Below, piece by piece: positions 1 through 64,000 of a DNA stretch of 64,000 nt. Position numbers and translations under genes: made by a program. The notes beneath the pieces are model-generated. The model was not told the DNA's origin, made no database searches, and saw only the letters and a list, made by a program, of their open reading frames with translations. Numbering within the stretch: position 1 is the first letter of the stretch; each line of letters starts with the position of its first letter. Source of the DNA: Sipunculus nudus. Its lineage: Eukaryota > Annelida > Sipuncula > Golfingiida > Sipunculidae. The stretch covers positions 2,308,019-2,372,018 of the forward strand of contig CM049306.1 of the NCBI GenBank assembly GCA_026874595.1. The letters run 5' to 3'.

Positions 1-1940
1 GCCCTCTGTTCAGGGTAACCACAGCATTCAGTACTTACACAGGCCCTCTGTTCAGGGTAAACACATCATTCAGTACTTACACAGGCCCTCTGTTCAGGGT
101 AAACACAGCATTCAGTTCTTACACAGGCCCTCTGTTCAGGGTAAACACAGCATTCAGTACTTACACAGGCCCTCTGTTCAGGGTAAACACAGCATTCAGT
201 ACTTACACAGGCCCTCAGTTCAGGGTAAACACAGCATTCAGTACTTTCACAGGCCCTCTCTTCAGGGTAAATACAGCATTCAGAGCTTACACAGGCCCTC
301 TGTTCAGGGTAAACACAGCGTTCAGTACTAACACAGGCCCTCTGTTCAGGGTAAACACAGCATTCAGTACTTACACAGGCCCTCTGTTCAGGGTAAACAC
401 AGCATTCAGTACTTACACAGGCCCTCTGTTCAGGGTAAACACAGCATTCAGTACTTACACAGGCCCTCTGTTCAGGGTAAACACAGCATTCAGTACTTAC
501 ACAGGCCCTCTGTTCAGGGTAAACACAGCATTCAGTACTTACACAGGCCCTCTGCTGGGGATGTACACAGATCACTAACAAAGGAACTTGGTTCTCATCC
601 TGGCATCCAGTTAACACAGCATTCAATTCTTACACAGGCCCTCTGTTCAGGGTAAACACAGCATTCAGTACTTACACAGGCCCTCTGCTGGGGATGTACA
701 CAGATCACTAACAAAGGAACTTGGTTCTCATCCTGGCATCCAGTAAACACAGCATTCAGTACTTACACAGGCCCTCTGTTCAGGGTAAACACAGCATTCA
801 GTACTTACACAGGCCCTCTGTTCAGGGTAAACACAGCATTCAGTACTTACACAGGCCCTCTGTTCAGGGAAACACAGCATTCAGTACTTACACAGGCCTG
901 CTGTTCAGGGTAAACACAGCATTCAATACTTACACAGGCCCTCTGTTCAGGGTAAACACAGCATTCAGTACTTACACAGGCCCTCTGCTGGGGATGTACA
1001 TAGATCACTAACAAAGGAACTTGGTTCTCATCCTGGCATCCAGTTAACACAGCATTCAGTTCTTACACAGGCCCTCTGTTCAGGGTAAACACAGCATTCA
1101 GTACTTACACAGGCCCTCTGCTGGGGATGTACACAGATCACTAACAAAGGAACTTGGTTCTCATCCTGGCATCCAGTAAACACAGCATTCAGTACTTACA
1201 CAGGCCCTCTGTTCAGGGTAAACACAGCATTCAGTACTTACACAGGCCCTCTGTTCAGGGTAAACACAGCATTCAGTACTTACACAGGCCCTCTGTTCAG
1301 GGAAACACAGCATTCAGTACTTACACAGGCCCTCTGTTCAGGGTAAACACAGCATTCAATACTTACACAGGCCCTCTGTTCAGGGTAAACACAGCATTCA
1401 GTACTTACACAGGCCCTCTGCTGGGGATGTACACAGATCACTAACAAAGGAACTTGGTTCTCATCCTGGCATCCAGTTAACACAGCATTCAGTTCTTACA
1501 CAGGCCCTCTGTTCAGGGTAAACACAGCATTCAGTACTTACACAGGCCCTCTGCTGGGGATGTACACAGATCACTAACAAAGGAACTTGGTTCTCATCCT
1601 GGCATCCAGTAAACACAGCATTCAGTACTTACACAGGCCCTCTGTTCAGGGTAAACACAGCATTCAGTACTTACACAGGCCCTCTGCTGGGGATGTACAC
1701 AGATCACTAACAAAGGAACTTGGTTCTCATCCTTGCATCCAGTTAACACAGCATTCAGTTCTTACACAGGCCCTCTGTTCAGGGTAAACACAGCATTCAG
1801 TACTTACACAGGCCCTCTGCTGGGGATGTACACAGATCACTAACAAAGGAACTTGGTTCTCATCCTGGCATCCAGTTAACACAGCATTCAGTTCTTACAC
1901 AGGCCCTCTGTTCAGGGTTAACACAGCATTCAGTACTTAC
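1..1940 (-). repeat. 42-bp minisatellite carrying the exon 9 splice donor, with partial exon 9 copies
   Basis: The basic unit is 42 bp and runs off the left edge. Read on the minus strand, each unit contains GCCTGT|GTAAGTACTG, the same junction that ends exon 9 at 1941. Eight units are longer and also carry about 50 bp of exon 9 (near 554, 688, 988, 1121, 1421, 1554, 1687 and 1820). From 688 to 1554 these are arranged in a 433-bp higher-order period (300 + 133 bp). The 42-bp unit is a multiple of three, which explains the long open frames across it. Confidence 0.93.
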
Positions 1941-2012
1941 ACAGGCCCTCTGCTGGGGATGTACACAGATCACTAACAAAGGAACTTGGTTCTCATCCTG
2001 GCTCTCACTGTT
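1941..2012 (-). CDS. TIR-protein exon 9 (24 codons)
   Basis: The exon has the acceptor AAATGCAG before 2012 and the donor GTAAGTACTG at 1940-1931, and is phase 0 on both sides. It encodes 24 residues (403-426), ending VICVHPQQRAC. The hydrophobic run PLLVICVHP followed by QQR resembles the first beta-strand of a second TIR-like or Rossmann-type fold, but the rest lies outside the window. Its donor is the edge copy of a tandem array of equivalent donors, so the exon end could slide in steps of 42 bp without losing frame. The identification depends on phase agreement with exon 8 and on the duplicated exon copies to its left. Confidence 0.75.
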
Positions 2013-5000
2013 CTGCATTTCTAAGACACTTCTTGCACTTGGTTTCTTAAACAATTAATGAGATAGATTGATGTAAGAAAAATCAATTAAAATAAAAATG
2101 TTGGTTCTCAAGATCATCTACAATCTTTTAAAATCAGTTGTTTAAATATTTGTGAGAATAATAAAATCAACAACTCTGGAGACAATAGGGTGAAGTAAAC
2201 TCAGCTGGTGGACAAATGATTCAATTTTGAGGTAAATACATACAGAAATTTAACAAAAACTACATGTAATTTGACCATGGTCCTCTGAGGGCCCTGCAGT
2301 GAAAAATGGTGTTTTTAGATGTTTAGATGGGCTGAGGCAGCCATCTGAGGGCCCTGCAGTGAAAAATGGTGTTTTTAGATGTTTAGATGGGCTGAGGCAG
2401 CCATATTGGAATTCCGACAGATCTGTAACAATAGGTCTGGAGCCCTCGTATTTACCAATCATCCCTGTGAATTTGGGAAAGCTGAAGTATGTTGTTGTTG
2501 AGTTATTGCGCACAAAAGAAAATTAGGGATTGGGCTGTGGCTGTAATATTGGAATTCTGACAGGTCTGTTATTCAATATGTCTGGAGCACTTGTATGTAC
2601 CAATCATCCCTGTGAATTCTGGGAAGCTGAAGTATTAAGTTATTCAGGAATTGTAATTGAAAGAAATCAGTGATTGGGCTGTGGTGGCCATATTGGAATT
2701 CTGACAGGTCTGTAATTCAATATGTCTGGAGCACTTGTATGTACCAATCATACCTGTGAATTTGGGAAAGCTGAAGTATGTTGTTGCTGAGTTATTGCGC
2801 GTGAAAGAAAGTGTCATTGACAGAAGGATAGAAGTACAGAAGGATGGAAGGACGGACTGACACGGTGATCTTAAAAGGGCATGGCTTGTCAAGTGGGGCC
2901 CTAATAAAAGCAGATATATACAAAGGTGATCATTGCCTATCTCTGTGTGCATTTGAAGTTTTAAACTAGATGTATCGGAACGACACGAATGCCCCCGCCT
3001 GGGGCAAATTAGAAACATTTGTTAATTATTGTAAAATTTTTTAAGTTCAGGAAGTGTTGTATGTTCAAAAGTTGGTCAACAAGGGCAAAATGCAAACTCA
3101 ATCTGTAAAGGGTCATTATCAAGCAACACACCAAAAATCAGGCCAGTATCTGCAGGCACTGTGAAAAAAAGTCCATATATGTGCATTTTTCATGAAAATT
3201 CTGTCTTTCATGAAATTTTCTATGTTCAGGATCTGTCATATGGTGAAAAATAGGTTAACTGGGACGAAACGTGAACTCGATCTGTAAGTGGTCATTATGC
3301 GCCCACAGACCAAACATTAGGCTAGTATCTGTAAGCATTGCATTGTGAAACTAGAATATTAGCAAAAGTTGATAATCATTTATAAATTTAAATTGGAGAG
3401 GTATATACCATGTTTCATAACAATCCACCAAATGCTTCCTGAGAAATAAGCTCCTAAGTTTTTTTCTATACAAAGCTCTGTGACCTTGAAAAGAAGGTCA
3501 AGATCACCCATCTTTGAACTTGACCAAGATTTTGTAAATATAATGCAATAGCACTGAAGAAATGAAGTTCCTGTGTTGAATACCTTTGGAGATATCCTGC
3601 ACAAAAGGCCAAAATTGAAAAAATCCGATAAAATTTCATTAAAAAATCAGAATTTGCAGGCGGTGCCACCAAAATTGTGCAGCACATACAGACCATCAGT
3701 CCCAATGATCATAGTAAGTTTTGTGAAAATCCACACAATGGTTCCTGAGATATAAACTTCCGAGTGTTTTTCTATAATCAGCTCTAAAATGCAGAAAAAC
3801 GGGTCAAGGTCACCCATCTTTGAACTTGACCGAGATTTTATCGATATACATCTTCACTGATGAAATAAAATTCCAACGGTGAATCCTTTTAGAGATATCC
3901 CACTCACAAGGTAAAAGTTAACAGAAGTGGAACGGACGGACGGACAGACACCGGACAGACAGATGGACAGACAGACAGCTTGGGTGACGACAATAGCCCA
4001 TCAGCCCAAGAGCTGAGGGCTAAAAACGGCTGTACATGTGTATTTGTCATGAAAATTTCTATTTTTCATGACTTTTTCTAAGTTTAGGAGCAGTAAAACG
4101 GTCAAAAGTAGGTCAACTTGGAAGAAACGTGAACTCGATCTGTAACTGGTCATTATCTGCCCACACACCAAAAATCAGGCCAATATCTGCAGGCATTGCA
4201 AAAAAAAGTCCGTACATGTGTATTTGTCATGAAAATTTCTATTATTCATGAAATTTTCGAAGTTTAGGAGCCTTAAATCAGTCAAAAGTAGGTCAACCGG
4301 GACGAAACGCGAACTCGATCTGTAACTGGTCATTATCTGCCCACACACCAAAAATCAGGCCAATATCTGCAGGCATTGCGAAAAAAAGTCCGTACATGTG
4401 TATTTGTCATGAAAATTTCTATTTTTCATGAAATTTTCTAAGTTTAGGAGCCGTAAAACGGTCAAAATAGGTCAACCGGGATGAAACGCGAACTCGATCT
4501 GTAACTGGTCATTATCTGCCCACACACCAAAAATCAGGCCAATATCTGCAGGCACTGCGAAAAAAAGTCTGTACAACTGTTTGATTTCGGAAGGACGGAA
4601 TGACGGACATGGGTAAAACTATTTGCCCCGGCCACTTTGTGGCAGGGGCATAAAAAAACTTGTCTGAAGTGGTTCTACTTTAACTGAGGTGAGGGCTTAC
4701 CCTTTTTAGGATTCCTGTCATCATTCTCTGGTGCTGCTTCAAGTCACTTTGATGTAAGCACTCCGCTATACTGTTGGCCGCCTGTTTGACACACGGAGTG
4801 TCCCAGAAGTGGATGTCTATTGCTCTCCATGCCTCGTCCCTGTCATACTCTGTAAAATAGCATTCAGCACATAAAATCAAACATTCAACACATAAAAATC
4901 AAACATTCAGAACCGGCTTCTGTGGCTCAGGGGTAGAGCGCAGGGCTCAAAGCCAGGAGATCGTGAGTTTGAATCTCAGCCGAGCCGGTGAGATTTTTCA

Positions 5001-8000
5001 CGGTCGACCCCTACCCAGGGTGGGTGCTCTGGAGGCCCAATGGGGAGACTGTACCCAACAGTCAGGTTTCACTCACAAACGAGTGCGCCTTTCAGGGGTT
5101 CCTCGGTGTTATGACCCAGCAATGGAGATGAGACACACCCAGGACCCGCAGGAGCGAATCACCAAGCCTGGTTGACGCCAGAGCATTGTGTGCAAGCCCC
5201 TGTCACGGAGTCCGAAACCGGAATGGAAATTCTGCGGTAGTATATAGACTTAGTTAAGCAAGCATTTTCCTCCACCAAAAAATCTTTATAAAAAAAAAAA
5301 AAACATTCAGCACATAAAAATCAAACTTTCGGCTCATAAAAATCAAACATTCGGCACATAAAAATCAAACATTCAGCACATAAAAATCAAACATTCAGCA
5401 CATAAAATTCAAACATTCAGCACATAAAAATCAACATTCAAGTTTGAAATCCATATGACATATGATTCCCATATATGTAAATTCAAACTGAGTTATCATC
5501 CAGAAACAAAATTATGGACAAATAGACAAAAAACTAGATGTGTCGGAACGACACGTATGCCCCCGCCTGGGGCAAATTAGAAACATTTGTTAAATTTTGT
5601 AAAATTTTTTAAGTTCAGGAAGTGTTGTATGGTTAAAAGTAGGTCAACAAGGGCAAAATGCAAACTTGATCTGTAAAGGGTCATTATCAAGCAACACACC
5701 AAAAATCAGGCCAGTATCTGCAGGCATTGTGAAAAAAAGTCCATATATGTGCAATTTTCATGAAAATTTCTGTCTTTCATGAAATTTTCTATGTTCATGA
5801 TCTGTCATATGGTGAAAAATAGGTTAACTGGGACGAAACGCGAACTCGATCTGTAAGTGGTCATTATGCGCCCACAGACCAAACATTAGGCCAGTATCTG
5901 TAAGCATTGCATTGCGAAACTAGAATATTAGCAAAAGTTGATAATCATTTATAAATTTAAATTGGAGAGGTATATACCATGTTTCATAACAATCCACCAA
6001 ATGCTTCCTGAGAAATAAGCTCCTAAGTTTTTTTCTATACTAAGCTCTGTGAGCTTGAAAAGTAGGTCAAGATCACCCATCTTGAACTTGACCAAGATTT
6101 TGTAAATATAATGCAATAACACTGAAGAAATGAAGTTCCTGTGTTGAATACCTTTGGAGATATCCTGCACAAAAGGCCAAAATTGAAAAATCAGATAAAA
6201 TTTCATTAAAAAATCAGAAATTGCAGGTGGCGCCACCAAAATTGTGCAGCACATACAGACCATCAGTCCCAATGATCATAGTAAGTTTTGTGAAAATCCA
6301 CACAATGGTTCCTGAGATATAAACTTCTGAGTGTTTTTCTATAATCAGCTCTAAAATGTAGAAAAATGGGTCAAGGTCACCCATCTTCGAACTTGACCGA
6401 GATTTTATCGATATACATCTTCACTGATGAAATAAAATTCCAACGGTGAATCCTTTTAGAGATATCCCGCTCACAAGGTAAAAGTTAACAGACACGGAAC
6501 GGACGGACGGGCGGACATACACCGGACAGACAGATGGACAGACGGACACCTTGGGTGACGACAATAGCCCATCAGCCTATGAGCTGAGGTCTAAAAACAA
6601 CTGTACATGTGTATTTGTCATTAAAATTTCTATTTTTCATGAATTTTTCTAAGTTTAGGAGCCGTAAAAAGGTCAAAAGTAGGTCAACCAGGACGAAACG
6701 CGAACTTGATCTGTAACTGGTCATTATCTGTTCACACACCAAAAATCAGGCCAATATCTGCAGGCATTGCGAAAAAAAATCCGTACATGTGTATTTGTCA
6801 TGAAAATTTCTATTTTTCATGAATTTTTCTAAGTTTAGGAGCCGTAAAACGGTCAAAAGTAGGTCAACCGGGAGGAAACGCGAACTCGATCTGTAACTGG
6901 TCATCATCTGTCCACACACCAAAAATCAGGCCAATATCTGCAGGCATTGCGAAAAAAAGTCCGTACATGAGTATTTGTCATGAAAATTTCTATTTTTCAT
7001 GAATTTTTCTAAGTTTAGGAGCCGTAAAACGCTCAAAAGTAGGTCAACCGGGACGAAACGCGAACTCGATCTGTAACTGGTCATTATCTGCCCACACATC
7101 AAAAATCAGACCAATATCTACAGGCATTGCGAAAAAAAAACTGTACATGTGTATTTGTCATGAAAATTTCTATTTTCATGAAATTTTCTAAGTTTAGGAG
7201 CCGTCAAACGCCCAAAAGTAGGTCAATCAGGACGAAAGGCGAACTCGTTCTGTAACTGGTCATTATCTGCCCACACACCAAAAATCAGGCCAATATCTGC
7301 AGGCATTGCGAAAAAAAGTCTGTACATGTGTATTTGTCATGAAAATTTCTATTTTTCATGAAATTTTCTAAGTTTAGGAGCCATAAAATGCTCAAAAGTA
7401 GGTCAACAGGGACGAAACGCGAACTCGATCTGTAACTGGTCATTATCTGCCCACACCCTAAAAATCAGGCCAATATCTGCAGGCATTGCGAAAAAAAGTC
7501 CGTACAACTGTTTGATTTCGGAATGACAGAATGACGGAATGACGGACATGGGTAACACTATATGCCCCAGCCACTTTGTGGCGGGGGCATAAAAAAGGAT
7601 GGCCTAACACACAGACGGGCAGGGGGATTACAATAGGGCATCTGCTTATTCAAGCAGGACCCTAATAAAATGTGCTTTCTAGAAATGGAAGCATTAACTG
7701 CTAATAAAAATGGTTCACAAGAACCACTGGTCATTATTTGTAATTTTTAAATTACCATGACTATCACTGTTATCATGAGTATAACAAGTTCCACAGAAAG
7801 CAAATGAAAACAAGCAAATTCATGGAATTAATGTCACCCACTTTGGGCTCTTGTTGTCTTTCATGCTTGATAAGCAACCACAATTTTGAAATGTGGAGAA
7901 AATCTTGAGGGCAAAACAGATGCACTATGACATGTAGAGACATCTGCAGTGGAACATAAAAACTAAAACACACTGAGAAATAGACCAAAATCCACTATGA

Positions 8001-11000
8001 CAAGTGGAGACATCTGCAGGCAAACATAAAAACAACAAGGGACCCATGGGTCACGGCGCTCAGCTGTTATATATGATAAAAAATATGATTTGGGAAAGAG
8101 GCATATGCTGGTTTTGTGTGGTAATAAATATAAGCTTTATTATGAGTTGTTGGTGTTTAGCTTATGTATGATTTTGATAGTATTTTTGGAGACAGGGAAG
8201 AGGATTGATTTCATTTATTTTATTAACAAATGGAGTGCTATTGTCACACAGATTTTGACTTGGCCATATACCTTATATGCAGCAAATATAATAAAAGAGT
8301 TTAACTATTTATTAAAATTTAATAACAAATATTGTGCCAATATAATTTTATTAAAAATAATAAGAGAATCATATGATTTTTTAAATAAAATATAACTGAA
8401 CTAATTATTAAAATAATATTATAGAATATATGCATTTATGAATACATTTTGAAAGTATTTGCACTGGTATTCAAATACTTTCATTTTACCTGAATTCCCA
8501 TTCTAATGCAAGAAATTTTATAATGGAGTACATATTCATATTCATATTCATATACATTTGCAAAGTATTTGCACCATGTCTGGTATTTATTCAGTTTTAG
8601 CCAAACAATGATGTTGAGAATCCAGAATATAAACAAAGGACCCATGGGTCACAACAAAAGTTTGAAATTTTTGTAAATGCAAAATATGAAAAATATTCTA
8701 TTGTAATGTTTTATATTTATATAAGCATATGAGAAGAGGAAAGGGCCCTCCTACTTGGTTATAGTAAAGTTCTCAATATATGATTGCAAACTAATACTCT
8801 GACAAGACTGTCATGAAGAAAAACAGTAAAAGTTTTGAGATACTGTGATGCATATGAAAATTTTCAGATGGACAGGAAAGTGGACAGAATGGACTAATAC
8901 CTTCATTTCACTTTCAAAGGAATAATGCATTTAAGTTTATACATAAGCCTATTTTTTTAGCATATCCACTTTTTTCATTAATAGTTCTTATCTGATTCAT
9001 TTTTTTTATTTACAAGTGTTATAAATTTGTAATATAAAAGTGAAAATATAAGTTTAAATATTAGAATTCTAAGTTGCAATCATTATATATCCTGATTGTA
9101 GCTCACATTGGGTCATATTATGCATACACATATATTTTATTATTTTTGAATCAAATGTTTAAACTGAATGTAAAAGAAAATAATGCCACAACATGGCATC
9201 TACAAAATTATTCCTTGAATTCCTATTAAAAAGTTTTGCACATTGGAGTTTTCAGGACAAGCTTAATTTTATTCACCGAAATAAAATAAAAGATTCAGTA
9301 AATTTAATAAATAAAAACATCTTTTCAAATAATGTTTACACACTGTTGGTTGAATGAGGGACAAAAAATATCATTATGCTAATTACAATCACAGCTATAA
9401 TTAATAACTGGAATTAATAGTCAATTTCACACCTGGTGAAGTTTTACTCTTCTGAAGTAAAGCATTACTTATCTGATGAACATCCATACTTTCATAGCAA
9501 TACACCACTTTGTGGACACAATTAAATGTGCACTTTAATCATTGTAACCCTGGTGGTACAATACAACATCTAAAATGTAGCATGTCCAAGAATAAAATAA
9601 AATACAGAAAATTATAACATTCATCTAGTTTATGCACCAGCTGGAGGGGGGGGGGGGTGAGTGCAGGGCAGAGGAGAAGCCCGCTAGTAGTGGCCAAGCT
9701 GGGTCAAGGCAAGCATGCCTGGGGTGGGTTACATAATGCAAGTGAAGGCTGTACTACTAGGTGGGCCAGATATAAACAACACTTGACATGGTGTATGAAA
9801 ACTTGAATAAAAGCTACTCTTTTCAAACAATTTCTTTGAAATTTCAGATTTTAAAAGATTAAATCCTTATGTATATATGCTGTGAAAATTAAATCAACAG
9901 TGCTTACAGGGAAAAAATGTGCCACTGCCAAAGTTGGACAAAATTTAAGGTATTAATTTTTATTTATGCTAATAACTTTAAAAATTTGCAAAATTCAGAT
10001 CTAATTTTGGGAAAAAATTGAATCTTGATTAAATAAAGTTATATTCCTGAAAAAAAAGTCTTCAGCTTCAGCAATTCTCATGTTAAGTGAGCAAATATAT
10101 TTCCTGATTTTTAAAAAACTGCATTATATTTGGGCCTATAACTTCAAAATAATACCCAATACTGACCTAATTTTTGGTATGTGCACAGAAAATGTATGGA
10201 AGAATATGAATACTAACTATGATCAAAAACAGATCAGTGGTTTTGATATTAGGCAGACTTGAAGTGTAAAAATTGCTTTTTTATGGAAAACGGAGGTTTT
10301 TCCTTAATATCTCGAAGGAACGAAGTTCTAATGACCCAATTTTTGGTATGGTAGGAGATTTTTGGGACATCTAATGGTATGCAGAATTTTGGATTCGTAG
10401 GTCCAAAGGTTTTAAAACGTGCCCTGTTAACGGCCGGACGGCCGGACGGACGACGGACAAAGGACCACGACTATAGCTCAGATGACTTATAGTCAGCTGA
10501 GCTAAAAACACTGAAAAATTTGACCAAATTTTTTAATTTTGTTATTGAGCTGGAGAGAAATATTTTTCAGATAGACACTCAAAAACCAATCCCAACTCAG
10601 GTATGCATGAGAGCAATCACTGATCGAAATTTGAATGAAATCAGATAAAATTTAGGAAAGTTATCACACGGAAATGAAAAATCCTGATGGACGGACAGAC
10701 ATACAGACAGACAGACAAACCTCAATCAATGTGGGGACAACAAAGAGGAAGTGTTGTAAGTTATTACCTGGTTGTAACTTAGACTGAGTTCTTCCAATTA
10801 TTAAATCTTAAATGACACCAATATTGTATGATAATACAATGCTTAAATGGCGACAGTGAACTTGAATATTATGCTGGCTTATCAACATGTCCTAAACCAG
10901 GAAAATTATTGACAGATATTTATCAAGTTTTATAAAACAGATCACGGAAAAACACCTGCATCAGACAAAAAAATTGAAGTATATTCAATACAGACAGAAC

Positions 11001-14000
11001 AAGGGACCCATGGGTCACGGCGCTCAGCTGATCGTGATTAGACTATAAATGTTTCTCCACTGTGATACTATATCTAGTCGATAAAGCTTATTGGGCTATT
11101 ATAAAGGAATGTAATGTAATATGTGAGTAAATGATAAATGAAATTACCTGACTGATGGATTAATAGAGTAAAATATAGTGGTTTATTTTTTATTTATTTA
11201 TGAGGGGTTGAAAATTGTGATATATTTGAGCAAATATGAATGCAATGACAGCAGTAATAAGCAGTAGTAGAATGATGATAAGGCTATTTGTTGAAGGATC
11301 TAAAGTGTATGGTAGTCTGCAAGCTTTCAATTTGACAGATATGATGTTATGATTAACTATTCTGATGAAGTGATTTATGAATTTGTGACTGTATTACACA
11401 ATATCTCTTTAGTCTTGACAAGGTACATTATTGTGATGCCCACTATGTCTACATATTACACAATATTGACATAATTTCTGGCATGTACAAAGGTACCTAT
11501 GGACGAATAGTTATACAAAATATTAAAGTATGAATATATCTGATTCATCTTGTTCTTGCTTACTGAGGCTGACTTTGGGATGGGGTTCGGAGAAGGGAAA
11601 AGTGAGGGCAGCACGAAGGTGGATGTAGAAATAATCTATTGTTATGTTTTTCATTTATATAAGAATATGAAAAGCTAAGAAGAAAGAGGCCCTCCTACTT
11701 GGTTATAGTAAAGTTCTAAATATATGATTGCAAACTAATACTCTGACAAGACTGTCATGAAGAAAAACAGTAAAGGTTTTGAGATACTGTGATGCATATG
11801 AAAATTTACAAATGGACAGGCAAGTGGACGGAATGGACTAATACCTTTATATCACTTTCAAGGGAATAATGCATTTAAGTTTATATATAAGCCAATTTTT
11901 TTAAGCATATCCAGTGTTTCCATTAAGAAGTTTTTATCTGAATCATTTTTTTATTTACAGGTTTTATAAATTTTCAATAAAAAAACTGAAAATATAAGTT
12001 AAAATATTAGAATTGTTGCAAAAGTTGCAAACATTATATATACAGAGTAAAAAACTGAAACTATAAGTTAAAATATTAGAATTGTTGCAAAAGTTGCAAT
12101 CATCATATATCCAGAGTGTAGCTCATATTGGGTCATATTATGCATACACATATATTTTATTGTTAAATCATAAATGTTTAAACTGAATTTAAAAGAAAAT
12201 AATGCCACAACATGGCATCTACAAGAATTTTCCTTGAATCACTATTAAAAAGTTTTGCACATTGGAATTTTCAGTACATGCTTAATTTTATTCACCAAAA
12301 TAAAATAAAAGATTCAGTAAATTTGATAAAATAAAACATCTTTTCAAATAAAGTATACACACCGTTGGTTGAATGAGGGACAAACAATATTATTGTGATA
12401 ATTACATCCCAGTTTTAATTTATTACTGGAATTAATAGTCAATTTCACACCTGGTGAAGTTTTTACTCTTCTGAAGTAAGGAATTACTTATCTGATGAAC
12501 ATCCACACTTTTCATAGCAATACACCACTTTGTGGACACAATTAAATTTACACTTTAATCATTGTAACCCTGGTGGTAAAATACAAAATCTAAAATGTAG
12601 CATAGCCTAGAATAAGAATGAATCAAATACAGAAAATAATAACATTCATCTAGTTTATCCACCATCGGGGGGGGGGGGGGGGGGGAGTGCAGGGCAGAGG
12701 GGAAGCCTGCTGGTAGTGGCCAAGCTGAGCCAAGGCAAGCTGCCTGGGTTGGGTTACATAATGCAAGTGAAGGCTGTACTACTAGGTGGGCTAGATGTAA
12801 ACAACACTTGACATGGTGTATGAAAACGTGAATAAAAGCTATTCTTTCCAATCAATTTCTTTGAAATTTCAGATTTTAAAAGATTAAATCCTCATGTGTA
12901 TATGCTGAGAAAATTCATATTTAGTATTCACATTCTTTCAAACATTTTCTATGAACATACCAAAAAATAGGTCAGTATTGGGTATTATTTTGAAGTTACG
13001 GGCCAAAACATAATGCAATTCTTTTAAAAATCAGACTGCTTGACAATGTAAGGGAATACAACAAAAGCCTCCCAAAAAATTCAATAACTAGCCTAATTTT
13101 GCAGCTTTTATTTTCAAATTTCAGATTTTAACAGATTAAATCCTTATGTGTACATGCTGTGAAAATTAAATCCACAGTACTTACAGGAAAAAAACGTGCC
13201 GTGGCCAAAGTTGGGCAAAATTTAAGGTACCAATTTTATATTTTTGCCAATATTAAAAAAAAATTTAACAGATTTTGATCTGATTTTTGGTATACAATTA
13301 AATTTTGATTGATTAAAGTTGTATTACTGAAAAAAAAGTCACTACCTTTAACACTTTTGGTCTTAAGTGACCAAATATCTTCCTGATTTTTTTACAAAGT
13401 CCATTATGTTTGGGCCCATAACTTTTTTAAATTAAATAATACTGACTTAATTTCTGGCATGTACATAGGAACTATATAGAGGAATATTTATGGTAAATAT
13501 GAAGAAAACCAGATGAGTGGTTTTGATATTAGGCAGTCCTGAAGTGTAAAAGAAGATTTCTAATAAAAAATTCAGGTTTTTCCTTAATATAACGAAGGAA
13601 CGAAGTCCTATTGATCCAATTTTCTGCATGGTAGGAGATTTTGGGGACATCTAACTGTATGCCGAATTTCAGATTCGTAGGTCCAACGGTGTCGAAACGT
13701 GCCAGTCTTATGGACGGACATCCGGACGGACAGATGGATGGATGGACGGACGGCAAGACAGACGGACGGACGACAGACAATGGACCATGACTATAGCTCA
13801 GATGACTTATAGTCAGCTGAGCTAAAAATGTATTATGTTTTACCTTCTTACATATATCGTGGAGCTTATTGAATACAGAGAGTACAAATTTATTACTTTT
13901 ACCTCCCTACATCTGTTGTGGAGTTAATAGAATACGGAGAGAACAATGTATTACTTTTATGTTCCAACATCTGTTGTGGAGCTTATTGAACACAGAGAGG

Positions 14001-17000
14001 ACAGAGAGGAAGTTAATTAAATACAGAGAGAACAATGTATTACTTTTACCCAAATTCATCTATTGTGGAGTTCATTGAATACATAGAGAACAATGTATTA
14101 CTTTAATCTTCCTAAATCTGTTGTGGAGTTAATTGAATATAAAGAGAACAATGTATTACTTTTACCTTCCTTCAACTGTTGTGGAGTTAATTAAATACAG
14201 AGGGAGTTAATTAAATACAGAGAGGACAATGTATTTCTTTTACCTTCCTTCAACTGTTGTGGAGTTAATTAAATACAGAGGGAGTTAATTAAATACAGAG
14301 AGGACAATGTATTACTTTTACCTTCCTTCAACTGTTGTGGAGTTAATTAAATACAGAGGGAGTTAATTAAATACAGAGAGGACAATGTATTACTTTTACC
14401 TTCCTTCAACTGTTGTGGAGTTAATTAAAGACAGAGGGAGTTAATTAAATACAGAGGGAGTTAATTAAATACAGAGAGGACAATGTATTACTTTTACCTT
14501 CCTTCAACTGTTGTGGAGTTAATTAAATACAGAGGGAGTTAATTAAATACAGAGAGGACAATGTATTACTTTTACCTTCCTTCAACTGTTGTGGAGTTCA
14601 CTTAATACAAAGGGAGTTAATTAAATACAGAGGGAGTTAATTAAATACAGAGAGGACAATGTATTACTTTTACCTTCCTTCAACTGTTGTGGAGTTAATT
14701 AAATACAGAGGGAGTTAATTAAATACAGAGAGAACAATGTATTACTTTACCTTCCTTCAACTGTTGTGGAGTTCATTGAATACATAGAGAACAATGTATT
14801 ACTTTTATCTTCCTATATCTGTTGTGGAGTTAATTGAATATAAAGAGAACAATGTATTACTTTTACCCTAATTCATCTATTGTGGAGCTTACTGAACACA
14901 GAGAGAACAATGTATTACTTTTACCCTAATTCATCTATTGTAGAGCTTACTGAACACAGAGAGAACAATGTATTACTTTTACCCTCCTACATCTGTTGTG
15001 GAGTAAATTGAATATAAAGAGAACAATGTATTACTTTTACCCTAATTCATCTATTGTGGAGCTTACTGAACACAGAGAGAACAATGTATTACTTTTACCC
15101 TCCTACATCTGTTGTGGAGTTCATTGAATACAGAGAGAACAATGTATTACTTTTATCTTCCTAAATCTGTTGTGGAGTTAATTGAATATAAAGAGAACAA
15201 TGTATTACTTTTACCCTAATTCATCTATTGTGGAGCTTACTGAACACAGAGAGAACAATGTATTACTTTTACCCTAATTCATCTATTGTGGAGCTTACTG
15301 AACACAGAGAGAACAATGTATTACTTTTACCCTAATTCATCTATTGTGGAGCTTACTGAACACAGAGAGAACAATGTATTACTTTTACCCTTATTCATCT
15401 ATTGTGGAGCTTACTGAACACAGAGAGAACAATGTATTACTTTACCTTCCTTCAACTGTTGTGGAGTTCATTGAATACATAGAGAACAATGTATTACTTT
15501 TATCTTCCTAAATCTGTTGTGGAGTTAATTGAATATAAAGAGAACAATGTATTACTTTTACCCTAATTCATCTATTGTGGAGCTTACTGAACACAGAGAG
15601 AACAATGTATTACTTTTACCCTAATTCATCTATTGTGGAGCTTACTGAACACAGAGAGAACAATGTATTACTTTTACCCTCCTACATCTGTTGTGGAGTT
15701 CATTGAATACATCGAGAACAATGTATTACTTTTATCTTCCTAAATCTGTTGTGGAGTTAATTGAATATAAAGAGAACAATGTATTACTTTTACCCTAATT
15801 CATCTATTGTGGAGCTTACTGAACACAGAGAGAACAATGTATTACTTTTACCCTCCTACATCTGTTGTGGAGTTCATTGAATACATAGAGAACAATGTAT
15901 TACTTTTATCTTCCTAAATCTGTTGTGGAGTTAATTGAATATAAAGAGAACAATGTATTACTTTTACCTTCCTTCAACTGTTGTGGAGTTAATTAAATAC
16001 AGAGGGAGTTAATTAAATACAGAGAGGACAATGTATTACTTTTACCTTCCTTCAACTGTTGTGGGGTTAATTAAATACAGAGGGAGTTAATTAAATACAG
16101 AGAGAACAATGTATTACTTTTATCTTCCTAAATCTGTTGTGGAGTTAATTGAATATAAAGAGAACAATGTATTACTTTTACCCTAATTCATCTATTGTGG
16201 AGCTTACTGAACACAGAGAGAACAATGTATTACTTTTATCTTCCTAAATCTGTTGTGGAGTTAATTGAATATAAAGAGAACAATGTATCACTTTTACCTT
16301 CCTTCAACTGTTGTGGAGTTAATTAAATACAGAGGGAGTTAATTAATTACAGAGAGGACAATGTATTACTTTTACCTTCCTTCAACTGTTGTGGAGTTAA
16401 TTAAATACAGAGGGAGTTAATTAAATACATAGAGAACAATGTATTACTTTTATCTTCCTAAATCTGTTTTCGGAGTTAATTGAATATAAAGAGAACAATG
16501 TATTACTTTTACCTTCCTTCAACTGTTGTGGAGTTAATTAAATACAGAGGGAGTTAATTAAATACAGAGAGGACAATGTATTACTTTTACCTTCCTTCAA
16601 CTGTTGTGGAGTTAATTAAATACAGAGGGATTTAATTAAATACAGAGAGAACAATGTATTACTTTACCTTCCTTCAACTGTTGTGGAGTTCATTGAATAC
16701 ATAGAGAACAATGTATTACTTTTATCTTCCTAAATCTGTTGTGGAGTTAATTGAATATAAAGAGAACAATGTATTACTTTTACCCTCCTACATCTGTTGT
16801 GGAGTTAATTAAATACAAAGGGAGTTAATTAAATACAGAGAGGACAATGTATTACTTTTACCTTCCTTCAACTGTTGTGGAGTTAATTAAATACAGAGGG
16901 AGTTAATTAAATACAGAGAGGACAATGTATTACTTTACCTTCCTTCAACTGTTGTGGAGTTAATTAAATACAGAGGGAGTTAATTAAATACAGAGAGGAC

Positions 17001-20000
17001 AATGTATTACTTTTACCTTCCTTCAACTGTTGTGGAGTTAATTAAATACAGAGGGATTTAATTAAATACAGAGAGAACAATGTATTACTTTACCTTCCTT
17101 CAACTGTTGTGGAGTTCATTGAATACATAGAGAACAATGTATTACTTTTATCTTCCTACATCTGTTGTGGAGTTAATTGAATATAAAGAGAACAATGTAT
17201 TACTTTTACCTTCCTTCAACTGCTGTGGAGTTAATTAAATACAGAGGGAGTTAATTAAATACAGAGAGGACAATGTATTACTTTTACCTTCCTTCAACTG
17301 TTGTGGAGTTAATTAAATACAGAGGGAGTTAATTAAATACAGGGAGGACAATGTATTACTTTTACCTTCCTTCAACTGTTGTGGAGTTAATTAAATACAG
17401 AGGGAGTTAATTAAATACAGAGAGAACAATGTATTACTTTTATCTTCCTAAATCTGTTGTGGAGTTAATTGAATATAAAGAAAACAATGTATTACTTTTA
17501 CCCTCCTACATCTATTGTGAAGTTCATTGAATACATAGAGAACAATGTATTACTTTTATCTTCCTAAATCTGTTGTGGAGTTAATTGAATAATAAGAGAA
17601 CAATGTTTTACTTTTACCTTCCTTCAACTGTTGTGGAGTTAATTAAATACATAGAGAACAATGTATTACTTTTTCCTTCCTTCAACTGTTGTGGAGTTAA
17701 TTAAATACAGAGGGAGTTAATTAAATACAGAGAGAACAATGTATTAATTTTACCTTCCTTCAACTGTTGTGGAGTTAATTAAATACAGAGGGAGTTAATT
17801 AAATACAGGGAGGACAATGTATTACTTTTACCTTCCTTCAACTGTTGTGGAGTTAATTAAATACAGAGGGAGTTAATTAAATACTTCAACTGTTGTGGAG
17901 TTAATTAAATACAGAGGGAGTTAATTAAATACATAGAGAACAATGTATTACTTTTATCTTCCTAAATCTGTTGTGGAGTTAATTGAATATAAAGAGAACA
18001 ATGTATTACTTTTACCCTCCTACATCTATTGTGGAGTTCATTGAATACATAGAGAACAATGTTTTACTTTTACCTTCCTTCAACTGCTGTGGAGTTAATT
18101 AAATACAGAGGGAGTTAATTAAATACAGAGAGGACAATGTATTACTTTTACCTTCCTTCAACTGTTGTGGAGTTAATTAAATACAGAGGGAGTTAATTAA
18201 ATACAGAGAGAACAATGTATTACTTTTATCTTCCTAAAACTGTTGTGGAGTTAATTGAATATAAAGAGAACAATGTATTACTTTTACCCTCCTACATCTA
18301 TTGTGGAGTTCATTGAATACATAGAGAACAATGTATTACTTTTATCTTCCTAAATCTGTTGTGGAGTTAATTGAATATAAAGAGAACAATGTATTACTTT
18401 TACCTTCCTTCAACTGTTGTGGAGTTAATTAAATACAGAGAGGACAATGTATTACTTTTACCTTCCTTCAACTGTTGTGGAGTTAATTAAATACAGAGGG
18501 AGTTAATTAAATACAGAGAGAACAATGTATTACTTTTACCTTCCTTCAACTGTTGTGGAGTTAATTAAATACAGAGGGAGTTAATTAAATACAGAGAGGA
18601 CAATGTATTACTTTTACCTTCCTTCAACTGTTTTTGAGTTAATTAAATACAGAGGGAGTTAATTAAATACAGGGAGGACAATGTTTTACTTTTACCTTCC
18701 TTCAACTGTTGTGGAGTTAATTAAATACAGAGGGAGTTAATTAAATACAGAGAGAACAATGTATTACTTTTATCTTCCTAAACCTGTTGTGGAGTTAATT
18801 GAATATAAAGAGAACAATGTATTACTTTTACCCTCCTACATCTATTGTGGAGTTCATTGAATACATAGAGAACAATGTATTACTTTTATCTTCCTAAATC
18901 TGTTGTGGAGTTAATTGAATATAAAGAGAACAATGTATTACTTTTACCTTCCTTCAACTGTTGTGGAGTTAATTAAATACATAGAGAACAATGTTTTACT
19001 TTTACCTTCCTTCAACTGTTGTGGAGTTAATTAAATACAGAGGGAGTTAATTAAATACAGAGAGAACAATGTATTACTTTTACCTTCCTTCAACTGTTGT
19101 GGAGTTAATTAAATACAGAGGGAGTTAATTAAATACAGAAAGGACAATGTATTACTTTTACCTTCCTTCAACTGTTGTGGAGTTAATTAAATACAGAGGT
19201 AGTTAATTAAATACAGAGAGGACAATGTATTACTTTTACCTTCCTTCAACTGTTGTGGAGTTAATTAAATACAGAGGGAGTTAATTAAATACATAGAGAA
19301 CAATGTATTACTTTTATCTTCCTAAATCTGTTGTGGAGTTAATTGAATATAAAGAGAACAATGTATTACTTTTACCCTAATTCATCTATTGTGGAGCTTA
19401 CTGAACACAGAGAGAACAATGTATTACTTTTACCCTCCTACAACTGTTGTGGAGTTAATTGAATATAAAGAGAACAATGTATTACTTTTACCTTCCTTCA
19501 ACTGTTGTGGAGTTAATTAAATACAGAGGGAGTTAATTAAATACAGAGAGGACAATGTATTACTTTTACCTTCCTTCAACTGTTGTGGAGTTAATTAAAT
19601 ACAGAGGGAGTTAATTAAATACAGAGAGAACAATGTATTACTTTTATCTTCCTAAATCTGTTGTGGAGTTAATTGAATATAAAGAAAACAATGTATTACT
19701 TTTACCCTCCTACATCTGTTGTGGAGTTCATTGAATACATAGAGAACAATGTATTACTTTTATCTTCCTAAATCTGTTGTGGAGTTAATTGAATATAAAG
19801 AGAACAATGTATTACTTTTACCTTCCTTCAACTGTTGTGGAGTTCATTGAATACATAGAGAACAATGTATTACTTTTATCTTCCTAAATCTGTTGTGGAG
19901 TTAATTGAATATAAAGAGAACAATGTATTACTTTTACCCTAATTCATCTATTGTGGAGCTTACTGAACACAGAGAGAACAATGTATTACTTTTACCCTCC

Positions 20001-23000
20001 TACATCTGTTGTGGAGTTCATTGAATACATAGAGAACAATGTATTACTTTTATCTTCCTAAATCTGTTGTGGAGTTAATTGAATATAAAGAGAACAATGT
20101 ATTACTTTTACCCTAATTCATCTATTGTGGAGCTTACTGAACACAGAGAGAACAATGTATTACTTTTACCCTCCTACATCTATTGTGGAGTTCATTGAAT
20201 ACATAGAGAACAATGTATTACTTTTATCTTCCTAAATCTGTTGTGGAGTTAATTGAATATAAAGAGAACAATGTATTACTTTTACCTTCCTTCAACTGTT
20301 GTGGAGTTAATTAAATACAGAGGGAGTTATTAAATACAGAGAGGACAATGTATTACTTTTACCTTCCTTCAACTGTTGTGGAGTTAATTAAATACAGAGG
20401 GAGTTAATTAAATACAGAGAGAACAATGTATTACTTTACCTTCCTGGATCTGTTGTGGAGTTTTCCATGGAATAAACTGTGTGGTAGCAAACTGAATAGC
20501 AAGACACTTTGGAGGCCAATAATCCAGGAAAGAAACCGGGAGGATGAATTTGTCTAGTACATCAGCGAGCTTGACCTTTCAATGACAGATTAACAAGGAA
20601 AAATACAAGACCAGAAACCTCAATCTTGTCTTTCTAATGTATGACACAGTCATCATTTTTTAACTATAATGCTCTTGCATGCATACTTTGAGTGCAAAAA
20701 TCAAGAAAATCAAGGTATAGTTGAAAGTTGGTTGATACACATGCAAACATTTTCACAAAAGCCACACTGATAAATTTTACTTTAATGACTTATGTTTAAA
20801 ACAAGAAGAAAGTTGTGAAATGTGTGGATTTGAAACTAAAAATATTAAACATTTAATTAGTGAGACCTTGTGTGATTTAGAGGCTGTAGCTTTCCTGTTC
20901 TCAAATTAAACCTGTCTTTTTAGAGTTCAGAGACCCTCAGTTTACCTCTCTGTTTGTCCACTGTGTCTCTCCATATCGAGGAGTCACCAGCGGTATAAAA
21001 ACCTCACACTGGCTGACAGCATCATTCAAAGCATCCTGCCAGTCAACTCCAGTTTTGATCTCATGTACATCCTGAAAATGATACAATTTTCATCATCCAA
21101 GCGGTCAAAAAGACAGGTGGTAAAGAGAATACAGTCAGGTACTAAAAACGATAAAGTAAACTGTCAGAATACAAAGCAAGACAAGATAATGTGTGAAAGA
21201 AACTGTTAACACTGTACACCGACATCAAACATCTACACAATGTGATGCTGTGACTCTGTGTAAAACATCTACACAATGTGACTCTCTTAAAATATCTACA
21301 CAATGGGACTCTGTGAAAAACATCTACACAATGTGACTCTGTGAAAAACATATACACAATGTGACTGTGAAAAACATCCACAAAATGTGATTCTGTAAAA
21401 AACATCCACACAATGTGACTCTGTGAGAAACATCCACACAATGTGACTCTGTGACATATGTCTACACAATGTGACTCTGTAAAAAACATCTACACAATGT
21501 GACTATGAAAAACATCAACAAAATGTGATTCTGTAAAAAACATCTCCACAATGTGACTCTGTAACAACTGTCAACACAATGTGACTCTGTCACAAATGTC
21601 TACACAATGTGACTCTGTAAAAACATCTACACAATGTGACACTGGCCAGCACCTGGTAGTGTGACAGCTGGCATTACTCTGTATTCACAGTGCAGTTGGT
21701 ACAGGTTGAGTGACTTATTAGTTTACGTGACTATATTTCCATGTGACTCAATAGTCAGTGTGACCTTATGGTTAGTGAAACTATAATTTGTATCACTGGA
21801 TGGTGTCACCATATAATTTTTGTGACCTTACAAATGTTATGACTCCAACATTTGTGTGACCTTACAGTTAGTGTAACTCTATAATTTTTATCACCTGTTG
21901 GTGTGACGTTGTAATTTTTGTGACTTAACAAATACTGTGACTCCATAGTTTATGTGAGCCTATTGTTTGGGTGACGCTAGACTTGGTGTGACAATAGTTT
22001 GCACTATTCTACAACTGATGTGATTTGTGGTTTATATGGTTTGTGTGGTTTATATGGTTCCTGGGCCCATGCGCTTTATATAATACTTTGCCTAAAACAA
22101 AAGTCCAGCCAGAATGGTAAAAGACAATTTTAAATGTCAAAATTCTTGGCAACTGAATATTGAATGTCTTTGCCCAATATCAAAGTAAATCAGTGCAAAA
22201 TTTACAAAAAAAATTGTGCTCTGTTAACCTTGTTAATGTCTGTCTTCCATTATGGCACAAAGCCAGTGTTGGGCCACTGTATGCTGTCTATAAATACACT
22301 GCAAATGGAACACATGAGCATGTCAGTTGTGCTGTAAAATGTGTGTCATGCTGTAAAATAGATTGGCTTAATCATGGCTAAGAAATGTTTTGAAGGAGAG
22401 CGAGCCCTGGGTTTGTGTGACTGTAGTCTGTGTGACTCTTAAGGGTGGTGTTCTCCATTTTAGTAACTCTACAGAGTTGGGATTACTAACCAAAAACACA
22501 CTGAACGCCAAGTCCATCAGCTCTCGTTTGAGTGACAAAGCGTGATGAGCTGCCTCAGCACGGACATAACTGATTAGGATTTGTTTACTGTGACCACTGC
22601 TGTGCACACTCGCAGGTCCATGTCGCTCCTGGTCTTTACTGGACCTGAAGGTGATCTGCTTGGCCATGCTATATCTACAAGAATAAATGTCATACATTCA
22701 GGTGATTTGCTTGGCCATGCTTTATCTACAAGAATTAATGTCATCCATTCAGGTGATCTGCTTGGCCATGCTATATCTACAAGAATTAATGTCATCCATT
22801 CAGGTGATCTGCTTGGCCATGCTATATCTATAAGAATTAATGTCAAACATTAATGTGATCTGCTTGGCCATTCTGTATCTACAAGAATTAATGTCATACA
22901 TTAAGGTGATCTGCTTGGCCATGCTGTATCAACAAGAATTAATGTCATCCATTCAGGTGATCTGTTTGGCCATGCTATATCTTCAAGAATTAATGTCATA

Positions 23001-26000
23001 CATTCAGGTGTTCTGCTTGGCCATGCTAGATCTACAAGAATTAATGTCATATATTCAGGTGATCTGCTTGGCCATTCTGTATCTACAAGAATTAATGTCA
23101 TACATTAAGGTGATCTGCTTGGCCATGCTGTATCAACAAGAATTAATGTCATCCATTCAGGTGATCTGCTTGGCCATGCTATATCTACTAGAATTAATGT
23201 CATACATTCAGGTGATCTGCTTGGCCATTCTGTATCTACAAGAATTAATGTCATACATTAAGGTGATCTTCTTGGCCATGCTGTATCAACAAGAATGAAT
23301 GTCATACATTCAAGCGATCTGCTTGGCCATGCTAGATCTACAAGAATTAATGTCATACATTCAGGTGATCTGCTTGGCCATGCTGTATCTACAAGAATAA
23401 ATGTCATCCATTCAGGTGATCTGCTTGGCCATGCTAAATCTTCAAGAATAAATGCCATACATACAGGTGATCTTCTTGGCCATGTTATATCTACAAAAAT
23501 TTATGGCATACATTAAGGTGATCTGCTTGGCCATGTTATATCTACAAAAATTTATGTCATACATTCAGGTGATCTGCTTGGCCATGCTATATCTACAAGG
23601 ATTAATGTCGTACATTCAGGTGATCTGCTTGGCCATGCTATATCTACAAGAATTAATGTACCAAAATCTGGTAATTTTTTGTACATAATTTAGGTACACA
23701 TGTTCTTAGTGCACAGGACAGGTACACACCTTAGTTGGTCACAAGTAGTTCGTAAATACCTTTGTGGTACAGGACTAGTAAGTACAACCTTTGTGGTACA
23801 GGACTAGTTGGTAAATACCTTTGTGGTACAGGAGTAGTTGGTTCATACCTTTGTGGTACAGGACTAGTTGGTTCATACCTTTGCTGTACAGGACTGGTTG
23901 GTACACACCTTTGTGGTACAGGACTAGTTGGTACACATCATTGTGGTACAGGACTAGTTGGTACACATCATTGTGGTACAGGACTAGTTGGTACTTGCCA
24001 TTGTGGTACAGGAGTAGTTGGTTCATACCTTTGCTGTACAGGACTAGTTGGTACATACCTTTGTGGTACAGGACTAGTTGGTACACACCTTTGTGGTACA
24101 GGACTAGTTGGTACACATCATTGTGGTACAGGAGTAGTTGGTACTTGCCATTGTGGTACAGGAGTAGTTGGTACATACCTTTGTGGAACAGGAGTAGTTG
24201 GTTCATACCTTTGCGGTACAGGACTAGTTGGTACATACCTTTGTGGTACAGGACTAGTTGGTACACACCTTTGTGGTACAGGACTAGTTGGTACACATCA
24301 TTGTGGTACAGGACTAGTTGGTACTTGCCATTGTGGTACAGGAGTAGTTGGTTCATACCTTTGCTGTACAGGACTAGTTGGTACATACCTTTGTGGTACA
24401 GGACTAGTTGGTACACACCTTTGTGGTACAGGACTAGTTGGTACACATCATTGTGGTACAGGACTAGTTGGTACTTGCCATTGTGGTACAGGAGTAGTTG
24501 GTTCATACCTTTGCTGTACAGGACTAGTTGGTACATACCTTTGTGGTACAGGACTAGTTGGTACACACCTTTGTGGTACAGGACTAGTTGGTACACATCA
24601 TTGTGGTACAGGACTAGTTGGTACTTGCCATTGTGGTACAGGAGTAGTTGGTTCATACCTTTGCTGTACAGGACTAGTTAGTTCATACCTTTGTGGTACA
24701 GGACTGGTTGGTACACACCTTTGTGGTACAGGACTAGTTGGTACACATCATTGTGGTACAGGACTAGTTGGTACTTGCCATTGTGGTACAGGAGTAGTTG
24801 GTTCATAACTTTGCTGTACAGGACTAGTTGGTACATACCTTTGTGGTACAGGACTAGTTGGTACACACCTTTGTGGAACAGGACTAGCTGGTACACACCT
24901 TTGTGGTATAGGACTAGTTGGTACATACCTTTGTGGTACAGGAGTAGTTGGTTCATACCTTTGCGGTACAGGACTAGTTGGTACATACCTTTGTGGTACA
25001 GGACTAGTTGGTACTTCCCATTATGGTACAGGACCAGTTAGTATTCACCTTTGTGGTACAGGACTGGTTGGTACACACCTTTGTGGTACAGGACTAGATA
25101 GTACAAACCTTTGTGGTACAGGAGTAGTTGGTTCATACTTTTACGGTACAGGACTAGTTGGTACATACCTTTGTGGTACAGGACTAGTTAGTACTTCCCA
25201 TTATGGTACAGGACCAGTAAGTATTCACCTTTGTGGTACAGGACTAGTTGGTACACACCTTTTTGGTACAGGACTAGTTGGTACACACCTTTGTGGTACA
25301 GGACTAGTTGGTACCCACCTTTGTGGTACAGGACTAGTTGGTACATACCTTTGTGGTACAGGACTAGTTGGTACACACCTTTGTGGTACAGGACTAGTTG
25401 GTTCATACCTTTGAGGTACAGGACTAGTTGGTACACACCTTTGTGGTACAGGACTAGTTGGTACATACCTTTGTGGTACAGGACTAGTTCGTACACACTA
25501 TTGTGGTACAGGACTAGTTCGTACACACTATTGTGGTACAGGACTATTTGGTACATACCTTTGTGGTACAGGACTAGTTGGTACATACCTTTGTGGTACA
25601 GGACTAGTTGGTACATACCTTTGTGGTACAGGACTAGTTGGAACACACCTTTGTGGTACAGGACTAGTTGGTACATACCTTTGTGGTACAGGACTAGTTG
25701 GTACATACCTTTGTGGTACAGGACTAGTTGGTACATACCTTTGTGGTACAGGACTAGTTGGAACACACCTTTGTGGTACAGGACTAGTTGGTACATACCT
25801 TTGTGGTACAGGACTAGTTGGTAAATACCTTTGTGGTACAGGACTAGTTGGTACATACCTTTGTGGTACAGGACTAGTTGGTACATACCTTTGTGGTACA
25901 GGACTAGTTGGTACATACCTTTGTGGTACAGGACTAGTTGGTACCGGGCTCCACTCCTTTCTTATCCCTGGCAGAACCATAAGTCCACTGACGCTGTCCT

Positions 26001-29000
26001 GGGTAATGCTTATTAAAACAGATGATCCAATCATCAGATCCATAGCCGTCAGCTGATCCTCCTGACTACATGATACCGGCCAACCATTACGGTCCTTGAA
26101 GACATATGTACCAGCAACAGTCACCTGTAAATATACATCACAGTCACCTGTAAATATACATCACAGTCACCTGTAAATATACATCACAGTCACCTGTAAA
26201 TATACATCACAGTCACCTGTAAATATACATCACAGTCATCTGTAAATATACATCACAGTCATCTGTAAATATACATCACAGTCATCTGTAAATATACATC
26301 ACAGTCACCTGTAAATATACATCACAGTCACCTGTAAATATACATCACAGTGCCCAAAAATACTACCAACAGTCACCTGTATATTTACATCACAGTCATC
26401 TGTAAATATACATCATAGTCCACAAAAATACCACCAACAGTCACCTGTAAATATACATAACAGACAACTGTAAAAATACATCATAGTCCACAAAAATACC
26501 ACCAACAGTCACCTGTAAATACACATAACAGACAACTGTAAATATACATCATAGTACACAAAAATACCACCAACAGTCACCTGTATATTTACATCAAAGT
26601 CATCTGTAAATATACATCACTGCACACAACAAGTGACCCAGGGGTCATGACGCTAGCTGTCTAGGAAGACATTTACTAAAAGAATCTGAATGTCAAATTT
26701 TGTAGGGGGTATCCCAACTCAACTGAAGCATAGCTCACAGGATATGGGTTTAGTTTCCATGGAGATTTCTCATGGACCGCCCTGGATGTCAAGTTTGAAA
26801 TTCTGGTAAGATTTGTGCCCTGTTAACGGACTCACCCACATCTTTGAAGGTCTGAAAAAAAAAGAAAAAAATGTGTAAAAATTTTAAAAAATCCAGGTGG
26901 GGCCACCAGTCTGCAGGAACTGATGAAACACTCAATGGTGAATATGCATGCAAAGAATCATGGTGATCAATGCATTAGCTGTTCAGATACTGGAGCTATT
27001 GTATCAAACTTTTAATTATTTTAGGGGGGGGGGTACTTTTGAGCCCCATAGCTTGGAGGATATGGGTAACAGAGACCTAATTTCAGGTTTCCATGGATAT
27101 TTTTCATGGACCTCCCTGGATCTCAAGTGAGAAGTTTATAGGTCAAGCGGATATGATTTATACCTCATTAACGGATGGACAGACAGACAGACAGATGGAC
27201 GGATGATGGACAAAGGCTGATCAATATACCTCAGATTACTTTAAGTCTAAGATGTTTTTATATCTAAGATGTATACATTTGCAAAATTTCAGGTGAATAA
27301 CTCCAGACCCTGTTGAGATATGAGTGATTGTAACACTAGGCAGATGAACAGATGGACACCATGCAAAATGGTTGTAAGTTAGGCCACCAAATTTTTATAA
27401 GCTATAGAGATATGTAAGATCTATAATCATGCAAAATTTCAGGCTGAAACGTCAAAGCATTCCTGAGATATTGGCATGGATGTCTGCAGTGTAAACGTGA
27501 ATGTAAATGGTGCCACCTGCCACAAAATCAAGACAGCTATCAAAGATGTATACATATGCAATATTTTAGCCAGGTAAGTTCAACCACTGACGAGATATGA
27601 GTGATTTTATCCCTTGGCAGACAAACAAAAGGATGCTGTGCAAAAATGATTGCAGGTGGCACCACCAGTTTTTTTTGTATGATAAGGAGCTATGTGAGAT
27701 ATATACACATGCAAAATTTCAGATTGATTTGTCTTGCCAGTCCTGAGATAATAGCATGGATGTCCGCAGTGTAAATGTAAATGTAGGTGGCACCACCTGC
27801 CATAAAATTGAGTAAGCTGTCATGGATGTATAAACATGCAAAATTTTTAGGCAGTTAAGTCAAACAACTTCAGAGATATGAGTGATTTTATCTAACAAGA
27901 GACAAACAGAAGGACGCTGTGCATAAATAGTTGCAGGTGGCGCCACTAGTTTAATTTAAGTCTGATTGGTTGAACTAGTCCAAGGATATGGGGGTTATTG
28001 TGTGAAAACAGATGTACAGATGGACACACTGCAGAGAGGAAAGGTCAGAGGTTAAGCAAATTGGTTAGGTACCAATTTATATGTGACCAGATAATGGGGT
28101 CAAGTTCCAGAAAAACTGGTCAAGTAGTCTCAGAGGAGTTCTCCTGAAACAAGTGCAGTGGCAGAGACAGCTGTGGCGGAACCCAGTCAAAAACATAGTA
28201 TCCACAAAACTTTGTCTTGGCAGATCTATATAATTAATACAGAGTTGGGTTTTTTCTAGACCACGGTTTACCTGCTTCCATTTTGATTTGACTCTCCAAA
28301 TTCGGTAGACGTATCGGTGGTGTGCTCTTCTAGGACAAGTTTGTTTTATTTTGCTTATGCCATATTAAGCTGAATAATTAATAATTTTAATATTTCCCCA
28401 TTAGGTGCCCCTATTTCTTTTGTGCTGCAAGGTCCTCCACACCTATGATGCTTTTTCAGGAAGCGCCTCAGGGATTTTCACTGGCCTGTTGAGACTGTGG
28501 CCAGAGCACATGTCCTTCCCAAAAGGCACTTCCATGCAATACGTGGTCACGCGGGTCTACTATAATCCCCATTGACCTGCCATATCCATTGTAACGCCTC
28601 TGAAGGAATGTTCTCTCCCAAAAGGAAGTGAAGGTTTTTAACCAAAGACCACATGACTCCACTTTCAATGCGAGGGTTTTTCAGTTTGGTCAACTCTGGG
28701 CACCGAGTCCAGTGATGTGACCATTGTTTGACAAATTTTTTATGGGTTACAGGTATGTTGATTTTTATACATACAAAAATATCTTTCCATGATAACCATA
28801 GTTTCGGCCAAGTCATGTGTTTTATGAAGTTTATTTTTTTAAAAAGAAGCCCCACAACTTAATTATCATTCGGGTTTGGGTAGGGACTGGGGGTGGGGGG
28901 GGGGGGTCACATATATTTTTTAAGATCCGTTGTCTCTAGGGACGGTGAAACATTAAAAAATATCACCAGTACATTTGAAATATATAAACATTATTCTCTG

Positions 29001-32000
29001 AATAGTGGGGGGGGGGGGGATGATTATATTGACCATCCCCCCTTGCCTAAAAGTCGGGGGGGGGGGGGGGGGGTTATATACCCCCACCCCGCTATAAAGG
29101 AATGGTCCTTTGTCATATGGTTTATAAAAAAAAATAATGTGGTGATTCTTATTACCTCCATAATGAAATGGACTAGTGATATGTCTTTGCCCTAACCCTC
29201 TACAAATGTTCAGAAAAACATTTTTCACCTGTCACGCTTTTTCAGGAGGGTGTTATCCACGCTGAACCCCATTTCCATTATATCGCATGTTAAGGAACTG
29301 TACTCTGTCAAAAGGAAGTAAAGATTTTAAATTCAAGCACGGCACACATGTCCACATGAATATTTTAATAGGGAGCACTTTTCCATTGAGTGGACACAGA
29401 GAGCTGAGACCCTTTACACGATCAACGTTTTATAGTTTTAAAAGTATGTTGATTTTTATACATTCAGAAGTATCTTTCCATGATAACCATGGTTTTAATA
29501 ATTTGGCCTATTCATGGATTGTTTGAAAAATGTTTTTTCAAAAGGAAGCCTGGGGGGATTGCACACACTACTAAGGGTCCTAAATCTCTTGGGGACTTTG
29601 AAAACCCCTGCCAGAATCTACTTATCAGTCCTTCGTTCATACTAGCACGTTTCATGAAAAAACATTGTCATGGTTCAGAAATACGGTTTCACCAGGCGAG
29701 TGGCAGAACAACTGCATACGAATGGGCGGCTTCAACTCGGGAACAAAGGAATAGTCCCTTATAATTATTCCTTTGTGATTATGGCACTTAAGAAAAAAAT
29801 ATATTTTGGTGATTCTGATTACCTCCAAAAATGTAATGGATTACAGATGCAGTTTTACTCTACCCCTCTACAAATTTTCAGCAAAATCTGTATATTACAT
29901 TTTTACATAAATTTGCTGAAAGACAATGGATCAAACAAAGGCTGAAGTTGTTTCTTTGCTAAACGCTTTCATCAAAATATATAAACTTGCTCTCTTTTTA
30001 TCTGGGAGAGTTGTCAATTTTGCATCAGACCTGCTCATTCCATGAAAATTTACAGTACTTAAACCAAAAATTTGATACTGTTGGAACATATTTTTCTGGG
30101 CCTGTCTTTTTCATAATGGCAGCTATATGTTTTGCGTACAAGAGACTTCAACCACATATGCATGTGTATACAAATAACGAATGTGTCTGTTAAAATGCCT
30201 TAGACTAAATACCTTCAACTGACTAAACTGAATAAACATCGTGTTTCACGATGTTTCCTGAACTTAAACTAATACAAAGCATCTTTCATATAATTTCATG
30301 GTAGAATGCTTCTTTATACAATCGCTATATCTACGATATTTCCCAAGCAATGAAGCTGTCGGAGCTATGTTGTTTATCGGAAAAAAAACTTCTCACTTAA
30401 AAATTGGTACACCCTGTATATGCCTCACATCTCTTTCCAAAATTGATTTTTTTGTGTGATTTTTGGAATAGAATAATTTTTCTTTCTATGTTGATATTTT
30501 GGGGGGAGGGTGTTCCTGCAGAATTCTAGCAGAAGTAATCTTGATATCATATAAGTGAAAAACATGAAAAAAGTTCCTGCAAAAACCTTAGTATTGAAAT
30601 ATGCATTTAGTTCCTATCAGCTCATTACAAAAATTTGCATCAGATAGAGCCGTGGATTTTCCATGGGTGCAGCTAGTACAATTATTAATTGCCACTGTAC
30701 TCTTACAACGTTTATAGCACGTCTGTAAAAATTCATCACCTACCTTCTACCTTTTCATATGAGTAAATTCCAGGATTTTTCCAAGAATGTTGGGAGCCAG
30801 ATTTTATAAGCCCCCTTTTTATTCATTTTTTCTGTACCTTTTATAGGTTGGGAGTAAACTGACACTGAAAATCTGAAAAATTTATGCTTTTTGATCCCTG
30901 TGGCCTTGAAAAATGGGTCAAGGTCTATGAAACTGAGTAAAAGTAATTGACTACAATTAACTAAATAACACACCTACACCAAATATGCTTACCAAACTAC
31001 TTACCTGTTTATCCATCTCCCTCCTGAAAACATTTACTGGTATATCCAGCTCAGCAAACACAAACCCCAGCTTAGCGCCCTCTACTGTCTGTATGCCAAT
31101 CCGTGGCTTGTCTGCAATGACAAAGGATGAGCCAAGTTAATATGTAGTTACAGGTGTACACTATTTTCCCTACATTTCTAAGTGATAACACACTGTTTAT
31201 ACCACACCAGATAACAGCAGACAATGTGTATTAACGCAAGCATTAATGATTAACCACTTGGGTTATGCAACTGAAAAACTGAACAAATTTAAAAAACAAT
31301 TAAAATTCATAACACAATGGCAGCACTTTTACCATTGTTAGTAACATCTTCAAGAATTGACTGGCCTTATATACGACTGATGAGCTGAAACTCAAGATGA
31401 TTTTACCTTGATATAAAATTAGAACTTGTAGGTCTAACTGATCTGAGTTTTGGCTTGCAAATGGCCAGCCCAACAAAATAGTCACAATCATAAGCCAATG
31501 TTGATGGACAGATGTTAAGTTTTTAACACTGCATGCCAATTGATAACATATAAACAATCTTAATTATGTATTACATATTACCAGTTTGGCAATAACAATA
31601 ATTTTTCACTTCATTTTTTAGTAATTATATGCATTGTGTACACTAATAAAATCAAAGTCTTGTTCTATACTTAAAATCTTGCCAGGAATTAAACATTTAA
31701 TGCATCACTTGTACACCTACAACTGTACACCTTTCAACATTCACATTCTGAAACCTCAAAGATTCAAATCTTATCACATCTTTACTAAGTCTGGATGAAC
31801 TTGGCTACCTCCTGAGGGTCCTGGTGAACTTGGCTAACTCCTGAGGGTCCTGGTGAACTTGGCTAACTCCTGGGGGTCCTGATGAACTTGGCTAACTCCT
31901 GAGGGTCCTGGTGAACTTGGATAACTCCTGAGGGTCCTGGTGAACTTGGCTAACTCCTGAGGGTCCTGGTGAACTTGGCTAACTCCTGAGAGTCCTGGTG

Positions 32001-35000
32001 AACTTGGCTATAACTCCTGAGGGTCCTGGTGAACTTGGATAACTCCTGGGGGTCCTGATGAACTTGGCTAACTCCTGAGGGTCCTGGTGAACGAGGCTAG
32101 CTCCTGAGAGTCCTGGTGAACTTGGCTATAACTCCTGAGGGTCCTGGTGAACTTGGCTAACTCCTGAGAGTCCTGGTGAACTTGGCTATAACTCCTGAGG
32201 GTCCTGGTGAACTTGGCTAATTCCTGAGGGTCCTGGTGAACTTTGCTAACTCCTGAGGGTCCTGGTGAACTTGGCTAACTCCTGGGGGTCCTGATGAATT
32301 TGGCTGACTCCTGAGGGTCCTGGTGAACTTGGCTAACTCCTTGGGGTCCTGATGAATTTTGCTGACTCCTGAGGGTCCTGGTGAACTTGGCTAACTCCTG
32401 GGTGTCCTGATGAATTTGGCTAACTCCTGAGGGTCCTGGTGAACTTGGCTAACTCCTGGGGGTCCTGATGAATTTGGCTGACTCCTGAGGGTCCTGGTGA
32501 ACTTGGCTAACTCCTGGGGGTCCTGATGAATTTGGCTGACTTCTGAGGGTCCTGGTGAACTTGGCTAACTCCTGGGGGTCTTGATAAACTTGGTTAACTC
32601 CTGAGAGTCCTGGTGAACTTGGATAACTCCTGAGGGTCCTGGTGAATTGGGCTAACTCCTGAGGGTCCTGGTGAACTTGGCTAACTCCTGAGAGTCCTGG
32701 TAAACTTGGCTATAACTCCTGAGGGTCCTGGTGAACTTGGCTAACTCCTGGGGGTCCTGATGAACTTGGCTAACTCCTAAGGGTCCTGGTGAACGAGGCT
32801 AACTCCTGAGAGTCCTGGTCAACTTGGCTATAACTCCTGAGGGTCCTGGTGAACTTGGCTAACTCCTTGGGGTCCTGATGAACTTGGCTAACTCCTGAGG
32901 GTCCTGGTGAATGAGGCTAACTCCTGAGGGTCCTGGTGAACTTGGCTAACTACTGAGAGTCCTGGTGAACTTGGCTATAACTCCTGAGGGTCCTGGTGAA
33001 CTTGGCTATAACTCCTGAGGGTCCTGGTGAACTTGGCTATAACTCCTGGGGGTCCTGATGAATTTGGCTAACTCCTGAGGGTCCTGGTGAACTTGGCTAA
33101 CTCCTGAGGGTCCTGGTGAACTTGGCTAACTCCTGAGGGTCCTGGTGAACTTGGCTAACTCCTAAAGGTCCTGATGAACTTGGCTTACTTCTGAGGGTCC
33201 TGGTGAACTTGGCTAACTCCTGAGGGTCCTGCACCTTAACATGGGGCTTTATGATATCCTGTAAGACACTTACCATAACATTTGACGATCTGGACGACAT
33301 TCCTATCATCGATCACCTGACTGACCTTTACTCGAGTCTCCTGAGGTTTCTGTACAGTCCACCTACAACAGACAAAAATGTCAAACATTCACAGGATATT
33401 CTATTCATCAAACACATTTGAAACTATTCTGAAATTTGTCAGTAACAAACTAGACTTAACATAGCTTCATGATCATGGCAGACTCAAACTAGATATGTGT
33501 AGTAGTTGTACAACTACCTGGATACCCCTGTCAGGAACAATACCCCCCCCCCCCCCACATATGGTTTTTTATGGTGTGCCCAATGCAACACTTCCGTATC
33601 ACACCTGTGTCATCCCTGTTCAAGTGTAGTGACTGAGTCAGCCCTGTGTTATCCCAGTTCATGTGTAGCCATTGAATACCCCTGTGTCATTCCTCTTCAT
33701 GTGAGTCAGGGATGAGTCAGTCACTACACGACTGACCCCTGTGTCATCCCTGTTCATGTGTAGTGACTGACTCACCCCTGTGTCATCCCTGTTCATGTGT
33801 AGTGACTGACTCACCCCTGTGTCATCCCTGTTAGTGTGTAATGACTGACTGACCCCTGTGTGATCCCTGTTCATGTGTAGTGACTGACTCACCCCTGTGT
33901 CACCCCTGTTAGTGTGTAGTGACTGACTCACCCCTGTGTCATCCCTGTTCATGTGTTGTGACTGAATCACCCCTGTGTCATCCTTGTTCATGTGTAGTGA
34001 CTGACTGACCCCTGTGTCATCCCTGTTCACGTGTAGTGACTGACTCACCCCTGTGTCATCCTTGTTCATGTGTAGTGACCAACTCACCCCTGTGTCATCC
34101 CTGTTCATGTGTAGTGACTGACTCACTCCTGTGTCATCCCAGTTCATGTGTAGTGACTGACTCACTGCTGTGTCATCCCTGTAAGTGTGTAGTGACTGAC
34201 TCAACCCTGTGTCATCCCTGTTAGTCTGTAATGACTGACTGACCCCTGTGTGATCCCTGTTAGTGTGTAGTGACTGACTGACCCCTGTGTCATCCCTGTT
34301 AGTGTGTAGTGACTGACTCACCCCTGTGTCATCCCTGTTCATGTGTAGTGACTGACTCACCCCTGTGTCATCCCTGTTAGTGTGTAGTGACTGACTCACC
34401 CCTGTGTCACCCCTGTTAGTGTGTAGTGACTGACTCACCCCTGTGTCACCCCTGTTAGTGTGTAGCGACTGACTCACCCCTGTGTCACCCCTGTTAGTGT
34501 GTAGTGACTGACTGACCCCTGTGTCATCCCTGTTCATGTGAAGTGACTGACTGACCCCTGTGTGATCCCTGTTCATGTGTAGTGACTGACTCACCCCTGT
34601 GTCACCCCTGTTAGTGTGTAGTGACTGACTCACCCCTGTGTCATCCCTGTTCATGTGTAGTGACTGAATCACCCCTGTGTCATCCTTGTTCATGTGTAGT
34701 GACTGACTGACCCCTGTGTCATCCCTGTTCACGTGTAGTGACTGACTCACCCCTGTGTCATCCTTGTTCATGTGTAGTGACCAACTCACCCCTGTGTCAT
34801 CCAAGTTCATGTGTAGTGACTGACTCACTGCTGTGTCATCCCTGTAAGTGTGTAGTGACTGACTCAACCCTGTGTCATCCCTGTTAGTCTGTAATGACTG
34901 ACTGACCCCTGTGTGATCCCTGTAAGTGTGTAGTGACTGACTGACCCCTGTGTCATCCCTGTTAGTGTGTAGTGACTGACTGACCCCTGTGTCATCCCTG

Positions 35001-38000
35001 TTCATGTGTAGTGACTGACTCACCCCTGTGTCATCCCTGTTAGTGTGTAGTGACTGACTCACCCCTGTGTCACCCCTGTTAGTGTGTAGCGACTGACTCA
35101 CCCCTGTGTCACCCCTGTTAGTGTGTAGTGACTGACTGACCCCTGTGTCATCCTTGTTCATGAGTAGTGACTGACTCACCCCTGTGTCATCCCTGTTCCT
35201 GTGTAGTGACTGACTCACCCCTGTGTCATCCCTGTTCATGTGTAGTGCCTAACTCACCCCTGTGTCATCCCAGTTCATGTGTAGTGACTGACTCACCACT
35301 GTGTCATCCCTGTTCATGTGTAGTGACTGACTCTCAGTTCATGTGTAGTGACTGACTCACTGCTGTGTCATCCCTGTAAGTGTGTAGTGACTGACTCAAC
35401 CCTGTGTCATCCCTGTTAGTCTGTAATGACTGACTGACCCCTGTGTGATCCCTGTTAGTGTGTAGTGACTCACTGACCCCTGTGTCATCCCTGTTAGGGT
35501 GTAGTGACTGACTCACCCCTGTGTCATCCCTGTTCATGTGTAGTGAATGACTCACCCCTGTGTCATCCCTGTTAGTGTGTAGTGACTGACTCACCCCTGT
35601 GTCACCCCTGTTAGTGTGTAGCGACTGACTCACCCCTGTGTCACCCCTGTTAGTGTGTAGTGACTGACTGACCCCTGTGTCATCCTTGTTCATGTGTAGT
35701 GACTGACTCACCCCTGTGTCATCCCTGTTCATGTGTAGTGACTGACTCACCGCCTAACTCACCCCTGTGTCATCCCAGTTCATGTGTAGTGACTGACTCA
35801 CCGCTGTGTCATCCCTGTTCATGTGTAGTGACTGACTCACCCCTGTGTCATCCCTGTTCATGTGGAGTGACTGACTCACTCCTGTGTCATCCCTGTTCAT
35901 GTGTAGTGACTGACTCACCCCTGTGTCATCCCTGTTCATGTGTAGTGACTGACTAACCCCTTTATCATCCTTGTTCATGTGTAGTGACAGACTCACCCCT
36001 GTGTCATCCATGTTAGTGTGTAGTGACTGACTCACCCCTGTGTCACCCCTGTTAGTCTGTAATGACTGACTGACCCCTGTGTCATCCTTGTTCCTGTGTA
36101 GTGACTGACTCACCCCTGTGTCATCCCTGTTAGTGTGTAGTGACTGACTTACCCCTGTGTCATCCCTGTATCATCCCTGTTAGTGTGTATTGACTGTCTA
36201 ACCCCTGTGTCATCCCTATTCATGTGTAGTGACCTTGTGTCATCCCTTTTCATGTGTAGTGACTGACTCATCCCTGTGTCATCACTGTTCATGTGTAGTG
36301 ACTGACTCATCCCTGTGTCATCCTTGTTCATGTGTATTGACTGACTCACCCCTGTGTCATCCTTGTTCATGTGTAGTGACTGACTGACCCCTGTGTCATC
36401 CCTGTTAGTGTGTAGTGACTGACTGACCCCTGTGTCATCCCTGTTCATGTATAGTGACTGACTGACCCCTGTATCATCCCTGTCCATGTGTAGTGACTGA
36501 CTCACCCCTGTGTCACCCCTGTTAGTGTGTAGTGACTGACTCACCCCTGTGTCATCCCTGTTCATGTGTAGTGACTGAATCACCCCTGTGTCATCCTTGT
36601 TCATGTGTAGTGACTGACTGACCCCTGTGTCATCCTTGTTCATGTGTAGTGACTGACTCACCCCTGTGTCATCTCAGTTCATGTGTAGTGACTGACTCAC
36701 TGCTGTGTCATCCCTGTAAGTGTGTAGTGACTGACTCAACCCTGTGTCATCCCTGTTAGTCTGTAATGACTGACTGACCCCTGTGTGATCCCTGTTAGTG
36801 TGTAGTGACTGACTGACCCCTGTGTCATCCCTGTTAGGGTGTAGTGACTGACTCACCGCTGTGTCATCCCTGTTCATGTGTAGTGACTGACTCACCCCTG
36901 TGTCATCCCTGTTCATGTGTAGTGACTGACTCACTCCTGTGTCATCCCTGTTCATGTGTAGTGACTGACTCACCCCTGTGTCATCCCTGTTCATGTGTAG
37001 TGACTGACTAACCCCTTTATCATCCTTGTTCATGTGTAGTGACCGACTCACCCCTGTGTCATCCCTGTTAGTGTGTAGTGACTGACTCACCCCTGTGTCA
37101 CCCCTGTTAGTCTGTAATGACTGACTGACCCCTGTGTCATCCTTGTTCCTGTGTAGTGACTGACTCACCCCTGTGTCATCCCTGTTAGTGTGTAGTGACT
37201 GACCTACCCCTGTGTCATCCCTGTTCATGTGTACTGACTGACTCACCCCTGTGTCGTCCTTGTTCATGTGCAGTGACTAACTCACCCCTGTGTCATCCCT
37301 ATTTATGTGTAGTGACTGACTCACCCCTGTGTCATCCCTGTTAGTGTGTAGTGACTGACTCACCCCTGTGTCATCCTTGTTCATGTGTAGTGACTGACTC
37401 ACCCCTGTGTCATCCCTGTTCATGTGTAGTGACTGACTCACCCCTGTGTCATCCTTGTTCATGTGTAGTGACTGACTCACCCCTGTGTCATCCCTGTTAG
37501 TGTGTAGTGACTGACTGACCCCTGTGTCATCCTTGTCCATGTGTAGTGACTGACTCACCCTGTTTCATCCCTGTTAGTGTGTAGTGACAGACTCATCCCC
37601 TGTATCATCCCTGTATCATCCCTGTTAGTGTGTATTGACTTTCTAACCCTTGTGTCATCCCTATTCATGTGTAGTGACCTTGTGTCATCCCTTTTCATGT
37701 GTAGTGACTGACTCATCCCTGTGTCATCACTGTTCATGTGTAGTGACTGACTCATCCCTGTGTCATCCTTGTTCATGTGTAGTGACTGACTGACCCCTGT
37801 GTCATCCCTGTTCATGTGTAGTGACTGACTGACCCCTGTGTCATCCCTGTTAGTGTGTAGTGACTGACTGACCCCTGTGTCATCCCTGTTCATGTATAGT
37901 GACTGACTGACCCCTGTATCATCCCTGTTTGCGTGTAGTGACTGACTCACCCCTATATCATCCCTGTTAGTGTGTATTGACTGTCTAACCCCAGTGTCAT

Positions 38001-41000
38001 CCCTGTTAGTGTGTAGTGACCTTGTGTCATCCCTTTTCACGTGTAGTGACTGACTCACCCCTGTGTCATCCTTGTTCATGTGTAGTGACTGACTAACCTC
38101 TGTGTCATCCCTGTTAGTGTGTAGTGACTGACTGACCCCTGTATCATCCCTGTTAGTGTGTATTGACTGTCTAACCCCAGTGTCATCCCTGTTAGTGTGT
38201 AGTGACCCTGTGTCATCCCTGTTCATGTGTAGTGACTGACTCACCCCTGGGTCATCCCTGTTAGTGTGTAGTGACTGACTCACCCCTGTGTCATCCCTGT
38301 TAGTGTGTAGTGACTGACTAACCTCTGTGTCATCCCTGTTAGTGTGTATTGACTAACCCCAGTGTCATCCCTGTTAGTGTGTAGTGACCCTGTGTCATCC
38401 CTTTTCACATGTAGTGACTGACTCACCCCTGGGTCATCCCTGTTCATGTGTAGTGACTGACTCACCCCTGTGTCATCCCTGTTCATGTGTAGTGACTGAC
38501 TCACCCCTGTGTCATTCCTGTTAGTGTGTAGTGACTGACTAACCCATGTTTTATCCCTGTTCATGTGTAGTGACTGACTCACCCCTGTGTCATCCCTGTT
38601 CATGTGTAGTGACTGACTCACCCCTGTGTCATCCTTGTTCATGTGTAGTGACTGACCAACCCATGTTTTATCCCTGTTCATGTGTATTGACTGACTCACC
38701 CCTGTGTCATTCCTGCTCGTGTGTAGTGACTGACTCACCCCTGTGTCATTCCTGTTAGTGTGTAGTGACTGACTAACCCATGTTTTATCCCTGTTCATGT
38801 GAAATGACTGACTCACCCCTGTGTCATCCTTGTTCATGTGTAGTGACTGACTCACCCCTGTGTCATCCCTGTTCATGTATAGTGACTGACTCACCCCTGT
38901 GTCATCCTTGTTCATGTGTAGTGACTGACTCACCCCTGTCTCATCCCTGTTCATGTGAAGTGACTGACTAACCCCTGTGTCATCCCTTGTTCATGTGTAG
39001 TGACCAACTCACCCCTGTGTCATCCCTGTTCATGTATAGTGACTGACTCACCCCTGTGTCATCCCAGTTCATGTGTAGTGACTGACTCACTGCTGTGTCA
39101 TCCCTGTTCATGTGTAGTGACTGACTGACCCCTGTGTCATCCCTGTTCATGTATAGTGACTGACTGACCCCTGTATCATCCCTGTTTGCGTGTAGTGACT
39201 GACTCACCCCTATATCATCCCTGTTAGTGTGTATTGACTGTCTAACCCCAGTGTCATCCCTGTTAGTGTGTAGTGACCTTGTGTCATCCCTTTTCACGTG
39301 TAGTGACTGACTCACCCCTGTGTCATCCTTGTTCATGTGTAGTGACTGACTAACCTCTGTGTCATCCCTGTTAGTGTGTAGTGACTGACTGACCCCTGTA
39401 TCATCCCTGTTAGTGTGTATTGACTGTCTAACCCCAGTGTCATCCCTGTTAGTGTGTAGTGACCCTGTGTCATCCCTGTTCATGTGTAGTGACTGACTCA
39501 CCCCTGGGTCATCCCTGTTAGTGTGTAGTGACTGACTCACCCCTGTGTCATCCCTGTTAGTGTGTAGTGACTGACTAACCTCTGTGTCATCCCTGTTAGT
39601 GTGTATTGACTAACCCCAGTGTCATCCCTGTTAGTGTGTAGTGACCCTGTGTCATCCCTTTTCACATGTAGTGACTGACTCACCCCTGGGTCATCCCTGT
39701 TCATGTGTAGTGACTGACTCACCCCTGTGTCATCCCTGTTCATGTGTAGTGACTGACTCACCCCTGTGTCATTCCTGTTAGTGTGTAGTGACTGACTAAC
39801 CCATGTTTTATCCCTGTTCATGTGTAGTGACTGACTCACCCCTGTGTCATCCCTGTTCATGTGTAGTGACTGACTCACCCCTGTGTCATCCTTGTTCATG
39901 TGTAGTGACTGACCAACCCATGTTTTATCCCTGTTCATGTGTATTGACTGACTCACCCCTGTGTCATTCCTGCTCGTGTGTAGTGACTGACTCACCCCTG
40001 TGTCATTCCTGTTAGTGTGTAGTGACTGACTAACCCATGTTTTATCCCTGTTCATGTGAAATGACTGACTCACCCCTGTGTCATCCTTGTTCATGTGTAG
40101 TGACTGACTCACCCCTGTGTCATCCCTGTTCATGTATAGTGACTGACTCACCCCTGTGTCATCCTTGTTCATGTGTAGTGACTGACTCACCCCTGTCTCA
40201 TCCCTGTTCATGTGAAGTGACTGACTAACCCCTGTGTCATCCCTTGTTCATGTGTAGTGACCAACTCACCCCTGTGTCATCCCTGTTCATGTATAGTGAC
40301 TGACTCACCCCTGTGTCATCCCAGTTCATGTGTAGTGACTGACTCACTGCTGTGTCATCCCTGTTCATGTGTAGTGACTGACTCAACCCTGTGTCATCCC
40401 TGTTCATGTGTAGTGACTGACTCACCCCTGTGTCATCCCTGTTAGTGTGTAGTGACTGACTCACCCCTGTGTCATCCTTGTTCATGTGTAGTGACTGACT
40501 CACCCCTGTGTCATTCCTGTTAGTGTGTAGTGACTGACTCACCCCTGTGTCATTCCTGTTAGTGTGTAGTGACTGACTAACCCATGTTTTATCCCTGTTC
40601 ATGTGAAGTGACTAACTCACCCCTGTGTCATCCCTGTTAGTGTGTAGTGACAGACTCACCCCTGTGTCATCCTTGTTCATGTGTAGTGACTGACTCACCC
40701 CTGTGTCATTCCTGTTAGTGTGTAGTGACTGACTCACCCCTGTGTCATCCTTGTTCATGTGTAGTGACTGACTCACCCCTGTGTCATCCCTGTTAGTGTG
40801 TAGTGACTGACTCACCCCTGTGTCATCCCTGTTCATGTGTAGTGACTGACTCACCCCTGTGTCATCTTTGTTCTTGTGTAGTGACTGACTCACCCCTGTG
40901 TCATCCTTGTTCATGTGTAGTGACTGACTCACCCCTGTGTCATCCCTGTTCATGTGTAGTGACTGACTCACCCCTGTGTCATCCTTGTTCATGTGTAGTG

Positions 41001-42712
41001 ACTGACTCACCCCTGTGTCATCCTTGTTCATGTGTAGTGACTGACTCACCCCTGTGTCATCCCTGTTAGTGTGTAGTAGCTGACTCACCCCTGTGTCATC
41101 CCTGTTCATGTGTAGTGACTTACTCACCCCTGTGTCATTCCTGTTAGTGTGTAGTGCCTGACTCACCCCTGTGTCATCCCTGTTAGTGTGTAGTGACTGA
41201 CTCACCCCTGTGTCATCCTTGTTCATGTGTAGTGACTGACTCACCCCTGTGTCATTCCTGTTAGTGTGTAGTGACTGACTCACCCCTGTGTCATCCTTGT
41301 TCATGTGTAGTGACTGACTCACCCCTGTGTCATCCCTGTTAGTGTGTAGTGACTGACTCACCCCTGTGTCATCCCTGTTCATGTGTAGTGACTGACTCAC
41401 CCCTGTGTCATCCTTGTTCATGTGTAGTGACTGACTCATCCCTGTGTCATCCTTGTTCATGTGTAGTGACTGACTCACCCCTGTGTCATCCCTGTTCATG
41501 TGTTGTGACTGACTGACCCCTGTGTCATCCCTGTTAGTGTGTAGTGACTGACTCACCCCTGTGTCATCCTTGTTCATGTGTAGTGACTGACTCACCCCTG
41601 TGTCATTCCTGTTAGTGTGTAGTGACTGACTCACCCCTGTGTCATCCTTGTTCATGTGTAGTGACTGACTCACCCCTGTGTCATCCCTGTTAGTGTGTAG
41701 TGACTGACTCACCCCTGTGTCATCCTTGTTCATGTGTAGTGACTGACTCACCCCTGTGTCATCCTTGTTCATGTGTAGTGACTGACTCACCCCTGTGTCA
41801 TCCCTGTTCATGTGTAGTGACTGACTCACCCCTGTGTCATCCTTGTTCATGTGTAGTGACTGACTCACCCCTGTGTCATCCTTGTTCATGTGTAGTGACT
41901 GACTCACCCCTGTGTCATCCCTGTTCATGTGTAGTGACTGACTGACCCCTTTGTCATCCCTGTTAGTGTGTAGTGACTGACTCACCCCTGTGTCATCCTT
42001 GTTCATGTGTAGTGACTGACTCACCCCTGTGTCATTCCTGTTAGTGTGTAGTGACTGACTCACCCCTGTGTCATCCTTGTTCATGTGTAGTGACTGACTC
42101 ACCCCTGTGTCATTCCTGTTAGTGTGTAGTGACTGACTCACCCCTGTGTCATCCTTGTTCATGTGTAGTGACTGACTAACCCATGTTTTATCCCTGTTCA
42201 TGTGAAGTGACTGACTAACCCCTGTGTCATCCCTGTTCATGTGTAGTGACTGACTCACCCCTGTGTCATCCCAGTTAGTGTGTAGTGACTGGCTCATCCC
42301 TGTGTCATCCTTGTTCATGTGTAGTGACTGACTCACCCCTGTGTCATCCCTGTTCGTGTGTAGTGACTGACTCACCCCTTTGTCATCCCTGTTCATGTGT
42401 AGTGACTGACTCACCCCTGTGTCATCCTTGTTCATGTGTAGTGACTGACCAACCCATGTTTTATCCCTGTTCATGTGTAGTGACTGACTCACCCCTGTGA
42501 TGTGCAAAACAAGAATTCTGATGGCAGTGTAGCCAACTGCTGAGTCAAGGTCTCTCTTAGTTTCTGTAGGTTCTGACAGGTTGAGCTGACTGTCACTACT
42601 CCTAGATGGAGGGAGGATGGGGCATACCCTGCCTGTGTCTCGCTAGTCAGACTGATGGCCAGCAGCTTGTCATCTTCCAACTCTTCAGAAATGGTCTCCA
42701 TGGTATCTAAAT
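1941..42712 (-). CDS. Gene span: multi-exon TIR-domain protein, 3' end outside window
   Basis: Nine exons read right to left: 42712-42493, 33362-33274, 31111-31005, 26124-25919, 22674-22491, 21071-20946, 20575-20440, 4849-4701, 2012-1941. Every visible intron begins GT and ends AG. The phases at the eight junctions (2,1,0,2,0,0,1,0) all fit, and the joined frame stays open for about 426 codons from ATG 42701. Residues 30-99 and 100-190 are two related modules sharing G-W-x-V-x3-Q-E (70-78 and 149-157). Residues 234 to about 385 form a TIR domain of the TIR_2 type, with the ILISY first strand and a WTNRE motif. Residues 403-426 start another segment. TIR proteins act in innate immune or cell-death signalling, and some cleave NAD+; which applies here is not known. 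I do not recognise a named orthologue. No stop codon or polyA site is in the window. Confidence 0.85.
2013..2963. repeat. Intron 8, left part: short direct repeats
   Basis: A 60-bp segment is present twice in exact tandem (2284-2343 and 2344-2403), ending GGGCTGAGGCAGCCAT. It is followed by three diverged copies of a block of about 143 bp starting near 2408, 2552 and 2693 (GGAATTC..ACAG..CTGT, then TGTGAATTTGGGAAAGCTG). No coding signal is seen. Confidence 0.7.
2964..4651. mobile_element. Palindrome-ended interspersed element, copy 1
   Basis: The left end holds ATGCCCCCGCCTGGGGCAAA and the right end holds its inverted counterpart, TTTGCCCCGG...GGCAGGGGCAT. The terminal inverted repeats are therefore themselves hairpins. 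The interior has a block with a (GGAC/AGAC)n stretch at 3925-3980 and three tandem units of about 180 bp (4031, 4211, 4391). No transposase is visible, so it is probably non-autonomous. It is homologous along its length to 5532-7590. Confidence 0.7.
4701..4849 (-). CDS. TIR-protein exon 8 (C-terminal part of the TIR domain)
   Basis: The exon has the acceptor TATTTTACAG before 4849 and the donor GTAAGC at 4700. It enters in phase 1 and leaves in phase 0. With the last base of exon 7 it completes Glu353 and encodes residues 353-402, including IDIHFWDTP and a following helix VKQAANSIAECL. In the TIR_2 family a W-D pair followed by a helix containing IA is usual near the domain end, so this exon closes the TIR fold. 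A basic, Gln-rich tail (HQSDLKQHQRMMTGILKR) follows. The exon sits between two copies of the same interspersed element and next to a minisatellite abutting its acceptor. Confidence 0.85.
4850..5450 (-). repeat. About 22-bp minisatellite abutting the exon 8 acceptor, interrupted by a SINE
   Basis: Units such as CATAAAAATCAAACATTCAG occur from about 4860 to 4912 and again from 5305 to about 5450. On the minus strand the unit matches the intron end immediately upstream of the exon 8 acceptor (TGATTTTATGTGCTGAATG then CTATTTTACAG). The array seems to be a copy of the pyrimidine-tract region rather than of the exon. It is split by a SINE at 4913-5304. Confidence 0.8.
4913..5304 (+). mobile_element. 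tRNA-derived SINE
   Basis: The head resembles a tRNA gene: A-box-like TGGCTCAGGGGTAGAGC, then GATCGTGAGTTTGAATCTC as B box, closed by GAGCC pairing with the 5' GGCTTC region. A body of about 310 bp follows, ending in a run of As (5290-5304). The sequence AAACATTCAG lies on both sides, consistent with a target-site duplication, although the host array repeats this word anyway. The internal promoter is probably for RNA polymerase III; activity is unknown. Confidence 0.82.
5532..7590. mobile_element. Palindrome-ended interspersed element, copy 2
   Basis: It has the same ends as 2964-4651 (CGTATGCCCCCGCCTGGGGC at left, CCACTTTGTGGCGGGGGCAT at right) and the same internal order. It carries five of the tandem units of about 180 bp (6601, 6781, 6961, 7141, 7321) instead of three. 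The (GGAC/AGAC)n stretch is near 6490-6545. No open frame of transposase type is seen. Confidence 0.7.
7591..8034. other. Intron 7 spacer, nothing recognised
   Basis: AT-rich sequence with a short repeated phrase (ACTATGACA..GTGGAGACATCTGCAG near 7930 and 7995). No exon with acceptable splice sites or homology was recognised. Confidence 0.5.
8035..10508 (+). mobile_element. Long interspersed repeat family, copy 1
   Basis: It begins GGGACCCATGGGTCACGGCG and ends GACTTATAGTCAGCTGAGCT followed by As. A second head-like start (GGACCCATGGGTCACAAC) occurs at 8639. The interior from about 8700 aligns by eye with 11640-12850 and 51830-53040, including a G-run (9646-9657) and a flanking CAGGGCAGAGG..AAGC block. 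A (GGAC)n-type stretch precedes the right end (10430-10460). No protein is encoded. Confidence 0.65.
10509..10999. repeat. Fragment of a related (GGAC/AGAC)n element
   Basis: It contains TGATGGACGGACAGACATAC and neighbouring AGAC repeats at 10684-10722, the type of stretch seen near the ends of the other elements here. The rest is AT-rich and shows nothing further. Confidence 0.4.
11000..13827 (+). mobile_element. Long interspersed repeat family, copy 2
   Basis: It starts GGGACCCATGGGTCACGGCG and ends at TATAGTCAGCTGAGCTAAAA. It is near-identical by eye to 51180-54398 over most of its length and shares a long G-run (12667-12686). An extended GGAC/AGAC-type stretch lies at 13713-13790. The right end abuts the exon-7-derived minisatellite directly. 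Confidence 0.72.
13829..20439 (-). repeat. 6.6-kb minisatellite seeded from the exon 7 splice donor
   Basis: About 100 units of two main lengths (about 58 and 78 bp) occupy this stretch. On the minus strand many units read CTCCACAACAG..GAAGGAAG|GTAAAAGTAA. The true exon 7 end is CTCCACAACAGATCCAGGAA followed by G|GTAAAGTAA. The array is therefore a copy of the last roughly 25 exon bases plus the donor and start of intron. One subfamily has TATCTTCC in place of TACCTTCC, so the GT of that copy is lost; most others keep it. Sub-types alternate in blocks, suggesting several expansion rounds. Confidence 0.93.
20440..20575 (-). CDS. TIR-protein exon 7 (central TIR)
   Basis: The acceptor is CATTGAAAG before 20575 and the donor GTAAAGTAA starts at 20439. 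Phase is 0 in and 1 out. It encodes residues 308-352 plus one base. The sequence runs from VKLADVLDKFILPVSF through a WPP motif (327-329) to LAIQFATTQFIPW (332-344). The WPP and the strand LAIQFATTQFI are what I recognise as TIR_2-type landmarks. The polypyrimidine tract of its acceptor is weak. Its donor is the edge copy of the large array on its left. Confidence 0.88.
20576..20945 (-). other. Intron 6 (short, no array)
   Basis: A 370-bp intron between exons 6 and 7, from GTAAACTGAGGG at 20945 to the AG before 20575. It is AT-rich. It is one of two visible introns with no recognisable amplified splice junction. Confidence 0.8.
20946..21071 (-). CDS. TIR-protein exon 6 (TIR core, contains WTNRE)
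   Basis: The acceptor TCATTTTCAG precedes 21071 and the donor GTAAAC follows 20946. It is phase 0 on both sides, 42 codons, residues 266-307. It begins DVHEIKTGVDWQDALNDAV, the TIR BB-loop and alpha-B region, then CEVFIPLVTPRYGETQWTNRE. The W303-x3-E307 spacing matches the motif in which enzymatic TIR domains such as that of SARM1 carry their catalytic glutamate. NADase activity is inference only. Glu307 is the last codon of the exon. Confidence 0.9.
21190..21640. repeat. 26-27-bp minisatellite in intron 5
   Basis: About 16 imperfect units of ACATCTACACAATGTGACTC with variable CTGTGAAAA spacers. On the minus strand each unit holds TTTTTCACAG and TTGTGTAG|ATG, which are acceptor-like. It lies 120 bp upstream of the exon 6 acceptor (TCATTTTCAG|GATGTACAT). 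The resemblance to that junction is only partial, so its origin is uncertain. Confidence 0.75.
21700..22460. repeat. Degenerate GTGACT-rich short tandem region
   Basis: Irregularly spaced phrases such as TAGTTTATGTGAGCC, GTGTGACCTTACAGTTAGTG and GTGACTCCATAGTT recur roughly every 28-30 bp. This looks like an old, decayed array just downstream of the exon 5 donor. Similarity to the donor itself (GTTAGT) is limited to the short GGTTAGTG or CAGTTAGTG words. Confidence 0.45.
22491..22674 (-). CDS. TIR-protein exon 5 (linker and first TIR strand)
   Basis: The acceptor ATTCTTGTAG precedes 22674 and the donor GTTAGTAATC follows 22491. Phase is 2 in and 0 out, residues 204-265. It encodes a basic, Ser-rich linker (MAKQITFRSSKDQERHGPAS) and then KQILISYVRAEA (234-245), the first TIR strand. 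A helix follows (LSLKRELMDLAF), leading straight into exon 6. The acceptor and first roughly 25 exon bases are what the neighbouring 51-bp array repeats. Confidence 0.88.
22675..23659 (-). repeat. 51-bp minisatellite seeded from the exon 5 splice acceptor
   Basis: About 20 units. On the minus strand each reads TTCTTGTAG|ATATAGCATG then GCCAAGCAGATCACCTGAATG, where the first part reproduces the exon 5 junction (TTCTTGTAG|ATATAGCATG). Each copy is a plausible acceptor followed by about 25 bp of exon 5. In the exon 5 reading frame every copy ends in TGA just after ATCACC, so use of an upstream copy without a second splice would truncate the protein. Confidence 0.93.
23740..25918 (-). repeat. 30-bp minisatellite seeded from the exon 4 splice donor
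   Basis: About 72 units of 30 bp. On the minus strand each reads ACTAGTCCTGTACCACAAAG then GTATGTACCA, identical to the exon 4 end and donor. Part of the array (about 24011-24790) has a 150-bp higher-order period of five units. At the right end the exon 4 reading frame runs on through the units as the decapeptide TSPVPQRYVP with no stop from 26124 to 25528. Successive donors are 30 bp apart and in one phase. Confidence 0.95.
25919..26124 (-). CDS. TIR-protein exon 4 (second GW-x-V module)
   Basis: The acceptor ATATTTACAG precedes 26124 and the first donor copy GTATGTACC starts at 25918. Phase is 0 in and 2 out, residues 136-203 plus two bases. It begins VTVAGTYVFKDRNGWPVSCS and continues with QEDQLTAMDLM and SSVLISI. 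G149-W150-P-V-x3-Q156-E157 matches residues 70-78 encoded at the exon 1/2 junction, so the two modules look like internal duplicates. The tail EWSPVPTSPVPQR is low in complexity, and its last ten residues are one unit of the neighbouring array. The true exon end cannot be fixed without transcripts. Confidence 0.87.
26125..26620 (-). repeat. 23-bp minisatellite seeded from the exon 4 splice acceptor
   Basis: From 26125 to about 26350 there are about ten near-perfect 23-bp units that read ATGTATATTTACAG|GTGACT on the minus strand, the exact exon 4 acceptor and first exon bases. From 26350 to 26620 the units are longer and mixed with AAAATACCACCAACAGTC, which is also copied from the acceptor region. 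Exon 4 is thus flanked on both sides by arrays of its own junctions. Confidence 0.92.
26622..28060. mobile_element. Modular interspersed element with GGTGGCxCCACC motifs
   Basis: It starts with a diverged head, GTGACCCAGGGGTCATGACG. A module with GGTGGGGCCACCAGT (26896) and a (GACA/GACG)n stretch (27176-27200) follow. After 27260 there are about three modules of about 270 bp, each with a GGTGGCACCACC-like palindrome (27530, 27657, 27786, 27936). The same modules appear at 50048-51179 and 54399-55795. No protein is encoded. Confidence 0.6.
28061..31004. repeat. Intron 3 filler with diverged direct repeats and G-runs
   Basis: Segments near 28600-28860 and 29280-29560 are diverged copies of each other. 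Both contain AAAAGGAAGT..AAG, a GTTGATTTTTATACAT phrase and ATCTTTCCATGATAACCAT. Between them are G-runs at about 28896-28910, 29006-29019 and 29057-29074. From 29600 to 31004 nothing recognisable is seen. No exon with phase-consistent splice sites was found or needed here. Confidence 0.5.
31005..31111 (-). CDS. TIR-protein exon 3
   Basis: The acceptor TCATTGCAG precedes 31111 and the strong donor GTAAGTAG follows 31005. Phase is 1 in and 0 out. It completes Asp100 and encodes residues 101-135, KPRIGIQTVEGAKLGFVFAE then LDIPVNVFRREMDKQ. This is the first half of the second module, aligned with the LGVVTV..LQKLRETLTQQL part of exon 1. The beta-strand, helix, F/GW pattern suggests a small alpha/beta (possibly ubiquitin-like) fold, which is inference. 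It has no amplified splice junction on either side. Confidence 0.87.
31112..31785. other. Intron 2, left part: nothing recognised
   Basis: AT-rich single-copy-looking sequence without exon or mobile-element signature. Confidence 0.5.
31786..33230. repeat. 29-bp minisatellite in intron 2
   Basis: About 49 units of CTCCTGAGGGTCCTGGTGAA plus CTTGGCTAA, with common variants GGGGGTCCTGATGAA and an AT insertion (GGCTATAACTCC). The array begins 43 bp downstream of the exon 2 donor. The unit has no canonical donor. The unit nearest the exon (GTGCAGGACCCTCAGGAG on the minus strand) matches 15 of 18 bases of exon 2 itself (GTACAGAAACCTCAGGAG), hinting at an exon-derived seed. Confidence 0.9.
33274..33362 (-). 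CDS. TIR-protein exon 2
   Basis: The acceptor CTGTTGTAG precedes 33362 and the donor GTAAGTG follows 33274. Phase is 2 in and 1 out. It completes Gly70 and encodes residues 71-99, starting WTVQKPQETRVKVSQVIDD and ending VVQIVKCY. Together with the end of exon 1 it supplies the first G-W-x-V-x3-Q-E motif. Phase and module alignment with exon 4 support it strongly, despite the short length. Confidence 0.87.
33363..33589. other. Intron 1 end between the exon 2 acceptor and the large array
   Basis: Short unique stretch containing a C-run at 33542-33556. No feature otherwise. Confidence 0.5.
33590..42492 (-). repeat. 8.9-kb 39-bp minisatellite seeded from the exon 1 splice donor
   Basis: About 230 units of 39 bp. 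On the minus strand they read GATGACACAGG|GGTGAGTCAG, or GGG|GTGAGTCAG with the true junction, then TCACTACACATGAACAG. The exon 1 end is CACATCACAGG then GGTGAGTCAGTC. Each unit keeps a strong GTGAGT donor. The unit length is a multiple of three, so open frames of up to 631 codons (42507-40612) occur in a frame different from that of exon 1. A 1257-bp block is duplicated in tandem inside the array (38280-38954 equals 39537-40211 and beyond). Confidence 0.95.
42493..42712 (-). CDS. TIR-protein first visible exon with likely start codon
   Basis: The acceptor CTTTTGTAG precedes 42712 and the donor GTGAGTCAG starts at 42492. It leaves in phase 2. An ATG at 42701 lies in a favourable context (A at -3, G at +4: ATACCATGG) and opens METISEELEDDKLLAISL. 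If it is the start, the exon carries 11 bp of 5' UTR plus 69 codons. If not, the frame is also open upstream of the ATG within the exon, and a phase-1 exon would have to precede it. Residues 33-66, LGVVTV..LQKLRETLTQQLATLPSE, form the first half of module 1. Confidence 0.82.
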
Positions 42713-43400
42713 CTACAAAAGTAACATGGGGCATATAACAGAGGAACAAAACACAACTATTTTTTTAAATAATTTATTTGTAATACTTTATACTGTATGG
42801 TAATTTTTGGGTACTGATCTGGCCTGGAAAACACAGATCACTGTTAGACATTTCAGGTGTGTTTTTATGATCTTTAAGTCTCTTAAACTGTTAGTGTGTG
42901 TCAACTGAATAAAGGCAGAGGTGGTAGCCACAACTACTGCCAGTGCTGTGTCAAGTGAATGAAGGCAGAGCTGTCATTTCACAGTTGAGGAGGTAGCCAC
43001 AACTACTGTCAGTGCTCTGTCAAGTGGATGAAGGCAGAGATGTCATGTTGAGGAGGTAGCCACAACTACTGTCAGTGCTCTGTCAAGTGGATGAAGGCAG
43101 AGATGTCATGTTGAGGAGGTACAGTTATTATTGTGGTCCTGAAACTAGAGGAAAGATGGCAATTCAAATGTTATTTTCCCCGATTATTTACCATAACCAG
43201 GAAAAGGCCAGCATCCCATACTATAATTTTATTCATTAATCCCCTTGAATATTCAGCCTCCATTCATTGGAATGGATTCCAATAGCTCTTTCAATTCAGC
43301 CTGACTCCAAACAGGAAAATGCCTGATAGATAGTGATTTCCCATAGGTCACCATGATGTTGTATTAGGACTGATCATCTTTAGCCTTCCCAGCATACCTT
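42713..43400. repeat. Upstream spacer with about 59-bp tandem units
   Basis: Between about 42905 and 43125 there are three to four units of GAGGTAGCCACAACTACTGT..CAGTGCTCTGTCAAGTGGATGA..GAAGGCAGAGATGTCATGTT. The rest is unremarkable. Confidence 0.7.
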
Positions 43401-43660
43401 GTGAGGATATGTACATTGTGCTCCTCATGCAGTCTTCGCAGATCTCCTGTTCCTTTAACCCCTACTTGGTACAGCAAGGTTCTCCGGGTTTTAACATCAA
43501 GGTTGGGCACAGGACCAATGAGAGTGTGGTATTGCATTGTGCATCCAGCTTCAAACTCCCACTCTCATTGCACATCCCAATTACACTGGTTCTGACACAG
43601 GGCCAAGAATCAAACCAACGACTGCAGCGTATAACTGCTGAGTGAGGAGTGTAATGTACA
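43400..43660 (-). mobile_element. Possible tRNA-derived SINE fragment
   Basis: On the minus strand, ACTCAGCAGTTATACGCTGC followed by AGTCGTTGGTTTGATTCTTG resembles the A-box to B-box part of a tRNA-derived SINE head. The body downstream is of normal base composition and no A-tail is clear. It could be a chance match. Confidence 0.4.
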
Positions 43661-43800
43661 CAAACCATTTGGAGATAAACTTTCTTGAGAGTAAGCGACA
43701 ATTTTTCATACATATATACTTACAATTTTTGTCCAAACTGATTTAATACAATTTTGTTTTTTATTAAGTTCATTAATTAGGGGTTGTTACATGTCCTCAT

Positions 43801-45779
43801 GTGGTCTGAACCACTCTGGTCATACCTGACCAAGCTTTACACTGCTTGTGGTCTGAACCACTCTGGTCATACCTGACCAAGCTTTACACTGCTTGTGGTG
43901 TGAACCACTCTGGTCATACCTGACCAAGCTTTACACTGCTTGTGGTCTGAACCACTCTGGTCATACCTGACCAAGCTTTACACTGCTTGTGGTCTGAACC
44001 ACTCTGGTCATACCTGACCAAGCTTTACACTGCTTGTGGTCTGAACCACTCTGGTCATACCTGACCAAGCTTTACACTGCTTGTGGTGTGAACCACTCTG
44101 GTCATACCTGACCAAGCTTTACACTGCTTGTGGTCTGAACCACTCTGGTCATACCTGACCAAGCTTTACACTGCTTGTGGTGTGAACCACTCTGGTCATA
44201 CCTGACCAAGCTTTACACTGCTTGTGGTCTGAACCACTCTGGTCATACCTGACCAAGCTTTACACTGCTTGTGGTGTGAACCACTCTGGTCATACCTGAC
44301 CAAGCTTTACACTGCTTGTGGTCTGAACCACTCTGGTCATACCTGACCAAGCTTTACACTGCTTGTGGTCTGAACCACTCTGGTCATACCTGACCAAGCT
44401 TTACACTGCTTGTGGTCTGAACCACTCTGGTCATACCTGACCAAGCTTTACACTGCTTGTGGTCTGAACCACTCTGGTCATACCTGACCAAGCTTTACAC
44501 TGCTTGTGGTCTGAACCACTCTGGTCATACCTGACCAAGCTTTACACTGCTTGTGGTCTGAACCACTCTGGTCATACCTGACCAAGCTTTACACTGCTTG
44601 TGGTCTGAACCACTCTGGTCATACCTGACCAAGCTTTACACTGCTTGTGGTCTGAACCAGTCTGGTCATACCTGACCAAGCTTTACACTGCTTGTGGTCT
44701 GAACCACTCTGGTCATACCTGACCAAGCTTTACACTGCTTGTGGTCTGAACCACTCTGGTCATACCTGACCAAGCTTTACACTGCTTGTGGTCTGAACCA
44801 CTCTGGTCATACCTGACCAAGCTTTACACTGCTTGTGGTGTGAACCACTCTGGTCATACCTGACCAAGCTTTACACTGCTTGTGGTGTGAACCACTCTGG
44901 TCATACCTGACCAAGCTTTACACTGCTTGTGGTGTGAACCACTCTGGTCATACCTGACCAAGCTTTACACTGCTTGTGGTCTGAACCACTCTGGTCATAC
45001 CTGACCAAGCTTTACACTGCTTGTGGTCTGAACCACTCTGGTCATACCTGACCAAGCTTTACACTGCTTGTGGTCTGAACCACTCTGGTCATACCTGACC
45101 AAGCTTTACACTGCTTGTGGTGTGAACCACTCTGGTCATACCTGACCAAGCTTTACACTGCTTGTGGTCTGAACCACTCTGGTCATACCTGACCAAGCTT
45201 TACACTGCTTGTGGTGTGAACCACTCTGGTCATACCTGACCAAGCTTTACACTGCTTGTGGTGTGAACCACTCTGGTCATACCTGACCAAGCTTTACACT
45301 GCTTGTGGTCTGAACCACTCTGGTCATACCTGACCAAGCTTTACACTGCTTGTGGTGTGAACCACTCTGGTCATACCTGACCAAGCTTTACACTGCTTGT
45401 GGTCTGAACCACTCTGGTCATACCTGACCAAGCTTTACACTGCTTGTGGTGTGAACCACTCTGGTCATACCTGACCAAGCTTTACACTGCTTGTGGTCTG
45501 AACCACTCTGGTCATACCTGACCAAGCTTTACACTGCTTGTGGTCTGAACCACTCTGGTCATACCTGACCAAGCTTTACACTGCTTGTGGTCTGAACCAC
45601 TCTGGTCATACCTGACCAAGCTTTACACTGCTTGTGGTCTGAACCACTCTGGTCATACCTGACCAAGCTTTACACTGCTTGTGGTGTGAACCACTCTGGT
45701 CATACCTGACCAAGCTTTACACTGCTTGTGGTGTGAACCACTCTGGTCATACCTGACCAAGCTTTACACTGCTTGCTTT
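43801..45779. repeat. Highly homogeneous 47-bp minisatellite
   Basis: About 42 units of GTGGTCTGAACCACTCTGGT followed by CATACCTGACC and AAGCTTTACACTGCTT. Units are nearly identical; the main variation is GGTCTG versus GGTGTG at one position, plus one unit with ACCAGTCTGG. Each unit holds the inverted pair GGTCA-N4-TGACC. On the minus strand it also holds GGTCAG|GTATGA, a donor-like junction, so this may be another donor-seeded array next to an unidentified exon. Confidence 0.95.
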
Positions 45780-48067
45780 AGATTGCTTATCAAGCAGCTA
45801 AAGGTTGCTGTGGTCAAGACCCCAGCCCTGTGCACTCTTTAAGCATAATTTTAAGAATTTTTAGGAGCCAATAGATGTGATGCCACCAAGCCAAGTAGGG
45901 AGCTGTGACAGTCCGCCACCGTTTTGTCCGCACTGTTGACCAAGGAAAGCTACAGCACCCATAGCCCAAGGCCCTAAGCAGGCCACACACCAGCATGGGC
46001 AGCCATAGACTGTCAGTCTAGAGACCTCAACCCGATCATCCCGACCCTAAGAATGATCATATGTTATCTTCATAAGCCGCTTTGCAAACTCTACTACAAA
46101 AACCTAGAACACCCTAAGTTGAGTTAGGCAGTGACAGGTGGTGCTAATTACTACCTCATTGTGTACTCTACCACTAGGTATGCCTGCAGCCATGTTTGGT
46201 ATAACATGTTTTATACTGTACTAGTGCCTTCTTTCAATCAAGAGGCAAATTCTAAAACTTATTGATTGGCTGAGAATCATTAATTTAAAGCGTACCAACT
46301 TGGCAAGTCAAGGTTTTGGTAGCAGAGTTTTACCCACAAATGTCACCAATGTACTTGAAAAAAAATCAAGAACAATTCAAGTACCGGTCAAGTACAGCCA
46401 TTTTCTATTCATCAGCATTTGACTGTTAATACATCTGATTTACAAATGCTAATGCAGTTCATAAAATGCTGCCTGGTATCCTGTGATTGTGTTATAGTTT
46501 AAGGATATGGCATATTTGTTTATTAAGAAATATTTAAATGAATCTGGAGAGGGGTGACAGACCATCTCTAGCTGCACACTGCGGGGCCTCAGCAGAGACT
46601 GACCCTGTATGTGATATAAGCCAAAAGACAATTCCCCATCATAAAACTTATCTTTCTAATGTTGTAAATTAAAGGAAATACAAGCAAGTGCACAAACTAC
46701 AAAGCTGTCACCCCTTCAAGGCAGTTAACTATCCCAGGGGTAATTGCTAACTTGCATCACTTCTGGACTAACAGGACAGGCAGCTTGCTGTTCCTCCTCC
46801 TGTCTTCACAAAGAAAGTTCATTATCTGCACAAAGGACAGGGCTACCAGGAAAGGTAATACAGTTTCAAATATGTCCCATCATGTTGGCATTTGCTGTAA
46901 AACCTGTATGTATAATCAAAATACTGGTGAAATCTCCACAACAGCCAAAATGTCAGACATAAAACTGTCCCTGCTCAAGTACCAAATTCAGCTGATTATG
47001 ATTCTCAAACACTCCTGTTTTTGATTTTCATCAATTAACACTTGCATTGTTATTTTAAATATTAATGATGATTTAATGTTGACATAATTTTCATATCTGA
47101 GTATGTAAATCTAAGTAATTTATTTCAGTATTAAAAACAGTATAAACTTTATCTACTTGGCATATTTTCACAATTACTAAAAACCATCCTATGTTCTTGC
47201 AAAGCATGTTCTATATCTATTCCTGAAGTCAGTAGGAGCAATCCTTTAACACTTGTTGTGAGCCACTGAAGCGTTGATGTCCCCCAAGTGGATTTCTCTC
47301 TGTGGTTTGAGCTGCTTCCTGGGTCTTCAGTCATCTTTGTGTTGTCCACCAGTAAATGACACACAAACAAACTCCCCAGGGAACAATAGGACTTCACACA
47401 GAAACAATACACGGAACTCACCAGATAACTTTTACCACCCTGCACTTCAGTATAAAATAGGGTTGACTCACGAATTCACTTGAGGAATTTCATTTTCAAC
47501 CCCAGATCCTTGTTCCATGGCCTTCACTGGTCGCTGTAGGTTCCTCCCCATGGATATTATTCAGACTCTGTAATATTATTTATGCTCGCCAGCGGATTTA
47601 CCATGAACTTTTTGTTACCCGATGTGAGCTTTTGTAAACTGTTTCAAGTATTTTGATACAAGGAATCCATGAACATTATGGACTTTTATGAAATACATAA
47701 AGTATTTCATTAATATTACAGGACTGGCCAGGGACTTCATTCAGCTCTATTATGCTTTAATTTTATCATTTTGTCTGTTGCTGTATATTGTAAAGAATAT
47801 GATTATTATTGCACCTATATTGTCTTCGACTTTATATATAAGGATACGTGTCTGAAATTTTGTGTTGCGGTCCGTTGGGTCATGTTTGCCATATGAACGA
47901 GGACTGTAACACATTAACCACTAGATAAATATTCTGCCATTATACATAATATGGTCATAATGTGGTCTTTGTAATGAGGAAATGTATGCTTTCATTTAAT
48001 TTATGTGAGCAAACTCTAGAAAAGGTCGGTAGAGATCAACCTATTTTTACTGATGATCAATCATGAA
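45780..48067 (-). other. Upstream region with low-confidence 5' exon candidates
   Basis: No certain gene is present. On the minus strand an ATG at 47551, and a second at 47518 in ideal context (GCCATGG), open MGRNLQRPVKAMEQGSGVEN and reach a donor-like TTC|GTGAGTCAAC at 47471, so this could be a first coding exon. Its phase (2) does not join directly to the 42712 exon (which needs 1), so an extra exon would be required. A 98-codon minus-strand frame at 47445-47149 has no recognised homology. At the array edge, GCTTGGTCAG|GTATG near 45770 could end a non-coding exon. Confidence 0.3.
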
Positions 48068-49240
48068 ATTACTATTGATTCCACACACTACTAGTAGCTC
48101 CCATGCTCTCTCCTTGCTATTGATTCCATACACTACTAGTAGCTCCCATGCTCTCTCCTTACTATTGATTCCACACACTACTAGTAGCTCCCATGCTCTC
48201 TCCTTGCTATTGATTCCACACACTACTAGTAGCTCCCATGCTCTCTCCTTGCTATTGCTTCCACACACTACTAGTAGCCCCCATGCTCTCTCCTTGCTAT
48301 TGATTCCACACACTACTAGTAGCTCCCATGCTCTCTCCTTGCTATTGATTCCACACACTACTAGTAGCCCCCATGCTCTCTCCTTACTATTGATTCCACA
48401 CACTACTAGTAGCTCCCATGCTCTCTCCTTGCTATTGATTCCACACACTACTAGCAGCTCCCATGCTCTCTCCTTGCTATTGATTCCACACACTACTAAC
48501 AGATCCCATGCTCTCTCCTTGCTATTGATTCCACACACTACTAGTAGCTCCCATGCTCTCTCCTTACTATTGATTCCACACACTACTAGTAGCTCCCATG
48601 CTCTCTCCTTACTATTGATTCCACACACTACTAGTAGCTCCCATTCTCTCTCCTTACTATTGATTCCACACTCTACTAGTAGCTCCCATAATCTCTCCTT
48701 ACTATTGATTCCACACGCTACTAGTAGCTCCCATGCTCTCTCCTTACTATTGATTCCACACACTACTAGTAGCTCCCATGCTCTCTCCTTACTATTGATT
48801 CAACACACTACTAGTAGCTCCCATGCTCTCTCCTTACTATTGATTCCACACACTACTAGTAGCTCCCATGCTCTTCTCCTTACTATTGATTCCACACACT
48901 ACTAGTAGCTCCCATGCTCTCTCCTTACTATTGATTCAACACACTACTAGTAGCTCCCATGCTCTCTCCTTACTATTGATTCCACACACTACTAGTAGCT
49001 CCCATGCTCTTCTCCTTACTATTGATTCCACACACTACTAGTAGCTCCCATGCTCTCTCCTTACTATTGATTCCACACACTACTAGTAGCTCCCATGCTC
49101 TCTCCTTACTATTGATTCCACACACTACTAGTAGCTCCCATGTTCTCTCCTTACTATTAATTCCACACACTACTAGTAGCTCCCATGCTCTCTCCTTACT
49201 ATTGATTCCACACACTACTAGTAGCTCCCATGCTCTCTCC
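48068..49240. repeat. 45-bp minisatellite
   Basis: About 26 units of CTATTGATTCCACACACTAC then TAGTAGCTCCCATGCTCTCT and CCTTG or CCTTA. The 45-bp length is divisible by three, so both strands have long open frames (+ 48063-48905; - 48763-48047). They are compositionally trivial and not called as genes. On the minus strand ATCAATA|GTAAGGAG is a possible donor. At the right edge the plus strand shows CTCTCCCTTTCCTACAG, a good acceptor by sequence but without a supported exon. Confidence 0.93.
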
Positions 49241-50047
49241 CTTTCCTACAGCTCTCGATTGTGAGAGAGTCCAAGTAAAAGGTGTTTGAAAACTGGAGAA
49301 ATTCCAGTGAACAATAAAATTATATAGTATCCACTCTGTGAGTGTCAGAAATAAGAATACTATTTTCATCATAAGGTAGCATAATATATGGTACTACTTT
49401 AACAGTGTTCTATCCCTAAAACAATTGAATTAGGTAGGTCTCCATCTTGAGCAGTAAAAACAAACATATCTGGTGGGGAGTTCCCTGGGTCCCCCCCCCC
49501 ATATAAAATGTCATACCTGTCATCTATTTCCAGCACAGAGTCAAGATCTGTTGTGTTTATACTTGACATTCATGATAAATCTTTTGCATGAGAATAATGC
49601 ATCATATGTGCCACCTTGTGGTTGTCCCAACTCTGAAACAACTGTCAGGCCCAGTGAAGCTTAACTTCTAGAAGTGGGTATGGTTTTGACACTAAACTTC
49701 TAAAGCAGGAATTGCAGTGAAATTTCTTTTTCTAATTTATACAAAAATACAATTTTTTGTCTGGAACAGGATAAACATTTTTGTGTGTTTTTTAAGCTTT
49801 TTATGCAGCAGGTATTCATAGAACTGGATACCTACAAGGCTACACCACATAATCAAAATGAAGTAAGACTGGAGAGTACACCTGACCATACATCCTGACC
49901 ATATGAGCCTGTGGTGCTAGCCTGGTTGCCTGACGTCACCTAAGTGTGGCAGGTACATAAAACAGCCTTATGTCATATGGAGTGGCCCAGTGGAAACAAA
50001 GTGGGAGCGGAATGTGACAATTTAATTTGGTACTTCTCTCATTTAAA
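49241..50047. other. Spacer with a perfect CRE-like palindrome
   Basis: No gene recognised. TGACGTCA, the cAMP-response-element palindrome, is at 49931-49938. A C-run is at about 49491-49500. A regulatory role is only a possibility. Confidence 0.35.
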
Positions 50048-51179
50048 CTAGTGGCCCATGGTCCATGACGCTCAGCTGAATTCAAGGAATGTTGAAAAAT
50101 GAGCAAAATGATTGCAAGAGTGCCAAAAAATCAGGAATTTTGTGAAGAGTCCTTAGAAATGTCTGGTTTACGAGAAAACTCTCCAAAATGGATTGACAGG
50201 CTAAATTTCGGACCAATACCTTGAACCACTCCTAAAATATGAGCAATTTTCACCCAAAAACATGTATGGATAGACGCCCCAAGAAAACTATTGCAGATGG
50301 CACCACCAGCCTTGAATACAACATGGAGGAGTCCAAGATCTATGGGTATGCACCAATTCAGGCCAATACAGCAAATCACTAGTGAGAAAAGAGCTTTTTT
50401 TTAATTCTACAAAACCAGGAAAGTAGGTGGCGCCACCTGTCTGGCTTATGAGAAAACTTTCCAAGATGGATGGACATGCCAGATTTCATACCAATATCTT
50501 GAACCATTTCTGAGATATGAGCAATTTTCACCAAGAGCACATGTACGGATGGACACCACAGGAAAATGATTGCAGGTGGCTCCAACAGTCTTGTTTACGA
50601 GATGTAGGTGTTGAGGATTCATGAACATGCACATAATAACCCAATATATTGAAGAACCACTAAAATGAACAGATGGTGAATCCACAGATGGACACTATGC
50701 AAAAAGTATTGTAGGTGGCGCCACCAGTCGCAATTATGAGATAGAGAGATCCAAGGACTATGGACATGCAGACTTTCAGCACAAAACATTTAGCCACTCC
50801 TGAGATACGGGCTGTTATCTCAAAAACACCCAGATTCATACTGCACAGAAAGGATTGCTGGTGGTGCCACCTGTCTTCGTTAGGCACAACAACATAGGTG
50901 AAGGAACAACTATGCTGGGTTTCGGAAAGATCAGACCAAGGGTCTCAGAGGAGTTCTCTGGAAACTAAAGCAGAATTTTTGTATCACATTTTAATAATCT
51001 TGGGGGTACTTACAAGACCCATAGCTTTGAGGATATGGGTAACAGAGACCTAATTTCAAATTTCCATGGGGACTTTTCATGGACCTCCTTTGATGTCAAG
51101 TTAGAAGATTCCAGGTCCAGCAGTTATGATTTGTGCCCTGTTAACAGCTTCTTTGAAGGTATCAAAAACAGATAAAAAC
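50048..51179 (+). mobile_element. Modular GGTGGCxCCACC element, left half, split by an insertion
   Basis: The head is GTGGCCCATGGTCCATGACG then CTCAGCTGAATTCAAGGAA. Modules of about 145 bp follow, each with a GGTGGCGCCACC-like palindrome (50288, 50426, 50574, 50714, 50859). The element is cut at 51179 in an A-rich stretch by a copy of the long repeat family and resumes at 54399. Confidence 0.65.
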
Positions 51180-54100
51180 AAGGGACCCATGGGTCACGGC
51201 GCTCAGCTGATCGTGATTGGACTATAAATGTTTCTCCACTGTGATACTATATCGAGTCGATAAAGCTTATGAATATCATGGACATATTGGGCTATTATAA
51301 AGGAATGTAATGTAATATGTTAGTAAATGATAAATGAAATTACCTGACTGATGGATTAATAGAGTCAAATATAGTGGTTCATTTTTTATTTATTTAGGAG
51401 GGGTTGAAAATTGTGATATATTTGAGCAAATATGAATGCAATGACAGCAGTAATAAGCAGTAGTAGAATCATGATAAGGCTATTTGTTGAAGGATCTAAA
51501 GTGTATGGTAGTCTGCAAGCTTTCAATTTGACAGATATGATGTTATGATTAACTATGCTGATGAAGTGATTTATGAATTTGTGACTGTATGACACCATAT
51601 CTCTTTAGTCTTGACAAGATACATTATTGTGATGCCCACTATGTCTACATATTACACAATACTGACATAATTTCTGGCATGTATATAGGTACCTATGGAC
51701 GAATAGTTATACAAAATATTAAAGTATGAATATATCTGATTCATCTTGTTCTTGCTTACTGAGGCTGACTTTGGGATGGAGTTCGGAGAAGGGAAAAGTG
51801 AGGCAGCACAAAGGTGGATGTAGCAATATTCTATTGTAATGTTTTTCATTTATATAAGAATATGAAAAGCTAAGAGTAAAGGGGCCCTCCTACTTGGTAA
51901 TAGTAAAGTTCTTAATATATGATTGCAAACTAATACTCTGACAAGACTGTCATGAAGAAAAACAGTAAAAGTTTTAAGATACTGTGATGCTTATGAAAAT
52001 TTACAGATGGACAGGCAAGTGGCCAGAATGGAATAATACCTTTATTTCACTTTCAAGGGAATAATGCATTTAAGTTTATATATAATCCTATTTTTTTTAA
52101 GCATATCCACTTTTTCCATTAAGAAGTTTTTATCTGACTCATTTTTTTATTTACAGGTTTTATAAATTTTTAATTAAAAAAAAATGAAAATATAAGTTAA
52201 AATATTAGAATTGTTGCAAAAGTTGCAATCATTATATATACAGAGTAAAAAACTGAAACTATAAGTTAAAATATTAGAATTGTTGCAAAAGTTGCAATCA
52301 TCATATATCCAGAGTGTAGCTCATATTGGGTCATATTATGCATACACACATATTTTATTATTTTTAAATCATAAATGTTTAAACTGAATTTAAAAGAAAA
52401 TAATGCCACAACATGGCATCTACAAGAATATTCCTTGAATCACTATTAAAAAGTTTTGCACATTGGAGTTTTCAGTACATGCTTAATTTTATTCACCAAA
52501 ATAAAATAAAAGATTCAGTAAATTTGATAAAATGAAACATCTTTTCAAATAAAGTATACACACTGTTGGTTGAATGAGGGACAAACAATATTATTGTGCT
52601 AATTACTATCCCAGTTTTGATTTATTACTGGAATTTATAGTCAATTTCACACCTGGTGAAGTTTTTATTCCTCTGAAGTAAGGAATTACTTATCTCATGA
52701 ACATCCACACTTTCATAGCAATACACCACTTTGTGAACACAATTAAATTTACACTTTAATCATTGCAACCCTGGTGGTACAATACAAAATCTAAAATGTA
52801 GCATAGCCTAGAATAAGAATGAATCTAATACAGAAAATAATAACATTCATCTAGTTTATGCACCATCTGGGGGGGGGGGGGAGTGCAGGGCAGAAGGGAA
52901 GCCTGCTGGTAGTGGCCAAGCTGACCCAAGGCAAGCTGCCTGGGGTGGGTTACATAATGCAAGTGAAGGCTGTACTACTAGGTGGGCTAGATGTAAACAA
53001 CACTTGACATGGTGTATGAAAACATGAATAAAAGCTATTCTTTCCAATCAATTTCTTTGAAATTTCAGATTTTAAAAGATTAAATCCTTATGTATATATG
53101 CTGTGAAAATTAAATCAACAGTGCCAAAGTTGGACAAAATTTAAGGTATTGATTTTTTATTTATGCTAATAACTTGAAAAATTTGCAAAATTCAGATCTA
53201 ATTTTGGGTGAGCAATTGAATCTTGATTAAATAAAGTTATATTCCTGAAAAAAAGTCTCTAGGTTCAGCAATTCTCGTGTTAGGTGAGTAAATATATTTC
53301 CTGATCTTTTTAAAAATTGCATTATGTTTTGGCCCATAACTTCAAAATAATACCAAATACTGACCTAATTTTTGGTATGTTCATAGAAAATGTATAAAAG
53401 AATGTGAATACTAAATACAAACACAAACAGATCAGTGGTTTTGATATTAGGCAGCCTTGAAGTGTAACAATGGCTTTTTTATGGAAAACAGTTTTTTTTC
53501 CTTAATATCTCGAAGGAACGAAGTCCTAATGACCCAATTTTCGGTATGGTAGGAGATTTTGGGGACATCTAAAATTATGCCATCAGCCTGGGGAGCATAG
53601 AGATGTGCACTGAATGACCTACAGTCATCAAAGTGGACTGCTTGACAATGTAAGGGAATACAACAAGAGCTTCAAAAAAATTCAATAACTAGCCTATTTT
53701 TGCAGCTTTTATTTTCAAATTTCAGATTTTAACAGATTAAATCCTTATGTATACATGCTGTGAAAATTAAATCCACAGTTCTTACAGGAAAAAAACGTGC
53801 TGTGGCCAAAGTTGGGCAAAATTTAAGGTACCAATTTTATATTTTTGCCAATATTTAAAAAAAATAACAGATTTTGATCTAATTTTTGGTATACAATTAA
53901 ATTTTGATTAATTAAAGTTGTATTACTGGAAAAAAGTCCCTACCTTTAACACTTTTGGTCTTAAGTGACCAAATATCTTCCTGTTTTTTTTACAAAGTCC
54001 ATTATGTTTGGGCCCATAACTTTTTTAAATTATATAATACTGACTTAATATCTGGCATGTACATAGGAACTATATAGAGGAATATTTATGGTAAATATGA

Positions 54101-54398
54101 ACAAAACCAGATGACTGGTTTTGATAATAGACAGTCCTGAAGTGTGAAAATAGATTTCTAATAAAAAATTGAGGTTTTTCCTTAATATCTTGAAGGAACG
54201 AAGACCTATTGACCAAATTTTCGGCATGGTAGGAGATTTTGGGGACATCTAACTGTATGCCAAATTTCAGATTCATAGGTCCAACGGTGTTGAAACGTGC
54301 AAGTCTTACGGACGGACATCCAGACGGACAGACAGACGGACGGCGGACAATGGACCACGACTATAGGTCAGATGACTTATAGTCAGCTGAGCTAAAAA
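51180..54398 (+). mobile_element. Long interspersed repeat family, copy 3 (nested)
   Basis: It begins GGGACCCATGGGTCACGGCG and ends TATAGTCAGCTGAGCTAAAA, as at 11000-13827, and is near-identical to that copy by eye. The G-run is at 52869-52880. An extra interior block (about 53100-53650) resembles 9890-10400 of copy 1 more than copy 2, so copies 1 and 3 share a segment that copy 2 seems to lack. No coding capacity. Confidence 0.72.
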
Positions 54399-55795
54399 TT
54401 GAAGAAAATAATCAAAATACATGTGGCGCCACCAGTTTGCAGGAACTGATGGAACACTCCATGATCAATATTCATGCAAAGAATCTGGTGATCAATGCAG
54501 TAGTTATTCAGATTCTTGAGCTTTCGTATCAAAGTTTTAATCATTCTGAGGGGTACTTACAAGCCCCATAGTTAGGAGAGTATGAGTAACAGAGACCAAA
54601 TTTCAGGTTTCCATGAAGACTTCTTGTGGACCTCCCTTGATGTCAAGTAACAAGATTCCAGGTCCAGCAGTTACAATTTGTGCCCTGTTAACAGATGACA
54701 GCTTCTTTGAAGGTATCAGAAATTGAGAGAAAAAAAAATGTAAAGATTAGAAAAAATACTGGTGGTGCCACCAGTATGTAGGAACTGATGGATGACTCTA
54801 TGATCAATTTCATGCAAAGAATCATCATGATCAACGCAGTAATTATTCAGATACTGAAGCTTTTGTATCAAAATTTTGATTATTCTAGGGGGTACTTATG
54901 AGACCCATAGCTTGGAGTATATGGGTAACAGAGACTTTATTTCAGGTTTCCAAGGAGTTTTATCAAGGACCTCCCTGGATGTCAAGTAAGAAGATTCCAG
55001 ATCCAGCAGGTATGATTTGTGCCCTGTTAACAGATGACAGCTTCTTTGAAGGTATCAAAAAAGAGAAAAAATTCGTAAAAATTAGAAAAAAATAAGGTGG
55101 GGCCACCAGTTTGCAGGAACTGATGGAACACTCCATGACCAATATTCATGCAAAGAATCATGGTGATCAATGCAAAAGTTATTCAGATACTCAAGCTTTT
55201 GTATCAAAGGTTTAATTATTCTGAGGGGTTCTTACCAGCCAAATAGCTAAGAGGATAAGAGTAACAGAGACCAAATTTCAGGTTTCCATGAAGACTTCTT
55301 GTGGACCTCCCTTGATGTCAAGTAACAAGATTCCAGGTCCAGCAGTTAGGATTTATGCCCTGTTAACAGTTGACAGCTTCTTTGAAGGTATCAAAAAAAG
55401 AGAAAAAAATTCGTAAAAATTGAAAAAAAAATATGTGGCGCCACCAGTTTGTAGGAACTGATCGAACACTCCATGATCAATATCCATGCTAAGAATCATG
55501 GTGATCAATGCAGTAGTTATTCAAATACTTGAGGTTTGTATCAAATTGTTGATTATTCTGGGGGTACTTACGAGACCCATAGCTTGGAGAATATGGGTAA
55601 CAGAGACATTATTTCAGGTTTCCAAGGAGATTTTTCATGGACCTCCAAAGATGTCAAGTTAGAAGATTCCAGGGCCAGAGGTTATGATTTGTTCCCTGTT
55701 AGCGGACAACCGGACGGCTGTACAGACAGACAGACGACGGACAAAGGGTGATCGCTATAGCTCAGATAACTTTCAGTGAGATGAGCTAAAAAGGC
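54399..55795 (+). mobile_element. Modular GGTGGCxCCACC element, right half
   Basis: Four tandem modules of about 335 bp (palindrome-containing starts near 54421, 54759, 55095, 55434). Each has CAGGAACTGAT and GCCCTGTTAACAG, and ends in TCTTTGAAGGTATC. It terminates with CCGGACGG..AGACAGACAGACGAC (55710-55740) and TATAGCTCAGATAACTTTCA. The left half is 50048-51179. Confidence 0.65.
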
Positions 55796-56831
55796 TATGC
55801 TTCAGGTCTGGTCTCGGACACCCATCACACAGGCTAAAGTTCTGGCAGTTCCTATAGGCATGCAAACTGACACTGCCGGATCGACCAGAGCATTTGCTGA
55901 TGGTCCGGCACTTAGTGTTTCAAATAGAAATTTCATTTAATTTGAATTCTATCACTTTATGTTGGATATTCTACTCTAACAGTGTTTGATTTATTTTTAT
56001 ATGAACATTCTATGAAAAGTTATTTTTAATATTGCTTTGCAGGATATCAGCCAGTTCTCACCCAGAAAACCTGTGACCACTAGGCAGGCCTGCAGCAGGC
56101 TTGGCCGATTGCCAGGTCAATAAGGGGGCGTGGCACTCTCCCTAATTAGGGGGTGTGTCACCTCCTGCATGATTCAGTGATAGTTATACACAAGTTATAT
56201 TATGATTTTCATTATAAATGATTCATGTGAATTAAATTGTGTGCTGATTTTCATATAATTAAACAGATTTTTAAACAGATACACATATTATTTCTTGCTC
56301 TCATATTACCATCATGCACTCAAATTTGAGATCAGAGGAACTCCATATGTTATATTGTTATGTTATATAAATTCATATATATAATTTATTACAATATATT
56401 TGTCATTGTATTTCAAAGCTTTAATGATGTATATTCCTGTAATTTTTCCCTAGAAAATAACAATGAAGTTTAAAAATTCATCACAGTCCTAATTTTTTAA
56501 TTCATCTCAAAAATATAAAGTAGAATTTACAATCATATATTCCACATACTATATGCAAGAACTGGTTCTATGTTAATATCAAAACCATAACAGATGTACT
56601 ATAGATGTACTTTATGTAATAATACTTTTATAATCATAGATTTAAAAACACCAAATAAAACCACAAAAGTCACTTATATCACAAGTTAGCTATTGTAAAT
56701 ATCTAATTCTCCTCTGATAATGTCAACCAGGACACCTGTCATGTCATGTCATAAACTTTTATGATCACATATTAAAAAAAATGAATAATAGGCAATTATA
56801 TCTCGTCAGTTATTGATAAACATCTAAATCC
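55796..56831. other. Mostly AT-rich spacer with a partial copy of the next array's edge
   Basis: Nothing recognised from 55796 to 56690. At 56690-56760 the minus strand holds VLVDIIRGELDIYNS then stop. This matches VLVDIIRRDLDVYQ then stop at the left edge of the 51-bp array (56810-56860). It looks like a diverged duplication of about 110 bp. Confidence 0.45.
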
Positions 56832-57716
56832 CTTCTGATAATGTCAACCAGAACCTCAGAGACTGTCATATAGCATGGTGTGTCATTCATAAATTCAACC
56901 AGAACCTCAGAGACTGTCATATAGCATGGTGTGTCATTCATAAATTCAACCAGAACCTCAGAGACTGTCATATAGCATGGTGTGTCATTCATAAATTCAA
57001 CCAGAACCTCAGAGACTGTCATATAGCATGGTGTGTCATTCATAAATTCAACCAGAACCTCAGAGACTGTCATATAGCATGGTGTGTCATTCATAAATTC
57101 AACCAGAACCTCAGAGACTGTCATATAGCATGGTGTGTCATTCATAAATTCAACCAGAACCTCAGAGACTGTCATATAGCATGGTGTGTCATTCATAAAT
57201 TCAACCAGAACCTCAGAGACTGTCATTTAGCATGGTGTGTCATTCATAAATTCAACCAGAACCTCAGAGACTGTCATATAGCATGGTGTGTCATTCATAA
57301 ATTCAACCAGAACCTCAGAGACTGTCATATAGCATGGTGTGTCATTCATAAATTCCACCAGAACCTCAGAGACTGTCATATAGCATGGTGTGTCATTCAT
57401 AAATTCAACCAGAACCTCAGAAACTGTCATATAGCATGGTGTGTCATTCATAAATTCAACCAGAACCTCAGAGACTGTCATATAGCATGGTGTGTCATTC
57501 ATAAATTCAACCAGAACCTCAGAGACTGTCATATAGCATGGTGTGTCATTCATAAATTCAACCAGAACCTCAGAGACTGTCATATAGCATGGTGTGTCAT
57601 TCATAAATTCAACCAGAACCTCAGAGACTGTCATATAGCATGGTGTGTCATTCATAAATTCAACCAGAACCTCAGAGACTGTCATATAGCATGGTGTGTC
57701 ATTCATAAATTCCATT
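56832..57716. repeat. 51-bp minisatellite
   Basis: About 17 nearly identical units of AACCAGAACCTCAGAGACTG then TCATATAGCATGGTGTGTCA and TTCATAAATTC. The minus strand is open as a 17-residue repeat (MTVSEVLVEFMNDTPCY), apart from one unit at 57227 where TAT has become TAA. On the minus strand ATGACAG|TCTCTGAG|GTTC contains acceptor- and donor-like words. No flanking exon could be supported, so coding status is doubtful. Confidence 0.92.
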
Positions 57717-58328
57717 CAATATTCAAGTTCATTGTATCTTTTTTAAGTCACCGATCTTGCCATCCCAATAGGTCTTTTCACCATGCTATATTAGCCTGTA
57801 TTATTTTTTTTAATGAGAGAAGTACCAATAAATTTTAGTTTAACAATTGTACAACTTATTTATGAGCTGAACAATGGTTTCATGGTTTGTGTCGACCTTA
57901 TTTTAGAACATATAATGTTAACTTAGAAATTTTACGACACTTTACTGTATAAATTTACTGACATACTCAGGCTGTGTTGACTGATATATCAGACCTGGAA
58001 TGTCGGCTGTATCATACCGGCCACTTCATCCGACTGAAGTCTCGTACAGACAGTGATGACACTGCCTGACCTTCTGTCTGTTGTGGGAAAACACTGTGTA
58101 CACGCAGTCCTGCCACAGAAAAATATCTCAAGCAGCAGCACCTGAAAGTTCGTCTGTCATGCGTCTTCCCTGCCAGAGGAGATTCCATGCAAATTAGCAT
58201 GCTGGGGCCATTTACCGGAAATTTACAAAAAGCCAAGCTAGACTGGTATCTCGTCTTATTTTTGTGAAATATCACTAGACTGGTACCTCGTTACGGTATG
58301 TGAATTTATAGTTTGTATGGTCAAAACT
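57717..58328. other. Spacer; possible regulatory or first-exon sequence
   Basis: A POU-octamer word ATGCAAAT overlaps an inverted partner in ATGCAAATTAGCAT (58187-58200). Around it is a less AT-rich stretch (58000-58270). On the minus strand this has an 87-codon frame ending near GTGGCCG|GTATGA, a donor-like site at about 58018. No homology was recognised. It could be an upstream exon or promoter of the minus-strand gene, but nothing shows this. Confidence 0.25.
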
Positions 58329-58458
58329 AGTGGCCCATGGACCATGACGCTCAGCTGAATTCAAGGAACTTTGAACAATGAGTAAAATGACTTGCAGAGA
58401 GTTGAAAGTCATGCATTTTGCCAATAGTCCTGGGAAATGAGTTACTGCAACCTTAATC
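58329..58458 (+). mobile_element. Fragment of the GGTGGCxCCACC element head
   Basis: About 120 bp starting GTGGCCCATGGACCATGACG and CTCAGCTGAATTCAAGGAAC, homologous to 50048-50165. It is truncated where the pentanucleotide tail of the LINE begins. Confidence 0.65.
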
Positions 58459-59880
58459 AAGATAAGATAAGATAAGATAAGATAAGATAAGATAACATTT
58501 TTTAGCCTTCAGTTCCAGGAATTTGTCGTTGACTTGCAATTCATTACATTAAAAATATATAAGTAAATAGATAGATAAATACATAAAAATAATACATAAA
58601 AATACATAAAAATCACACATAACATATTGACTATGCATGTAAAATTAAGCATGTAAAAATGATAAAACAGATAATTCTGCAGGTAAAACACATAATTCAA
58701 AACATTAAATTTCTAAGAGGGTTGTGAGTTAAAAAGTTTAATACTGTGTGGTACGAGAGATTTTTTAAAATGAGTTGTTCTGCAGAATATTGTATCTAGG
58801 CGTTTACCTGCATGAAGGTAAAAACGGAAGTCTGAATATAGGGGATGTGTTGTGTCATTCATGACCTTAGATATGAAGGCCATTGTTTTGGTTTCACAGA
58901 TTTCTTGGTGTGTGGTAAGAGAAGTACCAGTTATTCTACTACTTCTCTTCCTGGTATTATTCAACTGTTTCTTTAACTTATCAGATATAGTTGTAAACCA
59001 GCACTCCAGTGAATAAGTAAGGACACAGATAATTACTGAATTATAAAACATGGTAATTATGGTTTTGTCAATATTAAGCTTTCTAAGATAATAAAGGTAA
59101 TATAATCTTTTGTTTGCTTTCTTGGATTGATTCAACACATGTTCTTTCCAATTCAGATTTCTGTCAATAGTACATCCTAAGTATTTATAATTTTCTACAA
59201 TATCAACATCTTCATTTTTGATAGCAAATGGGGTAATTACAGATTTTGATCTCCTTAAATCAAAGACTACTTCTTTAGTCTTCTTTACATTTAACTGAAG
59301 GTAGTGTTCCTCGCACCAACCAGTCACATATTGAATGGTTTTCCTGTAGAGCGATTCATCATTCTTGTGTATCAGGCCTAGAATGACAGTGTCGTCTGCA
59401 TATTTGATAATTTTACAATCTGAAAGGCTCACAGACAAATTATTTGTATATAGAATAAAAAGGACTGCTGACAGAACACAGCCTTGTGGAGCACCAGTAT
59501 TTATGATTATATCTGAAGAAGTTTCTTTGCTTGTTCTAACATGTTGTCTTCTATCCGAGAGAAAATCTAGAATCCATAGACAGTAGGAAGGAGGAATGTT
59601 TTATCTACAGAGCTGATTGATCATAATGTGTGGCTGTATTGTATTGAAGGCTGAAGAATAATCAATGAAAAGTGATCTGGCATAATTTCTGGGGTCTCTG
59701 TCTAAGTGTTGATAAATATAATGAGTTAATGTGGCAATTGCGACATTAATCAAGTTTTTCAAATAGATTATACCAGGTACTCCAGTTGTCCAAAGAAAGT
59801 TAGAAGTTGCTTGGTGGAAGCAACAATTTGTTCTCATCTGCGAAGTAGACTGGTAAAAGCATATTCTTTTGATTGAATGG
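58459..59880 (-). mobile_element. 5'-truncated LINE (Rex1/CR1-like) with (GATAA)7 tail
   Basis: On the minus strand the element runs from about 59880 to the 3' microsatellite at 58461-58495 (TTATC repeats when read with the element). It contains the C-terminal half of a reverse transcriptase, about 210 bp of AT-rich 3' UTR and the tail. A short tandem repeat as the 3' end is typical of CR1/L2/Rex1-type LINEs. The endonuclease and the first reverse-transcriptase blocks are missing. Confidence 0.85.
58713..59837 (-). pseudogene. Non-LTR reverse transcriptase, partial and broken
   Basis: From 59837 the frame contains NYARSLFIDYSSAFNTI, the first catalytic-aspartate block, and then meets an in-frame TAA at 59603-59601. 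The same frame continues with INTGAPQGCVLSAVLFILYT and the YADD catalytic box (IIKYADDTVILG). Next come the GWCEEHYLQLNVKKTKEVVF thumb region and the C-terminal motif NDTTHPLYSDF, ending at 58713. The order and motifs fit the Rex1/CR1 group. The single stop and the missing N-terminus make it inactive as it stands. Sequence left of FIDYSSAF is more decayed. Confidence 0.88.
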
Positions 59881-59929
59881 GGAGATCCAACTCATATAGT
59901 CCATGGGCTAGGAGCGGTCACCGTGCACC

Positions 59930-61400
59930 CCGTCTGGCCGGGATTTTATGACATAGGTATTTTTATATCCCTAAGTATGTCCAATTTATGAATTAAGATG
60001 TTAACATTGATTATTTTGGTATATACTATCCTTTTAGGCCACTTAAAGACAACCGCGTCTTTACGCACGGCACCCGCGGACCTTGATAAGGGGTTAGGGG
60101 TATGTAAATGCTTATAGCTTTGCTTAATATTTGACATATTTACTTCAAATAAACTGCATTGTGTTCGCAAATAGTAGTAAAAAGTCACTAACAACAATAA
60201 TCATATAAAGTTATTATGTATTGTTGTTGATTAAGCAAGTAATTACATATAAAATATCCAACAACAAAAATTGAATTTAACAGTGTATTCTTTAATTTTT
60301 CCAACAGTGGTTTATTTTCGATGATGCTGCATTTCTAAAATTCCAGTGCATTAATACATTAGTACCTGACATTCTTACAAATTCTGTTGATAAAATTATG
60401 AATATTTGACCATATACACCTGCAATGAATGACCCATTGTTAATTCGATTTTATGGTATCTCTTGTATATGACGGATGGGGTGTCCCATGTTCCTCTCCA
60501 GATGCATTGATTTTCACTGTGATGCTTCATCGATACTATGAATTGTTATCTGTCTTAACCTGAAGGTGTTTATTAGTTTTAAAAATAATGGAAACTCTTT
60601 CTTGAGCCATTTTTACATATAATTATTATACATTATTATACAAAATAATCATATTTAGGCCTAAATATAGGTAGGGTCACTGTGCACCCCTTCTGGAATT
60701 TTATGATATAGGTATTTTTAGATTAACAAGTATATCCAATTAATGAATTAAGATGTTAAAATTGATTATTTTAAGATACACTACCTTTTATGGAACTGAG
60801 AGAGAGACAACCACGTCATTACGCACAACAACCGCGGACAGGTAGCCTTGATAAGGAAGTAGTTATTTAAATGCTTAAAGCTCGCTTAATATTTGACATA
60901 TTTACTTCAAATAACTGTATTGTATTTGCAAACAATCGGAAAAAGTCACTGATAGATATTAACATATATATGTATTATATGTTTTTGGTGTTTTTGGAAG
61001 CAATAAATTATGATATTAAAAGAACATCTTGAAGAAATTTCACTTTATTATTTTTTTAAGTTATTCAAACTTTTCGCTGTTGATGATTTTACAAAATAAT
61101 ATTGACATTTCTGAAGTTCTAGTTTGTGAATATGTTAGCTATTGTCCATCCTGAAAACATTTCTTTTTAAATAAAATTATTTAGACATCAGTGAATGATA
61201 TAGTATTCATTCTGTTTTGATCACCCTTTTTATAACATGTATACGAGGTGTTCGGTGTTCCTCTCTGGATGTACCTCACCTTGACGCTTCCCTAATACCA
61301 TAAATAGTCATTGTTTTGAAACTTAGGGTATAAACACTAGTAAACTCTAGATCATTTTGATTATATGTGTACAAGGATAATAAACTTTCTTCAAGTATAA
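59930..61400. repeat. Diverged tandem duplication of a unit of about 750 bp
   Basis: The block 59940-60190 (ATTTTATGACATAGGTATTT ... AATATTTGACATATTTACTT) recurs at 60695-60955. The block 60470-60580 (GTTCCTCTCCAGATGCAT...) recurs at 61245-61345. Differences are frequent, so the duplication is old. No protein is encoded. Confidence 0.7.
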
Positions 61401-63759
61401 GCACTAACCCGTGTCATGTTAACCCTTCCGAAATGTTGTGAGGTTTTTGTCCTCATGACCTTATATGTCCTTTATAACCAGATAATTCAATTACTTAAGG
61501 CTTCCTGAAAAGTCTAGGCCCAGTGCACCAGGCCTGCAAAGTAAGTAATATGGAAACGTATCCACCACAATTTTTAGGCAAGTTTCAAATAACACGCATA
61601 CCTCGGCCATTAACAAGGATCACCAGTAAAGGATCCTGGTAAAAATTTGATTTGTGGTCCGTTAAACAAGGAACTATATTAATTTTACCTGAGAGTAATG
61701 GTTCACGTTTCATAAATTGGAATTGCATCACAGGTGGGATCAGATTACCAGTACATAAGCGGCTAATATAAGTCACAACTGTGCATGCGAGTGGGATAAA
61801 CTTTCTCCATATTCAGAAATTTGCACTTTTCTCTTAGCACTATTGACTGACGATGTTCTCTTCCCTTCCTGGGACAAAATATATCTCTTAAAACCGAATA
61901 TTCTTCAAACAAAATCATATTATGTTGATCACGGTTAATAATTTAGCGGACATCAAATAAAGACATATACTAGGCTTGTCACGATGAAGAGGATGAATAA
62001 CCACTTGTGAACAAACGTCATTCAAGTAAAATATGGTGATTCTCTAATGTTAAATACATTTGATAAAACTAAGAAGCGGATTCTAAACTATATCTCCTGA
62101 CAGTCTAATGGAATGCTTTAAAAATGTTAGGCTTTTAATTTCCTGCTTGTATACATAGCCTTGAATGATTGAGCATTGAATTTTAGATTGGGAGTTCCAT
62201 GACATCGACCTCTCCAAGAGAAATAAGGGGTCCATTTTTCATTAACTTGACGAAAAAATGTATGGTCGTCGAATTTTTATCATTCCAGAAGTAAGGACTG
62301 AATCTTATTCATTCTTCATATAAAACACGTATTTTGAGGACTGGCATAGGAAGGCGGGTGTACATGATTAATTAAGCAAAATGAATTTGTGTCATGCTCA
62401 CGCTTATTTGAACTTTTAAGGATAAGGATATTTTACCCAATTGTTAGCAGGAATTTCTCGCTACATGATTCGAAAGACAACTCCGCCCTTCATGTTGAAT
62501 AGTTCTGAGGTTATAAAATCTATCTTGAGTAAAAACGTGAATGACTGATTTTTTTTAATCTATCTTCTAAAGGCTATAAAATGTCCAAGTAGGCATTGAA
62601 ATTGCAGAATGCCTCATCATTAATAACGAATTATTGAAGGCTAAAATGCATAGGAGCTAGAGTATGAATCATCTCGAATTTTTATAGGGGAAATATATAA
62701 AACCCATTTTTTTAAAGGTGCCATAAACAGGTGAAATCAAATGCCAATTTATATGTCTACAACATCATTTTACAGAAGCTGAGATGTACCGAAATAAAGT
62801 AAAATATATAAAACAAAAATATATACTACACTTGGATGCAGAAATCAGAAATTGTATATTTAGTGGTAATCTCAATGGTATCTGTGCCCTTATACTGTGT
62901 CCGGTATAAGGGCACAGGCTTGGTCCATTTCTGTTTAGAACCCATAGCTTCTCTCTGTTTACTCCGTCAGTTTTCGTAATTTTTACAATCAGAAATCATA
63001 CGTATGTTTATTTTTTTATCGAAAAGCACGGATATGATCCCCTCTCTGTATGGTACTGTCACTGTTAAACCTCTCCTCCTCTGCTTTCTCGCTGCTGTTA
63101 AAACGTATTCCTGTACCAGGTCCTTCCATTACTTACAATCGCATTGAAAAGAAATCATAAAAAAGTGTTCACTCTAATCCATCAATATACATTTAGATTA
63201 GAATCTGTGAATTGTTTCCAATTTAAACTATCAACTACGTTTCCTTGCAAGAGAATCTAAAAACGATATGGTGAGGCATTTAAATATATAACAAGGCAAC
63301 TTATGACTCAGTCATAATATAATTGTAACAAAAATATGAAAATCAAATCAATAAATACATAAAAAAATTAAGCAACCCAAAATAATGTTATTAAGCTGCA
63401 TACGCATTAATTATTAATTTTGTATGATAATTGAAACTGTTGCACATGCCTTCCTGTTCTTTCTCCTTTTGACATGACTTTAAACCTTGTGTTGATATTG
63501 TGGTACAAGACGTTACTTATACTGTATACAGGTCTTATGCACTAAGCTTTACAGTAAGTAAATTATTCGTATTTGGTTTTCGATTTTTTTGGACAAATTC
63601 ATCACAATATTTCAGATGGATCTGCATAACGGATTGATTTTCTATCTATTAGAAAATTTCACATTATTATTATTTGTGATTATTATGTGTTCATACCTTG
63701 TTCCAGAGAGGGCTCTTATTATTATTATTAAAGCTAATAAACACCTTCAGATTCAGGAA
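61401..63759. other. AT-rich region, no gene recognised
   Basis: There are only short open frames and no splice-supported exon. The one distinct structure is a perfect inverted repeat at 62882-62917, listed separately. Confidence 0.5.
62882..62917. repeat. Perfect 14-bp inverted repeat with 8-nt loop
   Basis: CTGTGCCCTTATAC at 62882-62895 and its exact reverse complement GTATAAGGGCACAG at 62904-62917, separated by TGTGTCCG. It could be the relic of a small foldback element or an incidental hairpin. Confidence 0.85.
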
Positions 63760-63960
63760 AATAACTACTTAGAGTAGAAGGGAAGCATCACAATGAAAAT
63801 CAAGTACATCATCTTATATACAAGGGATACCATAAAATCGAATTAACAAAGGGTCATTCATTGGAGGTGTATATGGTCAAATATTCATAATTTTATCAAA
63901 AGTATCTGTTAAGTGTCAAGAACTAATGTATTTATGCGCTAGAATGTAAGAAATGTCAAC
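63760..63960. repeat. Inverted copy of 60360-60590
   Basis: TACCATAAAATCGAATTAAC and GACCATATACACC-type phrases occur here as the reverse complement of 60360-60590 (GTTAATTCGATTTTATGGTA; GTGATGCTTC). The family present twice in direct orientation at 59930-61400 therefore also has an inverted member at the right edge. Confidence 0.75.
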
Positions 63961-64000
63961 ATCATCGCGAACAAAACTATTGTTGGGGAAAAAAATAAAG

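Follow-up and report, generated by a model that had tools for sequence, protein, structure and literature searches.

Minisatellites spanning splice junctions in the introns of a TIR-domain gene of Sipunculus nudus

How does a gene come to have introns filled with tandem copies of its own splice junctions, and which of the many copies of a junction is used in splicing? The question is raised by a stretch of 64,000 nucleotides from Sipunculus nudus (assembly GCA_026874595.1, contig CM049306.1, positions 2,308,019 to 2,372,018 of the forward strand, or G000:C1:2308019-2372018), which I will refer to as the window and whose numbering is used throughout. A first-pass annotation, made from the letters alone, had named six junctions of one gene (the donors of exons 1, 4, 7 and 9 and the acceptors of exons 4 and 5) where the unit of an adjacent array includes exon bases and the working splice site.

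The locus that bears the arrays is an immune-type gene with TIR domains, lying on the minus strand, as do all exons and arrays of the gene described here. Twelve coding exons were placed, nine in the window and three (exons 10 to 12) in flanking DNA (L001), and the phases agree at all 11 exon-exon boundaries. Exons 1 to 7 and exon 9 were assigned by means of open frames, splice sites and phase. Exon 1 (42493..42712) is the first coding exon found, with an ATG inside it, AG and GT at its edges and a phase that fits exon 2 (33274..33362). There follow exon 3 (31005..31111), exon 4 (25919..26124) and four exons that also match the TIR_2 profile: exon 5 (22491..22674), where the first TIR domain begins, exons 6 (20946..21071) and 7 (20440..20575), which continue it, and exon 9 (1941..2045), where a second TIR-like region begins. 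Exon 8 (4701..4849) was assigned by phase and by a hexamer model trained on the control exons described below. Read from 4849 to 4701, it is the best of four phase-compatible candidates (24.2 vs. -7.1 for the runner-up) and restores all phases. Another acceptor considered for exon 8, beside a 60-bp repeat at 2284-2404, was rejected, since neither of its copies has a phase-compatible donor. Among the other 11 exons, the hexamer model ranks the assigned frame best in eight and gives it a positive score in ten; in exons 2, 4 and 12 a different frame has a slight lead, and the score of exon 9 is negative (-7.8).

With every array treated as intron, the 565 residues read so far contain two TIR_2 stretches (whole-protein E = 1.1e-19), the best of which covers positions 1-109 of the 122 in the profile, the TIR sequence running over contiguous exons that are in phase. 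The TIR part of exons 5-7 also weakly matches SARM1 (best E = 0.00075). Neither the C-terminal end nor a 5' untranslated exon was found in the window and the fetched flanks. Upstream of exon 1 lies a 47-bp array (43800-45775; 42 copies, 98% matches) whose unit contains a donor-like CAG/GTATGA on the strand of the gene, and this array could be part of a 5' untranslated exon. Other TIR_2 genes are numerous in the genome, with clusters of matches at G000:C12:21.78-22.06 Mb and elsewhere, many of them in long open frames of 500-1160 codons. A search of the genome with exons 1-7 found the gene itself, in seven matches, and otherwise a single weak match on contig C4, and thus no close paralogue. In the C4 relative arrays are few (0.9 and 1.9% of two stretches) and exons 6 and 7 are matched in one continuous run; it is too distant to be of use in comparing junctions.

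The recurrence of exon edges was assessed with a probe of 25 exon bases and 12 intron bases from each of 24 junctions, aligned to the adjacent 600 bases of intron. At eight junctions the edge recurs in its own intron, with scores of 19 to 37, as against 7-11 at the remaining 16 and no more than 13 with reversed edges. Both types of boundary are affected. The five donors are those of exons 1 (score 19), 4 (37), 7 (27), 9 (37) and 12 (25), and the three acceptors those of exons 4 (27), 5 (35) and 10 (25). The six junctions named at the outset are therefore real cases, and the continuation of the gene beyond the window adds two more, the exon 10 acceptor (unit of 41 bp) and the exon 12 donor (42 bp). 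When only the exon part of the probe is considered, the exon 1 donor drops to background (8) and the other seven score 15-25; it is the weakest case, having only 7 exon bases in common with its array. The exon 11 donor (34 bp) is probably a ninth case, outside the eight counted: it scores 11 nearby and 23 against the whole intron, where the maximum of 300 shuffles was 15, and its copies are separated from exon 11 by sequence that looks by eye like a reverse transcriptase. In a cross-comparison run over 22 junctions, in which the exon 10 acceptor was represented by only about 200 bases, just four of the 462 comparisons between different junctions reached 25, and these I take to be exons 6 and 7 lying within each other's flanks.

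The arrays themselves were delimited by TRF (score of at least 50, period of at least 15). The largest, 226 copies of a 39-bp unit (33730..42499), runs from the exon 1 donor. Exon 4 is flanked on both sides, by a 23/68-bp array at its acceptor (26117..26620), which reaches 8 bp into the exon, and by 73 copies of a 30-bp unit at its donor (23746..25944), which reach 26 bp into it and match the probe at 37 of 37 bases. At the exon 5 acceptor 20 copies of a 51-bp unit (22649..23659) extend 26 bp into the exon, and at the exon 7 donor a 58/78-bp array (13826..20462) extends 23 bp into the exon. The array of the exon 9 donor, with units of 42, 126 and 133 bp and again a match of 37 of 37, occupies 1..2002 and continues past the start of the window to about position -4608. 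Two further arrays are not derived from junctions: one of 29 bp in intron 2 (31791..33231; exon 2 donor 8, exon 3 acceptor 10) and one of 28 bp in intron 5 (21249..21644; exon 5 donor 8, exon 6 acceptor 10). The case at exon 8 had been called no more than adjacent to the acceptor, and so it is: a 22-bp array (4853..4910, with more copies at 5294-5440) adjoins the acceptor and lacks the exon edge (score 8). A tRNA-like stretch at 4911-5290, by eye resembling a SINE, seems to have split that array.

The arrays had been described as starting exactly at an exon edge. According to TRF, which takes no account of exons, they end instead within them, by 7, 8, 19, 23, 26, 26 and 45 bp in the joined sequence and by 62 bp at exon 9 in the run on the window. 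On the other side they may take up nearly the entire intron: TRF arrays make up 96.0 and 97.3% of introns 1 and 4, respectively, and the whole (100%) of intron 9, in which the donor array and the acceptor array meet. They occupy 66.7, 22.0, 41.2 and 8.5% of introns 2, 3, 5 and 11, respectively, and introns 6 and 10 have none at these thresholds. Unit sizes range from 23 to 78 bp, including all those given in the first-pass annotation (23, 30, 39, 42, 51 and 58/78 bp), to which TRF adds higher-order units of 68, 126 and 133 bp; longer periods, up to 433 bp, are multiples. It is exceedingly unlikely that the arrays are an artefact of assembly, with repeats collapsed or inflated, since the copies differ among themselves (within the window's junction arrays the matches amount to 78-98%) and the exon bases held in common do not depend on the number of copies.

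Comparison of the units with one another indicates that each array arose independently, as had been supposed: the units are mutually unrelated, the closest pairs (best 8 of 45) being equalled or exceeded by at least 3 of 100 shuffles. The same comparison bears on the idea that these introns are newly gained, through tandem duplication of stretches of exon that contain AG and GT, as in the model of Rogers (1989) and the case of the potato RdRp gene. Duplications that cross a boundary are able to create introns, according to the potato report (PMC4974935), and the likeness extends to the mechanism, tandem duplication with splice signals, which in potato crosses an intron-exon boundary. An intron made in this way would carry the same segment at both its ends, however, and in introns 4 and 9 the unit of the donor array is unlike that of the acceptor array, which counts against it. 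In the intron-gain cases, moreover, a new intron arises, whereas in the TIR gene the copies lie in introns that already existed and the additional sites are apparently idle. I consider new introns very unlikely here.

How unusual the gene is may be judged from junctions elsewhere in the same genome. The control set consists of 140 exons with flanks of 650 bases, hand-picked from matches to four families, mostly from stop-free rows: 40 of 63 for CCT, 60 of 121 for kinesin, 20 of 75 for myosin and 20 of 95 for P450. All nine matches to the sugar transporter family (PF00083) and many of those to P450 lie in long open frames and are unusable as intron controls. From the 280 edges 253 were kept, after removal of eight that are likely gene ends and 19 with no splice site scoring above -1. 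The calls are computational, made without RNA, and some windows overlap; miscalls would depress the control rate, and 8 of the first 120 control exons contain in-frame stops. A score of at least 16 is reached by six of the 253 control junctions (two in CCT, three in kinesin, one in myosin and none of 34 in P450), with 0.36 predicted from cross-locus pairs and 0 obtained with reversed edges. A looser run, with the best of three candidate sites chosen for each edge, gave 10 of 239 and was judged too permissive; with one site per edge, before P450 was added, the figure was 7 of 238, including L120D, with a donor score of -3.2, which the later cut on site score removed. Set against the eight of 24 in the TIR gene, the final control figure gives a Fisher p of 2.0e-6, to be read with the caution that junctions of one gene are not independent, and upholds the earlier impression that so many cases in one gene are unusual. 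Five of the control cases are acceptors and one is a donor (of 120 donors), in contrast to the five donors and three acceptors of the TIR gene. The clearest is the acceptor of a kinesin exon (L084, G000:C12:42581439-42582933), spanned by about 22 copies of a 31-bp unit. Since about 2% of control junctions also carry copies, the TIR gene is a hotspot and not the sole case. The assembly also contains nine bacterial GroEL genes of the same score, on contigs C61, C62, C66, C72, C73, C75, C89 and C99. The best of 80 listed relatives of the C73 gene share 64-70% with it, which suggests that the assembly includes a symbiont or contaminant.

In a gene rich in arrays, some might fall on junctions by chance. 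Array cover is in fact high in this region. It reaches 26.9% in the part of the window upstream of exon 1, 15.0% in the 10 kb after that, and 8.4 and 7.4% in two stretches downstream, as compared to 3.9% of the 183 kb of control flank. The upstream part of the window includes two homogeneous arrays, at 48069-49240 (45 bp, 96%) and 56844-57712 (51 bp, 99%), and minus-strand open frames at 58716-59891 that look by eye like a LINE reverse transcriptase. The repeat-rich neighbourhood alone does not account for the excess at junctions. Seven of the 24 TRF arrays in the gene span a junction (exon 12 is not counted as spanned by TRF). At least seven did so in a fraction of 0.00025 of 20000 trials in which all arrays were rotated jointly, near-zero shifts possibly being included, and in none of 5000 trials in which arrays were placed independently, covering at most 62 bp of exon. 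A model of random duplication, with the arrays in the introns collapsed, predicts 1.08 (P = 5.6e-5), on the assumption of uniform duplication and with likely transposon repeats among the 24 arrays; the placement run was done without exon 8.

The difference between seven and 1.08 is not explained by array density alone, and a cause specific to junctions may therefore be missing. The junctions of this gene might be preferred sites of duplication, owing to R-loops or some other structure at exon edges, or arrays that span them might be kept by selection, random duplication being in either event insufficient. I regard this as possible, though doubtful. The placement statistics speak for it, but they come from one gene only. 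In the controls, TRF at the same thresholds finds 42 arrays (3.9% of flank), of which three span a junction vs. 2.0 expected, which fits chance placement and gives no sign of a preference, bearing in mind that the two expectations derive from different simple models; at a score of 40 and a period of 10 there are 65 arrays (4.7% of flank), five of which touch an exon, two of these lying inside exons. On these samples the enrichment test proposed with the first annotation thus has a mixed outcome, with an excess in the TIR gene and none apparent in the controls. Furthermore, conservation within the unit does not consistently favour the splice motif: of six arrays, two keep the motif better than the remaining bases, three about equally well and one, the array of intron 4, worse (0.83 vs. 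0.95 for the remaining unit).

Which copy, then, is spliced? Splicing at a farther copy would in most cases destroy the reading frame. The farther copies that can be used in frame without a stop number 0 of 214, 13 of 55, 0 of 58, 1 of 121 and 0 of 2 at the donors of exons 1, 4, 7, 9 and 12, and 0 of 17, 0 of 16 and 0 of 2 at the acceptors of exons 4, 5 and 10 (a test that predates the placement of exon 8 and covers 600 bases past exon 12). At six of the eight junctions every farther copy leads to a stop or a frame shift, so the exon-adjacent copy should be the working splice site. It had been suggested that arrays can grow without harm because each unit carries its own splice site. The sequence does not establish this: at those six junctions the extra sites are unusable, and what makes the arrays tolerable must be that splicing stays with the exon-adjacent copy.

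The exceptions suggest that the arrays may be partly coding, farther donors being used and adding tandem peptides to the protein as a linker of variable length. In intron 4 there are 13 farther donors whose use would add stop-free units of 10 residues in frame, so that some copies may be translated, and 13 copies agree with the true donor at all of 37 bases. As a reading of the arrays in general it is improbable, given that six of the junctions offer no usable farther copy and exon 9 only the one. The TIR score says little either way: with one exon 9 unit added it is 24.7 bits, vs. 23.7, neither value reaching the cut-off of 28, and the part of the protein that gives the match is situated past that unit.

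The farther copies are not clearly weaker as sites. Copies that equal or exceed the true donor in score make up 129 of the 214 in intron 1, 20 of the 55 in intron 4, 44 of the 58 that follow exon 7 and 91 of the 121 that follow exon 9, and 118 copies in intron 1 are identical to the true donor over a 13-mer. The choice must therefore be aided by position, order of transcription or exon enhancers. In older in vitro work, when two identical 5' sites compete, the one nearer the 3' site is said to win as a rule. The coding frame of the TIR gene demands the opposite. Exon enhancers are a candidate, since a human study (PMC5585400) describes how a protein bound just upstream can alter which of two neighbouring 5' sites is chosen.

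The arrays have a precedent, to which the first annotation had correctly pointed. The 'mirage' minisatellites of amphioxus have the same architecture in Adh3, the globins BflGb6 and BflGb9, troponin C and PGBD5, and RNA data reportedly indicate that Adh3 and the globins are spliced regularly (PMC3087553 and PMC3902484). As in mirages, the unit spans the boundary between exon and intron, here at a third of the junctions probed, and donors and acceptors are affected alike. The mirage unit, roughly 10-160 bp in those reports, accommodates the units found here. Mirages are further described there as leaving mRNA splicing undisturbed and as unstable in length between alleles or in the soma, whereas the TIR gene is known from the sequence of a single assembly. 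The scale also differs: in those descriptions the arrays of a lancelet globin or PGBD5 gene number one or two, with 2-7 copies, and the TIR gene has eight or nine, of up to 226 copies, with introns 4 and 9 almost or wholly array. In human genes of segmental duplications with internal tandem repeats, expansion of minisatellites is likewise reported to alter gene structure (PMC2812944). A literature search limited to open-licence papers found none on minisatellites at splice sites of bivalve introns. The kind of array is thus already known from lancelets, and its scale here is extreme.

It is probable, in my estimation, that the arrays are junction-spanning minisatellites of the mirage kind, with the exon-adjacent copy in use and the farther copies removed as intron. 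At each junction a short tandem duplication with one end inside the exon would have copied the exon edge and its splice site, and unequal crossing-over or slippage would then have multiplied the unit; this course of events I infer from the arrays as they now stand. Copies would accumulate on the intron side only, since the exon side is constrained by the reading frame, and the spliceosome would keep to the exon-adjacent copy, the others being spliced out with the intron. I propose that cases are many in this gene because it lies in a minisatellite-rich neighbourhood and has some introns that contain little other sequence. A bolder reading, that the introns of this lineage owe much of their growth to copies of their own junctions, made by a junction-favouring process, and that the spliceosome bypasses at least 100 identical sites, position alone deciding, seems to me rather unlikely. 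As it stands, the gene is a natural experiment on the choice of splice sites, and it shows a route by which introns can reach kilobases with the reading frame intact.
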